This document shows positions 1 through 64,000 of a stretch of 64,000 nucleotides of DNA, piece by piece. This DNA comes from Sphingobium sp. 66-54 (GTDB lineage: Bacteria > Pseudomonadota > Alphaproteobacteria > Sphingomonadales > Sphingomonadaceae), in contig MKWI01000024.1 in assembly GCA_001899715.1 (NCBI GenBank), forward strand, positions 62,001-126,000. Reading direction: 5' to 3'. The first letter of the stretch is position 1. Every line of letters begins with the position of its first letter. The notes below the pieces were generated by a model. The model was not told the DNA's origin. It did no database searches and worked only from the letters and a program-made list of their open reading frames with translations. Position numbers and translations under genes: made by a program.

Positions 1-1
1 C

Positions 2-217
2 CGCGACGCGCACAAGCTGCGCGGTATCCCCGGCACCATCGTGCAGGGGCGCTACGACATGGCGTGCCCGACGCGCACCGCTTATGAGCTGCACAAGGCT
101 TGGCCGGAGGCGGATTTCCACCTGATCGAAGGGGCGGGCCACGCTTATTCCGAGCCGGGCATTCTCGACCGGCTGATCCGCGCCACGGACGATTACGCGC
201 GGTCGTGGACGGGCTGA
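2..217 (+). CDS. pip: Prolyl aminopeptidase, C-terminal fragment
   Basis: This is the last 71 codons of a gene whose start lies before the window. The reading frame gives an alpha/beta-hydrolase C-terminus with IVQGRYDMACP, then KAWPEADFHLIEGAGHAYSEPGI. These contain the late Asp (GRYD) and catalytic His (AGHA) expected of proline iminopeptidases of peptidase family S33, which release N-terminal proline from peptides in the cytoplasm. WPEA and EPGI near the end are characteristic of this family rather than of general hydrolases. The stop overlaps the putative GTG start of the following exporter, which suggests co-transcription. Confidence 0.85.
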   Translation, partial: RDAHKLRGIPGTIVQGRYDMACPTRTAYELHKAWPEADFHLIEGAGHAYSEPGILDRLIRATDDYARSWTG

Positions 218-1575
218 ACCGGGCCGGCGTGGCCGCTCTGCCCGAGCCTGACGGGCTGCCGACGCCGCGCCGCCACTGGGCGCTGGCGGGCCTCTGGTGG
301 GGCATGGCGCTCTCGGTGCTGGACGCCGCCATCGCCAATATCGCGCTGCCCACCATCGCGCGCGATCTGGGGGTGAGCCCGGCGGATGCGACGTGGGTCG
401 TCACCGCCTACCAGATCGCCATCGTGATGACGCTGCTGCCCTTGGCGGCGCTGGGCGAGCGGCTGGGCTATCGGCGCGTCTATCTCGGCGGGCTGGTGCT
501 GTTCGTGCTGATGTCGCTCGGCTGCGCGATGGCGACCGATCTGGAGACGCTGTCCATCGCCCGCTTCGCGCAGGGCGTGGGTGCATCGGCGATGATGGCC
601 GTCAACGGCGCGCTGATGCGCTTCACCTGGCCGAAGGAACGGCTGGCGCGCGGCATCGCCTACAACGCCGTGGTGGTGGCCTGCACGGCGGCGGCGGGGC
701 CGGCGCTGGCGGGGCTGATCCTCTCGCTGGGGCCGTGGCCGTGGCTGTTCCTCATCAATGTGCCGATGGGCCTCGCGGCATTGGCGCTGGTGGTCGCCTT
801 CGGCCCGCACACGCCCTCGGCAACCCGGCTGTTCGACTGGCGCAGCGCTTTGCTCAACGCGGCGATGTTCTGCGCGCTGTTCCTGCTGGTGTCGGACGTG
901 GTGCATGGCCATGTGAGCGCGCGGCTGATCCCGCTGGCGCTGGTTGGCGGGGCGGCGGGCCTCTGGCTGATCCGGCGGGTGCAGAGTAGTCCCCGCCCGC
1001 TGATCCCGCTCGACCTCATCCGCATGCCGCGCCTGCGGCTGGCCTATGGCGCGTCGATCTGCGGCTTCGCGGCGCAGATGTGCCTGCTCGTCTCGCTGCC
1101 GTTCCTGCTGGAGGAGCGGCTGGGCCTGTCGGTGGCGGTGGTCGGCATGATCTTCCTGCCGCTGCCGCTGGGCATCGCCCTCATCTCGCCGCTGGCCGGG
1201 CGCTGGGCGGAGCGAGACTGGGCCGGGCTGATGAGCGCGGCGGGGCTGACGCTGTTCGCCGCCATGATGGCGCTGATGGCGCTCGCCATTCCGTCCACGG
1301 GCGCGGCGGCGCTCATCGCAGTGGCGATGGGGTTGTGCGGCGTGGGGTTCGGCTTGTTCCAGGCGCCCAACAACAATGTGATGCTGCGGGCGGGGCCGAT
1401 CGACCGGGCCGGATCGGCGGCGGGGATGCAGGCCCAATGCCGCCTGATCGGCCAGACCGCCGGCGCGCTGATCGCCGCGCTCAGCTTGCGCTACGGCGGC
1501 GCGGGGAGCGAGCAGGCGCTGGTCATCGGCGCCGTGCTGGCGCTGTGTTCGGCCGCGTTCGCCCGCGCGCGGTAG
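205..1575 (+). CDS. MFS drug exporter, DHA2-like
   Basis: An inner-membrane major facilitator protein of about 456 residues, rich in hydrophobic segments. The first membrane helix contains LDAAIANIALPTIARDLG, close to the LDxTIVNVALP motif C1 of the 14-TMS DHA2 family, followed by the TWVVTAYQI segment and the loop GERLGYRRVYLGG (motif A). These mark proton-coupled multidrug exporters of the EmrB/QacA type, but the substrate cannot be read. The start is uncertain. An upstream ATG at 100 lies inside the previous gene, so GTG at 205 or 229 is more likely, with ATG 304 inside helix 1. I chose 205 because it overlaps the preceding stop. No partner adaptor protein is adjacent. Confidence 0.75.
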   Translation: MDGLNRAGVAALPEPDGLPTPRRHWALAGLWWGMALSVLDAAIANIALPTIARDLGVSPADATWVVTAYQIAIVMTLLPLAALGERLGYRRVYLGGLVLFVLMSLGCAMATDLETLSIARFAQGVGASAMMAVNGALMRFTWPKERLARGIAYNAVVVACTAAAGPALAGLILSLGPWPWLFLINVPMGLAALALVVAFGPHTPSATRLFDWRSALLNAAMFCALFLLVSDVVHGHVSARLIPLALVGGAAGLWLIRRVQSSPRPLIPLDLIRMPRLRLAYGASICGFAAQMCLLVSLPFLLEERLGLSVAVVGMIFLPLPLGIALISPLAGRWAERDWAGLMSAAGLTLFAAMMALMALAIPSTGAAALIAVAMGLCGVGFGLFQAPNNNVMLRAGPIDRAGSAAGMQAQCRLIGQTAGALIAALSLRYGGAGSEQALVIGAVLALCSAAFARAR

Positions 1576-1928
1576 GCGCTCCCTGACGGCCTGCAAATGG
1601 CGGCTCTGCGCGCTTCGGGCGGTCATCGACCTGTCGTCCGCCGCGCGCCGGGTGGCGGACATCCACCATTTTGCCCTTCGGTCGGCGACGGTTCCGGCTT
1701 GCCATCTCCTGAATGGCCTTCGCCCTGGAGTTCGAGATGGAACCCAGCATGGCCCGGTTCGCTCCGGGGACGCGGGGTCTGACCCTCGTTGCGGGCGTTT
1801 GAGCCCGTGTCGGCCGACAGATTAAATACTCCGAAACCAAGCACGCTCTAGCGTGAGCGGAGAGGCTGCCCGCGTGAATCGTCGCGGGCTGCCGACGATC
1901 TAACCCCGGATTCGCGAAATCTCATACC
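1576..1928. other. Intergenic stretch without a supported gene
   Basis: No reading frame here has recognisable domains or a convincing ribosome-binding site. A 105-codon minus-strand frame and a 61-codon plus-strand frame are both low-complexity and Arg/Pro rich. The one structural item is an imperfect hairpin with 11-bp arms at 1864-1874 and 1883-1893 (10 of 11 pairs), shortly before the diguanylate cyclase start. Confidence 0.5.
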
Positions 1929-3056
1929 ATGCAGCATCGTAGCCCAGTCGAAGCCGTCGAAATCGAGTTGATCCGCAGCCTGTTCGACGCGTTCGTGCCC
2001 TCGGCCATCATGACGGTGCTGTTCCTCATCGGCGGCGTCCTGATCGTCGAGGCGACCGGCGATCCGGTGCTGCTCCTGCTGCTGATCGGCGGTTCGTTCG
2101 CCTCCGCCGTGCGCCCGTGGACGGCGTGGAGCCTGGCGCCGGTCGCGCGCCGGCAGAGCCTGACGTTCGAGCAGGCCAAGACGCTCGAACGGCGCTTCGC
2201 CTGGCCCTATTATGCCTTCGCAGCCATCCTCGGCCTGTTCGGCGTGCGGGTGATGCTGCTGCCGATCCCGGAAGGCCATATGATCGTCGTCTGCCTGCTG
2301 ATGGGCTATGCGGCCGGCGTGGCGGCGGGGATGGGGCTGCGGCCGCGCATTGCGAACATCAGCATGATCGTCTCGCTGCTGCCCGCCAGCATCACCGCGA
2401 TGATGGTGGGGAATATTCTCTATCAGGCGACCGGCCTGCTTGCGGCCTCGTTCCTGGCCGGTGGCGTCTATAGCCTGCGCGGCCGCCATGAGCGGGCGGG
2501 CAAGGACATCATGCTGCGGCTCGCCTTCGCCAATCTCGCGCGGCAGGACGCGCTGACCGCGCTGCCCAACCGCGTGGCGCTGCGCGAGTGGTTCGACGAG
2601 CAGATCGTGACAGGCGGTGCGCGCGGACTGATCGCCGTCCATTATGTCGATCTCGACGGGTTCAAGCCGATCAACGACAGCTATGGCCACCCGGTCGGCG
2701 ATGCGTTGCTGACGGCGGTGGGCAAGCGCATCACTCATGCGATCCGCGCGAGCGACATGGCCGCGCGACTGGGCGGCGACGAGTTCGCCGTGGTGCAATA
2801 TGGCATCGAGACCGAGACGGAAGCGCAGTATCTGGCCGAACGGCTCGCCGAGGCAATTGCCCAGCCGTTCCAGATCGAGGGGCATGCGCTGCGCATCTCC
2901 ACGTCGCTCGGCTATGTCGTGAAGGAAGCGGGTGCTGACGGGCTGGACGATCTGCTCGGCCTTGCCGACAAGGCGCTCTACGCCAGCAAGCGCGGCGCGG
3001 GTGCGGTGACGCGCTATGCGGCGCCCCCACCGGATGAGCGGCGCGCGGTGGCCTGA
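1929..3056 (+). CDS. Membrane-anchored GGDEF diguanylate cyclase
   Basis: Makes cyclic di-GMP from two GTP. The protein is 375 residues. Residues 1-190 contain several hydrophobic segments, so the sensory half is membrane embedded with no recognised ligand domain. The catalytic half begins near residue 205 with DALTALPNR, followed by the VDLDGFKPINDSYGHPVGD metal/GTP-binding stretch and an intact GGDEF at residues 282-286. RASD at 273-276 sits where the RxxD inhibitory site of PleD-type cyclases lies, so product inhibition is expected. No EAL domain follows. The gene stands alone and converges on the next minus-strand gene across a hairpin repeat. The start has only a weak Shine-Dalgarno. Confidence 0.92.
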   Translation: MQHRSPVEAVEIELIRSLFDAFVPSAIMTVLFLIGGVLIVEATGDPVLLLLLIGGSFASAVRPWTAWSLAPVARRQSLTFEQAKTLERRFAWPYYAFAAILGLFGVRVMLLPIPEGHMIVVCLLMGYAAGVAAGMGLRPRIANISMIVSLLPASITAMMVGNILYQATGLLAASFLAGGVYSLRGRHERAGKDIMLRLAFANLARQDALTALPNRVALREWFDEQIVTGGARGLIAVHYVDLDGFKPINDSYGHPVGDALLTAVGKRITHAIRASDMAARLGGDEFAVVQYGIETETEAQYLAERLAEAIAQPFQIEGHALRISTSLGYVVKEAGADGLDDLLGLADKALYASKRGAGAVTRYAAPPPDERRAVA

Positions 3057-3116
3057 TTCACGCGGGGCGCGGGTTCCTTCGGGTAGGATGATTGCTCGGG
3101 CCCCCCAGATAGAAAT

Positions 3117-3199
3117 GCCGCGCTCCTGCGGAGGCAGGAGCCCAGGGCCGCAGGGAGGTTCGGCCGGGTGCTGGACTTGTGCCTTCGCAGGAGCGCGGC
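3117..3199. repeat. Interspersed inverted repeat, copy 1
   Basis: Two 19-base arms at 3117-3135 and 3181-3199 are complementary except for one position. The core GCTCCTGCGGAGGCAGGAG is followed by CCCAGGGC, shared with copies near 54.9 and 59.2 kb. The element lies between two convergent genes, where it could also act as a bidirectional terminator. Confidence 0.75.
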
Positions 3200-3218
3200 T
3201 CCCCTTATAGGCGATCCC

Positions 3219-4520
3219 TCAGGCGCGCGCCCGCTCCTCCGCCGGTCCTCCCGCGTCGTGGCGGCGGCCGATGCGATAGCCCAACAGCGCCCACACCCCC
3301 GCGAGCGCGGCGCCGGCAATCGCCGCCATCTGGATGGAGGCGAGGGTCGATACCGCCGTATAGACCCAGCCGGTGAGCGTATCGCCGCCGCGATAAACGA
3401 CGGTGTCGATGGCATTCTTGGCTTTGTATTTGGTCTCGGTATCGACGCGGGTGAACAGCATCTCGCGGCCGGGGCGGATCAGCGCATATTCGCCGACGCG
3501 CCGCAGGATCATCACGAAGGCGAGCACGGGGAAGGTCGCCGCCAGCGCCAGCAGGCCGAAGCCGGCTACCATCAGCAGCGGCACGCCGGCGAGCAGCACG
3601 GTGACGCCGAGCCGCCTGGCCAGCCGCCCGGTAAAGAAGATCTGGATAAGGATGGTGAGCGACTGGACGACCACGTCGATGGCGGCGAAGACCTGCGTCT
3701 GCCGCGTGCGGTCCGGGAAGGTCGCCTCGACGATCCGCGCCTGCTCGAAATAGAGAAAGGTGGTGGCGGCGGTGAGCAGCAGGATGAAGCCGGAGATGGC
3801 GAGCAGATAAGGCGAGCGCGCGATCAGCGTCAGCCCGGCCCAGATGGAGCCGCCGATGCGGTTGGATGCGGGAGCGCCCGCTTCCGCGCGCGGCCCGGTC
3901 TTCTCGCGCCAGGAGAGCAGCACGCGCACGCAGGGCAGGGTGGCGAGCAGCAGCGCGCTGGAGAGATAGAGCAGCCCCGGCTCGCCGAGCGGCGCCACCA
4001 GCAGGCCGGAGATGAGCGGGCCGGTGAGGCCGCCGAGGCTCGCGCCGGCGGCGATCTGGCCGAACAGCCGATGCGCCTGATCGGCATCGAACAGATCCAC
4101 CATCAGGCTCCAGGCGAGCGAGACGACGAACAGGTTCATTACCGAGAGCCAGATGTAGAAGGCCCGCGCGATCCAGATATTGGTTGGGTCGAGCAGCAGG
4201 CTGGTGGCGAAGCCCGCCATGATGAGCGCCGAGAGCGAATAGAGGATCGGCAGCAGCCGCCGGCGCGGCATGCGCGCGGCGACCCAACCGTAGAGCGGCA
4301 CTACCACCAGCATGGCGACGAAGGTGCCGGTCCACAGCCATTGCAGCTTGTCGACCCCGCCCGCGATGCCGAACGTCTCGCGCACCGGCCGCAGCATGAA
4401 ATAGGCGACGAACAGCAGGAAGAAGAGCAGGAAGCCGACCGCGACGGCCGGCGCCTCGCCCGGCCGCGCGACGATGAGGCGGCCGAGCAGGGACCGGCCC
4501 GCCGGCGCTTCAGAGGCCAT
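3219..4520 (-). CDS. MFS-fold permease of the NTP/NDP-exchange type
   Basis: A 433-residue polytopic membrane protein. The stretch FVAYFMLRPVRETFGIAGG near the N-terminus and TKYKAKNAIDTVVYRGGD near residue 365 are characteristic of the bacterial branch related to ATP/ADP translocases (Npt/Tlc type), often annotated simply as MFS transporter in free-living proteobacteria. Real nucleotide exchange is not demonstrated for such free-living homologues, so the substrate is left open. The start codon overlaps the end of the upstream aldo/keto reductase by 11 bases, which indicates a two-gene minus-strand operon. Confidence 0.75.
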   Translation of the reverse strand: MASEAPAGRSLLGRLIVARPGEAPAVAVGFLLFFLLFVAYFMLRPVRETFGIAGGVDKLQWLWTGTFVAMLVVVPLYGWVAARMPRRRLLPILYSLSALIMAGFATSLLLDPTNIWIARAFYIWLSVMNLFVVSLAWSLMVDLFDADQAHRLFGQIAAGASLGGLTGPLISGLLVAPLGEPGLLYLSSALLLATLPCVRVLLSWREKTGPRAEAGAPASNRIGGSIWAGLTLIARSPYLLAISGFILLLTAATTFLYFEQARIVEATFPDRTRQTQVFAAIDVVVQSLTILIQIFFTGRLARRLGVTVLLAGVPLLMVAGFGLLALAATFPVLAFVMILRRVGEYALIRPGREMLFTRVDTETKYKAKNAIDTVVYRGGDTLTGWVYTAVSTLASIQMAAIAGAALAGVWALLGYRIGRRHDAGGPAEERARA

Positions 4521-5424
4521 CTATATAGTGCTCCATCCGCTTGCGCAGCGCCGCGTCCGGTAGCGGGCCGCGTGCAGCGGCGAGATTGTCGTCCACATAG
4601 CGCGCCTGCGCCATGCCGGGGATGGCGATCGGCCGGCTGGGGTGCGAGAGCACATATTTGAGGAACAGCTGCGCCCAGCTTGCGGCGCCAATCTCCGTCG
4701 CCCAGTCGGGCAGCGGCTTGTCGCGCGTGGCAGTGAACAGCCGGTCCCGCCCGAACGGCAGGTTGACCATCACCGCGATGCCCTTCTCCTGCGCCAGCGG
4801 CAGAATCCGGTCGGCGGCGTTGCGATTGTCCAGCGCGTAATCGACCTGGATGGTATCCAGCGCTTGGCGGCGCATCACCGCTTCAAACGGTTCATACTGC
4901 CCGTCGAACGAGGTGGTAATGCCGAGCGCGCGGATGCGTCCGGCCGCCTTGAGGTCGCGCAGGATAGCGAGCTGGTTGTCGACATCGCGCAGATTGTGGA
5001 CGGCGATCAGGTCGATCCGGTCGGTGCGCAGCTTCCTGAACGACTGCTCGATCTGCGCGAGTCCCGCCTCGCGCGTGTCGACGCCGACCTTGGTGGCGAG
5101 GAACAGCTTGTCCCGCACGCCGAGATCGGAGACGAGTTGGCCGACCACCTCCTCGGCGCGGCCATAGGACGGTGCAGTGTCGATGACGGTGCCGCCCAGT
5201 TCGGCGAACCGCGCGATGGTCGCGCGCAGCGGCGCGAACTGCTCCTCGCCTCGCGGATTGTCGTAGCGCCGCGCGGTGCCGATGCCGACGGCCGGAACCT
5301 GGATAGCGCCGCTGCCGATGGGGACGGTCCGGAGCCCGGCGTCGACGGCGGTCTGGGCAAGCGCGGCCTTGAGGGTGAAGGGCAGGGTGGCGATCCCTGC
5401 AAGCGTCGTGCGGCGATCCAGCAT
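4510..5424 (-). CDS. Exported aldo/keto reductase
   Basis: An aldo/keto reductase of about 304 residues preceded by a signal-like sequence (DRRTTLAGIATLPFTLKAALAQ) with paired arginines suggesting Tat export; a folded NADPH-bound enzyme fits that route. The family pattern is present: GTVIDTAPSYGRAEEVVG carries the catalytic Asp and Tyr, FLATKVGVD holds the Lys, and DLIAVHN the His. AKR enzymes reduce aldehydes and ketones; the substrate here is unknown. I chose the start at 5424 because GGAGAGGAGAC lies just upstream. The ATG at 5445 lies inside that ribosome-binding region. It is the first gene of an operon with the MFS protein downstream. Confidence 0.82.
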   Translation of the reverse strand: MLDRRTTLAGIATLPFTLKAALAQTAVDAGLRTVPIGSGAIQVPAVGIGTARRYDNPRGEEQFAPLRATIARFAELGGTVIDTAPSYGRAEEVVGQLVSDLGVRDKLFLATKVGVDTREAGLAQIEQSFRKLRTDRIDLIAVHNLRDVDNQLAILRDLKAAGRIRALGITTSFDGQYEPFEAVMRRQALDTIQVDYALDNRNAADRILPLAQEKGIAVMVNLPFGRDRLFTATRDKPLPDWATEIGAASWAQLFLKYVLSHPSRPIAIPGMAQARYVDDNLAAARGPLPDAALRKRMEHYIDGL

Positions 5425-5778
5425 GTCGGGTCTCCTCTCCGGCATCTTTCTTCTGAGCGGCTGCCATCATCGGCAATTGGACCTTGGGATGCAATCCGCA
5501 TGTGCGGCTGGATCCGGACGACGCACCGGCGACTCCTGTATCGGACAGGCCGAGGACGCGATATGGGGCGGAGCGTGTCGCAATGCGATGCCCGCTCTGG
5601 CGCCGTGCCAACGGGGCGAGAAGGGACGCGGTATCCCTCCTGCCCAGCGGCCCGATAAAGGGCGGTCCTTAGGGAAAGGCGAAGCCGTCGACCGGACGCT
5701 CGCGGCCAAGAGTGAGGGTGGCGCACGGTGTGCGTTTGGAAATCTGCGGCGCGGCCCGCAGCACCGCCGGAAAACCCG
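5425..5778. other. Intergenic stretch with no gene seen
   Basis: I see no supported coding frame here. The long minus-strand frames that cross it run through the tRNA-Ala gene and are artefacts. The tRNA promoter begins at 5779. Confidence 0.5.
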
Positions 5779-5807
5779 TTGCAATGCCCATCCGCCCTGC
5801 TTATAGG
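5779..5807 (+). promoter_or_regulatory. Promoter of tRNA-Ala
   Basis: TTGCAA (5779-5784) and TATAGG (5802-5807) are separated by exactly 17 bases, and the mature tRNA begins 13 bases after the -10 box. This is a near-consensus housekeeping-sigma arrangement. Confidence 0.6.
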
Positions 5808-5819
5808 CTGCGCTCCCTG

Positions 5820-5895
5820 GGGGCTGTAGCTCAGTTGGGAGAGCGCATCGTTCGCAATGATGAGGTCAGGGGTTCGATTCCCCTCAGCTCCACCA
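5820..5895 (+). tRNA. tRNA-Ala (anticodon CGC)
   Basis: A complete 76-base cloverleaf. The acceptor stem GGGGCTG pairs with CAGCTCC, the D-arm is GCTC...GAGC, the anticodon stem CATCG/TGATG encloses the loop TTCGCAA (anticodon CGC, reading GCG), the T-arm contains GGTTCGATTCC, and CCA is encoded. The CGC isoacceptor fits a GC-rich genome. Confidence 0.95.
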
Positions 5896-6056
5896 GGGTT
5901 TTCCAAAGGCGGCATCGAGACGGCGCGGGCTATGGGTTCGCGGCCACATGGCGCGCCTGTTTCCTCACCGATCCCGGCATTTTGGGCTTGCCACCGGCCG
6001 AGCGCCACGGCATAGGCGCCGGACTTGCCGCCGGCCAGACCAGAGCCGGCCGGCGT

Positions 6057-6131
6057 GGCCCCTTCGTCTAGCGGTCAGGACGCGGCCCTTTCACGGCTGA
6101 AACACGGGTTCGATTCCCGTAGGGGTCACCA
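6057..6131 (+). tRNA. tRNA-Glu (anticodon TTC)
   Basis: A 75-base cloverleaf with acceptor GGCCCCT pairing with AGGGGTC, the anticodon stem CGGCC/GGCTG and the loop CTTTCAC (anticodon TTC). The T-arm contains GGTTCGATTCC and CCA is encoded. A possible promoter TTGCCA-N17-CATAGG lies at 5988-6016, leaving a leader of roughly 35 bases. Confidence 0.95.
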
Positions 6132-6179
6132 CTCCCGGAAATCTGCAGTTTTTGGTGCGCGGTTAAAATCGGATCGGGC

Positions 6180-6217
6180 CGAGTTCCCCCAGCAGTTCCC
6201 CCATGAGTTCCCCCAAG
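6180..6217. repeat. Three tandem 12-base repeats after tRNA-Glu
   Basis: The unit AGTTCCCCC recurs three times at 12-base spacing (starting near 6182, 6194 and 6206), 50 bases downstream of tRNA-Glu. It does not belong to any supported gene. Confidence 0.6.
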
Positions 6218-6315
6218 CGCGTCAACGCGCCATGTCGGCGCGGGATATACTGGTGACTTTTGCGGCCGCTCCGACCGCGACCATGTAGGTTCGGGCACGC
6301 GCGCCGCGGTGTCGA

Positions 6316-7794
6316 TCACCGATAGGCTGGCGGAATCCGGTAGCCGCTGCCCATGGTCTGCTCCAGCAATTGTGCGAAGCGCAAGGGGGTGCGGTCTTCC
6401 AGGCTGGGACCGATGATCTGCACGGCGCTCGGCAGCCCCTCGACCAGTTCGCCGGTGGGCACGGCCGCCGCCGGCAGCCCCGGCAGGGTCGCCATGCCGG
6501 GCCACATCAGCCCGTCCAGATAGGGGATGGGCTTGCCGTTGACGATGATCTTGCGCTCATATTGCGCCATGTGGCCGTCGCCCGTGGTGGCGTGGGGGAA
6601 GGCGACGCGCGGGAAGATCGGGCAGATCAGCAGATCGTAATCGCGGAAGAAGGCCTCCCAGCGGTTCATCAGGTCCTCCTGTCGCGCCTGCCCCGCACCC
6701 AGCGAACGGACGTTCTGGGCCATGCGCGTGCCGATCAGTTCGGCATAGCTGCCCGGCTCGGCCGCCTTGCCGGCACCCACCTGCGCCGCATAATCCGCGT
6801 CCGTGGCGCCCGCGCCCTCCAGCGCCATCAGCACGGTGAGATAGGTCTCATACTGGCTGGCCGGGTCGATATCGGGCCGGGCCTTGCGGTCGATCTGCCC
6901 GCCGGCGCGTTCGATGCCGTCGAGCATCGTTTCGATCGCGGCGCGATAGCCGTCGTCGAGCGGGTAGGCATCCAGCCATATGCCGACGCGGAAATCGCGC
7001 AGCCGCTCCTGGCGCGCGGGCGGCAGTTTGATCGAGTAGGCTTTGCGGTCCCACGCGTCCGGGCCCACGACCAGATCGAGCATCCATTCCAGATCGAACG
7101 CACTGCGCGCCATCGGGCCGTAGACGCCGAGCGGGGTTTTGCCGCGCGCGCCCGGCATGGGCGGGATATGCCCCCGGCCCGAAACGATGCCGAAGCTCGG
7201 CTTCATGCCGTAGACGCCGCTGAAATGGCTGGGCACGCGGATCGAGCCGCCAATGTCGCTGCCCAGTTCCAGCGCGGTGATGCCCGCCGCGACGGCCGCC
7301 GCCGCGCCGCCCGAGGAGCCGCCGGGCGAGTGCTCGTGGTTCCAGGGGTTGCGCGTTAGCCCATAGACGGGGTTGACGCTCTGGTGATCGACGGCGCCGG
7401 TCGGTACGTTGGACTTGCCCCAGATCACCGCACCCGCCGCGCGCAGGGCGGCGACGGCATCGGCATCGCGCGCGGGATAATGGTTCGCCAGCTCCGGGAA
7501 GCCGCAGGTGGCGGGCATGCCGACGACCTCGAACACATCCTTGATCGTCATGGGAATGCCGGCGAGCGGCCCGGCATCGCCACGCGCCATCGCGGCGTCG
7601 GCGGCTTTGGCGGCGGCGCGGGCAGTGTCCGGATCGGTGGCGACGATGGCGTTGATTGCCGGATTGACCGCCTCATAATGAGCCAGTTGCTCGTCGAGCA
7701 GCTCGACGGCGCTGATCTCGCGTCGATCGAGTGCATTGCGCAGGGCACGGGCGGTCTGGAACGGCAGGGGGGTAGCGGCGTCGAGCGCGGTCAT
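6316..7794 (-). CDS. Amidase-signature family amidase
   Basis: A 492-residue enzyme of the amidase-signature family, which hydrolyses carboxamides with a Ser-cisSer-Lys triad. Lys85 lies in PMTIKDVFEV, the bridging Ser160 in GGSSGGAAAA and the nucleophile Ser184 in GSDIGGSIR; the 24-residue spacing between the two serines matches the family. The C-terminus has LPGLPAAAVPTG, also typical. There is no signal peptide, so it should be cytoplasmic. The start at 7794 is preceded by GGAGAGG at good spacing; an extension to 7878 lacks a site. It is the last gene of the cluster running from the TonB receptor at 11582, so it may process a substrate imported by that receptor. Confidence 0.9.
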   Translation of the reverse strand: MTALDAATPLPFQTARALRNALDRREISAVELLDEQLAHYEAVNPAINAIVATDPDTARAAAKAADAAMARGDAGPLAGIPMTIKDVFEVVGMPATCGFPELANHYPARDADAVAALRAAGAVIWGKSNVPTGAVDHQSVNPVYGLTRNPWNHEHSPGGSSGGAAAAVAAGITALELGSDIGGSIRVPSHFSGVYGMKPSFGIVSGRGHIPPMPGARGKTPLGVYGPMARSAFDLEWMLDLVVGPDAWDRKAYSIKLPPARQERLRDFRVGIWLDAYPLDDGYRAAIETMLDGIERAGGQIDRKARPDIDPASQYETYLTVLMALEGAGATDADYAAQVGAGKAAEPGSYAELIGTRMAQNVRSLGAGQARQEDLMNRWEAFFRDYDLLICPIFPRVAFPHATTGDGHMAQYERKIIVNGKPIPYLDGLMWPGMATLPGLPAAAVPTGELVEGLPSAVQIIGPSLEDRTPLRFAQLLEQTMGSGYRIPPAYR

Positions 7795-8008
7795 CTGGGC
7801 CTCTCCGATCTGGTGTCGTTGCGGGGGAGTATAGCCGGAGCGGCGGGCTTTCAAAGCCGCGTAACCCCAGGATTTCACCGCGCGCCGCCGCCTGCCGATG
7901 GCAGGCGGGCCGGGCGCGTCTCCTCCTTTTTCGGCCAGTGCTCTTGTTGAGCGCTTTATGGAACGCCGGGACTGGGCCGAATTCCTTTATCTCGACCCGC
8001 CGGCGCCC

Positions 8009-8737
8009 TCACTTCCCGATCTTGAGGCGGGTATTGCCGTTCTGGTCGACATATTCCCGGTTATCCTCGCAGACATATTCCTGGAGCTTATAGTCCTTCA
8101 TCCGCCGGAACGAGTAGCTGTAGGTCCAGGGCTTCTCCAGATAGGCATCCTCGATGCTGATCTGATCCTGCAATATGTCCGGCGCGAGCAGGCGGATGCG
8201 CTCGGTGATCTTCATGCCCTCGGAATGCGGCGTCCAGCGGAACTGGACGGTCTCCTTGATGCCGGTGGTTTCGACGACCAGCGTGTCACCTTCCCAATGG
8301 CCGACCGAGCGGCCGTAGAAGCTGGGGTCGACCTCGTCCCAGTTCGGCAGCGTCTCGTTCATGTAGATGCGTCGCGTCTGGTTGAACGCTTCCTGGGTGA
8401 TGTTGATCTGCCCGGCGCGCTGGAACACCTCCATCGGGAACATGCCCATCATCATCGCCGGCATGCCGTCGGGGATGCAGTGGACATAGTTGTCACCGGC
8501 CGGCTGGCCTTCCTTGAGCCGCTCCGCCAGGATCTTCTGGCCCGCCTCCCACTCGGCCCGATATTGCGGCTTGAGCTGCGGATCGGGGATGGGTGTGGGG
8601 GCGTAGCGGGGGTCTGCCGTTTCCTCGGGCGCGGGGTAGCGCTCCCAGGTGCCGGAGAAATCCGGCTGGGCGAGAGCGGGTACGGCCAGGCCCGCAAGGC
8701 AGGCGCCGAACAGGAGCGTATGTCGAAGGATCGTCAT
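8009..8737 (-). CDS. Secreted protein of unknown function
   Basis: Not assigned to a named family. The 242-residue product begins with a clear Sec signal (MTILRHTLLFGACLAGLAVPALAQ, probably cut after ALA). The mature part contains GRSVGHWEGDTLVVETTG, a motif I associate with uncharacterised periplasmic proteins common in sphingomonads and often found next to DUF6152 proteins and TonB receptors. The start at 8737 follows GGGGAGCAGG. The upstream DUF6152 gene ends 14 bases before this start, so the two are surely one transcript. A role in handling the receptor substrate is inference from context. Confidence 0.75.
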   Translation of the reverse strand: MTILRHTLLFGACLAGLAVPALAQPDFSGTWERYPAPEETADPRYAPTPIPDPQLKPQYRAEWEAGQKILAERLKEGQPAGDNYVHCIPDGMPAMMMGMFPMEVFQRAGQINITQEAFNQTRRIYMNETLPNWDEVDPSFYGRSVGHWEGDTLVVETTGIKETVQFRWTPHSEGMKITERIRLLAPDILQDQISIEDAYLEKPWTYSYSFRRMKDYKLQEYVCEDNREYVDQNGNTRLKIGK

Positions 8738-8751
8738 CTGTCCTGCTCCCC

Positions 8752-9162
8752 TCACGATGTGATCTTGTAGCGCTGGGCGTTGGGCACGCCGGGCAGCATC
8801 TTCTTGCCGTTGGGCAAGGTGAGTTGCAGCAGCAGGCCACCCGGCTGCCCGTCCCGCAGCGGCGACATCACCGCCGTGACGACATCGCCCGGCTTCACGG
8901 TGCGCGAGGACCAGCCGCCGCGGTGGAGCATGTTCGGGCTCGTCATTTCCATCGTGTAATGCCTGGTGCCGCCCTTACCGTCCTCCGCATCGAGATCGAG
9001 ATAGACGTGCGGGTTGGTCCATTGGTAGCCCGTGACCTTGCCGTGGAGCGTGACCGACCGCGTGTTGTCGAACATTGCGAAGCTATGATGGGCATAAAGC
9101 GGTGCAGCCAGCACCGCCGCGCAGGCCAGCGCGGCAAGATAGAGTCCGTGCTCGGATTTCAT
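8752..9162 (-). CDS. DUF6152-like secreted protein
   Basis: A 136-residue protein with a signal sequence (KSEHGLYLAALACAAVLAAPLYA) followed at once by HHSFAMFD, the hallmark of DUF6152-type periplasmic proteins. The rest is predicted beta-rich (GKVTGYQWTNPHVYLDLDAED). The adjacent His-His at the mature N-terminus could bind a metal, but no function is established. The start at 9162 is chosen because GGGGAGGAACC precedes it; an upstream ATG at 9213 would bury the signal. It is transcribed with the unknown secreted protein that follows. Confidence 0.8.
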   Translation of the reverse strand: MKSEHGLYLAALACAAVLAAPLYAHHSFAMFDNTRSVTLHGKVTGYQWTNPHVYLDLDAEDGKGGTRHYTMEMTSPNMLHRGGWSSRTVKPGDVVTAVMSPLRDGQPGGLLLQLTLPNGKKMLPGVPNAQRYKITS

Positions 9163-9377
9163 TGGTTCCTCCCCTGTGAATGCCTGGCTGCACCGGCATT
9201 TCGACTCTTGCAAATCTACCGACCGACCTAGTCCCCCGCAAGCGTGTTCGCACCCATTCCCGGGCTGGGAAGCGTTGAATCCGTATGGAACGGCCCCTCG
9301 TTCCGCGCGCCTTTCATCTCGACGCGCGGAGTCGGTCGCCCCATCCCGGATGCGCAGGGCAGAGCCTGAGCGCGGGG

Positions 9378-11582
9378 TCAGAACTTGAAGCTTACCTCCG
9401 CACCGTAGCGGCGGGGGCGGGCCTTGAACACGAAGCCGCCCGGCGAGAACTCGGCATTATAAGTCTCATTGAACAGGTTGGTGGCGAAGCCGGTGAGGGT
9501 GAGCGCGCCGACCTCGACACTGAGTCGCACATCGACGAGGTCCACCGGATCGCGCACCGTGGAATTCTGGACGTCCCACCACGTCTTGCCGATGCGGCGG
9601 TAGTCGACCCGCGCGGTCAGGCCGACCGTGTCGCTGAGGTCGGTGCGATATTGCGCGCCGGCGTTGAACGTGTAGCGCGAGATGAGCGGCGCCTGATGAC
9701 CGATCATCGCCGGATCGGGGAACGCCTTGATGTTGCTGTCCGTATAGCCGAAGCCGACGTTGAGATCGAAGCCGGGCGCCGGGCGCGCGGTCGCTTCCAG
9801 CTCGAAACCGTTGATCCGCGTGCGCGGCACATTGCCGAGGTTCTGGGTGGAGTTGGCCGCCAGGAACACGAAGAAATAGCTGTTCTTCGATTCCGTGGTG
9901 TAGGCATTGGCGCTGAAGGTCAGGCGCCGGTCGAGCAACTGGGTGCGCGCGCCGACTTCGAACGTGTCGGCCGTCTCCGCCTGGAAGATGTCGGCCACGC
10001 CGACGATACCGTTGGCCACCGCCACGCTGCCGACACCGGTCTGGTTGAAGCCGCCGCTGCGGAATCCCCGGCTGTAGCCGCCATAGAAAGTGAGGGTGTC
10101 GGTCGGCTCCCAGGTGAGCGTGACCTTGGGCTGCCAATCGTCGAACACGACCTTGCGGACCTCGCCGGTCGTGCCGTCCGGCAGGCCGGGGGCGTTCATG
10201 AACTGCGGTGGCGTCAGCGTGGTGTTGCGCCGCCGGTCGCGATCGTAGCGCAGGCCGAGATCGACCTTGAACTGCTCGGTGAGATCGTAGGAGAGGTTGG
10301 CGAACAGCGCCCAGGCGAAATTGTCCTGCTTGTCCGAGAGGAAGCTGAACTGCGGGTTGATCGGGTTGGTGCTCGGCGTGCGATAGACCGGGAAAACCCC
10401 GGCGCCGGTGTCGATCATGTTGCCAGTCGAGATGAACCGATCGGTGCCGATGACATAGGCGCCGACGATGTAGCGGAAGCGGTTGGCCTCCGGCGAGGTG
10501 AAGCGCACCTCCTGGCTGATCGCCTTCACGTCCAGATACTGGCTCTGGTTGAGGTCGAAGCCGAAGATGCTGTTGAAGAAGGACTCGCTGATCGGCAGGA
10601 AATCGAACGCGTCGCCGGTCAGTACCTCCTTCAGCGTATCGTAGGAGGTGACGGAACTCAGCGCGCCCGCGCCCGTCTCGTAATTGAGGCGCAGCGAGAC
10701 GTTGTTGATGTCGCGGTCGTTCTGTCCGGCATTGTTGACGCGCACCGGCAGGTGGGTGTCGTTCACGTCGCTGACGATGTTGAAATAGAGCGCCTGGGTA
10801 CGCAGCCGGCTGATCGAACCACGCAGGTCGGCGGTGAAGTTGCTGCCTGGTGTCCACAGCAATGTGCCGCGCAGCGCGAAATCCTCGACCGGGTCGGCAT
10901 CCTCATTGAGATAGGCGTTGCGGATGAAACCGTCCGTATCATACCAGGAGCCGGCCAGGCGGAACTTCACGGTGTCGGAGAGCGGCCCGCTGATGCCGCC
11001 GCGCAGCCAGTAGCCGAAGCCGTTGTCGATCCCCGCGCGCAGCCGGCCCTCGAAATGATCGGTCGGTTGCTTGGTGCGGATGACGATGGCGCCGCCGATG
11101 GCGTTGCGGCCATAAATGGCGCCTTGCGGGCCCTTCAGCACCTCGATCTGCTCGATATCGAACAGCTCCTGGTTGAACTGCGCCGGGTTGACCTGCTGGA
11201 CCCCGTCCACCACCACCGCGACGGACGGCTCGGAATTGCGCGCCTGGGTGATGCCGCGAATGACGATGAAGGCGTTGCCGGCGTTCTGCGTCTCCACCAG
11301 ATTGACGTTGGACGTCAGGTTGATGAAGTCGCTGGGCCGCTCGATGCCGGCGGTTTCGATGGTGTCGGCCGTGAAGGCGGTGATCGCGGCGGGCACATCC
11401 TGCAATGCGACCGAGCGGCGCAGCGCGGTCACGACGATATCGGTCTCGGCATTGTCGCCTTGATTTGCGCTCTGGGCTGTCGTGGCCGGCGGCGTTTCCT
11501 GCGCCTGAGCGGCCGTCGCGACCGAGCCGACAAGCAGGGATACGCCAACCAGCGCGATCGCGCGCGTGGACCCTTTAACCAT
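9378..11582 (-). CDS. TonB-dependent outer-membrane receptor
   Basis: A 734-residue receptor with a signal peptide ending AQAQ, then TDIVVTALRRSVALQDVPAAITAF (TonB-box and plug start). The plug contains IEVLKGPQGAIYGRNAIGG and the protein ends in a beta strand with a terminal Phe (AEVSFKF), as expected for a 22-strand barrel. It imports a ligand across the outer membrane using TonB/ExbBD energy. Plug and barrel resemble the large catabolic group of sphingomonad receptors rather than a specific siderophore receptor, so the ligand is unknown. The start at 11582 has GGAGGAA upstream. The promoter region carries two palindromes (see separate entry). Amidase and secreted-protein genes lie downstream on the same strand. 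Confidence 0.93.
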   Translation of the reverse strand: MVKGSTRAIALVGVSLLVGSVATAAQAQETPPATTAQSANQGDNAETDIVVTALRRSVALQDVPAAITAFTADTIETAGIERPSDFINLTSNVNLVETQNAGNAFIVIRGITQARNSEPSVAVVVDGVQQVNPAQFNQELFDIEQIEVLKGPQGAIYGRNAIGGAIVIRTKQPTDHFEGRLRAGIDNGFGYWLRGGISGPLSDTVKFRLAGSWYDTDGFIRNAYLNEDADPVEDFALRGTLLWTPGSNFTADLRGSISRLRTQALYFNIVSDVNDTHLPVRVNNAGQNDRDINNVSLRLNYETGAGALSSVTSYDTLKEVLTGDAFDFLPISESFFNSIFGFDLNQSQYLDVKAISQEVRFTSPEANRFRYIVGAYVIGTDRFISTGNMIDTGAGVFPVYRTPSTNPINPQFSFLSDKQDNFAWALFANLSYDLTEQFKVDLGLRYDRDRRRNTTLTPPQFMNAPGLPDGTTGEVRKVVFDDWQPKVTLTWEPTDTLTFYGGYSRGFRSGGFNQTGVGSVAVANGIVGVADIFQAETADTFEVGARTQLLDRRLTFSANAYTTESKNSYFFVFLAANSTQNLGNVPRTRINGFELEATARPAPGFDLNVGFGYTDSNIKAFPDPAMIGHQAPLISRYTFNAGAQYRTDLSDTVGLTARVDYRRIGKTWWDVQNSTVRDPVDLVDVRLSVEVGALTLTGFATNLFNETYNAEFSPGGFVFKARPRRYGAEVSFKF

Positions 11583-11678
11583 CCATTTCCTCCCCTTAAC
11601 CCGGTTCAAGGGAGATTGGCCCTGCTCACCCCACATTGCCGAGCGGACCAATCAGACAATCCCCCCAACTTGCGAAAA

Positions 11679-11719
11679 ACTATAATCTTCGATTATCGAA
11701 GTCAAGTTCGATTTTCGAA
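11679..11719 (-). promoter_or_regulatory. Promoter with two palindromic operators
   Basis: Reading on the minus strand, TTGACT (11700-11705) and TATAGT (11679-11684) are separated by 15 bases. A perfect palindrome TTCGATTATCGAA (11688-11700) fills the spacer and a second, TTCGATTTTCGAA (11707-11719), lies just upstream, centre to centre 19 bases. This layout fits repression of the receptor cluster by a dimeric regulator that is not encoded next to it. The remaining bases of the gap 11583-11887 show nothing else I can support. Confidence 0.6.
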
Positions 11720-11887
11720 ATGAAGAGAATGGGAGAGTTGGTGCCGGACAATGATGTCTGACGGGCTTTTTTATCGGCTTGTGCGGCGCGAAAAGACGAA
11801 GCGCTCCGGATTAGTATCCGGGCGATGTCTGGGGATTTGGACGTTGCGTTGTCGCGCTCACCGCGAGCGGTGGACGGATGCTGCGCC

Positions 11888-13339
11888 TCAGTCGCCGATG
11901 CGGAAGGAGAGGAAAGCCGGGGTGGGGCCGTTCCAGCCGTCGTCCGGCTCGGTGTCGGCCTGCTGACGGGGGCGGGACTCGGGCTTTGCGGCGGGTCTGC
12001 TCGTCTGCTCGGGGCGTGGGGCCCGTGGCGCTGCGGCGGCTGGTGCACGCCGTTCGCCGGTATCGGCCGGCGTCTTCCGATCGGTGCGCTTGGGAGCGAC
12101 GGCCTGTGCAGGCTTGTCCTCGCCGCGCTCCCGACTTGGGGCTTTGCCGCCCTTGGCCGGCGCCTTGGCTCGGCCGCCCCGGCTCCGGCTGGAGGAGCCG
12201 GCTTCCTCGGCGGCGTCGATCTCCACGCCGGTATCGAGGCGCGGGATCCTGGTGCCGATCAGCTTCTCGATATTCGCGATAGCTTCGGCATCGGAGCGGG
12301 TAACGAAGGTAAACGCCTTGCCGGATGCACCCGCGCGGCCGGTGCGGCCGATGCGGTGGACATAATCGTCCGGGTGCCAGGGCGCGTCGAAGTTGAAGAC
12401 GTGGGAGACGCCCTTGATGTCCAGCCCGCGGGCCGCCACGTCCGAGGCGACGAGCAGGTTGATCTCGCCGGACTTGAACCGTTCCAGCTCGGCGATTCGG
12501 GCCGCCTGGTCGATATCGCCGTGGATCTCGCCGGATTTGAGGCCGTGGCGCTTGAGGCTCTTGTTCAGTTCGCGCACCATCGTCTTGCGGTTGCAAAAGA
12601 TGATCGCGGTGGTGACGCCCTCGCTGTGCAGCAGGCTCCGCAGCACCTCGCGCTTCTTACGCTCCTCCACCGGCACCAGCCGCTGCTCGATGTTGGCGCC
12701 GGTCGTCGCCGGCCGCGCCACCTCGATGGACTTGGGATTGGTGAGGAACTTGTCCGCCAGCTTCTTGATCGGCGGCGGCATGGTCGCGGAGAACAGCAGG
12801 GTCTGGCGGGTGGCGGGCAGCTTGGTGCAGATATTCTCGATGTCGGGGATGAAGCCCATGTCGAGCATCCGGTCCGCCTCGTCGATGACCAGCAGCGAGC
12901 AGCCGGTGAGCAGGATGTTGCCGCGCTCGAACAGATCCATGAGGCGCCCCGGCGTGGCGATCAGCACGTCCACGCCCTTTTCTAGCGCCTTCACCTGATC
13001 GCCCATCGAGACGCCGCCAATCAGCAGCGCCATGCTGAGCTTGTGATATTTGCCGTATTTCTCGAAATTCTCGGCCACCTGCGCGGCCAGTTCGCGGGTC
13101 GGCTCCAGGATGAGGCTGCGCGGCATGCGCGCGCGGCTGCGGCCCTGGGCGAGAATGTCGATCATCGGCAGCACGAAGCTGGCGGTCTTGCCCGTGCCGG
13201 TCTGCGCAATACCGATGATGTCGCGCATCATCAGCACCGAGGGAATCGCCTGCGCCTGAATGGGCGTCGCTTCGGAGTAGCCTACCTCCGCGACGGCTTT
13301 CAGCAATTCGTCTGACAGGCCGAGATCGGCAAAGTGCAT
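11888..13339 (-). CDS. DEAD-box ATP-dependent RNA helicase (RhlE-like)
   Basis: A 483-residue RNA helicase. The Q-motif region is FADLGLSDELLKAV...TPIQ; the Walker A sequence AQTGTGKT has Lys51; PTRELA is motif Ia; DEAD occupies residues 153-156 and SAT 184-186; the second RecA domain ends with HRIGRTGRAG. After about residue 390 the tail is low-complexity and Arg/Ala/Pro rich with RSRGGR stretches, typical of RNA-binding tails of RhlE-type helicases. These enzymes unwind short RNA duplexes in ribosome assembly and RNA decay. No operon partners. The assignment as RhlE rather than DbpA/SrmB rests on the overall motif order and the absence of a DbpA RNA-binding domain. Confidence 0.92.
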   Translation of the reverse strand: MHFADLGLSDELLKAVAEVGYSEATPIQAQAIPSVLMMRDIIGIAQTGTGKTASFVLPMIDILAQGRSRARMPRSLILEPTRELAAQVAENFEKYGKYHKLSMALLIGGVSMGDQVKALEKGVDVLIATPGRLMDLFERGNILLTGCSLLVIDEADRMLDMGFIPDIENICTKLPATRQTLLFSATMPPPIKKLADKFLTNPKSIEVARPATTGANIEQRLVPVEERKKREVLRSLLHSEGVTTAIIFCNRKTMVRELNKSLKRHGLKSGEIHGDIDQAARIAELERFKSGEINLLVASDVAARGLDIKGVSHVFNFDAPWHPDDYVHRIGRTGRAGASGKAFTFVTRSDAEAIANIEKLIGTRIPRLDTGVEIDAAEEAGSSSRSRGGRAKAPAKGGKAPSRERGEDKPAQAVAPKRTDRKTPADTGERRAPAAAAPRAPRPEQTSRPAAKPESRPRQQADTEPDDGWNGPTPAFLSFRIGD

Positions 13340-13544
13340 CGGGGTTCCATAGGATTGGAGAGCGCGATAAGGCTGGACGGCGTATCAGCTTGGCAGAACA
13401 GCAGCATGCGCCCGGTCAGCAGGGCGGCCCATGAGGAAAAGCGGCGCTCGTGTCAAGGATTTCCGCGATTCGTGCCGTGCGGCAGGTGTAAATTCAACGA
13501 GGACGCGGCTTCCCCGCGCCGTTCTCTTTCGGCAGAATGGGAAA

Positions 13545-13994
13545 ATGGAGACGATCTTCCAACTGGCGACCGCCGACGATTTGCCGGCGATGCTGGCGCT
13601 TTACCGTCATTTGAGCCCCGAAGACCCGCCGCTTTCACCGGACGAGGCCGCCGCGAGCTGGCATGCCTTGCTGGACGCCGCGCTGTCGCACCTGCTCGTC
13701 GCGGAGGTGGAGGGCATGGTCGCCGCATCCTGCCTGTCGCTGATCGTCCCCAATCTGACGCGCGGCGGGCGGTCGTTCGCAATCGTCGAGAATGTCGTGA
13801 CCCACGCCGCTTATCGCCGCCGGGGTCTGGCGTCGCGGCTGCTGCGCATGGCCCGCGACCGGGCGATGGCGGCGGGCTGCTACAAGATGATGCTGGCGAC
13901 GGGGCGGACGGATGAGAACGTCCTGCGCTTCTATGAGCAGGCCGGATTTACGCGCGGCGGCAAGACCTTCTTCGAGATGCGCTGGCTGGACTGA
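13545..13994 (+). CDS. GNAT-family N-acetyltransferase
   Basis: A 149-residue single-domain acyltransferase. The core contains FAIVENVVTHAAYRRRGLASRLL, where RRRGLA is the pyrophosphate-binding (R/Q)xxGxG/A loop for acetyl-CoA, followed by the C-terminal GNAT pattern DENVLRFYEQAGFTRGGKTFFEMRW. The acceptor substrate cannot be predicted. I chose ATG 13545 over upstream in-frame starts because the domain begins directly (METIFQLATADDLPAMLALY); the Shine-Dalgarno is a weak GGGAAA. It is divergent from the helicase and stands alone. Confidence 0.88.
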   Translation: METIFQLATADDLPAMLALYRHLSPEDPPLSPDEAAASWHALLDAALSHLLVAEVEGMVAASCLSLIVPNLTRGGRSFAIVENVVTHAAYRRRGLASRLLRMARDRAMAAGCYKMMLATGRTDENVLRFYEQAGFTRGGKTFFEMRWLD

Positions 13995-14024
13995 GCGGCC
14001 GCCGCTGCCGTCAACGCCATCGAC

Positions 14025-14537
14025 TCATTTGTCGTCGCTCTTGTCCTCATCGGGCACGAGACGGGAGAATTTGACGATCTCGCAGGTCGAGCCGTTGCGG
14101 GCGTGCAGCGTATCGCGCCCGGCGCAGATCGCGCCATCCTTGTTGGGCTCGATATAGAAGCCGGCATAGAAATCCGCCGCCCGGCAGGCGCGGCCGAAAT
14201 GGGTGCGGAACCGCTCGCGAGGCACGGTGAGCATGGTCACGCCGCTGGTCGGATTGATGACGGCGCCCCGTACCCGGTTGAGTTGCAGGCATTTGGGGCC
14301 CTTCACTTCCTTCAGGACCGGGGCGGGAAGGGGCGGTGCGGTGCCCTCGCGCATCAGGCTGGAGCGCTGCTCGCCCCGCACGGTGGGGATACGGATGATG
14401 ACGCGCTGCTCGATGGTGAGCTGCGCCCATTGCGTCGGCGCGGGAGGCGCAACCGGATCGGGCCGTCGCTTCTGGGCCGCATCGGGCGCGGACGCCAGCA
14501 GCAGGGGCAACAGCAATGTCGTCGTGAACGCAGGCAA
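14025..14537 (-). CDS. Small secreted hypothetical protein
   Basis: I do not recognise the family. The 170-residue product begins at a TTG with GGGGATCG upstream and a short hydrophobic signal (PAFTTTLLLPLLLASAPDAA). The mature part is basic and proline rich, then has RVIIRIPTVRGEQRSS and four cysteines (KCLQLN, GRACRA, AICAGRD, STCEIV) that could form two disulfides in the periplasm. I have seen similar short proteins with a CLxLNRVRGA pattern in sphingomonads, without a function. It converges on the GNAT gene with about 30 bases between stops. Confidence 0.65.
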   Translation of the reverse strand: MPAFTTTLLLPLLLASAPDAAQKRRPDPVAPPAPTQWAQLTIEQRVIIRIPTVRGEQRSSLMREGTAPPLPAPVLKEVKGPKCLQLNRVRGAVINPTSGVTMLTVPRERFRTHFGRACRAADFYAGFYIEPNKDGAICAGRDTLHARNGSTCEIVKFSRLVPDEDKSDDK

Positions 14538-14703
14538 TGGAACGATCCCCGAGGTTGACCACGCCCTAGCGCATGGTCCTTGAACAGCCGATTAATTGAG
14601 AGATCAAGTATTCCGGTCCGCGCGCTGGGGGAAACGCGCCACAGCTCTCGTTCGCCGCATGCGTGCGCTGGCATTTGGCGCGTCCCGGCGGCATAAGGCC
14701 GGC

Positions 14704-16152
14704 ATGATCTCACGCGACATATTGGATGCCTTCCGCGCGATTGCCGGGCCACGCGGCCTGATCGAGGACCGCGATCTCATCACGCCTTGGCTGGGGGACT
14801 GGCGCGGCAAGTTCCACGGCGAGGCCGCCGCCATCCTCACCCCGCGCTCGACGCAGGAAGTGGCGGCGATGGTGCGCTGCGCCAACGCCCATCGCGTGCC
14901 GCTGGTGCCGCAGGGGGGCAACAGCTCGATGGTCGGCGGCGCGACTCCGCCCGTGGACGGCAGCGCGCTCATCCTCTCGCTGCGGGCGATGAACCGGATC
15001 CGCTCGATCGACCCCGACGCCAATCTGGCGGTGTGCGAGGCGGGCGTGATCCTCGCCACGCTACACGAGGCGGCGCAGGGCGTCGGGCGGCGCTTCCCGC
15101 TCAGCCTGGGCGCCAAGGGCTCAGCGACCGTGGGCGGTCTCGTCTCCACCAACGCCGGCGGCACGCAGGTGCTGCGCCACGGCACGATGCGCGCGCTGGT
15201 CGAAGGCATTGAGGCGGTGCTGCCGGACGGCTCGATCCACGACGGCATCGCCGCGCTCAAGAAGGACAATCGCGGCTACGATCTCAAGCAGTTGCTGATC
15301 GGCGCGGAGGGGACGCTGGGCATCGTCACCGCCGCCAGCCTGCGGCTCGCGCCCGCCATCGCCGACCGGGCGGTGGCGTGGGTCGGTGTCGCGGGGCCGG
15401 AACAGGCGCTCGCCCTGCTGCGCCGCATGGAGACGCTGCTCGGCCCGGTGGTCGAGGGCTTCGAGGTGATGGCGGCCGACACGCTCGGCTTCATCCTCTC
15501 GGTCATCCCCGGCACCCGCCGGCCGATCGAGACGGCGACGCCTTGGAATGCGTTGATCGAGATTGATCTGGATGGTGCCGCCGATGGTCCCAGCGCCTAT
15601 GAGCGCATGGAAATGGCGCTGGCGGACGGCTTCGAGCGCGGGTTGGTGATCGACGCCGCCATTGCCGCCAGCGAGAGCCAGGCCGAGGCGTTCTGGAAGC
15701 TGCGTGAGAGTGCATCCGAAGCGGAGCGGGCGCAGGGGCCCGCGTTGCAGTTCGACGTGAGCGTGCCGATCGCCGATATGCCGCGCTTCATGATCGAGGT
15801 CGCGGCCGCCAGCGAGGCGCATTTCCCCGGCGCCACCGCCTCGTCCTTCGGCCATCTCGGGGACGGCAACGTGCACTTCCACGTTCGCGCGCCGCACGGC
15901 GAAGGGGAGGGCGCGGGGCGGCGCTGGCTGGAGAGCACGGGCGAGGCAGCGACCCGCTTCGTCAACGATCAGGTGGTGGCCTATGGCGGGTCGATCTCCG
16001 CCGAGCATGGCATCGGCCAGATGAAGATCGCGGAATTTGCGCGCCTCACGCCGCCCGCCCAGCTCAATGCCGTGCGCGCCATCAAGCGGGCGCTCGATCC
16101 GCTGGGGCTGTTCAACCCCGGCAAGCTCGTGCCTCTTGCCTCCGCCGATTGA
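14704..16152 (+). CDS. FAD-linked oxidase, D-2-hydroxyglutarate/lactate dehydrogenase type
   Basis: A 482-residue flavoprotein of the vanillyl-alcohol-oxidase fold. The PCMH-type FAD domain contains VPQGGNSSMVGGATP and LGAKGSATVGGLVSTNAGG. The C-terminal domain has HLGDGNVHFHV and SAEHGIGQMK, the metal-binding His pair and Glu-His of D-2-hydroxyacid dehydrogenases such as D2HGDH, GlcD and Dld. The likely reaction is oxidation of a D-2-hydroxy acid (D-2-hydroxyglutarate from serine biosynthesis is the usual candidate) with electrons passed to the respiratory chain. I chose the ATG at 14704 because upstream sequence is basic and non-conserved. No GlcE/GlcF partners are present. Confidence 0.85.
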   Translation: MISRDILDAFRAIAGPRGLIEDRDLITPWLGDWRGKFHGEAAAILTPRSTQEVAAMVRCANAHRVPLVPQGGNSSMVGGATPPVDGSALILSLRAMNRIRSIDPDANLAVCEAGVILATLHEAAQGVGRRFPLSLGAKGSATVGGLVSTNAGGTQVLRHGTMRALVEGIEAVLPDGSIHDGIAALKKDNRGYDLKQLLIGAEGTLGIVTAASLRLAPAIADRAVAWVGVAGPEQALALLRRMETLLGPVVEGFEVMAADTLGFILSVIPGTRRPIETATPWNALIEIDLDGAADGPSAYERMEMALADGFERGLVIDAAIAASESQAEAFWKLRESASEAERAQGPALQFDVSVPIADMPRFMIEVAAASEAHFPGATASSFGHLGDGNVHFHVRAPHGEGEGAGRRWLESTGEAATRFVNDQVVAYGGSISAEHGIGQMKIAEFARLTPPAQLNAVRAIKRALDPLGLFNPGKLVPLASAD

Positions 16153-16233
16153 CGCCTTTATGCCCGGCGGTCGATCAGCCTCCCCGTCCGGGCGAGCCGC
16201 TGCTTCGCATCCGTAGTCAGGAGAAAAGATGCC

Positions 16234-17013
16234 ATGGCCAGCGCGCCGCCAGCCCAAGCCTTGCCGTTGCTTTATAATGATCTCGTGCCCCTCAACGTCG
16301 AGCAGCACAGCAACTTCAAGCTGCGCGCCTATGACAAGGCGCCGCATCTCGTCGGTGTCCACGCCGTTCCGCTGACGGTCGACGAGTTCGCGCAGTGCCA
16401 GCGTTTCCTGCCCATCGTCTTTTCCAGCGGCGCCGAGCCGGTGCCGCTCGCGCTGATGGGTCTGAACGAAGGCGTCAGCACGCTGGTCGATACCGAGGGT
16501 ACGCTGCGCCGCGATGACGGCTATGTGCCCGCCTATATCCGCCGTTATCCCTGGATGCTGGTGCGGCTGCGGCCGGACAGCGAGGAACTCTCCCTGTGCT
16601 TCGACCCCAAGAGCGAGCTGATCGGCGAGTATGAGGACGGCCAGCCGCTCATCGAGAATGGCGAGGCGACCCAGATCACCAAGGATCTGCTGGCCTTCTG
16701 CGAGCAGTTCGAGCAGGCGGCCGCCCGCACGGCCGAGTTCGTCAAGGAACTGAAGGAGGCCGATCTGTTCATGGACGGCGAACTCAGCATCCAGGTGCCC
16801 GATGTCGAGCAACCGTTCGTCTATCGTGGCTTCCAGATGGTCAATGAGGAAAAGCTGCGCGAACTGCGCGGCGACCAGTTGCGAAAGTGGAACCAGAACG
16901 GTCTGCTGCCGTTGCTCCACGCTCATCTTTTCTCGTTGCAGGGCATGCGCGAGATCTTCTTCGCGCAGCGCCAGATGGGCCTCGGCCCGGCCCCGGCCTT
17001 CCAGATCAGCTAG
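16234..17013 (+). CDS. SapC-family protein
   Basis: A 259-residue soluble protein of the SapC family (PF07277 type). It carries the conserved opening LYNDLVPLN, HxxFKLR-like NFKLRAYDKAP, then FLPIVFSSGAEPVPLALMGL and YVPAYIRRYPWMLVR. SapC was named from an S-layer export locus, but family members are widespread in Alphaproteobacteria without S-layers and no enzymatic role is known. The start ATG is preceded by AGGAGAAAAG; another ATG five bases upstream is out of frame. No other SapC-locus genes are adjacent. Two hairpins follow the stop directly. Confidence 0.85.
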   Translation: MASAPPAQALPLLYNDLVPLNVEQHSNFKLRAYDKAPHLVGVHAVPLTVDEFAQCQRFLPIVFSSGAEPVPLALMGLNEGVSTLVDTEGTLRRDDGYVPAYIRRYPWMLVRLRPDSEELSLCFDPKSELIGEYEDGQPLIENGEATQITKDLLAFCEQFEQAAARTAEFVKELKEADLFMDGELSIQVPDVEQPFVYRGFQMVNEEKLRELRGDQLRKWNQNGLLPLLHAHLFSLQGMREIFFAQRQMGLGPAPAFQIS

Positions 17014-17014
17014 A

Positions 17015-17058
17015 GCATTTTCAAGTCAGGTGGACTCACCTGACGGCCCGGAAAATGC
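17015..17058. terminator. Nested hairpin after the SapC gene
   Basis: Outer arms GCATTTTC/GAAAATGC (17015-17022, 17051-17058) enclose an inner perfect stem TCAGGTG/CACCTGA (17026-17032, 17037-17043). It starts two bases after the stop codon. The sequence belongs to the AGCATTTTC-type intergenic palindromes seen in many Alphaproteobacteria, and may act as a transcript end or RNA-stability element. Confidence 0.6.
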
Positions 17059-17074
17059 GGAAAACAAGGGATGC

Positions 17075-17116
17075 AAAGAGCATGATCCGCTTCGGCCGAA
17101 GTGGATCATGCTCTTT
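17075..17116. repeat. 42-base near-perfect palindrome
   Basis: Arms of 14 bases (17075-17088 and 17103-17116, reading AAAGAGCATGATCC) pair perfectly. A 12-base self-complementary centre at 17090-17101 and a single G/T mismatch complete the palindrome. It resembles widespread alphaproteobacterial GAGCATGATCC intergenic elements and could form a long hairpin or cruciform. Confidence 0.7.
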
Positions 17117-17224
17117 GCCCGGTTCAGGCGACGGGGCGGCGCGGCGGCACCAAGTCGGCCGCCGCCCCGGCGGGCTCGGGGACTAAATCAACTATTTGCG
17201 CCGGATCGGCGATAGTAACACTTG

Positions 17225-17365
17225 AATATATTCTCCCGTCGCCCTATTTTGAATTTGCGTAGAGGCTTGTTCCCCCTTTCGAGCCTTTGCGCGGGCGTCC
17301 CGCCCTTTCGGGACGTCTCCTCCCTGAACCTGGGCCACCCTGTGCTATGCACGGGGTGGTTTTTT
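17225..17365 (+). ncRNA. Candidate trans-acting small RNA
   Basis: A gene-free stretch with ordered RNA structure. Stem 1 is AGGCT/AGCCT (17263-17267, 17282-17286) with a loop containing five C residues. Stem 2 is CGTCCCG/CGGGACG (17296-17302, 17309-17315). Next comes a single-stranded TCTCCTCCCTGAA linker, and then an 11-bp terminator stem (17335-17345/17349-17359, one G-T pair) followed by six T. The C-rich loop and CTCCTCC linker are complementary to Shine-Dalgarno sequences, as in several alphaproteobacterial regulatory RNAs. No reading frame explains the terminator. The 5' end is a guess; an AT-rich patch at 17222-17232 precedes it. An attenuated leader is excluded because the next gene runs the other way. 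Confidence 0.5.
17335..17365 (+). terminator. Rho-independent terminator
   Basis: The stem CCACCCTGTGC/GCACGGGGTGG (11 pairs, one G-T wobble, 3-base loop) is followed by TTTTTT. It is oriented for plus-strand transcription and ends about 23 bases before the stop of the oppositely oriented amidohydrolase gene. Confidence 0.8.
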
Positions 17366-17388
17366 GATGGGAGAACGCTCGCGCCCGG

Positions 17389-18291
17389 TTATTCGGCGGC
17401 GAGGGCGAAGCCGCGGTCGCTCAGTTCCTGGCTGAGCGCGCCGGCCAGGCTGGCGAGCAGGCGCTGCATGAGCGGCAGGCCCGTGCCCGGCGCCATCAGC
17501 GCATCGTCGAGGTAGAGCGTGCGGTCGATTTCGATCTGGATGGCATGGATTCCCAGTGCCGGCCGCCCATGCCGCTCCAATATGTGGTTGCCCGCATAAG
17601 GCGAGTTGACCGCCACCGCCATGCGCTGGCGGCGCAGGAAATCGGCGCACAGGTCGGTGAGGCGGTCGGACGCGCTGCGGCCGAATCGGTCGCCGATCAC
17701 GATGCGCGGCGCGGGCGTGCTGGCTCCCGGCGCCTCCCGCAGCGGCGGCATCGAATGCACGTCGACGAGCAGGGCAACGCCGTGCCGCCGGCGTGTCGTT
17801 TCCAGCAGCGTGGCAAGCATTGCGTGGTAGGGCCGGTGGATGGTGTCGATATGGGCGCGCAGCCGCTCATAAGGCAACGGCGCGCGCCAGAGATTGCCGG
17901 TCTGCGCCAGCCGTTCCGGGATGAGGCCGAGGCCGCCGCGCAGCTTGGCGCTGCTCTGGCCGTGGAAGCTCCACGGCGCGCCGCTGATCGAGCGAGGATC
18001 GACCTCCTGCTCATCGCGATTGAGGTCGATCAGGGCGCGGGGCTGGCGGGCGACCAGCACGCAATGCCCCTTGTTCATCAACGGATGGAGGAGCTGGTCG
18101 GCCAGCCGGTCCTCAAGCCGCGCCAGCACCGCTTCGGGCACCCGTGCGCGGGCGAGCAGATCGGGCGCATAGAGTCGACCGGCGTGCGGCACCGCGAACA
18201 CGAGCGGACCGAGCGCACCCGCCGCGCCATAGTGCAGGAAAGCCCCGTGCGTCTGCGCAGGCGCTGCTTGCAGCGATACAGCGTTGCTCAT
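17389..18291 (-). CDS. N-formylglutamate amidohydrolase family protein
   Basis: A 300-residue hydrolase of the N-formylglutamate amidohydrolase family (PF05013 type). It shows AVPHAGRLY near residue 34 (metal-binding His), HCVLVARQPRALIDLNRDEQEVDP (the characteristic DLNRxxxEIDP-like segment), and VALLVDVHSMPP around residue 173. Family members cleave N-formyl-L-glutamate to formate and glutamate, the last step of one histidine pathway. No other hut genes are here, and free-standing copies beside cpdR are common in Alphaproteobacteria, so a different N-acyl substrate is possible. It is divergent from cpdR. Confidence 0.87.
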   Translation of the reverse strand: MSNAVSLQAAPAQTHGAFLHYGAAGALGPLVFAVPHAGRLYAPDLLARARVPEAVLARLEDRLADQLLHPLMNKGHCVLVARQPRALIDLNRDEQEVDPRSISGAPWSFHGQSSAKLRGGLGLIPERLAQTGNLWRAPLPYERLRAHIDTIHRPYHAMLATLLETTRRRHGVALLVDVHSMPPLREAPGASTPAPRIVIGDRFGRSASDRLTDLCADFLRRQRMAVAVNSPYAGNHILERHGRPALGIHAIQIEIDRTLYLDDALMAPGTGLPLMQRLLASLAGALSQELSDRGFALAAE

Positions 18292-18443
18292 TCCGCGCCT
18301 TTCTTTCGCTTTCGGCGGTTTTCTGTCCGGTGCCGATGGAAAATCTTAATGGCTTGTCGCATAAGAAGGGTAGTGACGCCAAGCCCGAGCGGCTGCGGGG
18401 CGTCCACGCACGCAAGCAAGGGAACGCCGGGGCGAAGCAGCGC

Positions 18444-18821
18444 ATGATCCGTATACTCGTTGCGGAAGACGATGATTCGATGCGGCAGTATCTCAGCCGG
18501 GCGCTGGAACGCTCGGGCTATGAGGTGGTCGCCGTCGATCGCGGAACGGCCGCCTTGCCCTATATCGCCGCCGAACGGTTCGACCTGCTGCTGACCGATA
18601 TCGTCATGCCGGAGATGGACGGTATCGAACTGGCCCAGCACGTCGCCTCGGTCGCGCCAGCGACGCGGGTAATGTTCATCACCGGCTTCGCCGCCGTCAC
18701 GCTGCGCGCGGGCCGGGCGGTGCCGGAGGCGAAGGTGCTCTCCAAGCCCTTCCACCTGCGCGATCTGGTGATGGAAGTGGACCGCATCTTCGGCCGGGAC
18801 AGCGCCAGCGGCCTGTCCTGA
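18444..18821 (+). CDS. cpdR: CpdR-like single-domain response regulator
   Basis: A 125-residue receiver domain with no output domain. Acidic residues are at 9-11, the phospho-acceptor is Asp52 in LLLTDIVMPEMDGIELA, and Lys101 lies in VLSKPFHLRDLVMEV. The near-identical MFITGFAAVTLRAGRA and KPFHLRDL segments match CpdR of Caulobacter and relatives. There unphosphorylated CpdR brings ClpXP to the pole and primes it to degrade cell-cycle proteins, under control of the CckA-ChpT relay. The ATG at 18444 is chosen because the receiver fold starts there; an upstream frame is non-conserved. The placement between N-formylglutamate amidohydrolase and tRNA-Val is a familiar arrangement. Confidence 0.92.
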   Translation: MIRILVAEDDDSMRQYLSRALERSGYEVVAVDRGTAALPYIAAERFDLLLTDIVMPEMDGIELAQHVASVAPATRVMFITGFAAVTLRAGRAVPEAKVLSKPFHLRDLVMEVDRIFGRDSASGLS

Positions 18822-18854
18822 CGCTCGCGGGCCTGCACGCGCGACGATTTGCGC

Positions 18855-18883
18855 TTGCGCGGTCCCTGCGCCTTGCGTAAGGG
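18855..18883 (+). promoter_or_regulatory. Possible tRNA-Val promoter
   Basis: TTGCGC (18855-18860), a 17-base spacer and TAAGGG (18878-18883) lie 15 bases before the tRNA-Val gene. The -10 match is poor but the spacing equals that of the tRNA-Ala promoter. Confidence 0.35.
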
Positions 18884-18898
18884 CCTCTCCTCTCAAGT

Positions 18899-18973
18899 GG
18901 GCGTGTAGCTCAGTGGTAGAGCACTGTGTTGACATCGCAGGGGTCGCAAGTTCAATCCTTGCCACGCCCACCA
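18899..18973 (+). tRNA. tRNA-Val (anticodon GAC)
   Basis: A 75-base cloverleaf with acceptor GGGCGTG pairing with CACGCCC, the D-arm GCTC...GAGC, the anticodon stem CTGTG/CGCAG and the loop TTGACAT (anticodon GAC). The T-arm contains AAGTTCAATCCTT and CCA is encoded. Confidence 0.95.
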
Positions 18974-18976
18974 TGG

Positions 18977-19011
18977 AAAACCCCGGAAAGCTGCGGCTCT
19001 CCGGGGTTTTT
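18977..19011 (+). terminator. Terminator of tRNA-Val
   Basis: The perfect 11-bp stem AAAACCCCGGA/TCCGGGGTTTT (18977-18987 and 19000-19010) with a 12-base loop runs straight into a T-rich end, four bases after the tRNA CCA. Confidence 0.85.
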
Positions 19012-19067
19012 CTATGCCTGGAACGGGGTGGCGGGGTTGGATTTCCGGGTGAAGGGCCGCTCCCGCC

Positions 19068-20390
19068 TCACCTCGCGTATCGGCTTGGAAAGCGGATGGA
19101 GGCTGCGAGGCCGCCCCATGAACTTTCCCCCAGAAGCAGGCGACCCGAGAGAGAAACGACGGCGGCCTTGGTGATGGCGAGTCCCAGGCCCGTGCTCTCT
19201 CCGCCGCGCCGATGCCCTGTCGAGAGACGGCGGAAAGGGAGGCAGGCGGTCTCCCTGTCGGCGGGCGGGATGCCCGGACCGTCATCCTCGACCGACAGAA
19301 TGATCTCATCCTCCGTCGCGGCAAGGGTTACGCGGACCGTTTCCGCATATTGGGTCGCGTTCTCGATGAGATTGCCGAGCGCCCGCTTGAGGGCAAGCGG
19401 CCGCAGGTGGGCGACCAGTTCGTCCGGCCCTTCATAGGCGATGGTGGCGCCGGCGTCGGCGGCGTTGTCCACGGCCGTCATGGCGATCGCTGCGATATCG
19501 ACGAGGCGGGCCTCTTCGGGTGCGTTGCCGTGCATGTAGCTGACGACCGATTTGATGAAGCGCTCGATATCGGCGAGATCCATCGCCATCATTTCCTGCG
19601 CTTCCTCCTCCTTGAGCAAGGCCGTGCGGAGGCGCAGCCGCTGGATCGGCGTCCGCAGGTCATGCGAGACGGCGATGAGCGCCTGAGTGTGATCGGTCAT
19701 GGTGCTCAGCAGGCGCGCCCGCATGGCGGCGAACGCAACGGCGACCCGCTGGACCTCCACCGGCCCGCCGATCGTTACCTCGGGCAGCGTGCCCCGGCCG
19801 GTCGCATCCGCCAGATCGGCGAGGTCGCGGAGCGGCCGGACAACGGCGCGGACGACCAGCAGCGCCGGCCCGAACACGGCCGCCATGAGCATCAGGTGAA
19901 GCATCATGACGAGGGCCAAGGGAGCGGGCGCATTGAGGTAAGGGCTGACCCGGAAGGTGATGAAACTGCCATCGGCAAGGCGCATCGTACCGATCAGGTC
20001 CCGCTTTCCATCCGGCGAGACCACGGTGACGAGGCGCATTTGGGCCTCGGCAAGCCGGGGCGCCATATCGCCGAGCCGTCCCTTCAAGGCCCGAAGCTGG
20101 CGATTGGATGCGCTGGAATCGACGAGGACGGTCGCGGGCACCCAGTTGAAGGTCAGGCCATCCGTTCGCAGGTCGGCGATGATGCGTTGCCGCCGCTCGG
20201 CGGGCGTATCCAGGGCGAGGCGCTCCGCAATCACCAGACGTTCCGCAAGGCGCCGGCTCTTCTCGGTCGAAATCAGCTCGCGCTCCTGCCACGCCGCGAT
20301 CACGACATTGCCCAATAGCTCGAGCAGCAGCGCGACGACCAGAATCAGGGCGATCCTGACCGTCATCGTTCTGGGCAGCGGCAACCGCAT
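19068..20390 (-). CDS. Membrane sensor histidine kinase
   Basis: A 440-residue kinase. Membrane segments at about residues 11-33 and 155-181 enclose a periplasmic sensor of about 120 residues with no known domain. A HAMP linker (RAVVRPLRDLADLAD) leads to the H-box ALIAVSHDLRTPIQRLR with His243 and an ATPase domain with LGNLIENATQYA (N-box), VEDDGPGIP (G1) and GGESTGLGLAI (G2). It autophosphorylates and passes phosphate to the OmpR-type regulator encoded just upstream; their ATG and TGA overlap. The pair is divergent from a siderophore-type receptor, so a ligand in the periplasm related to iron uptake is plausible (inference). Confidence 0.92.
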   Translation of the reverse strand: MRLPLPRTMTVRIALILVVALLLELLGNVVIAAWQERELISTEKSRRLAERLVIAERLALDTPAERRQRIIADLRTDGLTFNWVPATVLVDSSASNRQLRALKGRLGDMAPRLAEAQMRLVTVVSPDGKRDLIGTMRLADGSFITFRVSPYLNAPAPLALVMMLHLMLMAAVFGPALLVVRAVVRPLRDLADLADATGRGTLPEVTIGGPVEVQRVAVAFAAMRARLLSTMTDHTQALIAVSHDLRTPIQRLRLRTALLKEEEAQEMMAMDLADIERFIKSVVSYMHGNAPEEARLVDIAAIAMTAVDNAADAGATIAYEGPDELVAHLRPLALKRALGNLIENATQYAETVRVTLAATEDEIILSVEDDGPGIPPADRETACLPFRRLSTGHRRGGESTGLGLAITKAAVVSLSGRLLLGESSWGGLAASIRFPSRYAR

Positions 20391-21169
20391 CAGCAGGTTT
20401 CGACATCCACCGCCAGCATGTAGCCGACGCCCCGGATGGTGCGGATCAACGGGCGGTGGCGGCGTCCGTCGCCCATCTTGCTGCGCAGCCGGCTTATCAG
20501 AACGTCTATGCTGCGGTCGGACGCGTGCGCCTGACGGTTGCGCGCCAGTTCCAGCAGCCGCTCCCGGCTTATCATGCGCTGTGCGTTGCGCAGCAGGGTG
20601 AGCAGCAATTCATGCTCGGCGCCGGTCAGCTCCACCTCCGCGCCCAGCGGCGTCAGCAATTCGCACTGGCGCGCGCGATAGGTCCAGCCGGCGAAGGCAT
20701 AATGTTCCGGACCGGGCACGTCGGTCGGCACATGACTGTCGCCCGCCCGGCGGAGCACGGCGCGGACGCGGGCCAGCACCTCGGATCGACCGAATGGCTT
20801 GGCGATATAGTCGTCCGCGCCGAGATCGAGCCCGACGACCCGGTCGGCCTCAAGGCCGCGCGCGCTCACCATGATGATCGGCACGTTGCTGCGCGTGCGG
20901 ATGTCGCGGCAGATTTCGAAACCGTCGACCTGCGGCATCATGACGTCCAGCAGGATGAGGTCGATCGCCCGGTTCGCCAGAATGTGGCGAAGTTCCACGG
21001 CGCTGTCCGCGCTCGTCGCCTCATAGCCGCATTCGCGCAGGATCCTGCATAGCAGCGTGCGGATACCGACATCGTCATCGACCACCACGATATGGACCGG
21101 GCGCGCCAGGGAAAGGGGCGGACCGGCGGGGGCCGTCCCGCTCGTCTGCTGGCCGATGATTTGTGACAA
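20390..21169 (-). CDS. OmpR-family response regulator
   Basis: A 259-residue DNA-binding regulator. Its receiver has acidic residues at 31-33, phospho-acceptor Asp75 in LILLDVMMPQVDG and Lys124 in IAKPFGRSEVLARV. The winged-helix domain covers about residues 160-255 with ELTGAEHELLLTLLRNAQRMISRERLL and SRLRSKMGD...IRTIRGVGYML. A 24-residue N-terminal extension precedes the usual start of the receiver; a later start is possible. It is the first gene of the two-component operon. Its target is probably the divergent receptor promoter 100 bases away, by analogy with PfeR-PfeS and pfeA. Confidence 0.92.
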   Translation of the reverse strand: MSQIIGQQTSGTAPAGPPLSLARPVHIVVVDDDVGIRTLLCRILRECGYEATSADSAVELRHILANRAIDLILLDVMMPQVDGFEICRDIRTRSNVPIIMVSARGLEADRVVGLDLGADDYIAKPFGRSEVLARVRAVLRRAGDSHVPTDVPGPEHYAFAGWTYRARQCELLTPLGAEVELTGAEHELLLTLLRNAQRMISRERLLELARNRQAHASDRSIDVLISRLRSKMGDGRRHRPLIRTIRGVGYMLAVDVETC

Positions 21170-21238
21170 ATCTTTGCTCCCCGATCATCGCAATCGACTT
21201 TGAACGGCCCCCTCGATAGGCGCACCGCCACTTAATGT

Positions 21239-21255
21239 TTGCAAATTAGTCGCAA
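21239..21255. promoter_or_regulatory. Possible operator before the siderophore receptor
   Basis: The interrupted palindrome TTGCAAATTAGTCGCAA lies 15 bases before the receptor start, with outer half-sites TTGC and GCAA. Position and AT content fit a Fur-type or OmpR-type operator, but the match to any consensus is weak. Confidence 0.3.
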
Positions 21256-21270
21256 TATCAAGGGGGTTCA

Positions 21271-23460
21271 ATGCCTGAGATTTCCGTCGCCGTTCGCCGT
21301 GCCCTCGCGGGCGGTTGCTGCATCGCCATGGCCGCCGCACTCAATGGGGTTGCGGCCCACGCCCAAAGCACAATCGAACCGGATCAGGGCGCGACCGACG
21401 GCGACGCCATCGTCGTCACGGCAGCGGGCTATGAACAGCGCGTGGAACAGGCGCCGGCATCGATCAGCGTGATGGCACGCGAGGAGATCGAGACGATCCG
21501 CGCGGTCTCCATTCCCGAAATCCTCGCCAATATGGAAGGCGTCGATGTCGGCGATTCGGTCGGCAAGACCGGCGGCGCGACGATCAGCATCCGCGGCATG
21601 GGCTCGGACCAGACGCTGATCCTGATCGACGGGCGCCGGCAGAACACGGCGGGCAGCGTGACCCCGAACGGCTTCAACGAGACCGCCAACAGCTTCCTGC
21701 CGCCGGTCTCCGCCATCGAGCGAATCGAGGTCGTGCGCGGCCCCGTCGCCACCCTTTACGGGTCGGACGCGATGGGCGGCGTCGTCAATATCATCACCCG
21801 CAAGGTGAGCGACCGCTGGACCGGCTCCGCGACCGGCCATTACACCTATCAGGGCGATCGGGATTTCGGCGATATTTATGGCGGCAACCTCTACCTGAAC
21901 GGTCCGCTTGTGCCCGATCTGCTCGGCGTGGCGATGCGGGGCAGCTATTCGCGGCGCGACCGGTCGGCGCTCCAGTATCTCGACCAGAACGGCACGCCCG
22001 TGCCTGTCACCGGCTTCGGTCCCAACCCGACCCGGAACAAGATCTGGTCGGCTGGCGGCCGGCTGAGCATGACGCCGCACGCCGATCATGACCTGTGGCT
22101 CGACGTCGATTTCGGCAATCAATGGTATGACAATTCGTCCGGCCAGATGGGCACCAACACCATCGCGGGCGGCTATGCCGACGAGCTTGAATTCAAGCGC
22201 CAGCAATATGTGCTGGCTCATAACTGGCGCTCGCCGATCGGCGTTCTGGAAAGCACACTCTCGCGCAACGAGACGGAGACGCTGGGGCGCCTGATCCCGG
22301 CGCTCGTGCCCGGCAAGGGCGGGCTGCCCCGCACGCTCCAGAGCACCAGCACCATCTTCGATACCAAGCTGGCCTCGCAGATCGCCAACCACATGTTCAC
22401 CATCGGCGGCCAATATTGGGATGCCGAGATGGTCGATGGCGTGGCCTCCGCACCGTTCACCTTCGAGCAGTGGGCGATCTTCGCCGAGGACGAATGGCGC
22501 CCGGTCGAGACGTTCGCGATCACGGTCGGCGGCCGTTACGATCATCATTCGACGTTCGGCAGCCATTTCAGCCCGCGCGGCTACATCGTGTGGAACGCCA
22601 CGGACAACTGGACGATCAAGGGCGGTGTCAGCAAGGGCTACAAGGCCCCGCGGCTTGAACAGCTTGCGCCCGGCATCAACGGTTTCGGGAGCCAGGGGCG
22701 CCTGCCGCTGATCGGCACGCCCACGCTCACGCCGGAGACCAGCATCGCCAGCGAACTGGCGGTCTTTTACGACAATCGCGACAATGTCCGGGCCAGCGTG
22801 ACGCTGTTCCGCAATGATTTCCGCGACAAGATCTCATCGAGCGACGATCCGGTCGATAACTGCGTCTTTGGCGTGAGCGCCGCCGATTACGAGGCGGGCA
22901 ATTATCCCACGACCGGCTGCGTCGATGTCGGCTTCTATCCCGCCGTCGCGACGTTCGGCCAGTCGGTGAATATCGACAAGGCGCGGGCGCAGGGCGTGGA
23001 GACGACACTGCGCTTCAAGCCGGTGCGGTCTCTCACCCTGACCGCCAACTACACCTATACCGAGAGCGAGCAGCAGAGCGGGCCGTCGATGGGCAATCCG
23101 CTCACCAACACGCCCAGGCATATGGTCAACGGGCAGGCGCGCTGGAGCGTCACCGATGCGCTGAACCTGTGGCTGCGTGGCGAATATCGCAGCCGGCGTT
23201 TCCGGACCGCGGATACCGGCAGCGGCAACGCCAAGGCGCTTTATGGCGATTATCGCGCCTATGCGGTCTTTCATCTGGGCGGATCTTATCAGCTCAACGA
23301 GGCTCTCTCGATCAACGCGACGGTCTATAATCTGCTGGACAAGAACTTTGTCGACTATCAGCCGGCGCTCCAGTCGTCCGGCGCCCCGACATTCGTGAAC
23401 CGCTTCATCAACAATCAGGAACCGCGGCGTCTCTGGCTGTCGGTGAAGGCCGATTTCTAG
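21271..23460 (+). CDS. TonB-dependent siderophore receptor, FepA/PfeA-like
   Basis: A 729-residue outer-membrane receptor. A signal peptide ends AAHAQ. The plug begins DAIVVTAAGYEQRVEQAPASISV and includes SIRGMGSDQTLILIDGRRQ and IERIEVVRGPVATLYGSDAMGGVVNIITRK, the pattern of the FepA/CirA/PfeA colicin-siderophore receptor group. The barrel ends in LWLSVKADF with a terminal Phe. GGGGG lies five bases before the ATG. It would import a ferric catecholate-type siderophore with TonB energy, though the exact ligand cannot be deduced. The divergent two-component operon suggests ligand-dependent induction. Confidence 0.92.
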   Translation: MPEISVAVRRALAGGCCIAMAAALNGVAAHAQSTIEPDQGATDGDAIVVTAAGYEQRVEQAPASISVMAREEIETIRAVSIPEILANMEGVDVGDSVGKTGGATISIRGMGSDQTLILIDGRRQNTAGSVTPNGFNETANSFLPPVSAIERIEVVRGPVATLYGSDAMGGVVNIITRKVSDRWTGSATGHYTYQGDRDFGDIYGGNLYLNGPLVPDLLGVAMRGSYSRRDRSALQYLDQNGTPVPVTGFGPNPTRNKIWSAGGRLSMTPHADHDLWLDVDFGNQWYDNSSGQMGTNTIAGGYADELEFKRQQYVLAHNWRSPIGVLESTLSRNETETLGRLIPALVPGKGGLPRTLQSTSTIFDTKLASQIANHMFTIGGQYWDAEMVDGVASAPFTFEQWAIFAEDEWRPVETFAITVGGRYDHHSTFGSHFSPRGYIVWNATDNWTIKGGVSKGYKAPRLEQLAPGINGFGSQGRLPLIGTPTLTPETSIASELAVFYDNRDNVRASVTLFRNDFRDKISSSDDPVDNCVFGVSAADYEAGNYPTTGCVDVGFYPAVATFGQSVNIDKARAQGVETTLRFKPVRSLTLTANYTYTESEQQSGPSMGNPLTNTPRHMVNGQARWSVTDALNLWLRGEYRSRRFRTADTGSGNAKALYGDYRAYAVFHLGGSYQLNEALSINATVYNLLDKNFVDYQPALQSSGAPTFVNRFINNQEPRRLWLSVKADF

Positions 23461-23768
23461 GGGAGCCGAAATCCAGCGGCGGCGGCTTCCGGCCGGAAAA
23501 GTTTTCCGGAACCACCGCGTGGGGCGATGAAGGTGCACAAGGGGGCCCCTGAGCACGCGCGGTCAGGATCGAGCAGCTTAGAGATGAGAGGTTGCGCACA
23601 TTGTTGGTCCGTCCTCGCTATTCCCGATCCCGGACCGCCGGGCGAACGAACCGGCCGGCGGACGAAGGCGCCCGGGTATTTCCCTATAGATCCTCGGTCC
23701 TGGCCCTTGCTAAATCAGCCAGTCATTCCTATGAATGAATTTGAATATTTTTGTTCATAGGAACGATC
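23461..23768. promoter_or_regulatory. Palindrome and Xre/RES operator region
   Basis: Thirty-two bases after the receptor stop is the palindrome CCGGAAAA-G-TTTTCCGG (23493-23509). Before the antitoxin start, a perfect 10-bp inverted repeat TTCCTATGAA (23726-23735) / TTCATAGGAA (23754-23763) flanks an 18-base AT-rich spacer containing TTGAATATT. Each half also reads TTC-N4-GAA. This is the expected layout of an autoregulated toxin-antitoxin promoter. No gene is seen between the two items. Confidence 0.65.
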
Positions 23769-24143
23769 ATGGCCCTGCAACTGGCACGCACTTCGGATCA
23801 GAACCGGGTAATTTCCGAGGCTGTTGTGCGTGTGGCGGCCTGCTGGCGGCTGACCAACGATCAACTTGGCGCCATTCTCGGTTTGTCGCCTGCCACGGTT
23901 TCCCGGCTTCGCTCGGGTGGATACCAGCTCGATCGGTCGAGCAAGGCGTTTGAACTGGCCCAGTATCTGGTTCGCCTGTTCCGCGGCCTTGATGCGCTGA
24001 TGGGCAGCAACGATGAGGCATCGGTATCGTGGCTCAAGGCCACCAATCTCGATCTCGCGGGGCGGCCGATCGACCTCATCCGGACCGTAAAAGGGCTGAA
24101 CGAGGTGACGGATTATGTCGACGACTTCCGGGCACAGGTCTGA
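23769..24143 (+). CDS. Xre/MbcA/ParS-family antitoxin
   Basis: A 124-residue antitoxin. Residues about 20-55 form an Xre-like helix-turn-helix (LTNDQLGAILGLSPATVSRLRSG). The C-terminal half, AQYLVRLFRGLDALMG...SWLKATNLDLAGRPIDLIRTVKGLNEVTDYVDDFR, is the DUF2384 toxin-binding region in which the C-terminus plugs the toxin active site. It represses its own promoter through the inverted repeat at 23726-23763. ATG 23769 is preferred (GGAACG upstream); a TTG 18 bases earlier lies inside the operator. It overlaps the RES toxin start by 29 bases, indicating coupled translation. Confidence 0.9.
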   Translation: MALQLARTSDQNRVISEAVVRVAACWRLTNDQLGAILGLSPATVSRLRSGGYQLDRSSKAFELAQYLVRLFRGLDALMGSNDEASVSWLKATNLDLAGRPIDLIRTVKGLNEVTDYVDDFRAQV

Positions 24144-24867
24144 CATTACGCCCGACGCCAGGGACTTCCGCGCCTATCGCGCGAAAATCTGGCGACTGGT
24201 CGAGGCGCAACACCGTATATCGACCAACCGGCTTGCCACCAATTTGGACGATCAGGAGCTTCTCGAACAACTTGTCGAGGACGTGAAACCGACTCTGCCG
24301 CCTGCTGCCCGCGATCTTCATTATCTGCTGGCAACCCCCTTCCGTTATGGGCATCAAAAGGCGTCCCGCTTCCGAAAGGCCGGCGAGCGCCCGGGCATTT
24401 TCTACGCTTCCGAGCATATTGCGACAGCGGTGGCGGAGACGGCTTATTGGCGCCTCCTGTTCTTTTCGCGCTCGCCGGGGTTCAATCCGCCCAGCAATAT
24501 CGTCGAGCATTCGGCGATCACGGTGCCGGTCGAGGCCGAACGAATGCTCGATCTCACCAACCGCCCGTTTGTCCGCCATGATGCGCTCTGGCGCGAACCG
24601 GGCGACTATGCGGCGTGCCAGGAATTTGCGGGACGCGCGCGGCGCATCAGGGTTCAGATCATCCGTTATGTATCGGTGCGCGATCCGGCACGGCGGGCTA
24701 ACATCGCCCTCTTCGATCCATCGGCATTCGCCGCGCGCACGCCCAAGATCGAGCAGACCTGGCATTTCCGATACGAAGATGGCCAGATGACCGCGTTTGC
24801 GGCACTCCCGTCCAACGACCGTTATTCCTTCTCATTCGAGCAATTCGGGCTGAACAAGCCGGCCTGA
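24115..24867 (+). CDS. RES-domain toxin
   Basis: A 250-residue toxin partner of the preceding antitoxin. The RES core starts near RYGHQKASRFRKAGERPGIFYASEHIATAVAETAYWR, which contains the conserved Arg, the GxFYxS-type loop and the Glu after which the family is named. RES toxins such as MbcT degrade NAD+ by phosphorolysis or hydrolysis, stopping growth when the antitoxin is lost. The protein is longer than minimal RES toxins, with about 75 extra N-terminal residues. The pair borders the catabolic island, where such modules often stabilise acquired DNA (inference). Confidence 0.88.
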   Translation: MSTTSGHRSDITPDARDFRAYRAKIWRLVEAQHRISTNRLATNLDDQELLEQLVEDVKPTLPPAARDLHYLLATPFRYGHQKASRFRKAGERPGIFYASEHIATAVAETAYWRLLFFSRSPGFNPPSNIVEHSAITVPVEAERMLDLTNRPFVRHDALWREPGDYAACQEFAGRARRIRVQIIRYVSVRDPARRANIALFDPSAFAARTPKIEQTWHFRYEDGQMTAFAALPSNDRYSFSFEQFGLNKPA

Positions 24868-24878
24868 CCTCGTGCCGA

Positions 24879-25532
24879 TCACACGCCTTCCGGCTTCGCT
24901 ATGGTGGTCGTCAGGGCCGCGCTGATCTCATCGAGATGCTGCTGCATTGCCTTCTCCGCGCCAGCCGCATCGCCCGCTGCGATTGCGTCGGTAATGTCGA
25001 CATGCTCCTGCAACGAACGGCGGGCGCGGCCGGCAAGCATGATCGTTCGGTACTGGAATCGGACGATCTGGGACTTGAGGTTGGCCAGCAGGCGGGTTGC
25101 CGTGAGGTTGCCCGAGATACGATGAATCTCGGCATGATAACGGCCGTTTATCGCGGAAAAGGCAAGCAGGTCGCCCTCTCGGAATGCCGTCTGCATCTGC
25201 GCAGTCAGGTCCTTCAGTCTCTGCTTGTCTGCATCGGTCGCCCGTTCCGCCGCCTGCCTTGCGACCAGCCCCTCCAGAGCGCCGCGCGCCTGCATGATTT
25301 CTACTGCTTCCCGATCCGTGACGAGGCGGACGCGAGCCCCGCGATTGGGCTCGATGACAACCAGTCCCTCATGTTCAAGCTTGCCGAGCGCAATACGGAC
25401 ATTCGCGCGATTGGTCCCCAGGAACTCAACGAGATCCTGTTCGATCAGCCGCTCATTGGGCATGAAATGGCCTGAAACGATCGCGTCCCGAAGCCGGTTG
25501 GCAAAATCGTCAGGGCCGGGCCTGGCAAGCAT
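24879..25532 (-). CDS. GntR/FadR-type transcriptional regulator 1
   Basis: A 217-residue regulator. An N-terminal winged helix (residues about 8-72: ANRLRDAIVSGHFMPNERLIEQDLVEFLGTNRANVRIALGKLEHEGLVVIEPNRGARV) is joined to an all-helical FCD ligand domain with AINGRYHAEIHRISGN, whose Asp/His residues usually bind a metal and a small carboxylate ligand. Such proteins repress catabolic genes until a pathway carboxylate binds. GGAGGT lies upstream of the ATG. It sits at one end of the catabolic island, 115 bases beyond the aldehyde dehydrogenase on the same strand, so it may be co-transcribed and autoregulated. Probable targets carry TTGT-N2-ACAA. Confidence 0.9.
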   Translation of the reverse strand: MLARPGPDDFANRLRDAIVSGHFMPNERLIEQDLVEFLGTNRANVRIALGKLEHEGLVVIEPNRGARVRLVTDREAVEIMQARGALEGLVARQAAERATDADKQRLKDLTAQMQTAFREGDLLAFSAINGRYHAEIHRISGNLTATRLLANLKSQIVRFQYRTIMLAGRARRSLQEHVDITDAIAAGDAAGAEKAMQQHLDEISAALTTTIAKPEGV

Positions 25533-25646
25533 CGATGACCTCCATTCCTGCCTGAACCCCGCGCGGAGGGCCGCACGCCGACAGATATCGCATCCGTATA
25601 TTCGACTGCGACGACGATGCGCAACGCGCTCGCTCCGGGCGGCGCA

Positions 25647-27119
25647 TCAACTGGCAAAGGGGTCGGCCGGCATCTCCTCGTTCAGTTCGATAACGACGGT
25701 CTTGGTCTCAAGAAACTGGTCGATCGCCTCAAGGCCGTTTTCGCGTCCGATTCCGGAAAGCTTGAAGCCGCCATAAGGGAGCATCCAGTGGATCGGCCGA
25801 TAGGTATTCACGGAAACGAGGCCGGCCTCGATGCGGCTTGCCATGCGATGCGCGCGCGCGATGTCGGATGTCCATACGCCGGCCACCAGACCGTATTTGG
25901 TATCATTCGCCATGGCGAGGACCTCGTCCTCGGTGTCGAAGGGGATCATCGCGAGGACGGGGCCGAAGACCTCCTCCTGAGCGAGGCGCGAGCGGTTGTC
26001 GACATCGGCAAAGACGGTCGGCTCAACGAAGTAGCCGTTCGGCAGATCGGCAGGGCGTCCACCACCGGCAACCAGTCGCGCGCCTTCTCCCTTGCCGATG
26101 TCGATATAGGAGAGGGTCTTTTCCTGTTGCTCGCGCGAGGTATGGGGGCCGATGTGGCTCGTGCGGTCGAGAGGCATGCCGACGCGGATCCGCCGCGCCC
26201 GCTCCGCCATTGTCGCGACGAACGCCTCATAAGCCGGGCGTTGTACGAAGAGCCGTGAGCCCAGCGAGCAGGTTTGGCCGGTCGAACGAAAGGCTCCATG
26301 CGTGGCGACGATGGCCGCCTTCTCCAGGTCCGCGTCGGCAAAGATGATGTGGGGCGCCTTGCCGCCGCATTCGAAGGTGCAGCGTTTCAGATTGCCGGCG
26401 GCTGCGGCCATGATCTTCTGCGCAGTGCTGTGTTCGCCAGTGAAGCTGATTTTATCGACGCCGGGATGCGCGGCCAAGGCGGCGCCCGCCACTGTGCCGA
26501 AGCCGGTGACGATGTTGACGACCCCGGCCGGAAACCCGGCTTCCTCGATGAGCTTGCCGAGTTCGAGGGCCGTGACCGGCGTCTGCTCGGCGGGTTTGAG
26601 GACGATCGCGCAGCCGGCCGCCAATGCCGGGCCGAGCTTCCAGCCATAGAGGGACATCGGCGAGTTCCAGGGGAGGATCGCGCCGACGACGCCTACGGGC
26701 TCCCGGCGGGTATAGGCGAGCGCGTCGGGTCGGTAAGGGATTTGCTTGCCTTCGATCTTGTCGGCCGCGCCGGCAAAATAGGTGAGCCAGTCGGCAGAGC
26801 GCTGGATCTCGTTCAACGTGTCGCGAACGACCTTTCCGTTGTCGCGGCTCTCCAGCTCGGCGAGCCGCTCCGCATCGCGGCGGATGAGGCCCGCCAGCTT
26901 CAGCATCAGTGCCCCGCGCCGGGTTGGCGTGATCGTGTGGCGCCATGGGCCTGCAAGCGCGTCGCGTGCTGCCGCGACTGCCGCATCTATGTCGTCCGCA
27001 TCCCCTTCGGGCACAATCGCCCACACTTTGTCGAGCGACGGGTCGACGCTCTCGAAGCGCTTGCCAGAACGGGGCAGCACCCACTCGCCACCGATGAACA
27101 GACGATCATATTCCTGCAT
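25647..27119 (-). CDS. NAD(P)+-dependent aldehyde dehydrogenase
   Basis: A 490-residue enzyme oxidising an aldehyde to the acid in the cytoplasm. The catalytic Asn152 lies in LPWNSPM, the general base Glu250 in TFECGGKAP, and the nucleophile Cys284 in GQTCSLGSR. EEVFGPVLAMIPFD and the LSGIGRENG end are also typical. It is closest in style to betaine/vanillin-type dehydrogenases. Its start faces the split TPP decarboxylase across a 12-bp palindrome, so the aldehyde released by that decarboxylase is the likely substrate (inference). AAGGGG precedes the ATG. Confidence 0.92.
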   Translation of the reverse strand: MQEYDRLFIGGEWVLPRSGKRFESVDPSLDKVWAIVPEGDADDIDAAVAAARDALAGPWRHTITPTRRGALMLKLAGLIRRDAERLAELESRDNGKVVRDTLNEIQRSADWLTYFAGAADKIEGKQIPYRPDALAYTRREPVGVVGAILPWNSPMSLYGWKLGPALAAGCAIVLKPAEQTPVTALELGKLIEEAGFPAGVVNIVTGFGTVAGAALAAHPGVDKISFTGEHSTAQKIMAAAAGNLKRCTFECGGKAPHIIFADADLEKAAIVATHGAFRSTGQTCSLGSRLFVQRPAYEAFVATMAERARRIRVGMPLDRTSHIGPHTSREQQEKTLSYIDIGKGEGARLVAGGGRPADLPNGYFVEPTVFADVDNRSRLAQEEVFGPVLAMIPFDTEDEVLAMANDTKYGLVAGVWTSDIARAHRMASRIEAGLVSVNTYRPIHWMLPYGGFKLSGIGRENGLEAIDQFLETKTVVIELNEEMPADPFAS

Positions 27120-27148
27120 GAGAGAAACCCCTTGAAAATGTCATCAAT

Positions 27149-27160
27149 ATTGTTAACAAT
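27149..27160. promoter_or_regulatory. Palindromic operator between ALDH and TPP genes
   Basis: ATTGTTAACAAT is a perfect 12-base palindrome in the divergent promoter region of the dehydrogenase and the TPP decarboxylase. Its core TTGT-TA-ACAA has the half-site geometry of GntR/FadR-type operators and recurs as TTGT-N2-ACAA at 36067 and 47887. Confidence 0.6.
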
Positions 27161-27202
27161 TATGTGAACTGCCGTCAATCGAAGGGGTGGAAAAGGAGCG
27201 TC

Positions 27203-27745
27203 ATGGAGGTACTGGAAAAGGTAGAGGAGGGCGTAAGCGCCTCCAGTTGGGCGGAAATCATGCGCGATTGCTTCAAGCGCAACGGCGTAAAGCTCGTCAC
27301 CTACGTGCCGGACAGGGTCCTCACGCCCCTTATCCAGGCGATTGAAGCTGATCCTTATTTCCAGGCCTTCTCCACCGCGCGGGAAGAAGAGGCGGTGGGC
27401 ATTGTCTGTGGTGCCTGGATGGCCGGCACGAAGGGCGTTGTCCTCATGCAGACGAGTGGGTTTGCCACGCTTCCCAACGTGTTGGCGTCCTTGCCGTGCA
27501 CTTATCAGATTCCCGTCCTGATGGTCATTTCCGAGCGGGGCACGCTAGGCGAGTTCAACCGGGGACAGGCGCTGGTCTGCAAGACGATGCGCCCCATTCT
27601 CGCTTCGATGGGCATGGAGGGGCACACGCTGGCCTCGACCAGAGAACTCGACTTCATCGTCGACCGCACAATCAAGCAGGTCTTCGGAACGCTCGATAGC
27701 GCTGCCCTCATCATCTCGCCGCTCCTCAGCAGCGGCAAATTCTGA
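27203..27745 (+). CDS. TPP-dependent decarboxylase, alpha (Pyr) subunit
   Basis: A 180-residue protein equal to the N-terminal pyrimidine-binding domain of thiamine-diphosphate enzymes, split as in sulfopyruvate decarboxylase ComD. Recognisable are FKRNGVKLVTYVPDRVLTPLI and the catalytic-Glu region FSTAREEEAVGIVCGAWMAG, then MQTSGFATLPNVLASL. With the next gene it would decarboxylate a 2-oxo acid to an aldehyde. Sulfopyruvate and phosphonopyruvate are the known substrates of the family, but neither a sulfonate nor a phosphonate pathway is evident here. AAGGAG precedes ATG 27203; the ATG at 27164 overlaps the promoter. Confidence 0.87.
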   Translation: MEVLEKVEEGVSASSWAEIMRDCFKRNGVKLVTYVPDRVLTPLIQAIEADPYFQAFSTAREEEAVGIVCGAWMAGTKGVVLMQTSGFATLPNVLASLPCTYQIPVLMVISERGTLGEFNRGQALVCKTMRPILASMGMEGHTLASTRELDFIVDRTIKQVFGTLDSAALIISPLLSSGKF

Positions 27746-27756
27746 AAGGTCCGTCC

Positions 27757-28335
27757 ATGTCCGTTGAAGTGATGAACCGGTATGATGCGACCGTTCGGCT
27801 GCGTGCAAGGCTCGGGGATGAGGATGCCGTCATCGGCGGCATCGGCAACACGAACTTCGATCTCTGGGCTGCGGGTCCGCGTAATCTCAACTTCTACATG
27901 TTGGGGAGCATGGGCCTTGCGGTGCCGATCGCGCTGGGCGTGGCGCTGGCGCAACCCGAGCGGCGCGTGATCGCGCTTGAGGGAGATGGCTCGATCCTGA
28001 TGCAGCTGGGCTGCTTGTCCACTTTGGCCAAGTTGGCGCCGGGCAATCTCGGCACCGTCATTATGGACAATGGTTGCTATCAGATCACCGGTTCGCAGCC
28101 GACCGGCACTGCCTTCGGTACGGATATCGAGGCGGTCGCCAACGCGTGCGGGCTGGAGCATAGCGCGACGGTGGCGACCGAAACCGCGCTCGACGCCGCG
28201 CTCGACCGCTTCTGGCAAATCGCGGCCCCCTGGGTCATCGTCGTGAAGATTGATGGCGAGCCTCCACGCGGCACGACCGAGCGCGATCCGCTCCGCATCC
28301 GCATGCGCTTCATGGATGCGCTCAACCTTGCCTGA
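27757..28335 (+). CDS. TPP-dependent decarboxylase, beta (PP) subunit
   Basis: The 192-residue diphosphate-binding half of the split enzyme, similar to ComE. It has GNTNFDLWAAG, FYMLGSMGLAVPIALGVAL and the TPP/Mg motif EGDGSILMQLGCLSTLAKLAP...MDNGCY (GDG followed 26-27 residues later by N). The active site forms at the interface with the alpha subunit. The two genes are 11 bases apart. The product is cytoplasmic with no targeting signal. The downstream decarboxylase-like gene starts inside its 3' end, so at least four genes form this operon. Confidence 0.88.
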   Translation: MSVEVMNRYDATVRLRARLGDEDAVIGGIGNTNFDLWAAGPRNLNFYMLGSMGLAVPIALGVALAQPERRVIALEGDGSILMQLGCLSTLAKLAPGNLGTVIMDNGCYQITGSQPTGTAFGTDIEAVANACGLEHSATVATETALDAALDRFWQIAAPWVIVVKIDGEPPRGTTERDPLRIRMRFMDALNLA

Positions 28336-29203
28336 CGCTTCTCGCGTCCGTCTCAAGACCGCCCTTGGCTGCTACCCTTATCTTGCGCCGTTGCGCGAGG
28401 GCTCCATCGCTGATCCGTGTGTCGGCTTCGATTTCATCGAGGTCGCGCCGATCCCGAAGGCTTTTGCGCCGATGGTGCGAAGGCTCGAATATGATCTGTC
28501 CGAGATGGCGGTGGTTACTGCGTTGCAGGCCTTTGCCTTCCGCAAACCGATCATCCTGCTGCCGGCCGTCATCGCGTCACGCTTTCAGCGCGGTTGCCTC
28601 ATCCGTCATCGGGATCGGCCACTGGCCGGGCCGCGCGCTTTGGTGGGGAAGACGATCGGTGTGCGCTCCTTCACCCAAACGACCGGAATGTGGGTGCGCG
28701 CCGCCCTTCATGACGATCATGGCCTCCTCGCCGGTGAGATGCGCTGGCGTGTCAGCGAGGGGGCTCATCTGGTCGAATATTCTGCGCCGCCCTTCGTCGA
28801 GTGGGACGATAGCGGCAAGACCTTGCCCGATCAGTTGCGCGACGGCGACATCGCGGCCGCGATCATGGGAGCGGATTTGCCCGAGAGCCAGGAATTCGTA
28901 CCGGTCTTGACCGATCACGCAGCGGCCGACCGCGCCTGGCATGACCGCCATGGGTGGATGCCGATCAATCATATGGTGGCTGTTCGCGCGGATATTGCCG
29001 CCCGGCAGCCCGACGCCGTCCGCGCCGCATGGCGACTGATACGGGAGGCCGCTGCCGGCGCGACCGGCACGCTGTTCGGGACGGACGCGGTTCGTGGGCC
29101 GCTGGTTTATATCGAGGAAGAAGCGCGCCGTCAGGGCTTGCTGCCACATCCGGTCGATGTGGACGCACTGCTGGAGCCCGCTTTCCGGCTGCTGGGAGAG
29201 TGA
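28316..29203 (+). CDS. 4,5-Dihydroxyphthalate decarboxylase-like protein 1
   Basis: About 295 residues with a periplasmic-binding-protein type II fold but no signal peptide. This is the architecture of 4,5-dihydroxyphthalate decarboxylase (Pht5) and of NMT1/THI5-like proteins. Segments such as FRKPIILLPAVIASRFQRGCLIRH and GKTIGVRSFTQTTGMWVRAALHDDHGL parallel FTSRCFRHGCIFV and GKKIGIPEYQMTAPVWIRGMLADEYGV in the next gene, so the two are diverged paralogues. The reaction is unproven; decarboxylation of an aromatic or unsaturated acid is the family precedent. The start is uncertain: ATG 28316 overlaps the previous gene by 20 bases and TTG 28328 by 8. Confidence 0.7.
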   Translation: MRSTLPDASRVRLKTALGCYPYLAPLREGSIADPCVGFDFIEVAPIPKAFAPMVRRLEYDLSEMAVVTALQAFAFRKPIILLPAVIASRFQRGCLIRHRDRPLAGPRALVGKTIGVRSFTQTTGMWVRAALHDDHGLLAGEMRWRVSEGAHLVEYSAPPFVEWDDSGKTLPDQLRDGDIAAAIMGADLPESQEFVPVLTDHAAADRAWHDRHGWMPINHMVAVRADIAARQPDAVRAAWRLIREAAAGATGTLFGTDAVRGPLVYIEEEARRQGLLPHPVDVDALLEPAFRLLGE

Positions 29204-29204
29204 C

Positions 29205-30197
29205 GTGAGCAAGATTGATTTGACGCTGGCCTGCATGGATTACGATCGCACGCGCGCGCTGATCGACGGGCGAGTGCGGCCGGAAGGGATCGACCTCAAC
29301 TATCTGAGCCTGCCGGTTGAGGAGATTTTCTTCCGCATGCTCCGTGGCGGCGAGTTCGATGCGGCGGAAATGTCACTTTCCTCTTATTGCATGCTGCTGG
29401 CGAGAGGGACGCCGGAGTTCGTCGCGCTTCCGATCTTTACGTCCCGCTGTTTCCGCCATGGCTGTATTTTCGTTTCGGCAAAGAGTTCGATTGAAACGCC
29501 CCAGCAGTTGGCCGGGAAGAAGATCGGTATACCCGAATATCAGATGACGGCGCCGGTCTGGATCCGCGGCATGTTGGCCGACGAATATGGCGTTGATCCC
29601 GCGTCACCGTCCTATTTCACCGGCGGCCAGGAGGAAACCGGGCGCACCGAAAAGCTGAAACTGGATTTGCCGGCGCGGATCAAGGTCACGCCGATCGGTG
29701 CCACGCAGACCCTATCGCGCATGCTCCTGGAAGGCGAGATCGACGCCCTCTACTCCGCCCGCGTGCCCAGCAGTTTCTATTCGCACCCCGATGAGGTGCG
29801 GCGGCTCTTTTCCGATCCCATGTCGACCGAACAGGACTATTTTCTCCGAACCGACATTTTCCCCATCATGCATGTGGTCGTGCTGCGGCGCTCACTTTAC
29901 GAGCGCCATCGCTGGATCGCGCAATCTCTGTGCAAGGCGTTCGTCGAAGCTCAGCGTCTTGCCTATGCAGCCTTGCTCGTGAACGCTTCGCTCGCGACGA
30001 TGCTCCCTTGGCAGATCATCCAGGTCGAGGATGTCATGGCGCTCATGGATGCGGAGTGGTGGCCCTATGGTGTCGACAGAAATCGCCACGTGATCGAGAC
30101 CTTCCTGCGCTACCATCACGAACAGGGACTCTCGAAGCGCCTGCTGACCCCGGAGGATCTGTTCGCGCCGGAGACCTTCGAAACGTTCAAGATATGA
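29205..30197 (+). CDS. 4,5-Dihydroxyphthalate decarboxylase-like protein 2
   Basis: A 330-residue paralogue of the preceding gene and the closer match to Pht5. It has LACMDYDRTRALIDGRVRPEGIDLNYLSL, EIFFRMLRGGEFDAAEMSLSSY and FTSRCFRHGCIFV, all typical of the decarboxylase. Pht5 removes CO2 from 4,5-dihydroxyphthalate to give protocatechuate, but homologues are spread through many unrelated catabolic loci and no phthalate dioxygenase is present here, so the substrate is open. GTG at 29205 has GGGAGAG upstream and follows the previous stop by one base. It ends two bases before the convergent hydroxyacid dehydrogenase stop. Confidence 0.82.
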   Translation: MSKIDLTLACMDYDRTRALIDGRVRPEGIDLNYLSLPVEEIFFRMLRGGEFDAAEMSLSSYCMLLARGTPEFVALPIFTSRCFRHGCIFVSAKSSIETPQQLAGKKIGIPEYQMTAPVWIRGMLADEYGVDPASPSYFTGGQEETGRTEKLKLDLPARIKVTPIGATQTLSRMLLEGEIDALYSARVPSSFYSHPDEVRRLFSDPMSTEQDYFLRTDIFPIMHVVVLRRSLYERHRWIAQSLCKAFVEAQRLAYAALLVNASLATMLPWQIIQVEDVMALMDAEWWPYGVDRNRHVIETFLRYHHEQGLSKRLLTPEDLFAPETFETFKI

Positions 30198-30199
30198 GG

Positions 30200-31174
30200 C
30201 TATGGAGCGGCCGCCAAGGCGATGTCTTGCGGATACGGCACCGGCGTCGCCACCGGCTGGCCGGAAAAATGCAGGGTGAGATTGCGCAGCATCAGTTCCT
30301 CGATTGCGGCTCTGGCTTCCACGGCGGCCCCACCCATGTGAGGGGTGAGAATGAGATTGTCCGTGATCTCGCGTAACGCGGGAGGAAGGTGCGGTTCGCC
30401 CTCGAACACGTCTATCGCCGCCCCGGCGATCTTGTTCTCCCGGAGGGCGGCTGCCAGTGCATCGGTCGGCACAATGGAGCCCCGTGCGATATTAATCAGG
30501 AAGCCATTGGGACCCAGCGCCTCCAGAACGGCTGCATCGACGACATGCCTCGTCTCGTCCCCTCCCGGCGCCGCGATGATGAAATAGTCGGACCGGCGGG
30601 CGAGTTCGAGAGGACTATCGACATAGGTATAGGGCACATCGTTTCGCGGGTGGCGATTGTGATAGAAAACCTCCAGGTTGAGGCCCGAAAGGCGTTGGGC
30701 GATCAATAAGCCGATCCGGCCCAAGCCCATGATGCCGAGCCTCTTGCCCACAACCAGCGGGCGAGCTTTGCGCGAGGTTTCCCAGTCGTCGCGCCGGGTG
30801 GCGGCGTCACCGTAGACGATCCCGCGCGTGATGGAGAACATCAGCGCGATCGCATGATCGGCCACCGCGGTTGCGTTGGTGCCGGGGCCGTGTGTCACGG
30901 TGATGCCTCGCTCGCGCGCGGCGCCGACGTCGATCTTGTCGAAACCGGCCGCCATCGTACAGATGATCTCAAGGTTCGGCAGTCCGTGGATCATCTCCCT
31001 CGTCGCGCCCGCCGTGCCGCCCCGGGTGATGATCGCACGGTAGATGGCCGCATCGGCCGGCGGCGTCGTACGACGGGCCGGGTCGGAATAATCATGCAGA
31101 ACATAACCCGCCTCGATCAGCCCCTTGCGCTGCGTATCGGGTATTTTTGCAAGGCACAGAACATCTATTGGCAT
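30200..31174 (-). CDS. D-2-hydroxyacid dehydrogenase 1
   Basis: A 324-residue NAD(P)-dependent dehydrogenase interconverting 2-hydroxy and 2-oxo acids. The nucleotide loop is LGIMGLGRIGLLIAQRL. The catalytic Arg lies in NIARGSIV, Glu in DVFEGEPHLP and His in TPHMGGAA, so the active site is complete. The family includes glyoxylate/hydroxypyruvate reductases. It is the last gene of a five-gene minus-strand operon that begins with the ABC binding protein at 35891, and could supply the 2-oxo acid for the TPP decarboxylase (inference). AAGGA lies 10 bases before ATG. Confidence 0.9.
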   Translation of the reverse strand: MPIDVLCLAKIPDTQRKGLIEAGYVLHDYSDPARRTTPPADAAIYRAIITRGGTAGATREMIHGLPNLEIICTMAAGFDKIDVGAARERGITVTHGPGTNATAVADHAIALMFSITRGIVYGDAATRRDDWETSRKARPLVVGKRLGIMGLGRIGLLIAQRLSGLNLEVFYHNRHPRNDVPYTYVDSPLELARRSDYFIIAAPGGDETRHVVDAAVLEALGPNGFLINIARGSIVPTDALAAALRENKIAGAAIDVFEGEPHLPPALREITDNLILTPHMGGAAVEARAAIEELMLRNLTLHFSGQPVATPVPYPQDIALAAAP

Positions 31175-31216
31175 GGAGCGCAGTCCTTTATTCTCTTCGT
31201 TTTTCGGTTCCGTGCG

Positions 31217-32407
31217 CTAATCGAACGGGACGAAATCATCAGGGTGATAGTCGGTACCGAGACCGGGAGCGTCGGAGACGCGGATCTTGCCGTTCACGGG
31301 CATTGCCAGGCCGGGGACGCGCGACACTTCTTCCAGCGGCACGCCCGCGGGAGAGCGCAGATTATATTCGGCAAGCGTACATTCCGGCATGGTGAGCGAG
31401 AAATGCTGCCCTTCCGGCCGGCCGCCGCCGACGTGGACAAGCGTTTGCAGGCCGGCAGCCTCGGCCAGCGCATAGATTTTCAGCGTCTCCGAAAGGCCCC
31501 CCGTCCAACTGATATCCGGCTGGACGATATCGACCGCGCGCCGGCCGATCAGCTCGGCAAAGGCGTGGCGTCCGCGATGGGTTTCACCCGTTGCCAGCGG
31601 CACCGTTGGCACGGCGTGTTTCAACTGGGCGTGCCCTTCATGGTCCCAGGGCATGAGCGGCTCTTCCAGCCAGGCAAGATTATAGGGCCGGAGCCGCTCG
31701 GCGACGCGGATCGCGAACTCGACATTATAACCCATCACCACGTTGACCATCAGGTCGGCGTCGGGCCCAACCTTTTCACGGGTCTGCGCGACATAATCCT
31801 CCAGCCGGTTGATGCCCGCCGTTCCATCGGTAAGCTGGATGAAATTGCCGATCTTGAAGCGGGTGAAGCCCAGCTCCATGGCCCAGTCGATGTCGCTGGT
31901 CGTGACGTAGGTATCGAGCTCGGGCCGGCTTGGCCCGCCGAGCAAGGTGTATACGGGCACGCCGAGCAACTTGCCCTTGAGGTCCCACAAGGCGATATCC
32001 ACGGGCGCCTGGGCCATGCTCACCAGGCCGGTATGGCCAAGGCGCTGGAAAGAACGCCACATCAGGTCGTTCAGATGCTCGATCGCCATGCAGTCCCGGC
32101 CGATGAGCAGAGGCGCGATATGCTGTTCGATGAACGCCTTGGTATATTCGCCCCAGTGCGAACTGCCGATGCCCCAGCTTCCATCCTCGGCGGTCACGCG
32201 GACGAACATCGTGCGCGTGAAGAAGGCCTCGCCCGGATTGGGCACGAAGGCACCGGTCAGGATGTCCGGATAGCGGTGAATCGGGTGCGGATTGTTCCGT
32301 GTCCGTCCTGGCTTGCCGCCCACCATCGGCAGTGGATGCCGCGGCGGCGTGCTGGGTGCCGGAAACGCGCGGACGAGTTTCAGGCACTCGATTGATTTGA
32401 TTTTCAT
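31217..32407 (-). CDS. Enolase-superfamily dehydratase 1 (rhamnonate dehydratase-like)
   Basis: A 396-residue mandelate racemase/muconate lactonising family member. The capping domain is followed by APVDIALWDLKGKLLGVPVYTLLGG. By alignment in my head with L-rhamnonate dehydratase (DADIMLD...WIEE...GE), the metal ligands should be at 222, 248 and 275. The last two are Glu (WLEEP, TGETH) but position 222 is Asn (DLMVNVVMGYN) where Asp is usual. The enzyme may still bind Mg through Asn, or may have altered chemistry. Relatives dehydrate sugar acids such as rhamnonate. It lies 17 bases after the TauD-like gene in the same operon, with GGAAACC before ATG. Confidence 0.82.
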   Translation of the reverse strand: MKIKSIECLKLVRAFPAPSTPPRHPLPMVGGKPGRTRNNPHPIHRYPDILTGAFVPNPGEAFFTRTMFVRVTAEDGSWGIGSSHWGEYTKAFIEQHIAPLLIGRDCMAIEHLNDLMWRSFQRLGHTGLVSMAQAPVDIALWDLKGKLLGVPVYTLLGGPSRPELDTYVTTSDIDWAMELGFTRFKIGNFIQLTDGTAGINRLEDYVAQTREKVGPDADLMVNVVMGYNVEFAIRVAERLRPYNLAWLEEPLMPWDHEGHAQLKHAVPTVPLATGETHRGRHAFAELIGRRAVDIVQPDISWTGGLSETLKIYALAEAAGLQTLVHVGGGRPEGQHFSLTMPECTLAEYNLRSPAGVPLEEVSRVPGLAMPVNGKIRVSDAPGLGTDYHPDDFVPFD

Positions 32408-32424
32408 GGTTTCCGGCGATCCGT

Positions 32425-33288
32425 TCAGGCGTCTTCGGTCGACGGTGCCAACGCGTCGTCCGGCGTTGCGCGACTGTCCGCGATCGAGAAGCTCTTGACC
32501 GTGACCCGCTCCATGTAACGGCGGCGGCCCTGATAATCGTTGAGGGCGTAATGCCAGACCTGACTATTGTCGAAGATGGCGATCGCGCCGGGGTTCCATT
32601 TGACCCGACATTGGAATTCCGGTCTCTGTCCGTGTTGAAAGAGGAACTTGAGCAGGGGTTCGCTCTCCGCCTCGGTCCATCCGTCGAAGCGTTGCGTGTA
32701 GCCGGCGGTGACGTAGAGCGACTTGCGCCCGGTGATGGGGTTCCGGATCACGACAGGATGCGTCGCCGGCGGCAGGACCGTCCGGCCCTGGAGACGGACG
32801 TTGCGAGCCACGACCCTCTCATTGCTATGGACCGCATCCAGGCGATCGAGCGTGGCCTTGAGGCCGTCCGACAGGGCGTCATACGCGGCGGCCATGGACG
32901 AGAAGAGCGTGTCGCCGCCACGCTCGGGAATCTCGCGTGCGACCAGCAGGGTGGTGGTCGGGGGATCGGCCTGGTAAGTCTGGTCGATATGCCAGGCATT
33001 CCCGATATTGGCGAATTCATCCTCATTCTTGCTCACCCCGTTCATGAACGGGAAGCCGTGAATGGCCGTGGCGGGATCGACCCGGTTCTGCGGCACGCCA
33101 AAGCCCAGCGAAAGCTCGGCATGATGGGCCGGAGAAATGTTCTGATCCCGGATCACGATCACCGCATGTTCGGCAAGCGCGCGGCGTAAGGCGGCATGCA
33201 TCTCAGGCGTCTGCCGCGTCAGGTCGCAATTGCGGATTTCCGCCCCTATGAAATCGCTGATCTTGATGATCTCTATATCGTCACTCAT
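32425..33288 (-). CDS. TauD/TfdA-type 2-oxoglutarate dioxygenase A
   Basis: A 287-residue Fe(II)/2-oxoglutarate oxygenase. His100 and Asp102 in NAWHIDQTYQ and the distal His246 in NSQVWHYALNDY form the iron facial triad. The downstream Arg cluster RRRYMERVTV provides the 2-oxoglutarate-binding Arg. FSSMAAAYDALSDGLK is typical of TauD/TfdA proteins, which hydroxylate the carbon next to a sulfonate, ether or amine so that the bond breaks. The substrate is unknown. I chose ATG 33288 over an upstream frame because the domain begins there. A second, distantly related oxygenase gene precedes it in the operon. Confidence 0.9.
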   Translation of the reverse strand: MSDDIEIIKISDFIGAEIRNCDLTRQTPEMHAALRRALAEHAVIVIRDQNISPAHHAELSLGFGVPQNRVDPATAIHGFPFMNGVSKNEDEFANIGNAWHIDQTYQADPPTTTLLVAREIPERGGDTLFSSMAAAYDALSDGLKATLDRLDAVHSNERVVARNVRLQGRTVLPPATHPVVIRNPITGRKSLYVTAGYTQRFDGWTEAESEPLLKFLFQHGQRPEFQCRVKWNPGAIAIFDNSQVWHYALNDYQGRRRYMERVTVKSFSIADSRATPDDALAPSTEDA

Positions 33289-33328
33289 CGGTCGCCTTTC
33301 TCGAAGCCATGGACTGCGCCGCTGGCGC

Positions 33329-34324
33329 TCAATGGGTGTCCTGCATTGCCGCATCGGCGGCGCGGATCTCCTGTTTCAGGTGCTCCGCGAAATTGTCGGG
33401 GATACGCAGCTTGTCCTCGGGTTCGAGCCACAGCCTGTAGAGAAGGCGGTGCCGTTCCGGTGAGTTCTCGAACTGGCGGCGCCCGTGCAGGATGGTGCGG
33501 TTGTTCCAGAATAGAATCTCGCCCGCTTCGAGCAGGAATTCCGCTTCGTTGGCCACGGCCCGGTCCATGAAATAATCCATGGCTTCGGCGAGGTCGGCCG
33601 GGAGGCTTTCACCCCGCTTTTCCGCGGCGAGGCGCATCGTGCGGAACTGGACGTAAACGCAGACGTGACCGTCCAGATATCCAAAGACCGGCGCCTTTTC
33701 GGGCGTCATAATCTCGTCCTGGCCGATCGCTTGCCAATAGCCTTCGTAAAGGCTGTCGAGGAGGTGAGGGCGATGCCGCACGAAATCGTTGTGGATGGCC
33801 AGGGCGCTGGAGATCACGCTTTCGCCACCGCGCTCGGCGCGCTGGGCGCACATCAATCCCACGATTTCGTTGGTATCCGTATGATAGCCTGCCTGGGCGG
33901 ATGTCCGGTAGCCGCGGCCCTTGAGCCGCGTATCGTATGGCTTGTTTCCGTCTCTATCCACTTCGACATGGGTGAGCAGATCGCGGTGGTAATTTTGGAT
34001 GACGGGCGTGCCCAGATGCGTGCCGAGGCCCCAGTAGATGCGCTTGTAATCTTCCGCGCTGAACCGTTCCTGGGGGAGTTGGGAGAGCACGATTGCGCCT
34101 TCCCCGGACCGTAGCTTGCGCCGAACGTCGACCGCCAGCGCACGCACCGCGGGATGATCGAAATCGGCTTTGGTGATTTCGAGCGGCGCGAGGTGACGAG
34201 AGGCGTCGACCAATTGCGCGATGACATCCACCTCGGCTTCGGAAAGCTGGCGAAGGAAGCGGTCCTTGGGCGCGTTGACCCACGCGTCCGGTGTCTCGAT
34301 AATCTCTCGATAGACAGCGGTCAT
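33329..34324 (-). CDS. TauD-like 2-oxoglutarate dioxygenase B
   Basis: A 331-residue oxygenase of a different subgroup from dioxygenase A. The triad residues are His148 and Asp150 in AGYHTDTNEIVGLMC and His280 in RTILHGRRQF. RHRLLYRLW carries the 2-oxoglutarate Arg. The layout (long N-terminal region with DAIVLSQLP-like GAIVLSQLP and LGTHLGTPVIQN) resembles the TauD-family proteins of the gamma-butyrobetaine/clavaminate-synthase-like branch. No sulfonate-import genes accompany it. AGGAG lies six bases before ATG 34324. It follows the ABC binding protein by 10 bases. Confidence 0.85.
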   Translation of the reverse strand: MTAVYREIIETPDAWVNAPKDRFLRQLSEAEVDVIAQLVDASRHLAPLEITKADFDHPAVRALAVDVRRKLRSGEGAIVLSQLPQERFSAEDYKRIYWGLGTHLGTPVIQNYHRDLLTHVEVDRDGNKPYDTRLKGRGYRTSAQAGYHTDTNEIVGLMCAQRAERGGESVISSALAIHNDFVRHRPHLLDSLYEGYWQAIGQDEIMTPEKAPVFGYLDGHVCVYVQFRTMRLAAEKRGESLPADLAEAMDYFMDRAVANEAEFLLEAGEILFWNNRTILHGRRQFENSPERHRLLYRLWLEPEDKLRIPDNFAEHLKQEIRAADAAMQDTH

Positions 34325-34334
34325 AGCATTCTCC

Positions 34335-35891
34335 TCACACAAGCTTCATGTCTTTGACCCGCATCAGCGGAATGTCGCGCTGGGTCGGCTGGAACTCGAC
34401 CCCTGGCCGCATCATGTAGACGACCACGCTGTTCCACAGCGGAATGATCTGGAGATCCTCGTGGATCTTGCGGGTACAGGCGCGCAGCGCGGCGGCCCGC
34501 GATTCATCGTCGTTCGCCCGCAGCGCGGCGTCGACCAACTTGTCGAAATCGGGATCCCGGTACCAACTGTTGGGCTGGCGCGTGCCATAGCTGAAGCGCA
34601 TCGCCTCGACCGGATCCATGTAATTGGCGTAAACGCCCGTGCCGAGGGCGACGATCTCTGCCTTCGGATCGCGGGCATATTCGCGGTTGAACGACAGGGA
34701 ATGGGCCGAATCCATGCCGCGCGCCTCGACCTCGATGCCGATGCGCCGCAGGAAGAAGATCACCGCCTCGGCGGTTTCTCGGCTGCCGTAGTAATTGTTG
34801 GCGAAATAGATGAGCGGCATCTTGAAGCCGTTCGGATAGCCGGCCTCGGCAAGCAGCCGTCGGGAAAGCTGGGGATCGAATTTATAGTGTTGTAGCGAAG
34901 GATCGTATCCGGGCTCTATCGGAGTGAAGCCGGGATAGCTCTTCGGCACGCCGCCAAAGAGGCCGTGGATGATCGCGTCCGTATTGATCGCGTGCGCAAT
35001 GGCGAGACGGACCCGCCGATCGGCCCAGGGCGTATTCGGATTGGCGAGCTGGAAGCGCACGGTGAAGGTCGGGTGAACGTCCGCGCGGGCCTGGCTGAAG
35101 CCGAGGCCGGAAAGGACCGGCACCATCGAGTAAGGCACCGCCATGATAACGTCCGCCTCGCCCGAGCGAAGCATCGCAACGCGGGTCATGTCCTCCAGAG
35201 CGAAGAGGAGACGCACCTGGCGTATGGGAGGGGGCGGTCCCCAATAATCCTCATAGGCGTCCAGATCCATATATTCGGAGTCGCGAAAGTCGGTCATCCG
35301 GTAGGGGCCGGTGCCCACCGGATGGCGCGCGAAATATTCGTCGCCGACACGATCGAAATAGGCCTTGGAATAGACGTGCGTGCCGCGCAGCCGCAAATAT
35401 GTCCCGCCCTGCGTCTTGAAGTGGAAGCGAACCGTCATGTCGTCGACAAGCTCGACATGATCGAGATCGTAACAGCGGCTCCGATAGGACGGCAGTGCGC
35501 CATAGAGGCGCTCGTGGCTGAAAATGATGTCGTGCGCCGTGAGCGGATCGCCGCTGTGGAATAGCACTCCCTCGCGCACGCGATATTCGATGGTCCGCGA
35601 ATCGGGGGAGATCGTCCAATCGCAAAGACCGGGGCGAATATCGCCGGCGGGGTCCTTGTCGATCATGAATTCGACGACATTCTCTATGCAGGGTCGCAGC
35701 ACATTAATGCCGTTCGCGGCCCGGCTAATGTCCAGTGTCGGCGGGTTCTGATTCATTGCGATGCGGACGCGCCCGCTCGCATCATTTCTCAAGCCGGCAA
35801 TGCTGGCGGCTACACCGAGAGCACCGATCGCGCCACCACTGCCCAAGATCATGGCCCTGCGGGTGAACTGACGTTGCCGGTAGGTGCGCAA
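34335..35891 (-). CDS. ABC importer substrate-binding protein, oligopeptide type
   Basis: A 518-residue solute-binding protein of family 5 (DppA/OppA type). The N-terminus TRRAMILGSGGAIGALGVAASIAG has twin arginines, indicating Tat export, and lacks a lipobox Cys, so it should be free in the periplasm. Family landmarks are EYRVREGVLFHSGDPLTAHDIIFS and PVGTGPYRMTDF. It would hand its ligand to the DppBCDF-like transporter encoded divergently (39214-43010). It is the first gene of a five-gene minus-strand operon, separated from its permeases by the shared promoter region. These binding proteins take peptides, glycosides or other bulky ligands, so the ligand is not defined. Confidence 0.92.
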   Translation of the reverse strand: MRTYRQRQFTRRAMILGSGGAIGALGVAASIAGLRNDASGRVRIAMNQNPPTLDISRAANGINVLRPCIENVVEFMIDKDPAGDIRPGLCDWTISPDSRTIEYRVREGVLFHSGDPLTAHDIIFSHERLYGALPSYRSRCYDLDHVELVDDMTVRFHFKTQGGTYLRLRGTHVYSKAYFDRVGDEYFARHPVGTGPYRMTDFRDSEYMDLDAYEDYWGPPPPIRQVRLLFALEDMTRVAMLRSGEADVIMAVPYSMVPVLSGLGFSQARADVHPTFTVRFQLANPNTPWADRRVRLAIAHAINTDAIIHGLFGGVPKSYPGFTPIEPGYDPSLQHYKFDPQLSRRLLAEAGYPNGFKMPLIYFANNYYGSRETAEAVIFFLRRIGIEVEARGMDSAHSLSFNREYARDPKAEIVALGTGVYANYMDPVEAMRFSYGTRQPNSWYRDPDFDKLVDAALRANDDESRAAALRACTRKIHEDLQIIPLWNSVVVYMMRPGVEFQPTQRDIPLMRVKDMKLV

Positions 35892-35913
35892 TTTTCCCTC
35901 TCAATCTGGTGTG

Positions 35914-36090
35914 CAATGGTATACATTGTCGTGGAGGCACGCAAGCCCCCTCATGCGCAGCGGGCCATATGGGTGGTTTGCGATATGGTATATATCATTG
36001 ATATATTTGTATTTTATATCAAAAAACGTATTTTTTCGGTATAGGGGTTGACCAGCCCGGACCTAATTGTGCACAAACGTATACATAAAA
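35914..36090. promoter_or_regulatory. Divergent control region with several palindromes
   Basis: Between the binding-protein and receptor genes are four symmetric sites. CAATG-GTATA-CATTG is at 35914-35928, and GTATAC also recurs at 36079-36084. TTGATATA/TATATCAA (35998-36005, 36015-36022) has a 9-base spacer. TTGTGCACAA (36067-36076) is perfect. TTGACC at 36048-36053 may be a -35 box for the receptor, but no -10 box at normal spacing is convincing. The AT content is far above the surroundings. Multiple operators for one or more GntR-type regulators are the likely reading. Confidence 0.5.
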
Positions 36091-36126
36091 ATAAAAACAG
36101 AGGATGAACCATGGGAGGAGTGGACC

Positions 36127-39100
36127 ATGACGGTTAAGACGTCGATGCGCGTGCGGTTTTACCGGGCGATTTTGCACAGCACCGTTGGCTTTGCCGCGGT
36201 ATCGCTTGGAGCCGTTCCGGCACTCAGTCAGGAAGGGCAGGAGGCGCCGTCCGATGCGCAGCCTGCGGTCCAGAATGACCAAGGCGCTGCCCAGGCAACG
36301 CCTCAAGAGCACCAATCTGTCGCCGAGGAAGGCACGATTCTCGTTACCGGCTCGCGTGTGCGGTCGGCTTTCCGGGCGCCGACGCCCACGCTTTCGGTCG
36401 GCGCAGCCGAAATCCAGGATCGCGCCGCGTCGTCGATCGTGACGCTTCTTCAGGAATCTCCGGCCGTCAACACGGCTCGCAGCAATGCCGCCTCAAACGG
36501 CGTCCGCACCCAGACGGCCGGCGCCAACTTCGTCGATTTGCGCGGCTTGGGTCCTGCGCGGACGTTGGTGCTGGTCGATGGCCGTCGCTTTGTGCCGATG
36601 ATGCCTTCATCGTCGGCGCCGGGACAGCCGCTCCAGGTGGATATCAATCTGCTGCCGACGATGATGGTCGAGCGGATGGACATCGTGACTGGCGGCGCCT
36701 CCGCGCAATGGGGCTCGGATGCGATCGCCGGGGTCGTCAACCTGATCCTCCGTCACAATTACGAAGGTTTGCAGGGCGAGGTGCAACAGGGCATTTCGCA
36801 AGAAGGCGACCGTAACGAATTTCGGATCGGCGCGCTCGGCGGTTTCTCCTTTGCGCAGGGGCGCGGCAATGTCGTCGTCTCGGGCGACTATATCCGCAGC
36901 GACGGCCTGGATAACCGCTCACGCGGCTGGTCGCAGGATCTCTGCTATCTGTTCAATGATCCTGACTCGACCGTTGCCAACCAACTTCCGGCGCAGCGGC
37001 TTGCTTGCGATGCGCAGTCCGGAAACCGCACTGCCGGCGGCCTGATCGTGAGCGCGACCGGCGGCACCGCCGCGCAGCGTGCCGGTCTCGTTGGCATGCA
37101 GTTCGATTCGGCGACCAGCGTGTCGCCCTTCGTGCGCGGCGATTTCAATCCGTTCCGCGAGACGGTGACGGCCACCACGACCACGCAGACCTTCCAGGCG
37201 CTGCAATCGGGCGGCGAGAATATCAATCAGGAGAAGGTGAACCTGCTGCTCGATCTGGAGCGCACGGTTCTGTTCGGCCATGCCAACTATGACCTGACCG
37301 ACAATATCGAGATCGCGGCCGACGTTTCCTACGGTCGCTCCAAGGGAACCAACCGTACCCGCCCCGTGCGCGACCAGAACGGCGTCTACAATCCGCTGAC
37401 CGGTGCCGGCACCGCCGTGCGTATCTACGCGGACAATCCCTTCATCCCCGCGGTATTGCGGCCATACATGCCGGCGCCTGCCGGTCCGCCCAGCCTGACG
37501 ACGCCGACCAGTCTTCAGTCGTTCCAGATGTCGCGGGACAATTACGACTTCCCGCAGCCGACGACCGTCATCATCGACGAGGCTTACACTTATGCCTTGT
37601 CGTTGAACGGCCAGCTCGGCGGCAGTTGGGAATGGGACTCCTCCTATTCCCACGGGCAGAACACCTACAACCGAGCTACGCATAACACGCGCGATCGCGC
37701 CGCTTATGCCCGCGCTGTCGACGCCGTCGTGGACCCCGGGACTGGCGAAATCGTCTGTCGCTCGACCCTCGTCGACCCGGCCAATCGCTGCGTGCCGCTG
37801 AACCTGTTCGGACAGGGGACGCCGTCCTCTGATGCGATCGACTATGTGACCTTCACGAGCCGGACGAGCCTCGCTTATGTGCAGGATAGCGCGCAGGCGA
37901 ACCTGCGTGGCTCGCCCTTTGCGACCTGGGCGGGCGACGTGGCTATCGCAGCCGGCGTGGAATGGCGGCATGAAAGTGCCAATTCCACGGTTGACGATCG
38001 AGCGGCGACTGGCGTTACCGATTCCGATGTCGGCCAGGCCTTCTCGGGTTCGTTCAGTGTCGTGGAGGGGTATGGCGAGGCGACCGTCCCGCTCGCCAGC
38101 GAGCTGCCCTTCGCGTATCGCCTCGCGCTGAACGGCGCGGTTCGTCACGCGCAATATTCAGGGGATGCACGTGCGTCCGGCGGACAGACGACCTGGAAGG
38201 TCGGCGGCACCTGGGAGCCGAGCAACGGCGTATTGTTCCGCATCACGCGCTCTCTCGACATCCGCTCGCCGAGCCTCTTCGAATTGAAGGTGCCGCCGGT
38301 GGTGTCGCAGCAGAATCTCATTTACAACGGCGTGCAATATACCGGCCTGCGTATCGCCAATCAGGGCAACCTCGATCTGGTGCCGGAGCGGTCTAACATG
38401 CTGACGTTCGGCGGCAGCTTTTCGCCTCGTTTCCTGCCGGGGTTCAACTTCTCGGTCGACTATTTCGACATCAAGGTGAACGACGTCATCACGACGCTCG
38501 GCGCGGCCGATATTGCGCGGAATTGCAGCGCCGGGAACACGAGCTTCTGCGACCTGCTGGTGTTCAATGAAACCGGTGCATTGGCGGGGATCAACGATCA
38601 ATTCATCAACGCCGCTTCAAACAAGACGAGCGGCATTGATTTTGCCCTCAATTACCGGACGCCGGCGTTCGGCGGCGAGCTTTCGCTACGGGCCAACGCG
38701 ACCTATGTGGATAACTTCACGATCATAACGCCGAGCGATCCGCCCGCTATTCTCGAATATGCGGGCATGGTCGGCAACACAGTCGCCTTCGCCACGCCGA
38801 AGTGGCGCGGCCTTGGCCAGGTGATCTATCGGAAAAATCCGTGGAGTATCGGGCTGATGATGCGCTATGTCGGCCCTGGCCGGATCGACACGGGCCTCAG
38901 TGAGGTTGGCAATGCGACCACGCGGCCCGCGATCAGCCGGGAGACCAATCGTATCGGCTCCTATGTCGTGTTCAACCTCTCGGGAACCGTGGATATCCTT
39001 GATAATGAGCGGGCCCAGGTCTTCTGGAATATCGAGAATCTGTTCAACCGCGACCCTCCGCTGGTCCCCAACACATCGTCCAACCTTCAGACCAACGGCG

Positions 39101-39156
39101 CGCTTTACGACGTTGTCGGCCGCTATTTCCGAGTAGGCGCCCGGTTCAAGTTCTGA
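36127..39156 (+). CDS. Large TonB-dependent receptor of the island
   Basis: A 1009-residue outer-membrane receptor, well above the usual 700-800. A signal peptide (FYRAILHSTVGFAAVSLGAVPALSQ) is followed by a Gln/Ala-rich linker and GTILVTGSRVRSAFRAPTPT, the plug start. DLRGLGPARTLVLVDGRRFVP and MDIVTGGASAQWGSDAIAGVVNLILRH are the plug landmarks of the large-ligand receptor class common in Sphingomonadales and Caulobacterales. The C-terminus FRVGARFKF ends in Phe. GGGAGGAG precedes ATG 36127. With the ABC genes behind it, it provides outer-membrane entry for the same ligand (inference). An 11-bp hairpin follows its stop. Confidence 0.93.
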   Translation: MTVKTSMRVRFYRAILHSTVGFAAVSLGAVPALSQEGQEAPSDAQPAVQNDQGAAQATPQEHQSVAEEGTILVTGSRVRSAFRAPTPTLSVGAAEIQDRAASSIVTLLQESPAVNTARSNAASNGVRTQTAGANFVDLRGLGPARTLVLVDGRRFVPMMPSSSAPGQPLQVDINLLPTMMVERMDIVTGGASAQWGSDAIAGVVNLILRHNYEGLQGEVQQGISQEGDRNEFRIGALGGFSFAQGRGNVVVSGDYIRSDGLDNRSRGWSQDLCYLFNDPDSTVANQLPAQRLACDAQSGNRTAGGLIVSATGGTAAQRAGLVGMQFDSATSVSPFVRGDFNPFRETVTATTTTQTFQALQSGGENINQEKVNLLLDLERTVLFGHANYDLTDNIEIAADVSYGRSKGTNRTRPVRDQNGVYNPLTGAGTAVRIYADNPFIPAVLRPYMPAPAGPPSLTTPTSLQSFQMSRDNYDFPQPTTVIIDEAYTYALSLNGQLGGSWEWDSSYSHGQNTYNRATHNTRDRAAYARAVDAVVDPGTGEIVCRSTLVDPANRCVPLNLFGQGTPSSDAIDYVTFTSRTSLAYVQDSAQANLRGSPFATWAGDVAIAAGVEWRHESANSTVDDRAATGVTDSDVGQAFSGSFSVVEGYGEATVPLASELPFAYRLALNGAVRHAQYSGDARASGGQTTWKVGGTWEPSNGVLFRITRSLDIRSPSLFELKVPPVVSQQNLIYNGVQYTGLRIANQGNLDLVPERSNMLTFGGSFSPRFLPGFNFSVDYFDIKVNDVITTLGAADIARNCSAGNTSFCDLLVFNETGALAGINDQFINAASNKTSGIDFALNYRTPAFGGELSLRANATYVDNFTIITPSDPPAILEYAGMVGNTVAFATPKWRGLGQVIYRKNPWSIGLMMRYVGPGRIDTGLSEVGNATTRPAISRETNRIGSYVVFNLSGTVDILDNERAQVFWNIENLFNRDPPLVPNTSSNLQTNGALYDVVGRYFRVGARFKF

Positions 39157-39160
39157 TTTC

Positions 39161-39189
39161 TTGTGGGCCGGTGAGATGCCGGCCCACAA
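39161..39189 (+). promoter_or_regulatory. Intercistronic hairpin between receptor and ABC genes
   Basis: The arms TTGTGGGCCGG and CCGGCCCACAA (39161-39171, 39179-39189) form a perfect 11-bp stem with a 7-base loop, five bases after the receptor stop and 25 bases before dppC. No T run follows, so it is more likely an RNA-stability or partial-termination element than a full terminator. Confidence 0.6.
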
Positions 39190-39213
39190 CTACCGGCGAA
39201 GGGAAAGGATGCC

Positions 39214-40104
39214 ATGAACGGGGCCATCGCGCCGACCAGGGAGAGGGCATCGCCCGGCCGTCCGTCCCGCAAGGGTAAATGGCGTTCGCTGCCGTGGTTG
39301 GCGATCATCATGCTCGCGCCGGTCATCATTTTCGGCATATGCGGGCCGCTTCTCTACCTTCACGATCCGACGACGATCGACCTTCTCAATCCACAAAAGC
39401 CGCCCGCGTGGCTGGAGGGCGGGAGTGCCGCCTTTCCGCTCGGCACCGACCAGTTCGGGCGCGATCTGCTGAGCCGGCTGATCGAGGGCGCGCGCGTATC
39501 GCTTATCATTGCGCTTGGCGGTGTGATGGTCGCCGCGCTGATCGGGATCGTCGCGGGAATGGCTTCCGGCTACTTTGGGGGGCTTGTGGATTCCCTTATC
39601 AGCCAGGCTGTCGACGTGAAGATGTCGTTGCCGGCCATCCTGCTCATCATTCTGATCGGGGCGGCCATCGGCGGCGGCATGACGACCGTTCTGGCCAGTA
39701 TCGTCCTCCTGTTCTGGGCCGATTATGCGCGTGTTATTCGCGCCGAGACACTTTCGCTGAGAGAGCGGGGCTACGTCCAGTTGGCCAAGGTGGCGAATGC
39801 CAGCCATATCCGGATCCTGACGCGCCATATTCTTCCCAATCTTTTCGGCACATGCATCGTCCTGGTCACATTGCAGGTCGGCCGTGCGATCCTGATCGAG
39901 GCGAGCATCAGCTTCATCGGCCTCGGTATTCAACCACCCGCGACCGCATGGGGCCTGATGGTCTATGAAGGCCGGGCCTATCTCGCGACGGCCTGGTGGT
40001 TGCCAACTTTTTCGGGGCTTGCCATCACAATGACCGTGCTCGGCACCAACCTGTTCGGCGATTGGCTGCGCGACGCGCTCGACACGCGCCAAAGCTCGCT
40101 CTGA
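39214..40104 (+). CDS. ABC importer permease, DppC-like
   Basis: A 296-residue inner-membrane permease. FPLGTDQFGRDLLSRLIEGARVSL near residue 75 is the DppC/OppC signature, and the cytoplasmic EAA loop appears as RAETLSLRERGYVQLAKVANASHIRILTRHILPN. The family has about six membrane helices and pairs with a DppB-like subunit, encoded next. AAAGGATG precedes the ATG. Finding the C subunit before the B subunit reverses the usual dppBC order. Confidence 0.92.
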   Translation: MNGAIAPTRERASPGRPSRKGKWRSLPWLAIIMLAPVIIFGICGPLLYLHDPTTIDLLNPQKPPAWLEGGSAAFPLGTDQFGRDLLSRLIEGARVSLIIALGGVMVAALIGIVAGMASGYFGGLVDSLISQAVDVKMSLPAILLIILIGAAIGGGMTTVLASIVLLFWADYARVIRAETLSLRERGYVQLAKVANASHIRILTRHILPNLFGTCIVLVTLQVGRAILIEASISFIGLGIQPPATAWGLMVYEGRAYLATAWWLPTFSGLAITMTVLGTNLFGDWLRDALDTRQSSL

Positions 40105-40114
40105 CGTTAGCGCT

Positions 40115-41032
40115 ATGGGTCGATACATCCTCAAGCGCCTATGGCGCGCCCTGATCACCCTGATCGTGATCTCGATGCTGATCTTCGTGATCGCACGGGT
40201 GACGGGCGATCCGATCGCATATCTGGCGCCGGAAGATGCGAGCGAGCAGGAACTGGCGCAGGTTCGCGCGCGGCTTGGCCTCGATAAGCCGATTTACGTC
40301 CAATATGCGTTTTATGTCGGTGATGCGCTGCGAGGCGATTTCGGCAACTCTCTGCGTTACAACCGGCCGGCGTTCGAGATGGTCCTGCAAAGGCTGCCGG
40401 CGACGATCCAGCTCTCGCTCATCGCCTTCATTGTCTCGACCATATTGGGCATCATGATGGGCGTGCTCGCGGCACTGCGACGAGACACGTGGATCGACGG
40501 CGCGCTGCGCCTCCTGGCTGTGCTCGGCCAGTCCGCGCCGAGCTTCTGGATCGGCATTCTCGCCATCATGATCTTCGGCGTCCATTTGCAATGGTTGCCC
40601 ACCAGCGGGCGGATGGGTCCCGAATATCTGATCCTTCCGTCGCTGACGCTGGCGCTTTTCTCGATGGCATCGGTGATGCGGCTGACGCGCTCGGCCATGC
40701 TGGAAACGCAAACGCAGGAATATGTGAAATTCCTGCGCGCCAAGGGGGTGCCCGAATCCCAGATCATTTTTAAGCACATGCTGCGCAACGCACTCGTCCC
40801 GGTGCTGGCGGTGCTCGGCATCCAGCTCAGCCATCTCGTCGGCGGAACGGTCATCATCGAGATCGTGTTCAACTGGCCGGGCGTGGGCAGGCTGATGGTT
40901 GAGGCGCTGCTGAATAGCGACCTGCCCCTGATTCAGGCCGGCGTGATGCTGATCGCTATCTCCGTCGTGCTGGTCAATCTGCTTGTCGATCTGTCCTACG
41001 GGCTGGTCGACCCCAGGATTCGCATCGAATGA
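40115..41032 (+). CDS. ABC importer permease, DppB-like
   Basis: A 305-residue permease with the DppB/OppB opening GRYILKRLWRALITLIVISMLIFVIARVTGDP and ARLGLDKPIYVQYAFYVGDALRGDFGNSLRYNRP. The EAA loop is ETQTQEYVKFLRAKGVPESQIIFKHMLRNALVPVL. It forms the translocation channel with the preceding DppC-like protein. The last residues overlap the start of the first ATPase gene by four bases (ATGA), which indicates translational coupling. Confidence 0.93.
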   Translation: MGRYILKRLWRALITLIVISMLIFVIARVTGDPIAYLAPEDASEQELAQVRARLGLDKPIYVQYAFYVGDALRGDFGNSLRYNRPAFEMVLQRLPATIQLSLIAFIVSTILGIMMGVLAALRRDTWIDGALRLLAVLGQSAPSFWIGILAIMIFGVHLQWLPTSGRMGPEYLILPSLTLALFSMASVMRLTRSAMLETQTQEYVKFLRAKGVPESQIIFKHMLRNALVPVLAVLGIQLSHLVGGTVIIEIVFNWPGVGRLMVEALLNSDLPLIQAGVMLIAISVVLVNLLVDLSYGLVDPRIRIE

Positions 41033-42015
41033 CCGATACAAACGCTCAGCCAGTGATCCGTGTCGAGGACCTTTACGTCTCGCTCCGCCGCAGGCGCGAT
41101 GGTGCGACGATCCGCGCGGTGAACGGCGTTAATTTCTCGGTCGGGAGAGGGCGGACACTCGGTATCGTCGGGGAATCCGGTTGCGGGAAATCGACCGCCG
41201 CCATGGCGCTGGTGCGGCTTTTGCCCAAGAGCGCCGAGGTGCGGGGCGCGATCCATTTCGACGGACGCGATCTTGCGACGGAGAGCCAGGGGGCGTTGCG
41301 CCGAATTCGGGGCCGAAAGATCGCCATGATCTTTCAGGATCCGATGGTCGCTCTGGATCCGCTGTTCACCGTGGGCGATCAGCTTGCCGAGCCGTTGCGG
41401 GAACATCTCGATCTTGACGGCGAGGCATTGCACGCCCGCCAGGTCGAATTGTTGCAGGCGGTCGGGATATCTTCGCCCGAAACCCGCCTCAAACAATATC
41501 CGCACCAGATGAGTGGCGGCATGCTCCAGCGTATCGTCGGGGCGATCGCCATCGCATGCAATCCGGAACTGCTGATCGCCGATGAACCGACGACCGCGCT
41601 CGATCCCACCGCTCAGGCCGGTTATCTGGAGCTGCTCGAACGCCTCAGTGAGACATATGGCCTCGCCTTGATCGTGGTGACGCACGACATGGGCGTGGTC
41701 AGCCGTATCTGCCACGATGTCATGGTCATGTATGCCGGCCAGACGGTCGAATATGGGCCGGTGCGCGCTATTTTCGACCAGCCGAGACACCCCTATACGC
41801 AGGCCCTGCTCGCCTCCATCCCGCATGCGGTCGAGCCGGGAGCATGCCTGCCGACGATTGAGGGACAGCCGCCGGATCTGGCCGCCTTGCCGCCGGGTTG
41901 CCCGTTCGCGGCCCGTTGTCCCAAGGTCGTGGATCGCTGCCGGACGGAGGCACCCCCTCCGGTCGAATTCGCGGGTGGGCAGCGTGCTCTTTGCTGGCGG
42001 GCTGACGAGAGATGA
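41029..42015 (+). CDS. ABC importer ATPase, DppD-like
   Basis: A 328-residue ATPase. Walker A is GESGCGKST, the ABC signature is [16 protein letters not shown] (SGGML rather than the classic SGGQ), Walker B is [14 protein letters not shown] and the switch His lies in VVTHDMGVV. The C-terminal extension with [14 protein letters not shown] is the oligopeptide-ATPase tail that carries cysteines for an iron-sulfur cluster in some relatives. It couples ATP hydrolysis to import through the DppBC-like channel. It overlaps both neighbours by four bases. Confidence 0.93.
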
Positions 42016-43010
42016 CCATACCGATCCTTGAGGTTCGCGACCTCAAAAAATATTATGCCGCTTCGGCCCCGTTTTTCCACCGGGGCGAAAGGCCGGTGGT
42101 GCGCGCGGTTGATGGGGTGAGCTTCACCATCCCGGAAGGGGAGACGTTCGGCCTAATCGGTGAGTCCGGCTGCGGCAAGACGACGACGGTCCGGACGCTG
42201 CTGGGGCTCGAAAAGGTGACATCGGGGACGATCCGTTTTGCCGGTGAGGAGGTGCAAGATGCCGATCAGGCGGGTTGGCGGCGCTACCGCTCGTCGGTCC
42301 AGGCGGTGTTCCAGGATCCCTATAGCTCGCTCAGCCCGCGCATGCGCGTGTGGGAGATTATCGCCGAGCCGCTGATTACGGCTGGCAAGATGAGCAAAGC
42401 CGACATCAAGACAAGGGTCGCGGAGCTGCTCGAAGTCGTTGGGCTGCCGAACGACGCCGGCGAGCGCTTTCCCCATGAATTTTCCGGCGGGCAACGTCAG
42501 CGCGTCGCGATTGCGCGGGGCTTGTCGCCGCAGCCGCGTCTCCTCATTCTCGACGAGCCGGTTTCCGCCCTCGATGTTTCCATTCGGGCGCAGATCCTGA
42601 ACCTGCTCCAGGCGCTTCAGGATAAGTTCGGCTTATCGTACCTGCTGATTTCGCATGACCTCGATATCGTTGCGCATATGTGCCGTAACATTGCGGTCAT
42701 GTATCTTGGCCGCATCGTGGAGACCGGCACGGTTGCGCAGGTACGCGACAATCCGCAGCATCCCTATGCTCAAGCGCTGTTTTCCGCTGTGCTGCCGCCG
42801 CATCCGGACAAGATCAAGCCGCGTATTCGCCTGACCGGGCCGCAACCCTCGCCGTTGAATCCGCCATCGGGTTGCCGTTTTCGCACCCGCTGCCCGGTCG
42901 TGCAGCCGATTTGCGCCGAGATCGAGCCCGCACTCGAACAGACGCGCGCAGGGAGCAGGGCGGCCTGCCTCTTCGCACCCCGCGCCAGCCAGGAGGAAAT
43001 CGACCGATGA
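42012..43010 (+). CDS. ABC importer ATPase, DppF-like
   Basis: The second ATPase of the importer, 332 residues. Walker A is GESGCGKTT, the signature [15 protein letters not shown] is classic, Walker B is [14 protein letters not shown] and the switch His lies in LISHDLDIV. The C-terminal tail [15 protein letters not shown] again has the oligopeptide-type cysteine pattern. The stop overlaps the start of enolase 2 by four bases (ATGA), so importer and catabolic enzyme are translated as one unit, which ties the enzyme to the imported compound. Confidence 0.93.
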
Positions 43011-44206
43011 GGATCACCGATCTCGAAACTCTGCATGTCGACGGGGGCTTTTCGACATTCTCCTACCTGAAGCTTTCCACCGACGCGGGTATCACCGGCT
43101 GGTCGGAGTTCAGCCGATACGAGACGGTGGACAGCATCATCCATTCGCTGCGCAATCAGTTGATCGGGAGCGATCCGACCAACATTGCAGCGCTCGATGC
43201 CCTGTTCCAGGCGATCAGCCGGCGCGGGCCGGGCGGGATTTTTCCCCGCGCGGCGGGGGCGGTCATCAATGCGTGCCTCGATATCAAGGGCCGGGCCGCG
43301 GGGTTGCCGGTCTACGAGCTGCTCGGCGGGGCGATCCGGGATGCCATTCCCGTCTACTGGTCGCACCTCGGCCTGTTTCGCGCGCAATACAGCCAATATT
43401 ATGACGGCAAGGCAATTGATCGCCCGGCGGTGCGCAGCCTGGACGATTTGCAGGACGCGGTCCGTGAAGCCGCGCGTGAAGGCTATCGGGCGATCAAGAG
43501 CAACATCATCAGGTTCGATCCGGCAAAACGCACGACGAGCCTGCGCGGGCTCAACCGGCCGGTTCGGGTCGGCTATCCGGAACTGAATGCTCCCCCGGCA
43601 CTGGTCGCAGCGTTTGCGGAGCAGGTCGCGGCGATGCGCGAGGCGGGCCCCGATCTCGAGATCATGTTCGATCTGAATTACCACTTCCGGCCCGAAGGGA
43701 TGCGGCGCTTCGCCCTGGCGGCGGAGCCTTACGCTCTGGGCTGGCTGGAGGTGGACCTGCCGGACGCGGCGGCGCTTGCCCATCTGCGGCAATCCACGTC
43801 AACGCCGATCGGATCGCTTGAGCAGATCATGGGGGCACGCGGTCTGCGGCCTTTCCTCGATGCGCAGGCCGTCGATGTGGCCATCGTCGATCCGCAATGG
43901 AACGGCGTTTTCGAAGCCGTGAAGATGGCGCGGGTCGCCGACATTTTTGACGTGAACGTCGCTGCGCATTGTTCGGGCGGTCCGCTTGGCGCGTTGATGT
44001 CGGCGCATTTCTGCGCCGCAATCCCCAACCTTCGGATCATGGAGCATGAAGGCGACATGGTCCCTTGGGCGCAGGCCTTGCTAACCCTGCCAAATCGCGT
44101 CGAGAACGGGCATTTCCTGCTTCCCTCCGGCCCAGGCTGGGGATCGGAGATTGATGAGGCCCTGGCCCGGTCCCACCCGGTAAAGAGCAAGCCCGACATC
44201 CGGTAG
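43007..44206 (+). CDS. Enolase-superfamily enzyme 2
   Basis: A 399-residue mandelate racemase/muconate lactonising family enzyme. INACLDIKGRAAGLPVYELLGG marks the domain junction. The catalytic Lys164 lies in YRAIKSNI, and the metal ligands are Asp222 (MFDLNYHF), Glu248 (GWLEVDL) and Glu272 (GSLEQI), so unlike enolase 1 the metal site is complete. His in NVAAHCSGGPLG is the probable second catalytic residue. Likely reactions are dehydration or epimerisation of a hydroxy acid. It is fused to the transporter operon by an ATGA overlap. Its 3' end carries a duplicated 15-base unit including the stop. Confidence 0.87.
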   Translation: MRITDLETLHVDGGFSTFSYLKLSTDAGITGWSEFSRYETVDSIIHSLRNQLIGSDPTNIAALDALFQAISRRGPGGIFPRAAGAVINACLDIKGRAAGLPVYELLGGAIRDAIPVYWSHLGLFRAQYSQYYDGKAIDRPAVRSLDDLQDAVREAAREGYRAIKSNIIRFDPAKRTTSLRGLNRPVRVGYPELNAPPALVAAFAEQVAAMREAGPDLEIMFDLNYHFRPEGMRRFALAAEPYALGWLEVDLPDAAALAHLRQSTSTPIGSLEQIMGARGLRPFLDAQAVDVAIVDPQWNGVFEAVKMARVADIFDVNVAAHCSGGPLGALMSAHFCAAIPNLRIMEHEGDMVPWAQALLTLPNRVENGHFLLPSGPGWGSEIDEALARSHPVKSKPDIR

Positions 44207-44222
44207 CGCCCGACATCCGGTA
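44191..44222. repeat. 15-base direct repeat spanning a stop codon
   Basis: GCCCGACATCCGGTA occurs at 44191-44205 and again at 44208-44222. The first copy encodes the last residues and the first two bases of the stop of enolase 2. Replication slippage is the simplest origin. Confidence 0.75.
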
Positions 44223-44224
44223 AC

Positions 44225-44298
44225 GATTGCCCCGCCAACCCATGGCCGGGCATTGCAGGGGATGCATCGAACGGATGGCGTCCCCGGGGCGGGCAATC
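44225..44298. terminator. Inverted repeat between convergent genes
   Basis: GATTGCCCCGCC (from 44225) is largely complementary to GGGGCGGGCAATC (44286-44298), with a long intervening loop that itself is partly self-complementary. It lies between two convergent operons and could end both. Confidence 0.35.
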
Positions 44299-44357
44299 AT
44301 GCCGCCGGGTATCCGTTCATCCTGAAAAAGCGGAAAGAGCGGCGCAGGCCTGACGTC

Positions 44358-45338
44358 CTAGTCGATGATGTTCGTTGCCAGGACATGCTGGAGCGGCTGG
44401 TTGGCGCGAAACCGGGCGAGGTTCCGCAAGACCGCCTCGGCCTGACGTTGTGCCGACGTTGGGTCTCCGCCACCGCCGCGATGTGGGGTGATGATGAGAT
44501 TTGGCGCGTCCCAAAGCGTGTGCTCGGCCGGCAGGGGCTCCGGGTCGACCACGTCGAGCCCGGCGCCGAGGATCGTGCCATCGCGCAAGGCTGCTTCGAT
44601 CGCTGCGGTGTCGATGATCGGGCCGCGCCCGATGTTGACCACGAAGCCGTCGGGCTGGAGGGCCGCAAGTTCCTCCGCACCGATCATGCCCCGCGTCTCC
44701 GCATTGGCCGGGGCAGCCACGACGAGAACGCTGGCCTCGGCCAGGGCCTCCTTCAATTGTGTGGAAGGATAGGTCTCGTCCGCCAGTTCCTGGGGTTGTC
44801 CGGAGCGTGTCACGGCGATGACTGTCATGCCGAGCGCCCTGAGGCGCAGGCCGATCTCCTGGCCGATATGGCTGAAGCCGAGAACGACTGCCGTGCGCCC
44901 GAATAACGAGCGCATCGTGCCGGGCCGCGGGCCGCCGCGCACCCGAACCCAGTGGCGATTGCGCTGATTCTCCATGGCATAGGGCAGCCCCCGCGCCAGC
45001 GCGAGAAGCAAGGCGACGGCATGCTCGGCAACGATCGGGGCACTATGGCCGCCGGACCGCGTGACCGTGACGTGGCGGGGCACGCCGATCGTAATCAGCG
45101 GTTCGTTGCCGGCCGAGCTGGAATGATACCAGCGGACCGACCGGCCTCGCGTGCGGACGATCTCGGCGACTTCGGGCGTGTATGCGCTGCCGTTGAAAAT
45201 GAAGACGTCCGCGCCCTCAATGGCTTCGGCCAGCTCTTCGGGGCTTCCGGCTATGACGATCTCCTCGGGGGCGTCGTCGAGTTCGGCGAGCAAGGCATCG
45301 CGATAGGCGAGCACGGTGAAGTACATGACGATACGCAT
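44358..45338 (-). CDS. D-2-hydroxyacid dehydrogenase 2
   Basis: A 326-residue dehydrogenase of the same superfamily as the one at 30200 but clearly diverged. The nucleotide loop is VVLGFSHIGQEIG, with Ser replacing the second Gly of GxGxxG. The catalytic residues are present as Arg in NIGRGPII, Glu in DPEPLP and His in TPHRGGGG. The replaced Gly is tolerated in some family members. The start at 45338 is chosen because AAAGGA lies just upstream and the previous stop is four bases away; a longer frame is a Cys/Ser-rich artefact. It is the third gene of the tcuA-tcuB-like operon. Confidence 0.87.
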   Translation of the reverse strand: MRIVMYFTVLAYRDALLAELDDAPEEIVIAGSPEELAEAIEGADVFIFNGSAYTPEVAEIVRTRGRSVRWYHSSSAGNEPLITIGVPRHVTVTRSGGHSAPIVAEHAVALLLALARGLPYAMENQRNRHWVRVRGGPRPGTMRSLFGRTAVVLGFSHIGQEIGLRLRALGMTVIAVTRSGQPQELADETYPSTQLKEALAEASVLVVAAPANAETRGMIGAEELAALQPDGFVVNIGRGPIIDTAAIEAALRDGTILGAGLDVVDPEPLPAEHTLWDAPNLIITPHRGGGGDPTSAQRQAEAVLRNLARFRANQPLQHVLATNIID

Positions 45339-45342
45339 CGGA

Positions 45343-46476
45343 TTATCCTTTGGAGTGCGCATGGAGGCTGGCGGCGCGTTCGCGACGGTCGCGCAGCAAC
45401 GCGAGCGAGCGGTAGAGGCCGTGGACGAACTTGGAATAAGGGAGGAGGAGAAAGAGGGCGAGCACGAAGCCGAGGTGGACGGCAAGCAGCAGGGCCATCG
45501 CCGGCGTCTCACGCAGGCAGAGCAGCAGCAAGCCCGTTGCGGCGACCAGAAACAGGAGGAGAAGCAGCGCGACATCCGCCCCGAGCAGCCGCCGGGCCGT
45601 AGGCGCCTGGTCCGTCACGAATTTCAGCCAGAGCAGGCCGCCCGTGCCGATCATCATGCCTATTCCGCCGGTGGTGCCGAGCAGGACGGGGGCACTGAAG
45701 AAGGGGTAGGGCGCAACCAGGCCCAGAAAATGGTCGTAAATCCAGGCTACGGTGGTTGAAGCGAAACAGAGCATGAAGCCATAGAACATGAAATGATGAA
45801 GGCGCCGGCGAAGTGTCGAAAAGCCCTCATCCTTGTCATTGCAGCCACGGCCGCCCCCGCCGAGATTGTGCAGGGTGAGGATATCGCCCGCCGCGAGCGC
45901 AGCGGGCCGCACGGCCCCCGCGGTGGCTGGGCCGCCTTCACCGGTATGCCGCCAGAACCGGAACGCGCCGATGGTCATTGCAAGAACGGCAAAGAGCGTC
46001 ACACCGCCCGCCAGCCCGGCCATCAGGCCCCATGGTATGACTTGATAGAAGGCGCCTGGTCCGGTTCGTGCGGCGAAGAGATCGGCGGGCGCGTGCGCCA
46101 GCCCGACGCCGATCAGCAGGGCGGCGACGCCCAACGCCGCGATCAGGCTGACGACGACCCCGTTATTCTCGAACAGACGCCCGAGAGGGCGCGGCCAGGC
46201 ATAGGCCGCATAGCTCTCGAACCTCGCCTCGCTCAGTATCTGCGGCAGGTTTACCGCGAATGCATGGGGCGGAATGAACTGGCAGGCGTGATAGCAGCCC
46301 TTGCAATTATGACAGAGATTGGCGAGCTGCCCGATATCCCCCGATTCAAAGAGCGTACGGCGCTGCAACGCGGGGAAGACCGCGCATAGACCCTCGCAAT
46401 ATCGGCAGGCATTGCAGATTGCGAGCTGGCGTGCGGCCTCCGCCTCGATCTCGGTGAGAAGATCATTGATTGGCAT
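45343..46476 (-). CDS. tcuB: TcuB-like iron-sulfur/membrane electron-transfer protein
   Basis: A 377-residue protein related to tricarballylate utilisation protein TcuB (CitB). The N-terminal ferredoxin-like part has two four-Cys clusters, CNACRYCEGLC and CHNCKGCYHAC. The C-terminal two-thirds contains about six membrane helices with several His (HNLGGGGRGC, RRLHHFMFYGF). TcuB reoxidises the FAD of TcuA and passes electrons to the membrane quinone pool. The ATG at 46476, preceded by GGGGAGCAG, overlaps the end of the TcuA-like gene by 14 bases, so the pair is translationally coupled. Confidence 0.88.
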   Translation of the reverse strand: MPINDLLTEIEAEAARQLAICNACRYCEGLCAVFPALQRRTLFESGDIGQLANLCHNCKGCYHACQFIPPHAFAVNLPQILSEARFESYAAYAWPRPLGRLFENNGVVVSLIAALGVAALLIGVGLAHAPADLFAARTGPGAFYQVIPWGLMAGLAGGVTLFAVLAMTIGAFRFWRHTGEGGPATAGAVRPAALAAGDILTLHNLGGGGRGCNDKDEGFSTLRRRLHHFMFYGFMLCFASTTVAWIYDHFLGLVAPYPFFSAPVLLGTTGGIGMMIGTGGLLWLKFVTDQAPTARRLLGADVALLLLLFLVAATGLLLLCLRETPAMALLLAVHLGFVLALFLLLPYSKFVHGLYRSLALLRDRRERAASLHAHSKG

Positions 46477-47854
46477 GGCGTGCTGCTCCCCGTCCCGCAA
46501 TTCGCCCGAAGACAGTGCCGATGGTCATGCCGAAGCCGGCGAGATAACCTTCGCCGAGAATATTGCCGGACATGATCTCGCCGGTGGCGAACAGATTGTC
46601 GAGCGGGCGCCCATTGCCGAGATGAACGGCGGCGTTCTCGTCGACCTTCACGCCCATATAAGTGAAGGTTATGCCCGGCCGCAGCGGATAGGCGTAGAAG
46701 GGCGGCTGGTCGATCCGGCGCGCCCAATGGGTCTTGGGCAATGCCAGCCCATGGGTTGCGCAATCGTCGTGGATGGTGGGATCGAAACTGCCGGGACGGA
46801 CCGCCGCATTATACTCCGCGACGGTCGTGGTGAGCGCTTCGGCGTCGAGGCCCAGCTTGCCGGCAAGTCCGGCGAGAGTTGGCGCTTCGATTGCGGGGAA
46901 AACCGAGGGCATGAACAGTCCCAGCGACTTCGCGTCGAAGATCGACCAGGCCATCTGATCCGGCTGATCGGCGACGAGCTTCCCCCAGATGGCATAGCGC
47001 TTGGGCCAGAAGTCCTCGCCCTCGTCGTAAAAACGCTTCGCCTCGCGGTTGACCACGATCGAGAAGGGAATGCAGTCGAGCCTGGTGACGATGCCGCCAT
47101 CGAAGCGGGGGGAGCGTGCGTCGATGGCAACTGCGTGGCAACCGGAGGGATCGCCTTCGGTCGCGACGCCCTGGTCCATCAGGTTCCTGAGGACGCGCCC
47201 TCGCGCATATTCTGTGCCGCGAATGCAGAAATTATCGGCCCGCGCTCCCCAATTGGCCTTGAGCCAGTCGATATTGGCCTGGAAGCCACCTGCCGCGGCG
47301 ATGTAGCTTTTCGCCTTCACAGTGGCCGGGAACCCGCGATGGCTGAACCGAATTTCCCGAACCCGGCCGTTCTCGATCGGCATTTCGCGGACCTCGGAAT
47401 CGTAGATCAGTTCAACGCCGAGCCGCTGTGCCGCCGCGTAAAGGACATTGAGATGGGCCTTGCCGCCGCCGAGGAAGAACAGGTTGGTGCGTGAGAGGCT
47501 GAGCGTTCCGGTCAGCGAAGGCTGAAAACGGCAGCCGAGACGGACAAGCCAGGGGATGGCGTCGATGCTTCCCCGGATCGCGATCCGCGCAAGATGTTCG
47601 TTGGTCTTGCCCTTGGTGACGAAAAGCAGGTCCCGCCAATATTCCTCCTCATCATAGGCGCCAACCAGCGTTTCCACCGGGCCGCTATGCATAGCGCGCA
47701 GGTTTCGCGTGTGGCGACTGTTGCCGCCGCGCAGATATTTGGGGGCGTGCTCAATGACCAGTACCGACGCGCCGGCCTGCCGGGCAGTGATTGCCGCGCA
47801 CATGGCGGCGTTCCCCCCTCCCACGACGGCAACGTCGAAATCCCGCGAAAACAA
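46463..47854 (-). CDS. tcuA: TcuA-like FAD-dependent dehydrogenase
   Basis: A 463-residue flavoprotein of the fumarate-reductase fold. VAVVGGGNAAMCAAITARQAG (Rossmann), YLRGGNSRHTRNLRAMH and FFLGGGKAHLNVLYAAAQRLG match tricarballylate dehydrogenase TcuA of Salmonella, which oxidises tricarballylate to cis-aconitate. The ending GEIMSGNILGEGYLAGFGMTIGTVFGRIAG is the usual FAD-binding C-terminus. A related substituted succinate is an alternative substrate. I chose TTG 47854 (GGGGGCG upstream) because the ATG at 47914 would place the operator-like site 47887-47896 inside the gene. Confidence 0.85.
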   Translation of the reverse strand: MFSRDFDVAVVGGGNAAMCAAITARQAGASVLVIEHAPKYLRGGNSRHTRNLRAMHSGPVETLVGAYDEEEYWRDLLFVTKGKTNEHLARIAIRGSIDAIPWLVRLGCRFQPSLTGTLSLSRTNLFFLGGGKAHLNVLYAAAQRLGVELIYDSEVREMPIENGRVREIRFSHRGFPATVKAKSYIAAAGGFQANIDWLKANWGARADNFCIRGTEYARGRVLRNLMDQGVATEGDPSGCHAVAIDARSPRFDGGIVTRLDCIPFSIVVNREAKRFYDEGEDFWPKRYAIWGKLVADQPDQMAWSIFDAKSLGLFMPSVFPAIEAPTLAGLAGKLGLDAEALTTTVAEYNAAVRPGSFDPTIHDDCATHGLALPKTHWARRIDQPPFYAYPLRPGITFTYMGVKVDENAAVHLGNGRPLDNLFATGEIMSGNILGEGYLAGFGMTIGTVFGRIAGRGAARHANQ

Positions 47855-47886
47855 GATAGCGCCCCCACAAGGTGTTATGTATGCAC

Positions 47887-47896
47887 TTGTACACAA
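47887..47896. promoter_or_regulatory. Operator-like TTGTACACAA before tcuA
   Basis: TTGT-AC-ACAA lies 33 bases upstream of the chosen tcuA start and downstream of the GntR 2 stop codon. It matches the TTGT-N2-ACAA pattern at 27150 and 36067. Confidence 0.45.
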
Positions 47897-47941
47897 TGCG
47901 GGATTGCAGAGCAATGCCTACGATGCAGGCACTGCGAATTT

Positions 47942-48598
47942 TCAGACGCTCTGGGAGTTCTGGATGCCGAGCCTGACCTTGAAAGCCCGGCGGATGTGCG
48001 TGCGAGCGGCGGCTTCGGCCGCATCGGGATCACGCGCGGCAATCGCTTTCAGTGTCGCTTCATGTTCGTCGATCGAAACGCTGCCTCGGTCGGCCACGGA
48101 GAGCGTCACACCGGCCATGAGCATCAAGGTCGTGCGCATGTTCGCCAGAGAACGGATCAGGAAGCGATTGCGCGAGGCATTGTAGATCTGCTGATGGAAC
48201 AGCTTGTTGCGCTTCACGAGTTCCTGGGGCTGGTCGTACAACGTCCGGTCGGTTGCGATCATTTCATGCAGAACTTCGATTTCGGTCGGCGTGGCATGGA
48301 TCGCCGCGAGGCGCGCGGCGGCGCCTTCCAGCAGTTCACGCATGAAATAAAGTTCCGTCACCGCAGTATAGTCGAGTTGCGACACCACCGCGCCCAGATG
48401 CGCCTGATGCGCGACGAGGCCCTCGGTCTCAAGCTGTTTCAGAGCCTCGCGTACGGGTGTGCGACTCAAACCCAACTGGGCGGCAAGCTCAGCTTCGCGC
48501 AGGCGGCTGCCGGGGCGCAGCATCCCGTTTTCCATTTGCGCGAGGATGAGTTGGTAGGCGCTCGCGCCTGAGAGTTCGTTCTTTTTCGCTATCGTCAT
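47942..48598 (-). CDS. GntR/FadR-type transcriptional regulator 2
   Basis: A 218-residue regulator. The winged helix SAYQLILAQMENGMLRPGSRLREAELAAQLGLSRTPVREALKQLETEGLV is a textbook GntR domain, followed by an FCD domain with LYFMRELLEGAAARLAAIHA and KRNKLFHQQIYNAS. Ligands of this class are usually carboxylates from the controlled pathway. It differs from regulator 1 (typical RTPVREAL here, NRANVRIAL there), so they are not recent duplicates. It is encoded upstream of tcuA on the same strand and divergent from the aldolase-like gene. Confidence 0.92.
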   Translation of the reverse strand: MTIAKKNELSGASAYQLILAQMENGMLRPGSRLREAELAAQLGLSRTPVREALKQLETEGLVAHQAHLGAVVSQLDYTAVTELYFMRELLEGAAARLAAIHATPTEIEVLHEMIATDRTLYDQPQELVKRNKLFHQQIYNASRNRFLIRSLANMRTTLMLMAGVTLSVADRGSVSIDEHEATLKAIAARDPDAAEAAARTHIRRAFKVRLGIQNSQSV

Positions 48599-48654
48599 CA
48601 GTTGCTCGCACCCTTCGCCTTTTGTATGCTAGTGTATTCAATTAGGAACACATT

Positions 48655-49431
48655 GTGCCCAATTACAATACCCGCATCGCGTCGATCGAGCCTAATGTCT
48701 CCGCCGAAGAGTGGAAAGCCAGAGTCGATCTGGCTGCCTTCTACCGGCTTGTCGACTGCTGGGGCATGTCGGATATGATTGCGAATCATATTTCCGTCCG
48801 CGTGCCTGGGGAGCCCGGCCATTTCCTCATCAACGCCTATGGCTACCTCTATGAGGAGATCACGGCCTCCAGCCTGATCAAGATCGACCTTGACGGCAAC
48901 ATCATCTGGAAGCCCGATTTCGACTACGGCATCAATCGCGCGGGATTCGTCATTCACGCCGCCGTCCATCGGGCGCGCGAGGACGCCCATTGTGTCGTCC
49001 ACACGCGTACGCAGGCTGGCATGGCGGTGTCGGCGCTGCGCTGTGGATTGCTCCCATTGACGCAAATGGCCATGCGCTTCGCCAGGGTCGCTTATCACGA
49101 TTATGAGGGTGTGGCGGTCAATCTCGATGAGCAGGAGCGCTTCGTCCGCGACCTGGGGGCCTGCGATCTCATGATCCTTCGCAACCACGGGCTGCTTGCT
49201 GTCGGGGCGTCGATCCCGGAAACCTTCGATACGATCCGGCGCGCGGAACTGGCGTGCGCAACCCAATTGCGGGCGATGGCTACGGGAGCGGAGCTGATTA
49301 TTCCATCAGAAGACGTTCAACAGGGGACTGCGCGGCTCTATCAGCCGGATGTTCGTCGGCCCTATGGCCTATTGGAATGGCCGGCCCTGTTGCGCAAACT
49401 GGATCGCCTCGATCCGTCCTTCCGGCATTGA
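48655..49431 (+). CDS. Class II aldolase/adducin-like protein
   Basis: A 258-residue protein of the class II aldolase/adducin fold (ANHISVRVPG, FLINAYGYLYEEITASSLIKID, RNHGLLAVG). The zinc site of aldolases such as fuculose-phosphate aldolase uses HxH plus a later His. Here residues 116-118 read HTR, so the second ligand is Arg118, and His178 in NHG is present. This could mean a non-catalytic or altered role, for instance a decarboxylase or binding function. GTG at 48655 has AGGAAC upstream. It faces GntR 2 across 56 bases. Confidence 0.82.
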   Translation: MPNYNTRIASIEPNVSAEEWKARVDLAAFYRLVDCWGMSDMIANHISVRVPGEPGHFLINAYGYLYEEITASSLIKIDLDGNIIWKPDFDYGINRAGFVIHAAVHRAREDAHCVVHTRTQAGMAVSALRCGLLPLTQMAMRFARVAYHDYEGVAVNLDEQERFVRDLGACDLMILRNHGLLAVGASIPETFDTIRRAELACATQLRAMATGAELIIPSEDVQQGTARLYQPDVRRPYGLLEWPALLRKLDRLDPSFRH

Positions 49432-49524
49432 TCGCCAACGTCGGAGCCGCCGATCCGGGGCGCGGGCCACGCCCATCCATCCAAGATCATGAACCCAAGG
49501 CTCGGGTATGGACTGCGTTTTGTG

Positions 49525-51078
49525 TCAGTCCTGATCGGTTTCGTGGATGCTGTAGGTCAGCCTCGCCGCGTCGTTTGCGGGGATCGTCGTGCGCCAGACG
49601 CGTTTGCCTGGTTTGCGAATGAGGCCCCTGGGTAAGTCAATGTAGCTGTAGTCGGCGCTGACTGGAAACTCGACCTCGTAGGTTATGGCGAAGGGGCTGG
49701 CGTTGCGGATTGTCACGATCCGCTTGTTGTCGTCTTTTGGCGGGGTCTCGGTCTCGACCGTGACGTCCCCGGCATCGCCGAAGACGAGATCGACATCCTC
49801 GTCGACCGTCTTGTCCGCGGTCGTCGCCTCGCCGATAAGCGTGCGTCCGTAGGCGCCGACCTGGTAAAGCACCGCCTTGCCTGCCGGTAGCGGGTCGCCC
49901 ATGCCGTCAGCCTTGCGGTTGTGAAAACGGAACAATATCCGTGGATCGTCCGGCTCCTGATAGACGGTCGAGCGATAGATCACCTCGCCCCGCACGCGGT
50001 TCTTCACCATGAAGGCGACCTGTTTTTGCGAGCGCGCCGCGACGGTGACGGGCATCGGCAACCGGTAGAGCTTGAGGTCGCCGAGATTTTCACCGCTGGC
50101 GATGGCGGAGATCGCGATCGACGCATCCTGAAGCACTGCCTCACGCCGCCGGCCGGTGACGACTATGTCGGCTCCCGCGAAACGCGCGGCCATCGGAGCG
50201 GGCAGGGGAAGGGAGCCGATCGGGTGCGGGCGCCCGTCGCTCGTCGTGCCCTCGGGCCAGCACTGGTAGGTGCGGTTCAGACTGGACGCCTCTTGCCTGA
50301 TCCGCCTTCCGTCGTTGTCGCGGGTTTCTTCTGATCGGTTGACCTTGCCCGCCACGGCGGACGTGGTTGCATCGGCAAAGCTCGTGTCATCGGCACTGGC
50401 CATGGTCATCCAGCCCAGCAGCGACATGGACCGGCCATCGGGCGCAAGCGTGGCGACGTAGGTCGCATCCCAATCGAAGCCCGTGGCGATATAGGCCAGC
50501 GTGATCGTCACTGTGCCCCCCGGCTGATTTTTGGTCAGCATCGACAGCACGGGCTTGGCTGACAACGCCGCCGGCGCCTCTGGGTAGACCAGGGTCTGCG
50601 TGAGGCCCGTGCAATAGACGGCTTCGATCCCGCGCGAGGTCGAGACGACCAGGCGGTCGGCGGCCGAGCGGATCGTGGCCGGTTCTTCGACCGTCTGGCC
50701 GGTGGCGGGATCGGTGCGGCGCAGCATGACCCGCTGCCCGGTGAAGGCGTCGACGAGACCCTTCTGCGAGAGCAGCGCCGCATCGCGATTGCGTTCGCGC
50801 GGGGCCGTGCCGAACAGGATGGCGGATTGCGGCACGATACCGCTGGCGACGCCCTCGAAGCGGATGACGACCTCGCCCGGCGGCAGCGTGACGGTCCGCG
50901 TCTCGGCAATCAGCGCAAAGGACGATGGATTGTCGAGGTCGAGCGTGTCATCGGGGCTGCGATTGGGATTGCGGTAGAGTGTCACCGCCACCGCATCGGG
51001 CGCGGCGGAGAAGACGACCGCCGGCTCAGCCTGAACCGCTGCCGGGATTGCCAGCATCGCCAGAAAAAGGCGCCGCAT
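49525..51078 (-). CDS. DUF4139-like envelope protein with TonB-box-like insert
   Basis: A 517-residue protein with a signal sequence (RRLFLAMLAIPAAVQA) and a mostly beta-rich mature part, similar in layout to its neighbour at 51087 and to DUF4139 proteins (mucoidy inhibitor A type). Shared segments are MLRRTDPATGQTVEEPA versus LLRTNPATGAETRERA and ENLGDLKLYRLP versus EQLGDLHVYPI. Near residues 302-322, in the variable linker, it contains IVVTGRRREAVLQD followed by a short AISAI stretch, a sequence normally seen at the TonB-box and plug start of TonB receptors. The function is unknown. ATG 51078 overlaps the neighbour's stop region and has AAGGCG upstream. Confidence 0.75.
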   Translation of the reverse strand: MRRLFLAMLAIPAAVQAEPAVVFSAAPDAVAVTLYRNPNRSPDDTLDLDNPSSFALIAETRTVTLPPGEVVIRFEGVASGIVPQSAILFGTAPRERNRDAALLSQKGLVDAFTGQRVMLRRTDPATGQTVEEPATIRSAADRLVVSTSRGIEAVYCTGLTQTLVYPEAPAALSAKPVLSMLTKNQPGGTVTITLAYIATGFDWDATYVATLAPDGRSMSLLGWMTMASADDTSFADATTSAVAGKVNRSEETRDNDGRRIRQEASSLNRTYQCWPEGTTSDGRPHPIGSLPLPAPMAARFAGADIVVTGRRREAVLQDASIAISAIASGENLGDLKLYRLPMPVTVAARSQKQVAFMVKNRVRGEVIYRSTVYQEPDDPRILFRFHNRKADGMGDPLPAGKAVLYQVGAYGRTLIGEATTADKTVDEDVDLVFGDAGDVTVETETPPKDDNKRIVTIRNASPFAITYEVEFPVSADYSYIDLPRGLIRKPGKRVWRTTIPANDAARLTYSIHETDQD

Positions 51079-51086
51079 CGTGCGCC

Positions 51087-52586
51087 TTACCAGGGTGTGA
51101 TGAAGGTTGCGGTCAGCTCGACCTTGCCGTTGGCGGGGACCGGGACTTCCCACCGGCGCTCGTCGGCGCTGTCCTGCACGCCGGGGATGCTTTCCTCGCC
51201 CACGCGCAGGTCCCGCCACCACCACCAGCGGCCAAGCCCGCTCTGGATGACGTCGACCGTCACGGGCACGGGCCGCGCGTTGGTGACGACATATTTCATC
51301 TGATTGCGCCAGAAGCGGTCGGGCGTCGAATAAAGCGCGGTGTTGACGGATTGCTCGGTCTTGCCGTCGCGATAGGTCACGCGCCAGCTTGTATAGGAAT
51401 TCCAGGTCGCGACGGTGATTTCCTCGCGCTTGACCAATACTGGCTGGACCTTGACGTCGAAGGCGTCGCCGGTGCGGATCGCGAGCTGCGAGCCGCCGGG
51501 CGTATGCGGAATGTCGCTCTCGCCGATGAACTGCGCCTGGCCGCGGCTATCGCGCATGTAGACACGCACCGTGCCGGCGGGCAGCGCTTCGCCGATACCG
51601 GCGGCGCGGGCATTCGAGAATTTGAGGATGGAAGCGGCGCTAACCGGCTCATCGGCGGTATTGAGCCAGCCGTTGCGAAACTCGTAGCCCTTGCGGGCAG
51701 GCACGCCCGAGGCATCGAGGAAGCTGACCTGCTTGGTCTGGGCGTTGGCGATCGTGGTGCGATCCGCGATCGGATAAACGTGGAGATCGCCAAGTTGCTC
51801 GCCGCCGCCACTCTCCGTGCCGGCCGTGTTTCCGCGCGGGCGCGCGCTGTTGCCGCGAGAATAGGTGGGCGACCGCTGGATCGCGCCGACACTGCCCGCG
51901 ACGAGCAACGCCTTCGCATTGCTGAACGTGGTGCCGGTGTTGTTGGTCAGCGTGATCCAGCCCTGAACGTCAAGCTTGCCGGCCTTCTCGTCGAACAGCG
52001 CGACATAGTCCGACTTCCAGCCAAGGCCGGGCGTCAGATAAGACAGGGTGAGCGGTCGCGCACCGGCCGCCTGCGTATCGACCGAGACGCTCAGCGTCGG
52101 CCGTGCGCGCAGATTGGGCGGGATCGAGTCGAAGATCACCCGCACCGGCAGGCCGTCGTCGCGCAGCACCTCGATCCGTTCGCCAATGCGCAGCACGACG
52201 CCGCCGTTGACCGCAAGGACCGTCGCGCGCTCGCGCGTTTCCGCGCCGGTCGCGGGATTGGTGCGTAGCAATGTCACGGATTGACCGACCGCCTTTTCCA
52301 TCAGGGCGGCAGGCGAGAGCAGATCGTAGTCGAAGTTCTGCTCCACGATGCCGAAGCCGTCGCCCGACAGCGTCACCGTCTCGGGCCGGATCTGTGCCGA
52401 CACATCGGGGAATTCCTGGCGTGACTTGCCTGCGGGCAAACTGACCTGACGGACGTCCTGCACCAGCGCGAGATTATTGTTGTAAATGGTAACGGAAACA
52501 TCGCCTTGCGCATTCTGAGCCGACACGGCGGCCGCGCTGCACAGGAAACCCATGGCAATAGCCTGAATTCTTATCCGCATCGACAT
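51087..52586 (-). CDS. DUF4139-family secreted protein
   Basis: A 499-residue protein beginning with a signal peptide (RIQAIAMGFLCSAAAVSAQ), followed by VSVTIYNNNLALVQDVRQVSLPAGKSRQEFPDVSAQIRPETV, the typical opening of DUF4139 proteins. YLTPGLGWKSDYVALFDEKAGKLDVQGWITLTNNTGTTFSNAKALLVAG is the core of the domain. The family is predicted to be surface or periplasmic beta-rich, with no established activity. It is the first gene of a two-gene operon with the paralogue downstream. GGGGATG precedes the ATG. Confidence 0.85.
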   Translation of the reverse strand: MSMRIRIQAIAMGFLCSAAAVSAQNAQGDVSVTIYNNNLALVQDVRQVSLPAGKSRQEFPDVSAQIRPETVTLSGDGFGIVEQNFDYDLLSPAALMEKAVGQSVTLLRTNPATGAETRERATVLAVNGGVVLRIGERIEVLRDDGLPVRVIFDSIPPNLRARPTLSVSVDTQAAGARPLTLSYLTPGLGWKSDYVALFDEKAGKLDVQGWITLTNNTGTTFSNAKALLVAGSVGAIQRSPTYSRGNSARPRGNTAGTESGGGEQLGDLHVYPIADRTTIANAQTKQVSFLDASGVPARKGYEFRNGWLNTADEPVSAASILKFSNARAAGIGEALPAGTVRVYMRDSRGQAQFIGESDIPHTPGGSQLAIRTGDAFDVKVQPVLVKREEITVATWNSYTSWRVTYRDGKTEQSVNTALYSTPDRFWRNQMKYVVTNARPVPVTVDVIQSGLGRWWWWRDLRVGEESIPGVQDSADERRWEVPVPANGKVELTATFITPW

Positions 52587-52682
52587 CCCCGATCAAAGTC
52601 TTACCATGAAGGTTAAGCAGCCTAATCTTACCGCTGCGTGAACTATATGCTTTTTCATTAGCACGCATGGTCGATATTTACG

Positions 52683-53110
52683 GTGGAGAAGTCTCCTATG
52701 TTCCGGCTATGCGGCCGGAATGGGGAGGGGCTTGCGCGTGCAGCGCGCGGCGGTCCCGCCGATCTTCCTCTTGGTAGCCCGCGAAGCCAATTTGCAGGGG
52801 GCCGGCAAGCGATCGCCGCCCAGACCGTCCGCAGCTATTTTGCGCTGGTCGCGGCGCGCGAGCAGGCCGAGCTGGGCCGGTCGCCCGTGGAGAACCGGGC
52901 AGAGATGGCCCGGATAACGCGCAACAGGGTCGAAACCGGTCCACCCAACCGGCCGACGCGCAACCGGCGAAGGCGGCCTGCGCGCCGCCGGGGCCAATCT
53001 TGAGCAGCGCCGCGAAGCGCTGCGGTTTGCCGGGGGGTTTCGTTTGTCCATCGTCGCCTGTCCACCATCGTAACCGGTTGCGCCCGTTGCCACCGGCCGG
53101 CAGGTCATCG
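52683..53110 (+). pseudogene. Possible remnant of a NodT/OprM-type efflux outer-membrane protein
   Basis: The gap 52587-53208 has no intact gene. One frame gives TVRSYFALVAAREQAELGRS and then NRAEMARITRNRVETG, matching the repeated helical pattern of TolC/OprM-like proteins (TYLALRAAQEQL...LTRARVEAG). After that the same frame becomes Arg/Pro-rich. A neighbouring frame then gives LRAAGANLEQRREALRFAGG, again like the next OprM segment. This fits a decayed, frameshifted fragment. No RND pump genes are nearby. The match is by eye only. Confidence 0.35.
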
Positions 53111-53208
53111 GGTACCGGCGACGCCGCCTGAGACCCACCGGCTATTGACAGATGATGGATGCCAAGGGAGCAATAAGGCTGGAAGAAAAGGGCCAGGAGA
53201 GAATCGAC

Positions 53209-54069
53209 ATGTGCGACAATGATATTCATCCCGGATTGATCGAGGATTGGAACCTCACGCGCCGCACGTTCGTGGCGACCGGCATCGTGGCGGCGGGGCT
53301 TGCGAGTACGGCGCACGCCGCCGAAAACGTCGTCGAGAAGGACGTGACGGTCAAGACGGCCGATGGTTCGGCCGATGCCGCCCTGTTCCATCCCGCCGGC
53401 AAGGGCACATGGCCGGCGGTGCTGATCTGGCCGGACATCATGGGCTTGCGCCCGGTCTTCCGCGAGATCGGCCGGCGGCTTGCCGCGCAGGGCTATGTCG
53501 TGCTGGTGCCCAATCCCTTCTACCGCAGCAAGAAGGCGCCGGTAGTCGAGGGCACGTTCGATTTCGGCAATGCCGAGGCGCGGCAGACGCTGTTCGGCTA
53601 TCGCGCCGCGATGACCGACGAGGGCGTTGCCAAGGATGCCGTCGCCTATCTCGCTTTCCTCGATGCGCAGCCGGAAACGGCGAAGGGCAAGAAGGCCGGC
53701 GTGCAGGGCTATTGCATGGGCGGGCCGCTCTCGTTCATGACCGCGGCGGCGGTGCCGGGGCGGATCGGCGCGGTCGGCAGCTTCCATGGCGGCGGCCTCG
53801 TCACCGACAAGCCGGACAGCCCGCATCTGCTCATCCCCAAGACCCAGGCTGCCTATCTGATCGCCGTCGCGCAGAATGACGATGCGCGCGAACCCAAGGC
53901 GAAGGATGTGCTCAAGGAGGCTCTGGCCGCCGCCAAGCGCCCGGCGACGGTGGAAGTCTATCCGGCCGACCATGGCTGGTGCGTGCCCGGTAGCCAGGTC
54001 TACAATCAGGAGGCCGCCGAGAAAGCCTGGGCGGAACTCACCAAGCTCTACAAGGCCAATCTGGTCTGA
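53209..54069 (+). CDS. Exported dienelactone hydrolase-family protein
   Basis: A 286-residue alpha/beta hydrolase with a Tat-type signal (LTRRTFVATGIVAAGLASTAHA). The catalytic Cys169 lies in VQGYCMGGPLSF and the His in YPADHGWCVPG. WPDIMGLRPVFREIGRRLAAQGYVVLVPNPFYR is the family's conserved N-terminal core. Dienelactone hydrolases open dienelactones in chlorocatechol breakdown, but exported homologues act on unknown esters or lactones. ATG 53209 is chosen because AGGAGAG precedes it; upstream ATGs extend into non-conserved sequence. It stands alone. Confidence 0.87.
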   Translation: MCDNDIHPGLIEDWNLTRRTFVATGIVAAGLASTAHAAENVVEKDVTVKTADGSADAALFHPAGKGTWPAVLIWPDIMGLRPVFREIGRRLAAQGYVVLVPNPFYRSKKAPVVEGTFDFGNAEARQTLFGYRAAMTDEGVAKDAVAYLAFLDAQPETAKGKKAGVQGYCMGGPLSFMTAAAVPGRIGAVGSFHGGGLVTDKPDSPHLLIPKTQAAYLIAVAQNDDAREPKAKDVLKEALAAAKRPATVEVYPADHGWCVPGSQVYNQEAAEKAWAELTKLYKANLV

Positions 54070-54277
54070 GCGCATCGGCCGGCCGGGGCGTGATGTCCCC
54101 GGCCGGCGTGCCGTTGCGACGGACGCCGCCCGTGCAAAGAGGGCGCCACGGCTTGTTATGGATGGCAGGCACGCAATGCCGGGGGCGTCTCCGCTTCGCT
54201 GGATTGAGAATGGCCGTTGGATAAGGTCGCGGCCGGAAAGCTGAGCAGCGGGTGATCGACAACAGGGGGACGAGGGG

Positions 54278-54790
54278 ATGATTTTCGGCAAGAAATTTGG
54301 CGTTGTGGCGCTCGCCGCCCTGATGGTCGCGGCAGCGCCGGGGGTGGCGGTCGCGTCCGACGCCGACATCGTGCGCGAGGCGCAGGACCGCGCGCAGATC
54401 GAGGCGCTGATGTGGGACTATGTCCGCGCGATCGATTCCTTCAACCCGGATGCCTATGTCAGCGTGTTCACGCCCGATGGCGCGTTCGGCGCGACCAAGG
54501 GCCGCGACGCGCTGCGCAAGATGGTCGTCGACCTCAAGAAAAGTCAGGATGACCGCCGCGCGAAGGGCGAGCAGATCCTCGCCATGCACCACATCGTCAC
54601 CAATGCCAGCATCGAATTCGTCGACAAGGACCATGCGCGCTATCGCTATTACTGGATGACCGTGTTCGGTGGCGCGGCCGGCGTGGAACCCGCGCCGCGC
54701 GTGGCGGCTGTCGGCCGGGGCGTGGATGACGTGGTGCGCGTCGGCGGCAAGTGGCTGATCCAGACCCGCAACGTCGCACCCAGGGATTGA
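54278..54790 (+). CDS. Secreted SnoaL-like protein
   Basis: A 170-residue protein with a signal sequence (FGVVALAALMVAAAPGVAVAS) and one SnoaL/NTF2-like cone domain. REAQDRAQIEALMWDYVRAIDSFNPDAYVSVFTPDGAFGATKGRDAL is followed by MHHIVTNASIEFVDKDHARYRYYWMTV and a closing GGKWLIQTRNV. The fold is used by isomerases, dehydratases and ligand-binding proteins; no catalytic residue pattern identifies which. It follows the hydrolase gene on the same strand after about 200 bases, so co-transcription is uncertain. Confidence 0.82.
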   Translation: MIFGKKFGVVALAALMVAAAPGVAVASDADIVREAQDRAQIEALMWDYVRAIDSFNPDAYVSVFTPDGAFGATKGRDALRKMVVDLKKSQDDRRAKGEQILAMHHIVTNASIEFVDKDHARYRYYWMTVFGGAAGVEPAPRVAAVGRGVDDVVRVGGKWLIQTRNVAPRD

Positions 54791-54881
54791 TGCGGCCGGC
54801 GGTCGCGGGGGCGGGGGAGGTCGAAGGCCGCGGGTAGCGGCCGCGATGTCCCGGTTTCGCTTCGGCCGGATTGAAGTGGTC

Positions 54882-54960
54882 CGTGCTCCTGCGCAGGCAG
54901 GAGCCCAGGGCGCACACGCATTGCCACTGCATCTCGGGGCCCCGCCTGCGCAGGAGCACG
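54882..54960. repeat. Interspersed inverted repeat, copy 2
   Basis: Perfect 17-base arms CGTGCTCCTGCGCAGGC (54882-54898) and its complement (54944-54960) enclose AGGAGCCCAGGGCGC plus a variable loop. The core is the same as copies at 3117 and 59202. Confidence 0.8.
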
Positions 54961-55088
54961 GGCTACGCTTGATCGGGGACCGCTCCGGCTATCGCGTTCC
55001 CACAAGCCGATCCACTGGCGCACGCGCCGCCCATTTCCCCCCGCCGCAAAAACGGTTAGCCTTCGCCGCAGGGATGGAGGGTTTGCGC

Positions 55089-56438
55089 ATGGCACGAAGC
55101 TGGGCGATGATGCTGGCCTGTTTTGCGGGAGGAGTCATGGCGTTGCAGTCACCGGGACAGGCACAGGCACCCGAGCCGGCATCCCGCGCCGTCGATGCGC
55201 GGGTTGAAGCCGATCTGCCGGAGCTGATGGCGCTTTATCGCGATCTCCACGCCCATCCCGAGCTGTCCTTTCAGGAGGTGAGGACCGCCGCCAGTCTCGC
55301 GGAGCGAATGCGCAAGCTCGGCTTCGCCGTCACCGAGAAGGTCGGGCAGACCGGGGTGGTTGCGGTGCTGGAGAACGGCCCCGGCCCGGTGCTGATGATC
55401 CGCGCGGACATGGATGCACTGCCGCTGGAGGAAAAGACCGGGCTTCCTTTCGCCTCCACGGTGGTGGCGACGACGCGCGACGGCATTGAGAGCCCGGTGA
55501 TGCACGCCTGCGGGCACGATACGCATATGTCCGCGTGGATCGGCGCGGCGCAGGCATTGGCCGCGCTCAGGGATCGCTGGTCCGGCACGCTGGTGATGAT
55601 CCTCCAGCCTGCCGAGGAGATCGGCCTTGGCGCCAGGGCGATGCTGGACGATGGCCTGTTCACGCGCTTCCCCAAGCCCACTCACGTCATCGCCTTCCAC
55701 GATGCGGCGGACCTGCCCGCCGGGACGATCGGCTATGTGCCCGGTTTCGCGCTCGCCAATGTCGACAGCGTCGACCTGACCGTGCGCGGCTCGGGCGGGC
55801 ACGGCGCCTATCCGCAGACGACGCGCGACCCCATCGTGCTCGCCGCGCGGATCGTGACCACCCTGCAAACGCTGGTCAGCCGCGAGATCGCGCCTGACGA
55901 GCCGGCGGTGGTGACGGTCGGCAGCTTCGTCGCCGGCGCCAAGCACAATGTGATCCCGGATGAGGCAAAGCTGCTCATCACCGTGCGCAGCTATTCGGAC
56001 GAGACGCGGCAGGCGCTGCTCGATGGCATCGCCCGGATCACACGCGGCGAGGCGATCGCGGCGGGCGTGCCGGAGGATCGCCTGCCGCTGATGACGGTCG
56101 AGAAGGATTATACGCCCGCCACCTACAACACCCCGCAATTCGCCGACCGGATGGCGGACGTGTTCCGCCGCCATTTCGGCACGGACCGCGTGCGCCATCG
56201 CCCGGCGGTGATGGGTGGCGAGGATTTCAGCCAATATTATCGCGCGGATAACCGGATCGAGAGCCTGATCTTCTGGGTCGGCGGCGTCGCGCCGGACAAG
56301 ATGGCGGCGGCACAGGCCGGCACGCTCAAGCTCCCCTCGCTGCACAGCCCGCTGTTCGCGCCGGATGCGGAGGCGGTGATCGGCACCGCGAGCAAGGCGC
56401 TGACGGTCGCGGCGCTGGACGTGCTCAAGCGTCAGTGA
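55089..56438 (+). CDS. Secreted M20-family amidohydrolase
   Basis: A 449-residue metallohydrolase of the M20D/aminoacylase-hippurate hydrolase group, with a signal peptide (SWAMMLACFAGGVMALQSPGQAQA). Metal and catalytic residues appear in MIRADMDALPLEE, HACGHDTHMSAW (Cys, His and Asp), LQPAEEIGLGA (two Glu) and VMGGEDFSQYY. The dimerisation insert begins VDSVDLTVRGSGGHGAYPQ. It removes acyl groups from N-acyl amino acids or amides in the periplasm; the acyl specificity is unknown. GGAGG lies 9 bases before ATG 55089. Confidence 0.9.
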   Translation: MARSWAMMLACFAGGVMALQSPGQAQAPEPASRAVDARVEADLPELMALYRDLHAHPELSFQEVRTAASLAERMRKLGFAVTEKVGQTGVVAVLENGPGPVLMIRADMDALPLEEKTGLPFASTVVATTRDGIESPVMHACGHDTHMSAWIGAAQALAALRDRWSGTLVMILQPAEEIGLGARAMLDDGLFTRFPKPTHVIAFHDAADLPAGTIGYVPGFALANVDSVDLTVRGSGGHGAYPQTTRDPIVLAARIVTTLQTLVSREIAPDEPAVVTVGSFVAGAKHNVIPDEAKLLITVRSYSDETRQALLDGIARITRGEAIAAGVPEDRLPLMTVEKDYTPATYNTPQFADRMADVFRRHFGTDRVRHRPAVMGGEDFSQYYRADNRIESLIFWVGGVAPDKMAAAQAGTLKLPSLHSPLFAPDAEAVIGTASKALTVAALDVLKRQ

Positions 56439-56464
56439 GCATATCCGCGCTATTGCGACACATT

Positions 56465-56497
56465 ATCATTTATGTCGATTAATCAGCGACTTATGAT
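56465..56497. promoter_or_regulatory. Symmetric AT-rich element before the rubrerythrin gene
   Basis: ATCAT and ATGAT (56465-56469, 56493-56497), GTCG and CGAC (56474-56477, 56487-56490), and a central GATTAATC palindrome lie in an AT-rich patch about 115 bases before the gene. This is a possible operator for an oxidative-stress or iron regulator. Confidence 0.3.
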
Positions 56498-56612
56498 CGA
56501 ATAAGGCGATCAGGCTGATGATGACAATGCGCTGGCCTTGCGGTCCAGCGGGTATAGTCTCCTCTCCCGAGAACAAAGGTCCGCGGCAGGATCGCATGCA
56601 ACAAGGAGAGTT

Positions 56613-57044
56613 ATGATGGAACTCAAGGGCTCAAAAACCGAAGGTAATCTCAAGGAGGCCTTCGCCGGCGAGAGCCAGGCGAACCGGCGCTACCTCTATT
56701 TCGCGCAGCAGGCGGATATCGAAGGCCATAACGATGTCGCCGCCGTGTTCCGCTCGACGGCGGAAGGCGAGACCGGCCACGCGCACGGCCATCTCGAATT
56801 TCTCCAGGGCGGCGGCGGCGATCCGGCGACGGACATGCCGATCGGTGACACGGTCAGCAATCTGAAGTCCGCCATCGCCGGCGAGACGCACGAATATACG
56901 GACATGTATCCGGGCATGGCGCGCACCGCCCGCGACGAGGGCTTCGACGAAATCGCCGAGTGGTTCGAGACGCTTGCCAAGGCGGAAAAGAGCCACGCCG
57001 GCAAGTTCCAGAAGACGCTGGACGTCGTTCTGGCCGACGCTTGA
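56613..57044 (+). CDS. Rubrerythrin-type diiron protein
   Basis: A 143-residue four-helix-bundle protein with the rubrerythrin diiron motif: Glu20 in [12 protein letters not shown], Glu53 and His56 in [14 protein letters not shown], then AGETHEY and [10 protein letters not shown] from the second pair of helices. It lacks the C-terminal rubredoxin domain of classical rubrerythrins. Such proteins reduce hydrogen peroxide in the cytoplasm with electrons from a partner. AAGGAG precedes the ATG pair at 56613/56616. The two downstream genes form a conserved set with it. Confidence 0.92.
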
Positions 57045-57169
57045 GGAACGGACGGGTCCGTCCCCTCACGGACCGTCCGACTGGCCACCTGATGCGTCCC
57101 ACCATCAGGTGGCCTTTCCCCTGAGCAGCGCGCCCGGCGGGCACGCGCTCGCAGCGCGCAGGAGCGAGC

Positions 57170-58495
57170 ATGAAGGAAGGCAGCCTTGAGGCGCCGATGC
57201 GCCACCCCATCGCCTGGGAGGATGAGAGTTTCTACGACGAAACCGCGCTCGATGCGGAAATGCGCCGGGTGTTCGACATCTGTCACGGTTGCCGCCGCTG
57301 CTTCAATCTGTGCAACAGCTTTCCGCTGCTGTTCGACCTGATCGACGAAAGTCCGGGCGAGTCGGTGGACGATCTCGGCGCGGCGGATCTCAAGGCAGTC
57401 GTGGACGAATGCACGCTCTGCGACATGTGCTTCATGGTGAAGTGCCCTTATGTGCCGCCCCACCAGTTCGATCTCGATTTTCCCCACCTCATGCTGCGCT
57501 ACCGTGCGGTCGAGCATCGCAAGGGCGAGACCAGCTTCGCCGACCGCGAGCTGGCGCGGACGGACCGCAACGGCAAGCTCGCCAAATTCCTGACCGGCCC
57601 CGCCAATGCCGCCACGCGTGAGGGCAGTCCGGCGCGCGGCGTGATGCAGGCGACGCTCGGCATCGACAAGCGCGCGCATCTGCCGGCCTATGCCGATGTG
57701 CCGCTCGCCAACCAGCAGGCGCTGGTGCCGCCGCCCAACCCGGACGGGCCGGCATTCGGCCGCAAGGTGGCGCTCTACGCGACCTGCTACGGCAACTTCA
57801 ACGACCAGACTCCCGGCGAGGCGGCGATCAAGGTGCTCGCCCACAATGGCGTCGCGGTGCACATCGACTATCCCGAATGCTGCGGCATGCCCAAATTCGA
57901 GAATGGCGACCTCGGCGCGGTGGCCGATGCCGCCGGGCGCATCGCCGCCCATTTCGCACCCCTGATCGAGCAGGGCTATGCGGTGGTGCCGCTCACCACC
58001 TCCTGCTCGCTGATGCTCAAGTTCGAGTGGCCGCTGCTGCACCCCGGCAACGAGGCCATCGCGGCGCTCTCGGCCAACACGTTCGATCTCTCGCAATATG
58101 TCGTGATGCTGGCCAGGGAGACCGGCCTCATGCCCATCGAGCAATGGGAGGCCAGGATCGGCGTTCATTTCGCCTGCCATGCGCGTGCGCAGAATATGGG
58201 GCCGAAGGCGATGGAGATGCTGCGCCTCATCCCCGGCGCCAAGCCGATCCTGACCGATCGCTGCTCCGGCCATGGCGGCAAATGGGGTATCTTCGCCGAG
58301 CATTTCGATACGGCGGTGAAGGTCGGCCGGCCGGCCGCGCGCCAGCTCGCCAAGGACAAGCCGGACGTGATGGTGAGCGAGTGCCCGCTCGCCGGGCCGC
58401 ATCTCAAACAGGTGATGCAACTCTCCGGCAATGACGCGGTGCCAGAGCGGGTCGGCCATCCGATCGAGCTGATGGCGCGCGCCTACGGGCTTTGA
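57170..58495 (+). CDS. Heterodisulfide-reductase-like iron-sulfur protein
   Basis: A 441-residue protein with a GlpC/HdrD-type design. Two N-terminal four-Cys ferredoxin clusters are [11 protein letters not shown] and [12 protein letters not shown]. The C-terminal half has cysteine-rich CCG-type motifs ([14 protein letters not shown] and [11 protein letters not shown], with FACHARAQ between). It is a probable electron carrier and may donate electrons to the rubrerythrin-type protein encoded 125 bases upstream (inference). CAGGAG precedes the ATG. There is no membrane segment. Confidence 0.88.
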
Positions 58496-58514
58496 GCAGC
58501 GGAAGGAGCCGATC

Positions 58515-59108
58515 ATGCCGCGCGACCAGCGAGTCATCACCGCCGAGGACATCATGGACCTCGCCACCTATGAGACGATCCGGCCCGAGAAGCGCGAGGA
58601 GGCGATCCTGCGCAAGCGCTTCCGCCGCCTCTCGGTGGGGCCGCTCGTCACCGTGACCTTCGAGAATTGGGACAGCATGTGGCTGCAAGTGCAGGAAATG
58701 CTGCGCATCGAGAAAGGCGGCGAGGAGCAGATGGTCGACGAGCTGACCGCCTATAATCCGATGATCCCCAATGGCCGCGAACTCACCTGCACGCTGATGG
58801 TCGAGATCGACGACCCGGTGATCCGCGCCCGCACGCTGGCGAAGCTGGGCGGCATCGAGGATCATATCCACCTCTCGGTGAACGGCGAGCGGATCGGCGC
58901 GGTGGCGGAAGGCGATGTCGAGCGCAGCCGCGCGGACGGCAAGGCGTCCAGCGTGCAGTTCCTCCACTTCCCCTTCACCGACGCGCAGGTCGCCGCCTGG
59001 CGCGCGGGCGAGGGGACGGTGCTGTTCGGCATCGACCACCCCGCTTACGGCCACATGGCGCTGATCGGCGACGATGTCCGCCGTGAGCTGGGGCGGGATT
59101 TCAGCTAA
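58515..59108 (+). CDS. DUF3501 family protein
   Basis: A 197-residue DUF3501 protein: [56 protein letters not shown], then [18 protein letters not shown] and [11 protein letters not shown]. The function is unknown, but the gene regularly follows the rubrerythrin and heterodisulfide-reductase-like genes in Alpha- and Betaproteobacteria, so a role in that peroxide or redox system is probable. It follows the iron-sulfur gene by 19 bases with GGAAGGAG upstream. Confidence 0.9.
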
Positions 59109-59201
59109 AGCCGGCGCGGTATGCCATGCGTATGACGGGCGGATGAGGCCATGGCCCCGCACAGGTGCTCCAGCATATTCGCAAGTCGGATTGAACCAAG
59201 G

Positions 59202-59281
59202 CGTGCTCCTGCGAAGGCAGGAGCCCAGGGCGTATGAGCACCCCCTCTCCACTATAGATTTCCTCTCTCCGCAGGAGCACG
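59202..59281. repeat. Interspersed inverted repeat, copy 3
   Basis: The arms CGTGCTCCTGCG (59202-59213) and CGCAGGAGCACG (59270-59281) are perfect over 12 bases. AGGCAGGAGCCCAGGGCG follows the left arm as in the other copies. No coding frame is supported in the gap 59109-59455. Confidence 0.75.
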
Positions 59282-59329
59282 GCGTCTTATGCGCACGGAT
59301 GCTGGAATGGGCGGCAACCAAATGGACCC

Positions 59330-59435
59330 GTTCGTCCTGAGCTGGTCGAAGGGCCGTTCTCCGTTCGAAGCGTTCGGTTGAAAAGATAAGAGGCGTGTCT
59401 CGACTGCCTGCCTGCAGCAGCCGCTCAGGGCGAAC
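59330..59435. repeat. Second repeat type: CCTGAGC-CGAAGG element
   Basis: GTTCGTCCTGAGC (59330-59342) and GCTCAGGGCGAAC (59423-59435) are complementary except for one base. GGTCGAAGGGC follows the left arm. This matches my recollection of a very common sphingomonad intergenic repeat, here with a degenerate right half. Confidence 0.55.
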
Positions 59436-59455
59436 AGAGGGGCGCGCGCGCCGCT

Positions 59456-59806
59456 CTACTCGTCCCTGTCGCCGTCCGCTTCCTCGCGTTCGCTGCCGGC
59501 AAGCTGCGTCGCGATCGATTCGGTTTCGCCATTGACCGAGGGTTCGATGCCCAGCGGATCGAGGGACGGCGCAGCTTCGATAGCGGCGTTCACGCTCCCG
59601 TCCATGGGCTGCGTCATGTCGGTCGTGGCCGGCACGGGGAGCGGCGCCAGCGGCGGGGAAGGGGCCGTCTCGGTTTCGGCGGGAAGCGTGGCCTCGGCGG
59701 CCGCCGTGTCACTGGCGGACGGGATGGCGCGGCTCAATAAGGTCACGATCAGCGGCGCCGCGATCAGCACCGTGAGGGCCACCAACAGATAGGGTCGTTT
59801 GAACAT
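59456..59806 (-). CDS. Small membrane-anchored hypothetical protein
   Basis: I do not recognise the family. The 116-residue product has one N-terminal membrane helix (YLLVALTVLIAAPLIVTLL) followed by a low-complexity tail rich in Pro, Ala, Thr, Glu and Asp. It ends in an acidic EREEADGDRDE, probably disordered in the periplasm. It stands between a repeat-rich gap and a GntR gene, and codon use looks normal for the flanks. It is plausible as a real gene because the hydrophobic segment and acidic tail are not explained by an opposite-strand gene, but support is limited. Confidence 0.55.
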   Translation of the reverse strand: MFKRPYLLVALTVLIAAPLIVTLLSRAIPSASDTAAAEATLPAETETAPSPPLAPLPVPATTDMTQPMDGSVNAAIEAAPSLDPLGIEPSVNGETESIATQLAGSEREEADGDRDE

Positions 59807-59916
59807 CTGCGCGGTCCGTCATTCCTCGCTCGAACGGACCGTCGAGCTTAAGCGATCATGCTTAGCGCTTGGTAAAGGCGGATGCTGTCTTGCTGGCGGG
59901 ACGGTGCGGCTTGCCC

Positions 59917-60264
59917 TCAGGCATCCATCCGTTCGGCCAGATCCTCCAGCGTGATGCCGATGCGCCGCATCTGCCCGGCGATGGGCGGCCAGACGGTGGT
60001 GAGGAAATGCTCCCGTTCGGCCGTGCGCAGCTTGCGGGCGGCGCCCGGCGCCACGAACATGCCGATGCCGCGCTTGACCAGCACCAGCCCATCATCCTGG
60101 AAGCTCTGATAGGCCTTGGCGACCGTCAGCGGGTTGGCGCCCTGCTGCGCGGCGAAGGCGCGCACGGAGGGGAGCATGTCGCCATCCCCATAGCGTCCTT
60201 CGAGGATGGCCGCCGCGATGATGTCGCGCAAACGCAGGTAAACAGGCCGGCTCTCATCAATCAT
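59917..60264 (-). CDS. YtrA-subfamily GntR regulator
   Basis: A 115-residue regulator: a GntR winged helix (LRDIIAAAILEGRYGDGDMLPSVRAFAAQQGANPLTVAKAYQSFQDDGLVLVKRGIGMFV) followed by a short two-helix dimerisation tail (REHFLTTVWPPIAGQMRRIGITLEDL). That is the YtrA layout, which usually controls neighbouring ABC exporters. Here no ABC genes are adjacent, so the target is unknown. It may be an orphan or autoregulator. Confidence 0.9.
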   Translation of the reverse strand: MIDESRPVYLRLRDIIAAAILEGRYGDGDMLPSVRAFAAQQGANPLTVAKAYQSFQDDGLVLVKRGIGMFVAPGAARKLRTAEREHFLTTVWPPIAGQMRRIGITLEDLAERMDA

Positions 60265-60321
60265 GCTGCATCAGTGCCATAATACAGCCAGTCGGTCAAG
60301 GCGCACGGCCGGCCGGACGGC

Positions 60322-60906
60322 TCAGGCGGGGCCCGTCCACACGGAGAGCACATCGTCCAGCGCCGGGCGCGGGCGCTCGTCCAGCTCGCGGCCGGGTGTG
60401 CCGATGAACACGAAGCCGGCGATGCGCTCGTCCGCGCTGCCGAAGGCGTCGCGCACGGTGTCGCTATAGGCCGCCCAGCCGGTCAGCCAGCCGGCGGCGA
60501 AACCGAGCGCATGGGCAGCGTGGAGCAGGTTCATCGTCGCCGCACCGGCGGACAGTTGCTGCTCCCACAGCGGGATGGGGCGCTTCGTCCGGGGCGCCGA
60601 GAGCGCGACGACCAGCGCCGGCGCCTGCCGCGCGAATTGCAGCATCGCCTCGATCTCCAGCCGGCCCGCCTCGGGTTTTTCCGCGCGATAGGCGTCCGCG
60701 ATCAGCGTCGCCAGCGCCTCGCGCTGCGCGTCCGGCACGATCACGAAGCGCCACGGCGCCAGCTTGCCGTGATCGGGTGTGCGCGCGGCGATGGCGACCA
60801 TCTCGCGCACCTGTTCCGGGCTTGGGCCGGGGGCGATGAGATCGCGCGGTTTGCCCGAGCGGCGGCTGGCGAGATAGGCGGGGAGGGAGGAGCGATCGTT
60901 GAGCAT
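60322..60906 (-). CDS. Nitroreductase-family protein (YdjA-like)
   Basis: A 194-residue FMN-dependent oxidoreductase. The N-terminal LASRRSGKPRDLIAPGPSPEQVREMVAIAARTPDHGKLAPWRFVIV is the short-form YdjA pattern with the FMN-binding RRS...HGKLAPWRF. The C-terminal part has AGAATMNLLHAAHALGFAAGWLTGW and FIGTPG. Such enzymes reduce nitroaromatics, quinones or flavins with NAD(P)H; physiological substrates are mostly unknown. It is shorter than typical 217-residue nitroreductases, as in YdjA. It follows the GntR gene's strand but is upstream of it by 57 bases. Confidence 0.88.
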   Translation of the reverse strand: MLNDRSSLPAYLASRRSGKPRDLIAPGPSPEQVREMVAIAARTPDHGKLAPWRFVIVPDAQREALATLIADAYRAEKPEAGRLEIEAMLQFARQAPALVVALSAPRTKRPIPLWEQQLSAGAATMNLLHAAHALGFAAGWLTGWAAYSDTVRDAFGSADERIAGFVFIGTPGRELDERPRPALDDVLSVWTGPA

Positions 60907-61058
60907 GATCCCGCGCTAGCCAAACTGCTCCGTCTCGCCAAGCCTCCTCGCGTGCGCCTGCCGTTTCGCCGCGGAAAAAACGCGTTTCACAGCGCCGCGA
61001 TAATCTCTAGGTTCCGCTCATTATCTTCGCGCGTCCTCGCGCTGAAGCAGGAGTTGTT

Positions 61059-62645
61059 ATGGATACCATTCCCGCCATAGCGCTTGGCGCTCTGCTGGTG
61101 CTGCTGATCGGGGGCGCCGCCGGCCTCTCGACCGGCAAGCCGGAGTTTCTCGGACATCCCAAGGGCCTGTTCATCCTGTTCTTCGCCGAAATGTGGGAGC
61201 GTTTTTCCTACTACGGCATGCGCGCCCTGCTGATTTTCTACCTGACCAAGCACTGGCTGTTCGGCGACGGGCAGGCCAACCTCGTCTATGGCGCCTATAC
61301 CAGCCTCGTCTACATCACGCCCGTGCTCGGCGGCTATCTGGCCGACCGTTATCTCGGTCAGCGCAAGGCCGTGCTGTTCGGCGCGCTGATCCTCACCGCC
61401 GGGCACTGCCTGATGGCGTTCGAGGGCACGGGCGGGCAGGGCGATCCGACCATCAATATCTTCTGGCTCGCCTTGTCCTGCATCGTGGTCGGCTCGGGCT
61501 TCCTCAAGGCCAATATCTCGGTGATCGTCGGCCAGCTCTATCCGCTCACCGATACCCGCCGCGACGCCGCCTATACGATCTTCTACGTCGGCGTGAATGT
61601 CGGCGCGGCGATCGGCACGGTGCTCGCCGGCTGGCTGGGCGAGGCTTATGGCTGGAAATACGGCTTCGGCGCGGCGGGCGTGGGCATGCTGCTCGGCGCG
61701 GTGGTGTTTATCTTCGGCAGGCCGTTCCTGCTCGGCCATGGCGAACCGCCGCACGCGCTCGCCAAAAAGGCCGAGTGGAGCCTCTACGGCATCGGCCTCG
61801 CCTCGATCGCGGTGATCTGGGCGCTGGTGCAATATCAGTCCGTTATCCAGAACCTGCTGATCGTCGCCGGCATCGCGTTGCTCGGCTACGTGCTCTATTC
61901 GGCCTTCAAGCTGGACAAGCATGCGCGCGACCGCATTTTCGCCATCCTGTTCCTCATCTCGCTCAACCCGGTGTTCTGGGGCCTGTTCGAGCAGGCGGGC
62001 GGCAGCCTCAATCTCTATACGGACCGCTTCGTCGACCGGCAGGGCGTGGAAGCCTCGCTGTTCCAGGCGATCAACCCCATCTATATCGTGCTGCTCGGGC
62101 CGCTCTTCGCGTGGCTGTGGGTCTGGCTGGGCAAGCGCCGGCTGGAGCCGTCCGCGCCGGCCAAGTTCGGGCTGGCGCTGGCGCAGGTGGGCCTCTCCTT
62201 CCTCGTGTTCGTCTGGGGCGCGAAGTCGGTCGGCATGGCGGCGATGACGCCGGTGTTCTTCGTTTTCGCCATCTATTTCCTCCAGACCACCGGCGAGCTG
62301 TGCCTCTCGCCCGTCGGCCTCTCGGCGATGAACCGGCTGGCGCCCAAGCATCTGGCCAGCCTCATCATGGGCGCGTGGTTCTATATGTCGGCGGTCGGCA
62401 ATTTCGTCGCCGGCAAGATCGGCGAGGCGACCGGCGGCCATGATGGCGAGATGACCAAGGAAGCGACGCTCTCCGTCTATAACAGCATCGGCTGGTGGAC
62501 GGTGGGCATCGCGGTCGTGGTGCTCGCGGTCTCGCCCTTCGTCACCCGGCTGATGCACCTCGATACGCTCAAGGACGAGGAGCCGGCGCCCACCGACGAT
62601 CGCCCGGAAGAAGGTCTGCGGGCGGGGCAGGGCGCCCCGGCCTGA
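61059..62645 (+). CDS. POT-family proton-coupled peptide transporter
   Basis: A 528-residue inner-membrane transporter. FFAEMWERFSYYGMRALLIFYL contains the ExxERFxYYG proton-coupling motif of POT/PTR proteins, and GGYLADRYLGQRKAVLFGA the following loop. LNPVFWGLFEQAGGSLNLYTDR is the helix-7 signature. It imports di- and tripeptides with protons. The C-terminal tail is acidic and Pro rich. TTGT-ATGG at the start has GCAGGAG upstream. It precedes glmM by about 70 bases containing a hairpin, so the two are probably separate transcripts. Confidence 0.93.
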   Translation: MDTIPAIALGALLVLLIGGAAGLSTGKPEFLGHPKGLFILFFAEMWERFSYYGMRALLIFYLTKHWLFGDGQANLVYGAYTSLVYITPVLGGYLADRYLGQRKAVLFGALILTAGHCLMAFEGTGGQGDPTINIFWLALSCIVVGSGFLKANISVIVGQLYPLTDTRRDAAYTIFYVGVNVGAAIGTVLAGWLGEAYGWKYGFGAAGVGMLLGAVVFIFGRPFLLGHGEPPHALAKKAEWSLYGIGLASIAVIWALVQYQSVIQNLLIVAGIALLGYVLYSAFKLDKHARDRIFAILFLISLNPVFWGLFEQAGGSLNLYTDRFVDRQGVEASLFQAINPIYIVLLGPLFAWLWVWLGKRRLEPSAPAKFGLALAQVGLSFLVFVWGAKSVGMAAMTPVFFVFAIYFLQTTGELCLSPVGLSAMNRLAPKHLASLIMGAWFYMSAVGNFVAGKIGEATGGHDGEMTKEATLSVYNSIGWWTVGIAVVVLAVSPFVTRLMHLDTLKDEEPAPTDDRPEEGLRAGQGAPA

Positions 62646-62659
62646 TGGTAGAGCGCACA

Positions 62660-62689
62660 GGCGGCGCCGGGAAAGACTCTGGCGCCGCC
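62660..62689 (+). terminator. Hairpin between the peptide transporter and glmM
   Basis: GGCGGCGCC and GGCGCCGCC (62660-62668, 62681-62689) pair over nine bases around a 12-base loop. Only a short T run follows several bases later, so termination may be partial. Confidence 0.5.
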
Positions 62690-62715
62690 GCGGGTGCTTT
62701 GGCTAAGGACGCGAC

Positions 62716-64000
62716 ATGAGCAGACGCTATTTCGGAACCGACGGCATCAGGGGCCGCACCAATCAGACACCGATGACGGCCGAGACGGCCATGCGCGTGG
62801 GCATGGCGGCGGGGCGGCACTTCATGCGCGGCAGCCACCGCCACCGCGTCGTCATCGGCAAGGATACGCGCCTCTCCGGCTACATGATCGAGAATGCGCT
62901 GGTCGCCGGCTTCACCAGCGTCGGCATGGACGTGGTGCAGTTCGGCCCGATCCCGACGCCCGCCGTGGCCATGCTCGCCTCCTCCATGCGCGCCGATCTC
63001 GGCGTGATGATCTCGGCCAGCCACAATCCTTATGCGGATAACGGCATCAAGCTGTTCGGGCCGGACGGCTACAAGCTCTCGGACGAGGACGAGGCGAAGA
63101 TCGAGGCGTTGATCGAAAGCGCCGTGCCGCTGGCGGACGCCCCCCATATCGGCCGGGCGCGGCGCGTGGAGGATGGGCGCGGGCGCTACATCCACGCCGT
63201 CAAGTCCACCTTCCCGCCGCACCTGCGGCTCGACGGCCTCAAGATCGCGCTCGATTGCGCGAACGGCGCCGCCTACAATACCGCGCCGCCGGCCTTCTGG
63301 GAGCTGGGCGCGGAAGTTATCCCCATCGGTGTCACGCCCAACGGCACCAACATCAATCAGGAGTGCGGCTCCACCGCGCCGCAGCTCTTGCAGGAGACGG
63401 TGGTGGCGTCCGGCGCGGACATCGGCATCGCGCTGGATGGCGACGCGGACCGGCTGATCGTGGTCGACGAGACCGGCGTCATCGTGGACGGCGACCAGAT
63501 CATGGCGCTGATCGGCACGAGCTGGGCGCGGCGAGGGCTACTGCGCGGCGGCGGCGTGGTGGCGACGGTCATGTCCAACCTCGGGCTGGAGCGGCTGCTG
63601 GCGGCGCAGGGGATCGCCCTCGTCCGCACCAGAGTGGGCGACCGCTATGTGCTGGAGGAGATGCGCGCGCGCGGCTGCAATGTCGGCGGTGAGCAGTCCG
63701 GCCACATGATCCTCTCCGATTATGCGACCACGGGGGACGGCACCATCGCCGCCTTGCAGGTGCTCGCCGCGCTGGTCGAGAGCGGCAAGCCGGCGAGCGC
63801 CCTGCTGCGCCAGTTCGAGCCGGTGCCGCAGCTTTTGCGGAACGTCCGCTTCGCCGGCGGCAAACCGCTGGAGGCCGAGAGCGTGCGGACGGTCATCGCG
63901 CAGGCGGAGACGGAGCTGAACGGCAGCGGCCGCCTCGTCATCCGCCCCTCCGGCACTGAGCCGGTCATCCGCGTCATGGCCGAGGGCGACGATGCCGGGC
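62716..64000 (+). CDS. glmM: Phosphoglucosamine mutase, 3' end outside window
   Basis: The first 428 codons of a protein usually about 445 residues; the stop lies beyond the window. It converts glucosamine-6-phosphate to glucosamine-1-phosphate for peptidoglycan and lipopolysaccharide. The opening [15 protein letters not shown] is diagnostic. The catalytic phosphoserine is Ser102 in [17 protein letters not shown], the metal loop is [13 protein letters not shown], the sugar loop is [10 protein letters not shown], and the phosphate loop [17 protein letters not shown] is near the truncated end. AAGGACG precedes the ATG. Confidence 0.95.

Follow-up and report, generated by a model that had tools for sequence, protein, structure and literature searches.

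The block of 22 genes at 24879-49431 in a 64,000-nucleotide stretch of the Sphingobium sp. 66-54 genome (hereafter the window) raises the question of whether its uptake genes and its varied catabolic enzymes serve one pathway. The parts of this island are of known kinds, and together they seem built to import one acid-rich molecule and dismantle it. We put at roughly 0.5 the probability of our main reading: a probably acquired island under a single regulon, encoding a single inducible pathway that handles a carboxylate-rich and probably aryl-containing compound taken up from outside. Profile searches and a codon-usage gene caller recovered every protein class that an earlier, sequence-only reading had named here. 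The five transcripts of that reading become six strand-runs of genes, and the two GntR regulators said to bound the block are both present; the wording is inexact, however, because the outermost gene on the right, encoding the aldolase-like protein AldII (48655-49431), lies outside the second regulator.

These regulators, GntR1 (24879-25532, minus strand; Pfam GntR and FCD over cut-off) and GntR2 (47942-48598, minus strand), are both of the FCD type and are 34% identical. Three copies of the palindrome TTGTnnACAA lie in the window, each before island units: the predicted operators TTGTTAACAA between the ALDH and TPPa genes (27150-27159), TTGTGCACAA between the SBP5 and TBDR genes (36067-36076), and TTGTACACAA between GntR2 and the probable start of TcuA (47887-47896). 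Only 0.15 copies are expected in the window (0/100 shuffles). When the nine intergenic stretches of the island (839 bases) were shuffled, the pattern fell in three stretches in 0 of 20,000 trials and in two stretches in 2 of 20,000. A 12-base form has a single occurrence even allowing two mismatches; because the relaxed pattern was picked after seeing that site, we ran a control for any palindrome, and a single 4-2-4 palindrome common to three stretches arose in 0 of 3,000 shuffles.

Across the genome, WTTGTnnACAA has 23 matches compared with 4 for a reversed control pattern; there are 15 distinct sites, three of them in the island. By our own gene calls, the site is promoter-like in 3/3 cases within the island and 1/12 outside it (one-sided Fisher, 0.009). 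One of the outside sites classed as genic, C31:45689, sits 31 bases into a gene from its called start, and the TcuA site would be placed similarly if the longest TcuA frame were used; counted as promoter-like, it would bring the outside tally to 2/12. The third island site would be internal if GntR2 and TcuA form one transcript. The pattern is absent before AldII and from the promoter stretches of related modules (0/8). Given that it precedes three island units, above chance, we predict one regulon; the island genes seem to be switched together, and the earlier proposal of a dedicated block gains support.

The promoter regions also bear on another explanation, in which the island is a patchwork of separate cassettes for unrelated acids (tricarboxylate, aldonate-like, 2-oxo and phthalate-type), captured repeatedly and perhaps sharing a common signal. 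The presence of two regulators fits such a history, as do a weaker second motif, TGTATRC, four of whose seven window copies precede island units, and the sequence TGTATACA, which precedes a gene resembling GntR2 in a Paracoccus yeei TcuAB unit. The single palindrome before three units, with its controls for chance, argues against a patchwork. So too do the single transport route encoded in the island and the placement of transport and catabolic genes in common runs (SBP5-TauD2-TauD1-MLE1-DHHA1 and TBDR-Dpp-MLE2).

This route comprises SBP5, a family 5 solute-binding protein (34335-35891, minus strand; Pfam SBP_bac_5, 225 bits) with a twin-arginine motif, TRRAMIL, spotted by eye near its N-terminus; TBDR, a 1009-residue TonB-dependent receptor (36127-39156, plus strand; Pfam Plug) whose best paralogues within the genome are 38% identical; and, by profile searches, DppC-like (39214-40104) and DppB-like (40115-41032) permeases and DppD-like (41029-42015) and DppF-like (42012-43010) ATPases, all on the plus strand. 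It is plausible that a bulky compound is imported intact. In Sphingobium sp. SYK-6, PMC6874591 describes DdvT as mediating TonB-dependent uptake of a lignin-derived biphenyl aromatic; as described there, it resembles the proposed system in that a TonB receptor supplies aromatic catabolism, a likeness of function.

The same genes might instead recycle a carboxylate metallophore or opine, which TBDR and an ABC system of the Nik/Opp2 type would bring in and the enzymes would dismantle. TBDR matches haem and siderophore receptor profiles, the permeases score best against the nickel permeases Opp2B and Opp2C, and SBP5 resembles binders of agrocinopine, glutathione and nickel. However, all of these NCBIfam scores are under their cut-offs, the genome holds many such receptors (37 match rows, some being parts of one receptor), and the enzyme set is catabolic, down to a phthalate-type decarboxylase; we consider recycling improbable.

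That decarboxylase, Pht5b (29205-30197, plus strand), matches the solved structure 9jp7 over its whole length (276 bits). It is 65-68% identical to Pht5 of sphingomonad phthalate operons and clusters with them in a tree (support 0.991), drawn as a long branch outside nine operon sequences. By these comparisons it would be a Pht5-family decarboxylase of the pht-operon kind, 4,5-dihydroxyphthalate decarboxylase being a step in the phthalate 4,5-dihydroxylation pathway, according to PMC13040137. More distant Pht5 relatives, at 46% and 53%, adjoin gentisate- or homogentisate-type genes, which counts against fixing its exact substrate. Its neighbor Pht5a (28328-29203, plus strand; 9jp7, 72 bits) is a distant family member with relatives at 44% in Paraburkholderia. 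Sphingomonad operons such as that of pCAR3 in Novosphingobium sp. KA1 pair a decarboxylase akin to Pht5b with a Rieske oxygenase and a Gfo/Idh dihydrodiol dehydrogenase, and both genes were present in 9/9 contexts read around the 65-68% relatives. In contrast, profile searches found no Rieske phthalate dioxygenase, Gfo/Idh dehydrogenase or other ring-hydroxylating oxygenase among the 22 island genes. Elsewhere in the genome a PF00848 search gave two matches, and the pCAR3 Rieske protein found nothing above 70 bits in the stretches around them; the pCAR3 type of phthalate dioxygenase belongs to PF19301, a type outside the coverage of that search. Five LigB-family matches in the genome exceed the cut-off.

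The island's candidate oxygenases are TauD1 (32425-33288, minus strand; Pfam over cut-off) and the divergent TauD2 (33329-34324, minus strand; Pfam TauD, 98.5 bits). Both match the TauD/TfdA profile and carry an HxD...H motif (H100-x-D with H246 and H148-x-D with H280, respectively), as expected of putative 2-oxoglutarate dioxygenases. The best relatives of TauD2 are 42-43% identical, and neither protein has a relative above 43% in the genomes searched. The nearest solved structures to TauD1 are TauD and variants of the aryloxyalkanoate dioxygenase RdpA, a likeness of sequence. This likeness, together with the place of Pht5b among phthalate-operon enzymes and the low GC and patchy distribution of the island, could point to a pathway for a man-made pollutant, an aryl ether or a phthalate, in which TauD1 would play the part of RdpA, a herbicide dioxygenase. 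Yet TauD1 scores 175 bits against an RdpA variant and 153 against taurine dioxygenase, so that the two readings are not separated; the island has neither the ring dioxygenase nor the dihydrodiol dehydrogenase of phthalate pathways, and a hydroxy-acid branch is unneeded for such compounds. We consider a pollutant pathway improbable.

The hydroxy-acid branch would consist of two enolase-superfamily enzymes, MLE1 (31217-32407, minus strand; Pfam MR_MLE; 2oz3, 182 bits) and MLE2 (43007-44206, plus strand; nearest solved chain 2oo6), and two D-2-hydroxyacid dehydrogenases, DHHA1 (30200-31174, minus strand; Pfam) and DHHA2 (44358-45338, minus strand; profile searches). MLE1 is L-rhamnonate-dehydratase-like, but it scores 228 bits in NF011968 against a cut-off of 393, and it has Asn where two aligned chains carry Asp, at what we take to be the first metal ligand.

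The candidate for handling 2-oxo acids is a split thiamine diphosphate (TPP) enzyme beside an aldehyde dehydrogenase, ALDH (25647-27119, minus strand; Pfam Aldedh, 577 bits), which reaches the cut-off of no NCBIfam family among the matches listed (25/41). TPPa, the N-terminal half, is sulfopyruvate decarboxylase alpha-like (27203-27745, plus strand, with the start set by codon scoring and the longest frame running from 27164). TPPb, the C-terminal half (27757-28335, plus strand), belongs to NF004813/PRK06163 (270 bits, cut-off 240). As a sulfopyruvate decarboxylase the pair falls under both cut-offs (TIGR03845, 103.6/147.95 bits; TIGR03846, 145.7/221.5 bits), as does TPPb as a phosphonopyruvate decarboxylase (TIGR03297, 129.4 bits compared with 312.5). 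Of the sulfopyruvate, phosphonopyruvate, rhamnonate, taurine and herbicide readings weighed for the substrate, none gains support: scores lie below the NCBIfam cut-offs concerned, and TauD1 does not tell RdpA from TauD. ALDH adjoins the TPP halves in 6/8 contexts selected by hand and read. Split TPP sets with both halves and a neighboring ALDH, some of which carry sulfopyruvate or phosphonopyruvate decarboxylase annotations, resemble the island; in three of them identities are 31-35% for TPPa, 34-41% for TPPb and 48-50% for ALDH.

The remaining genes would form a tricarballylate-like module. TcuB, a 4Fe-4S protein (45343-46476, minus strand; TIGR02484, 451 bits, cut-off 246.6), and TcuA, of the FAD-dependent tricarballylate dehydrogenase family (46463-47854, minus strand; NF006130, 674 bits, cut-off 369; start by codon scoring, longest frame reaching 47914), both pass the curated cut-offs of their families. 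The closest known system for this part is TcuABC of Salmonella, which PMC10468695 credits with tricarballylate utilization. Compared with that system as described there, the island lacks a TcuC-like gene (profile searches of its 22 genes found neither TcuC nor another secondary transporter) and has DHHA2 and the class II aldolase/adducin protein AldII (PRK07044; plus strand; NF005451, 330 bits, cut-off 207) alongside instead. The same arrangement, in which Tcu genes keep company with aldolase and hydroxyacid dehydrogenase genes, recurs in Variovorax RA8, G705 and G748, with TctC receptor genes in between in the latter two; TcuAB accompanied AldII in 2/7 contexts chosen by AldII similarity. The carboxylate chemistry proposed earlier is supported.

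Other modules recur as well, in different bacteria and in different company, as a patchwork would have it. Plasmids of Roseomonas haemaphysalidis and Ponticoccus alexandrii carry a GntR-SBP5-MLE-DppDFBC-hydroxyacid dehydrogenase run of the same families as the island, with the MLE2 counterpart 42% identical; unlike the island, the stretches read lack genes for a TonB receptor and for TauD and Tcu proteins. Seven contexts around MLE2 relatives (one being the genome's own paralogue) gave no SBP5 or permease matches, and one held a hydroxyacid dehydrogenase. A second complete set did not turn up in searches with TauD2 (61 genomes of relatives), Pht5b (298 family genomes), a fused TPPa, TPPb and TauD2 query (397 family genomes, scoring the two best candidates per genome), SBP5 (94 genus and 349 phylum genomes), AldII (398 phylum genomes) or MLE2 (349 phylum genomes). 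These counts include the genome itself; at family and phylum level the genomes searched are a sample, with few of the listed matches read in context. Since these searches turned up no organism with the whole set, conservation as a unit, which the sequence-only reading had put forward for checking, lends the one-pathway reading no support. On balance we regard a patchwork as a possible but somewhat unlikely origin. Full-text searches for these enzyme names together found no open-licence paper, which does not imply absence from print.

Acquisition of the island by insertion is likely. GC is 62.3% within it compared with 66.1% and 66.4% in the left and right flanks, and third-position GC is 76.4% compared with 80.8% for seven flanking genes (with the limits taken for TcuA and the gene at 49525 one codon off); the deviation suspected earlier from hand-counted lines is real, but those lines exaggerate it. 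In the other 93 genus genomes searched SBP5 has no match above 29% identity, and exact peptide patterns found two relatives in genome contigs, at 27% and 23%. To the right, a gene at 51087-52586 is matched in 24/41 genomes, and the pair beside the island stays together in 8/8 genomes read; no island or left-flank genes adjoin this conserved flank at E 1e-15 (eight stretches of 13-20 kb, two limited by contig ends). No clean empty site was seen in the eight genomes. Among plasmids, 13 records cover at most 3% of the island DNA, and matches to eight island proteins are all under 60% identity save Pht5b (67%). The window genes scanned, covering part of the window, include no integrase, and PADLOC returned nothing for an Xre-RES pair.

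Under the one-pathway reading, we infer the binding regulator, the substrate, each reaction and their order as follows. A regulator of the GntR/FCD kind would bind TTGTnnACAA before the three units until the substrate, or one of its breakdown products, releases it. TBDR would carry the carboxylate-rich, probably aryl-containing compound across the outer membrane, and SBP5 with the Dpp-like complex would bring it inside. The two TauD-type dioxygenases may then oxidize it, at an ether, nitrogen or sulfur link or by hydroxylation, giving two kinds of fragment. Hydroxy-acid fragments would be converted by the MLE enzymes and the D-hydroxyacid dehydrogenases into 2-oxo acids, to be decarboxylated by the split TPP enzyme and oxidized by ALDH; TcuAB, AldII and DHHA2 would make up another module, handling a fragment that resembles a tri- or dicarboxylate. 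From an aromatic fragment resembling a hydroxy-phthalate, Pht5b, perhaps aided by Pht5a, would remove a carboxyl group to give a catechol-type acid; opening of this acid may fall to LigB-family enzymes whose genes lie elsewhere in the genome.

A more specific version is doubtful: that an aryl-polycarboxylate is imported whole by way of the TonB receptor and the Dpp-type ABC system and is cut by the paired 2-oxoglutarate dioxygenases, so that a hydroxy-phthalate-type intermediate arises with no ring-hydroxylating dioxygenase involved, with Pht5 recruited into one regulon with the TcuAB-aldolase branch. If true, this would be a new, undescribed route into which a phthalate decarboxylase was recruited. 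The island is compact, combines uptake with breakdown and has a predicted operator, so simple induction tests could reveal its substrate. It could also assign functions to generically named families: enolase-superfamily enzymes of the 2oo6 type, split decarboxylases of PRK06163, the TcuAB-associated aldolase PRK07044, and Pht5 when it occurs outside a phthalate operon.

The island observed by the sequence-only reading is borne out: 22 genes occupy 24879-49431 (G000:C24:62001-126000 is the window in its own 4.0 Mb genome, G000). We assigned protein families with Pfam and NCBIfam profiles, and the gene limits largely agree with those of a caller that scores codon usage learned from genes in the window. 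The genes fall into six strand-runs: the regulator GntR1 and the aldehyde dehydrogenase ALDH (-); the split TPP decarboxylase halves TPPa and TPPb, followed by Pht5a and Pht5b (+); the binding protein SBP5, TauD2, TauD1, the enolase-superfamily enzyme MLE1 and the hydroxyacid dehydrogenase DHHA1 (-); the TonB receptor TBDR, DppC, DppB, DppD, DppF and MLE2 (+); GntR2, TcuA, TcuB and DHHA2 (-); and the class II aldolase-like AldII (+). The lower GC reported from hand counts holds over the whole island, at 62.3% compared to 66.1% and 66.4% in the left and right flanks; third-position GC is 76.4%, as against 80.8% in seven flanking genes.

Directly left of the island lies an Xre-RES toxin-antitoxin pair (23751-24867, +), an Xre-like HTH protein with an Xre_MbcA_ParS_C domain and a RES domain protein. 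Its third-position GC is likewise low (70-71%), and PADLOC returned no match for the pair. To the right, two adjoining genes (49525-52586, -), one with a DUF4139 match below the cut-off, stay paired in 8/8 relatives read, in none of which do island genes stand beside them. Left-flank genes were not seen in the stretches around this pair in the 8 relatives, so these stretches show no clean empty site.

ALDH and TPPa are separated by 83 bases, in which a palindrome, ATTGTTAACAAT, was spotted by eye; it occurs once in the window. Its relaxed form, TTGTnnACAA, has exactly three sites in the 64 kb compared to 0.15 expected, and 0/100 shuffles gave three. The sites lie at 27150 in the ALDH/TPPa gap, at 36067 in the SBP5/TBDR gap, and at 47887 between GntR2 and the likely start of TcuA; this last site is inside the longest TcuA frame, yet upstream of the start picked by codon scoring. 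As a control for the post hoc choice of word, we shuffled 839 bases of island intergenic DNA, in nine stretches, with dinucleotides preserved. Across 20,000 shuffles, TTGTnnACAA never appeared in three stretches and appeared in two stretches twice; any single 4-2-4 palindrome common to three stretches was seen in 0/3,000, the 4-2-4 form having likewise been picked after the fact.

Genome-wide, WTTGTnnACAA has 15 distinct sites. By our own gene calls, the 12 outside the island comprise eight genic sites, three between convergent genes and one between divergent genes, both encoding proteins that match nothing in Pfam. Promoter-like positions account for 3/3 sites in the island versus 1/12 outside (one-sided Fisher 0.009), where one site counted as genic (C31:45689) sits 31 bases inside its gene's called start and could also be promoter-like. 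From these positions we predict a single regulator for three or more units, which between them encode both dioxygenases, the decarboxylases, TcuAB and the uptake system. GntR1, on the same strand downstream of ALDH, may use the ALDH promoter; AldII has no TTGTnnACAA site upstream. The two FCD regulators, GntR1 and GntR2, are 34% identical. A second operator type is also possible, since four of the seven window copies of a weaker motif, TGTATRC, fall in candidate promoter regions of the island and a TGTATACA palindrome precedes the GntR2-like gene of a Paracoccus yeei TcuAB unit. The SBP5/TBDR gap (35915-36090) also holds AT-rich palindromes and two copies of GTATACAT, and a TATATAATAT-type stretch is found in the corresponding GntR/SBP5 gaps of Roseomonas and Ponticoccus.

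Conservation of the island as a unit, which had been suggested for checking, is not supported: in the contexts read, the complete gene set was not found elsewhere and only pieces recur. TPPa-TPPb adjoins ALDH in 6/8 contexts read (plasmids of Variovorax, Sphingobium TomMM15 and Sinorhizobium RAC02, plus three genomes), the two without it being those of Methylobacterium and Priestia. A TcuA-TcuB-AldII-DHHA set is present on Variovorax RA8 plasmid 2 (AldII 59%, TcuA 57%, TcuB 51% and DHHA 39% identical to the island) and in two other genomes of the phylum, G705 and G748. In these two genomes, TctC receptor genes are interspersed in the runs (stretches L131 and L132), hinting at a tricarboxylate-like substrate for this module. 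Among seven contexts picked by AldII similarity, TcuAB occurs in two and a DHHA2-like gene in three; among three TcuAB contexts read from plasmid matches, one has AldII and DHHA.

A GntR-SBP5-MLE2-DppDFBC-DHHA run is present in both plasmid contexts read, out of 161 plasmid records with a match. Near MLE2 relatives in seven genome contexts, there is no SBP5 or permease match; an isolated ABC ATPase match occurs in two and an adjoining DHHA in one. For SBP5 itself, besides its own genome, three of the 94 genus genomes searched match at E 1e-20 (25-29% identity), and one other match among 349 phylum genomes reaches E 1e-50 (31%), standing ahead of DppBCDF genes that are 46-49% identical. On Caballeronia sp. 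NK8 plasmid pNK81 (stretch L077, 15031-22264), a TauD1-like gene adjoins DppBCDF and SBP5 genes, another pairing of a TauD-type gene with an importer of the Dpp type.

Pht5b shares 65-68% identity with the Pht5 proteins encoded in sphingomonad phthalate operons, and its closest named relatives are in Sphingobium, Novosphingobium and Porphyrobacter. Against 9jp7, a structure deposited as a 4,5-dihydroxyphthalate decarboxylase, it reaches 276 bits. Eight other genomes of the family carry it at 65-68%. A Gfo/Idh dehydrogenase and a Rieske oxygenase adjoin Pht5 in all nine operons read (seven fetched contexts, plasmid pCAR3 and Sphingobium CAP-1), which are partly non-independent, as genes of L138 and L142 are identical or nearly identical to those of the named plasmids; L138, from a genome of the same genus, carries pCAR3-type genes. 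Neither partner is among the island's genes. In a FastTree phylogeny the island's Pht5b joins the phthalate-operon sequences (0.991), drawn outside those nine on a long branch. The next relatives, in Caballeronia NK8 (62%) and Sinorhizobium mexicanum (58%), both have a Rieske match nearby, the latter with no Gfo/Idh match; remoter members in Arthrobacter (53%) and Cupriavidus (46%) adjoin genes annotated as gentisate- or homogentisate-type. Several sphingomonad phthalate operons (L136, L138, L139, L142, L040, L041) also contain a NadC-like gene, perhaps a resistance copy since phthalate resembles quinolinate.

Pht5a, without a Pfam or NCBIfam match, was assigned via the solved relative 9jp7 as a distant family member, 24% identical to Pht5b; its Roseomonas relative adjoins aromatic ring-cleavage genes. 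The island's own genome has five LigB-family matches. An HxD...H motif is retained in TauD1, whose scores are 175 bits against an RdpA variant and 153 against TauD. TauD2 is divergent: its best genome relatives reach 42-43%, its best matches among solved structures are FrbJ and 7n7v (83-84 bits), and a second protein of its type lies outside the island (G000:C33:7621-8454, 38%). MLE1 (31217-32407, -) resembles L-rhamnonate dehydratase, with Asn replacing the Asp of two aligned rhamnonate-dehydratase-type chains at a position that is presumably a metal ligand. MLE2 is closest to 2oo6, deposited as a putative epimerase, and has a counterpart elsewhere in the genome (G000:C15:47780-48973, 42%).

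Among open-licence PubMed Central papers, we found none joining the island's enzyme names. PMC10468695 cites Salmonella TcuA as converting tricarballylate to cis-aconitate, PMC6874591 describes TonB-dependent uptake of an aromatic via DdvT, and a review of phthalate ester uptake considers TonB and ABC transport possible routes (PMC10973024). In the scheme we consider most likely, the parts, their order, the palindrome and kinship come from sequence, and import and reactions from family knowledge. The compound would enter via TBDR-SBP5-Dpp and be cleaved by the TauD enzymes; hydroxy acids would be oxidized, 2-oxo acids and a hydroxy-phthalate decarboxylated, and a vicinal carboxylate desaturated by TcuAB. 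A single dedicated pathway is made less likely by the island's mosaic origin, with modules that recur separately, but more likely by the palindrome common to three units.
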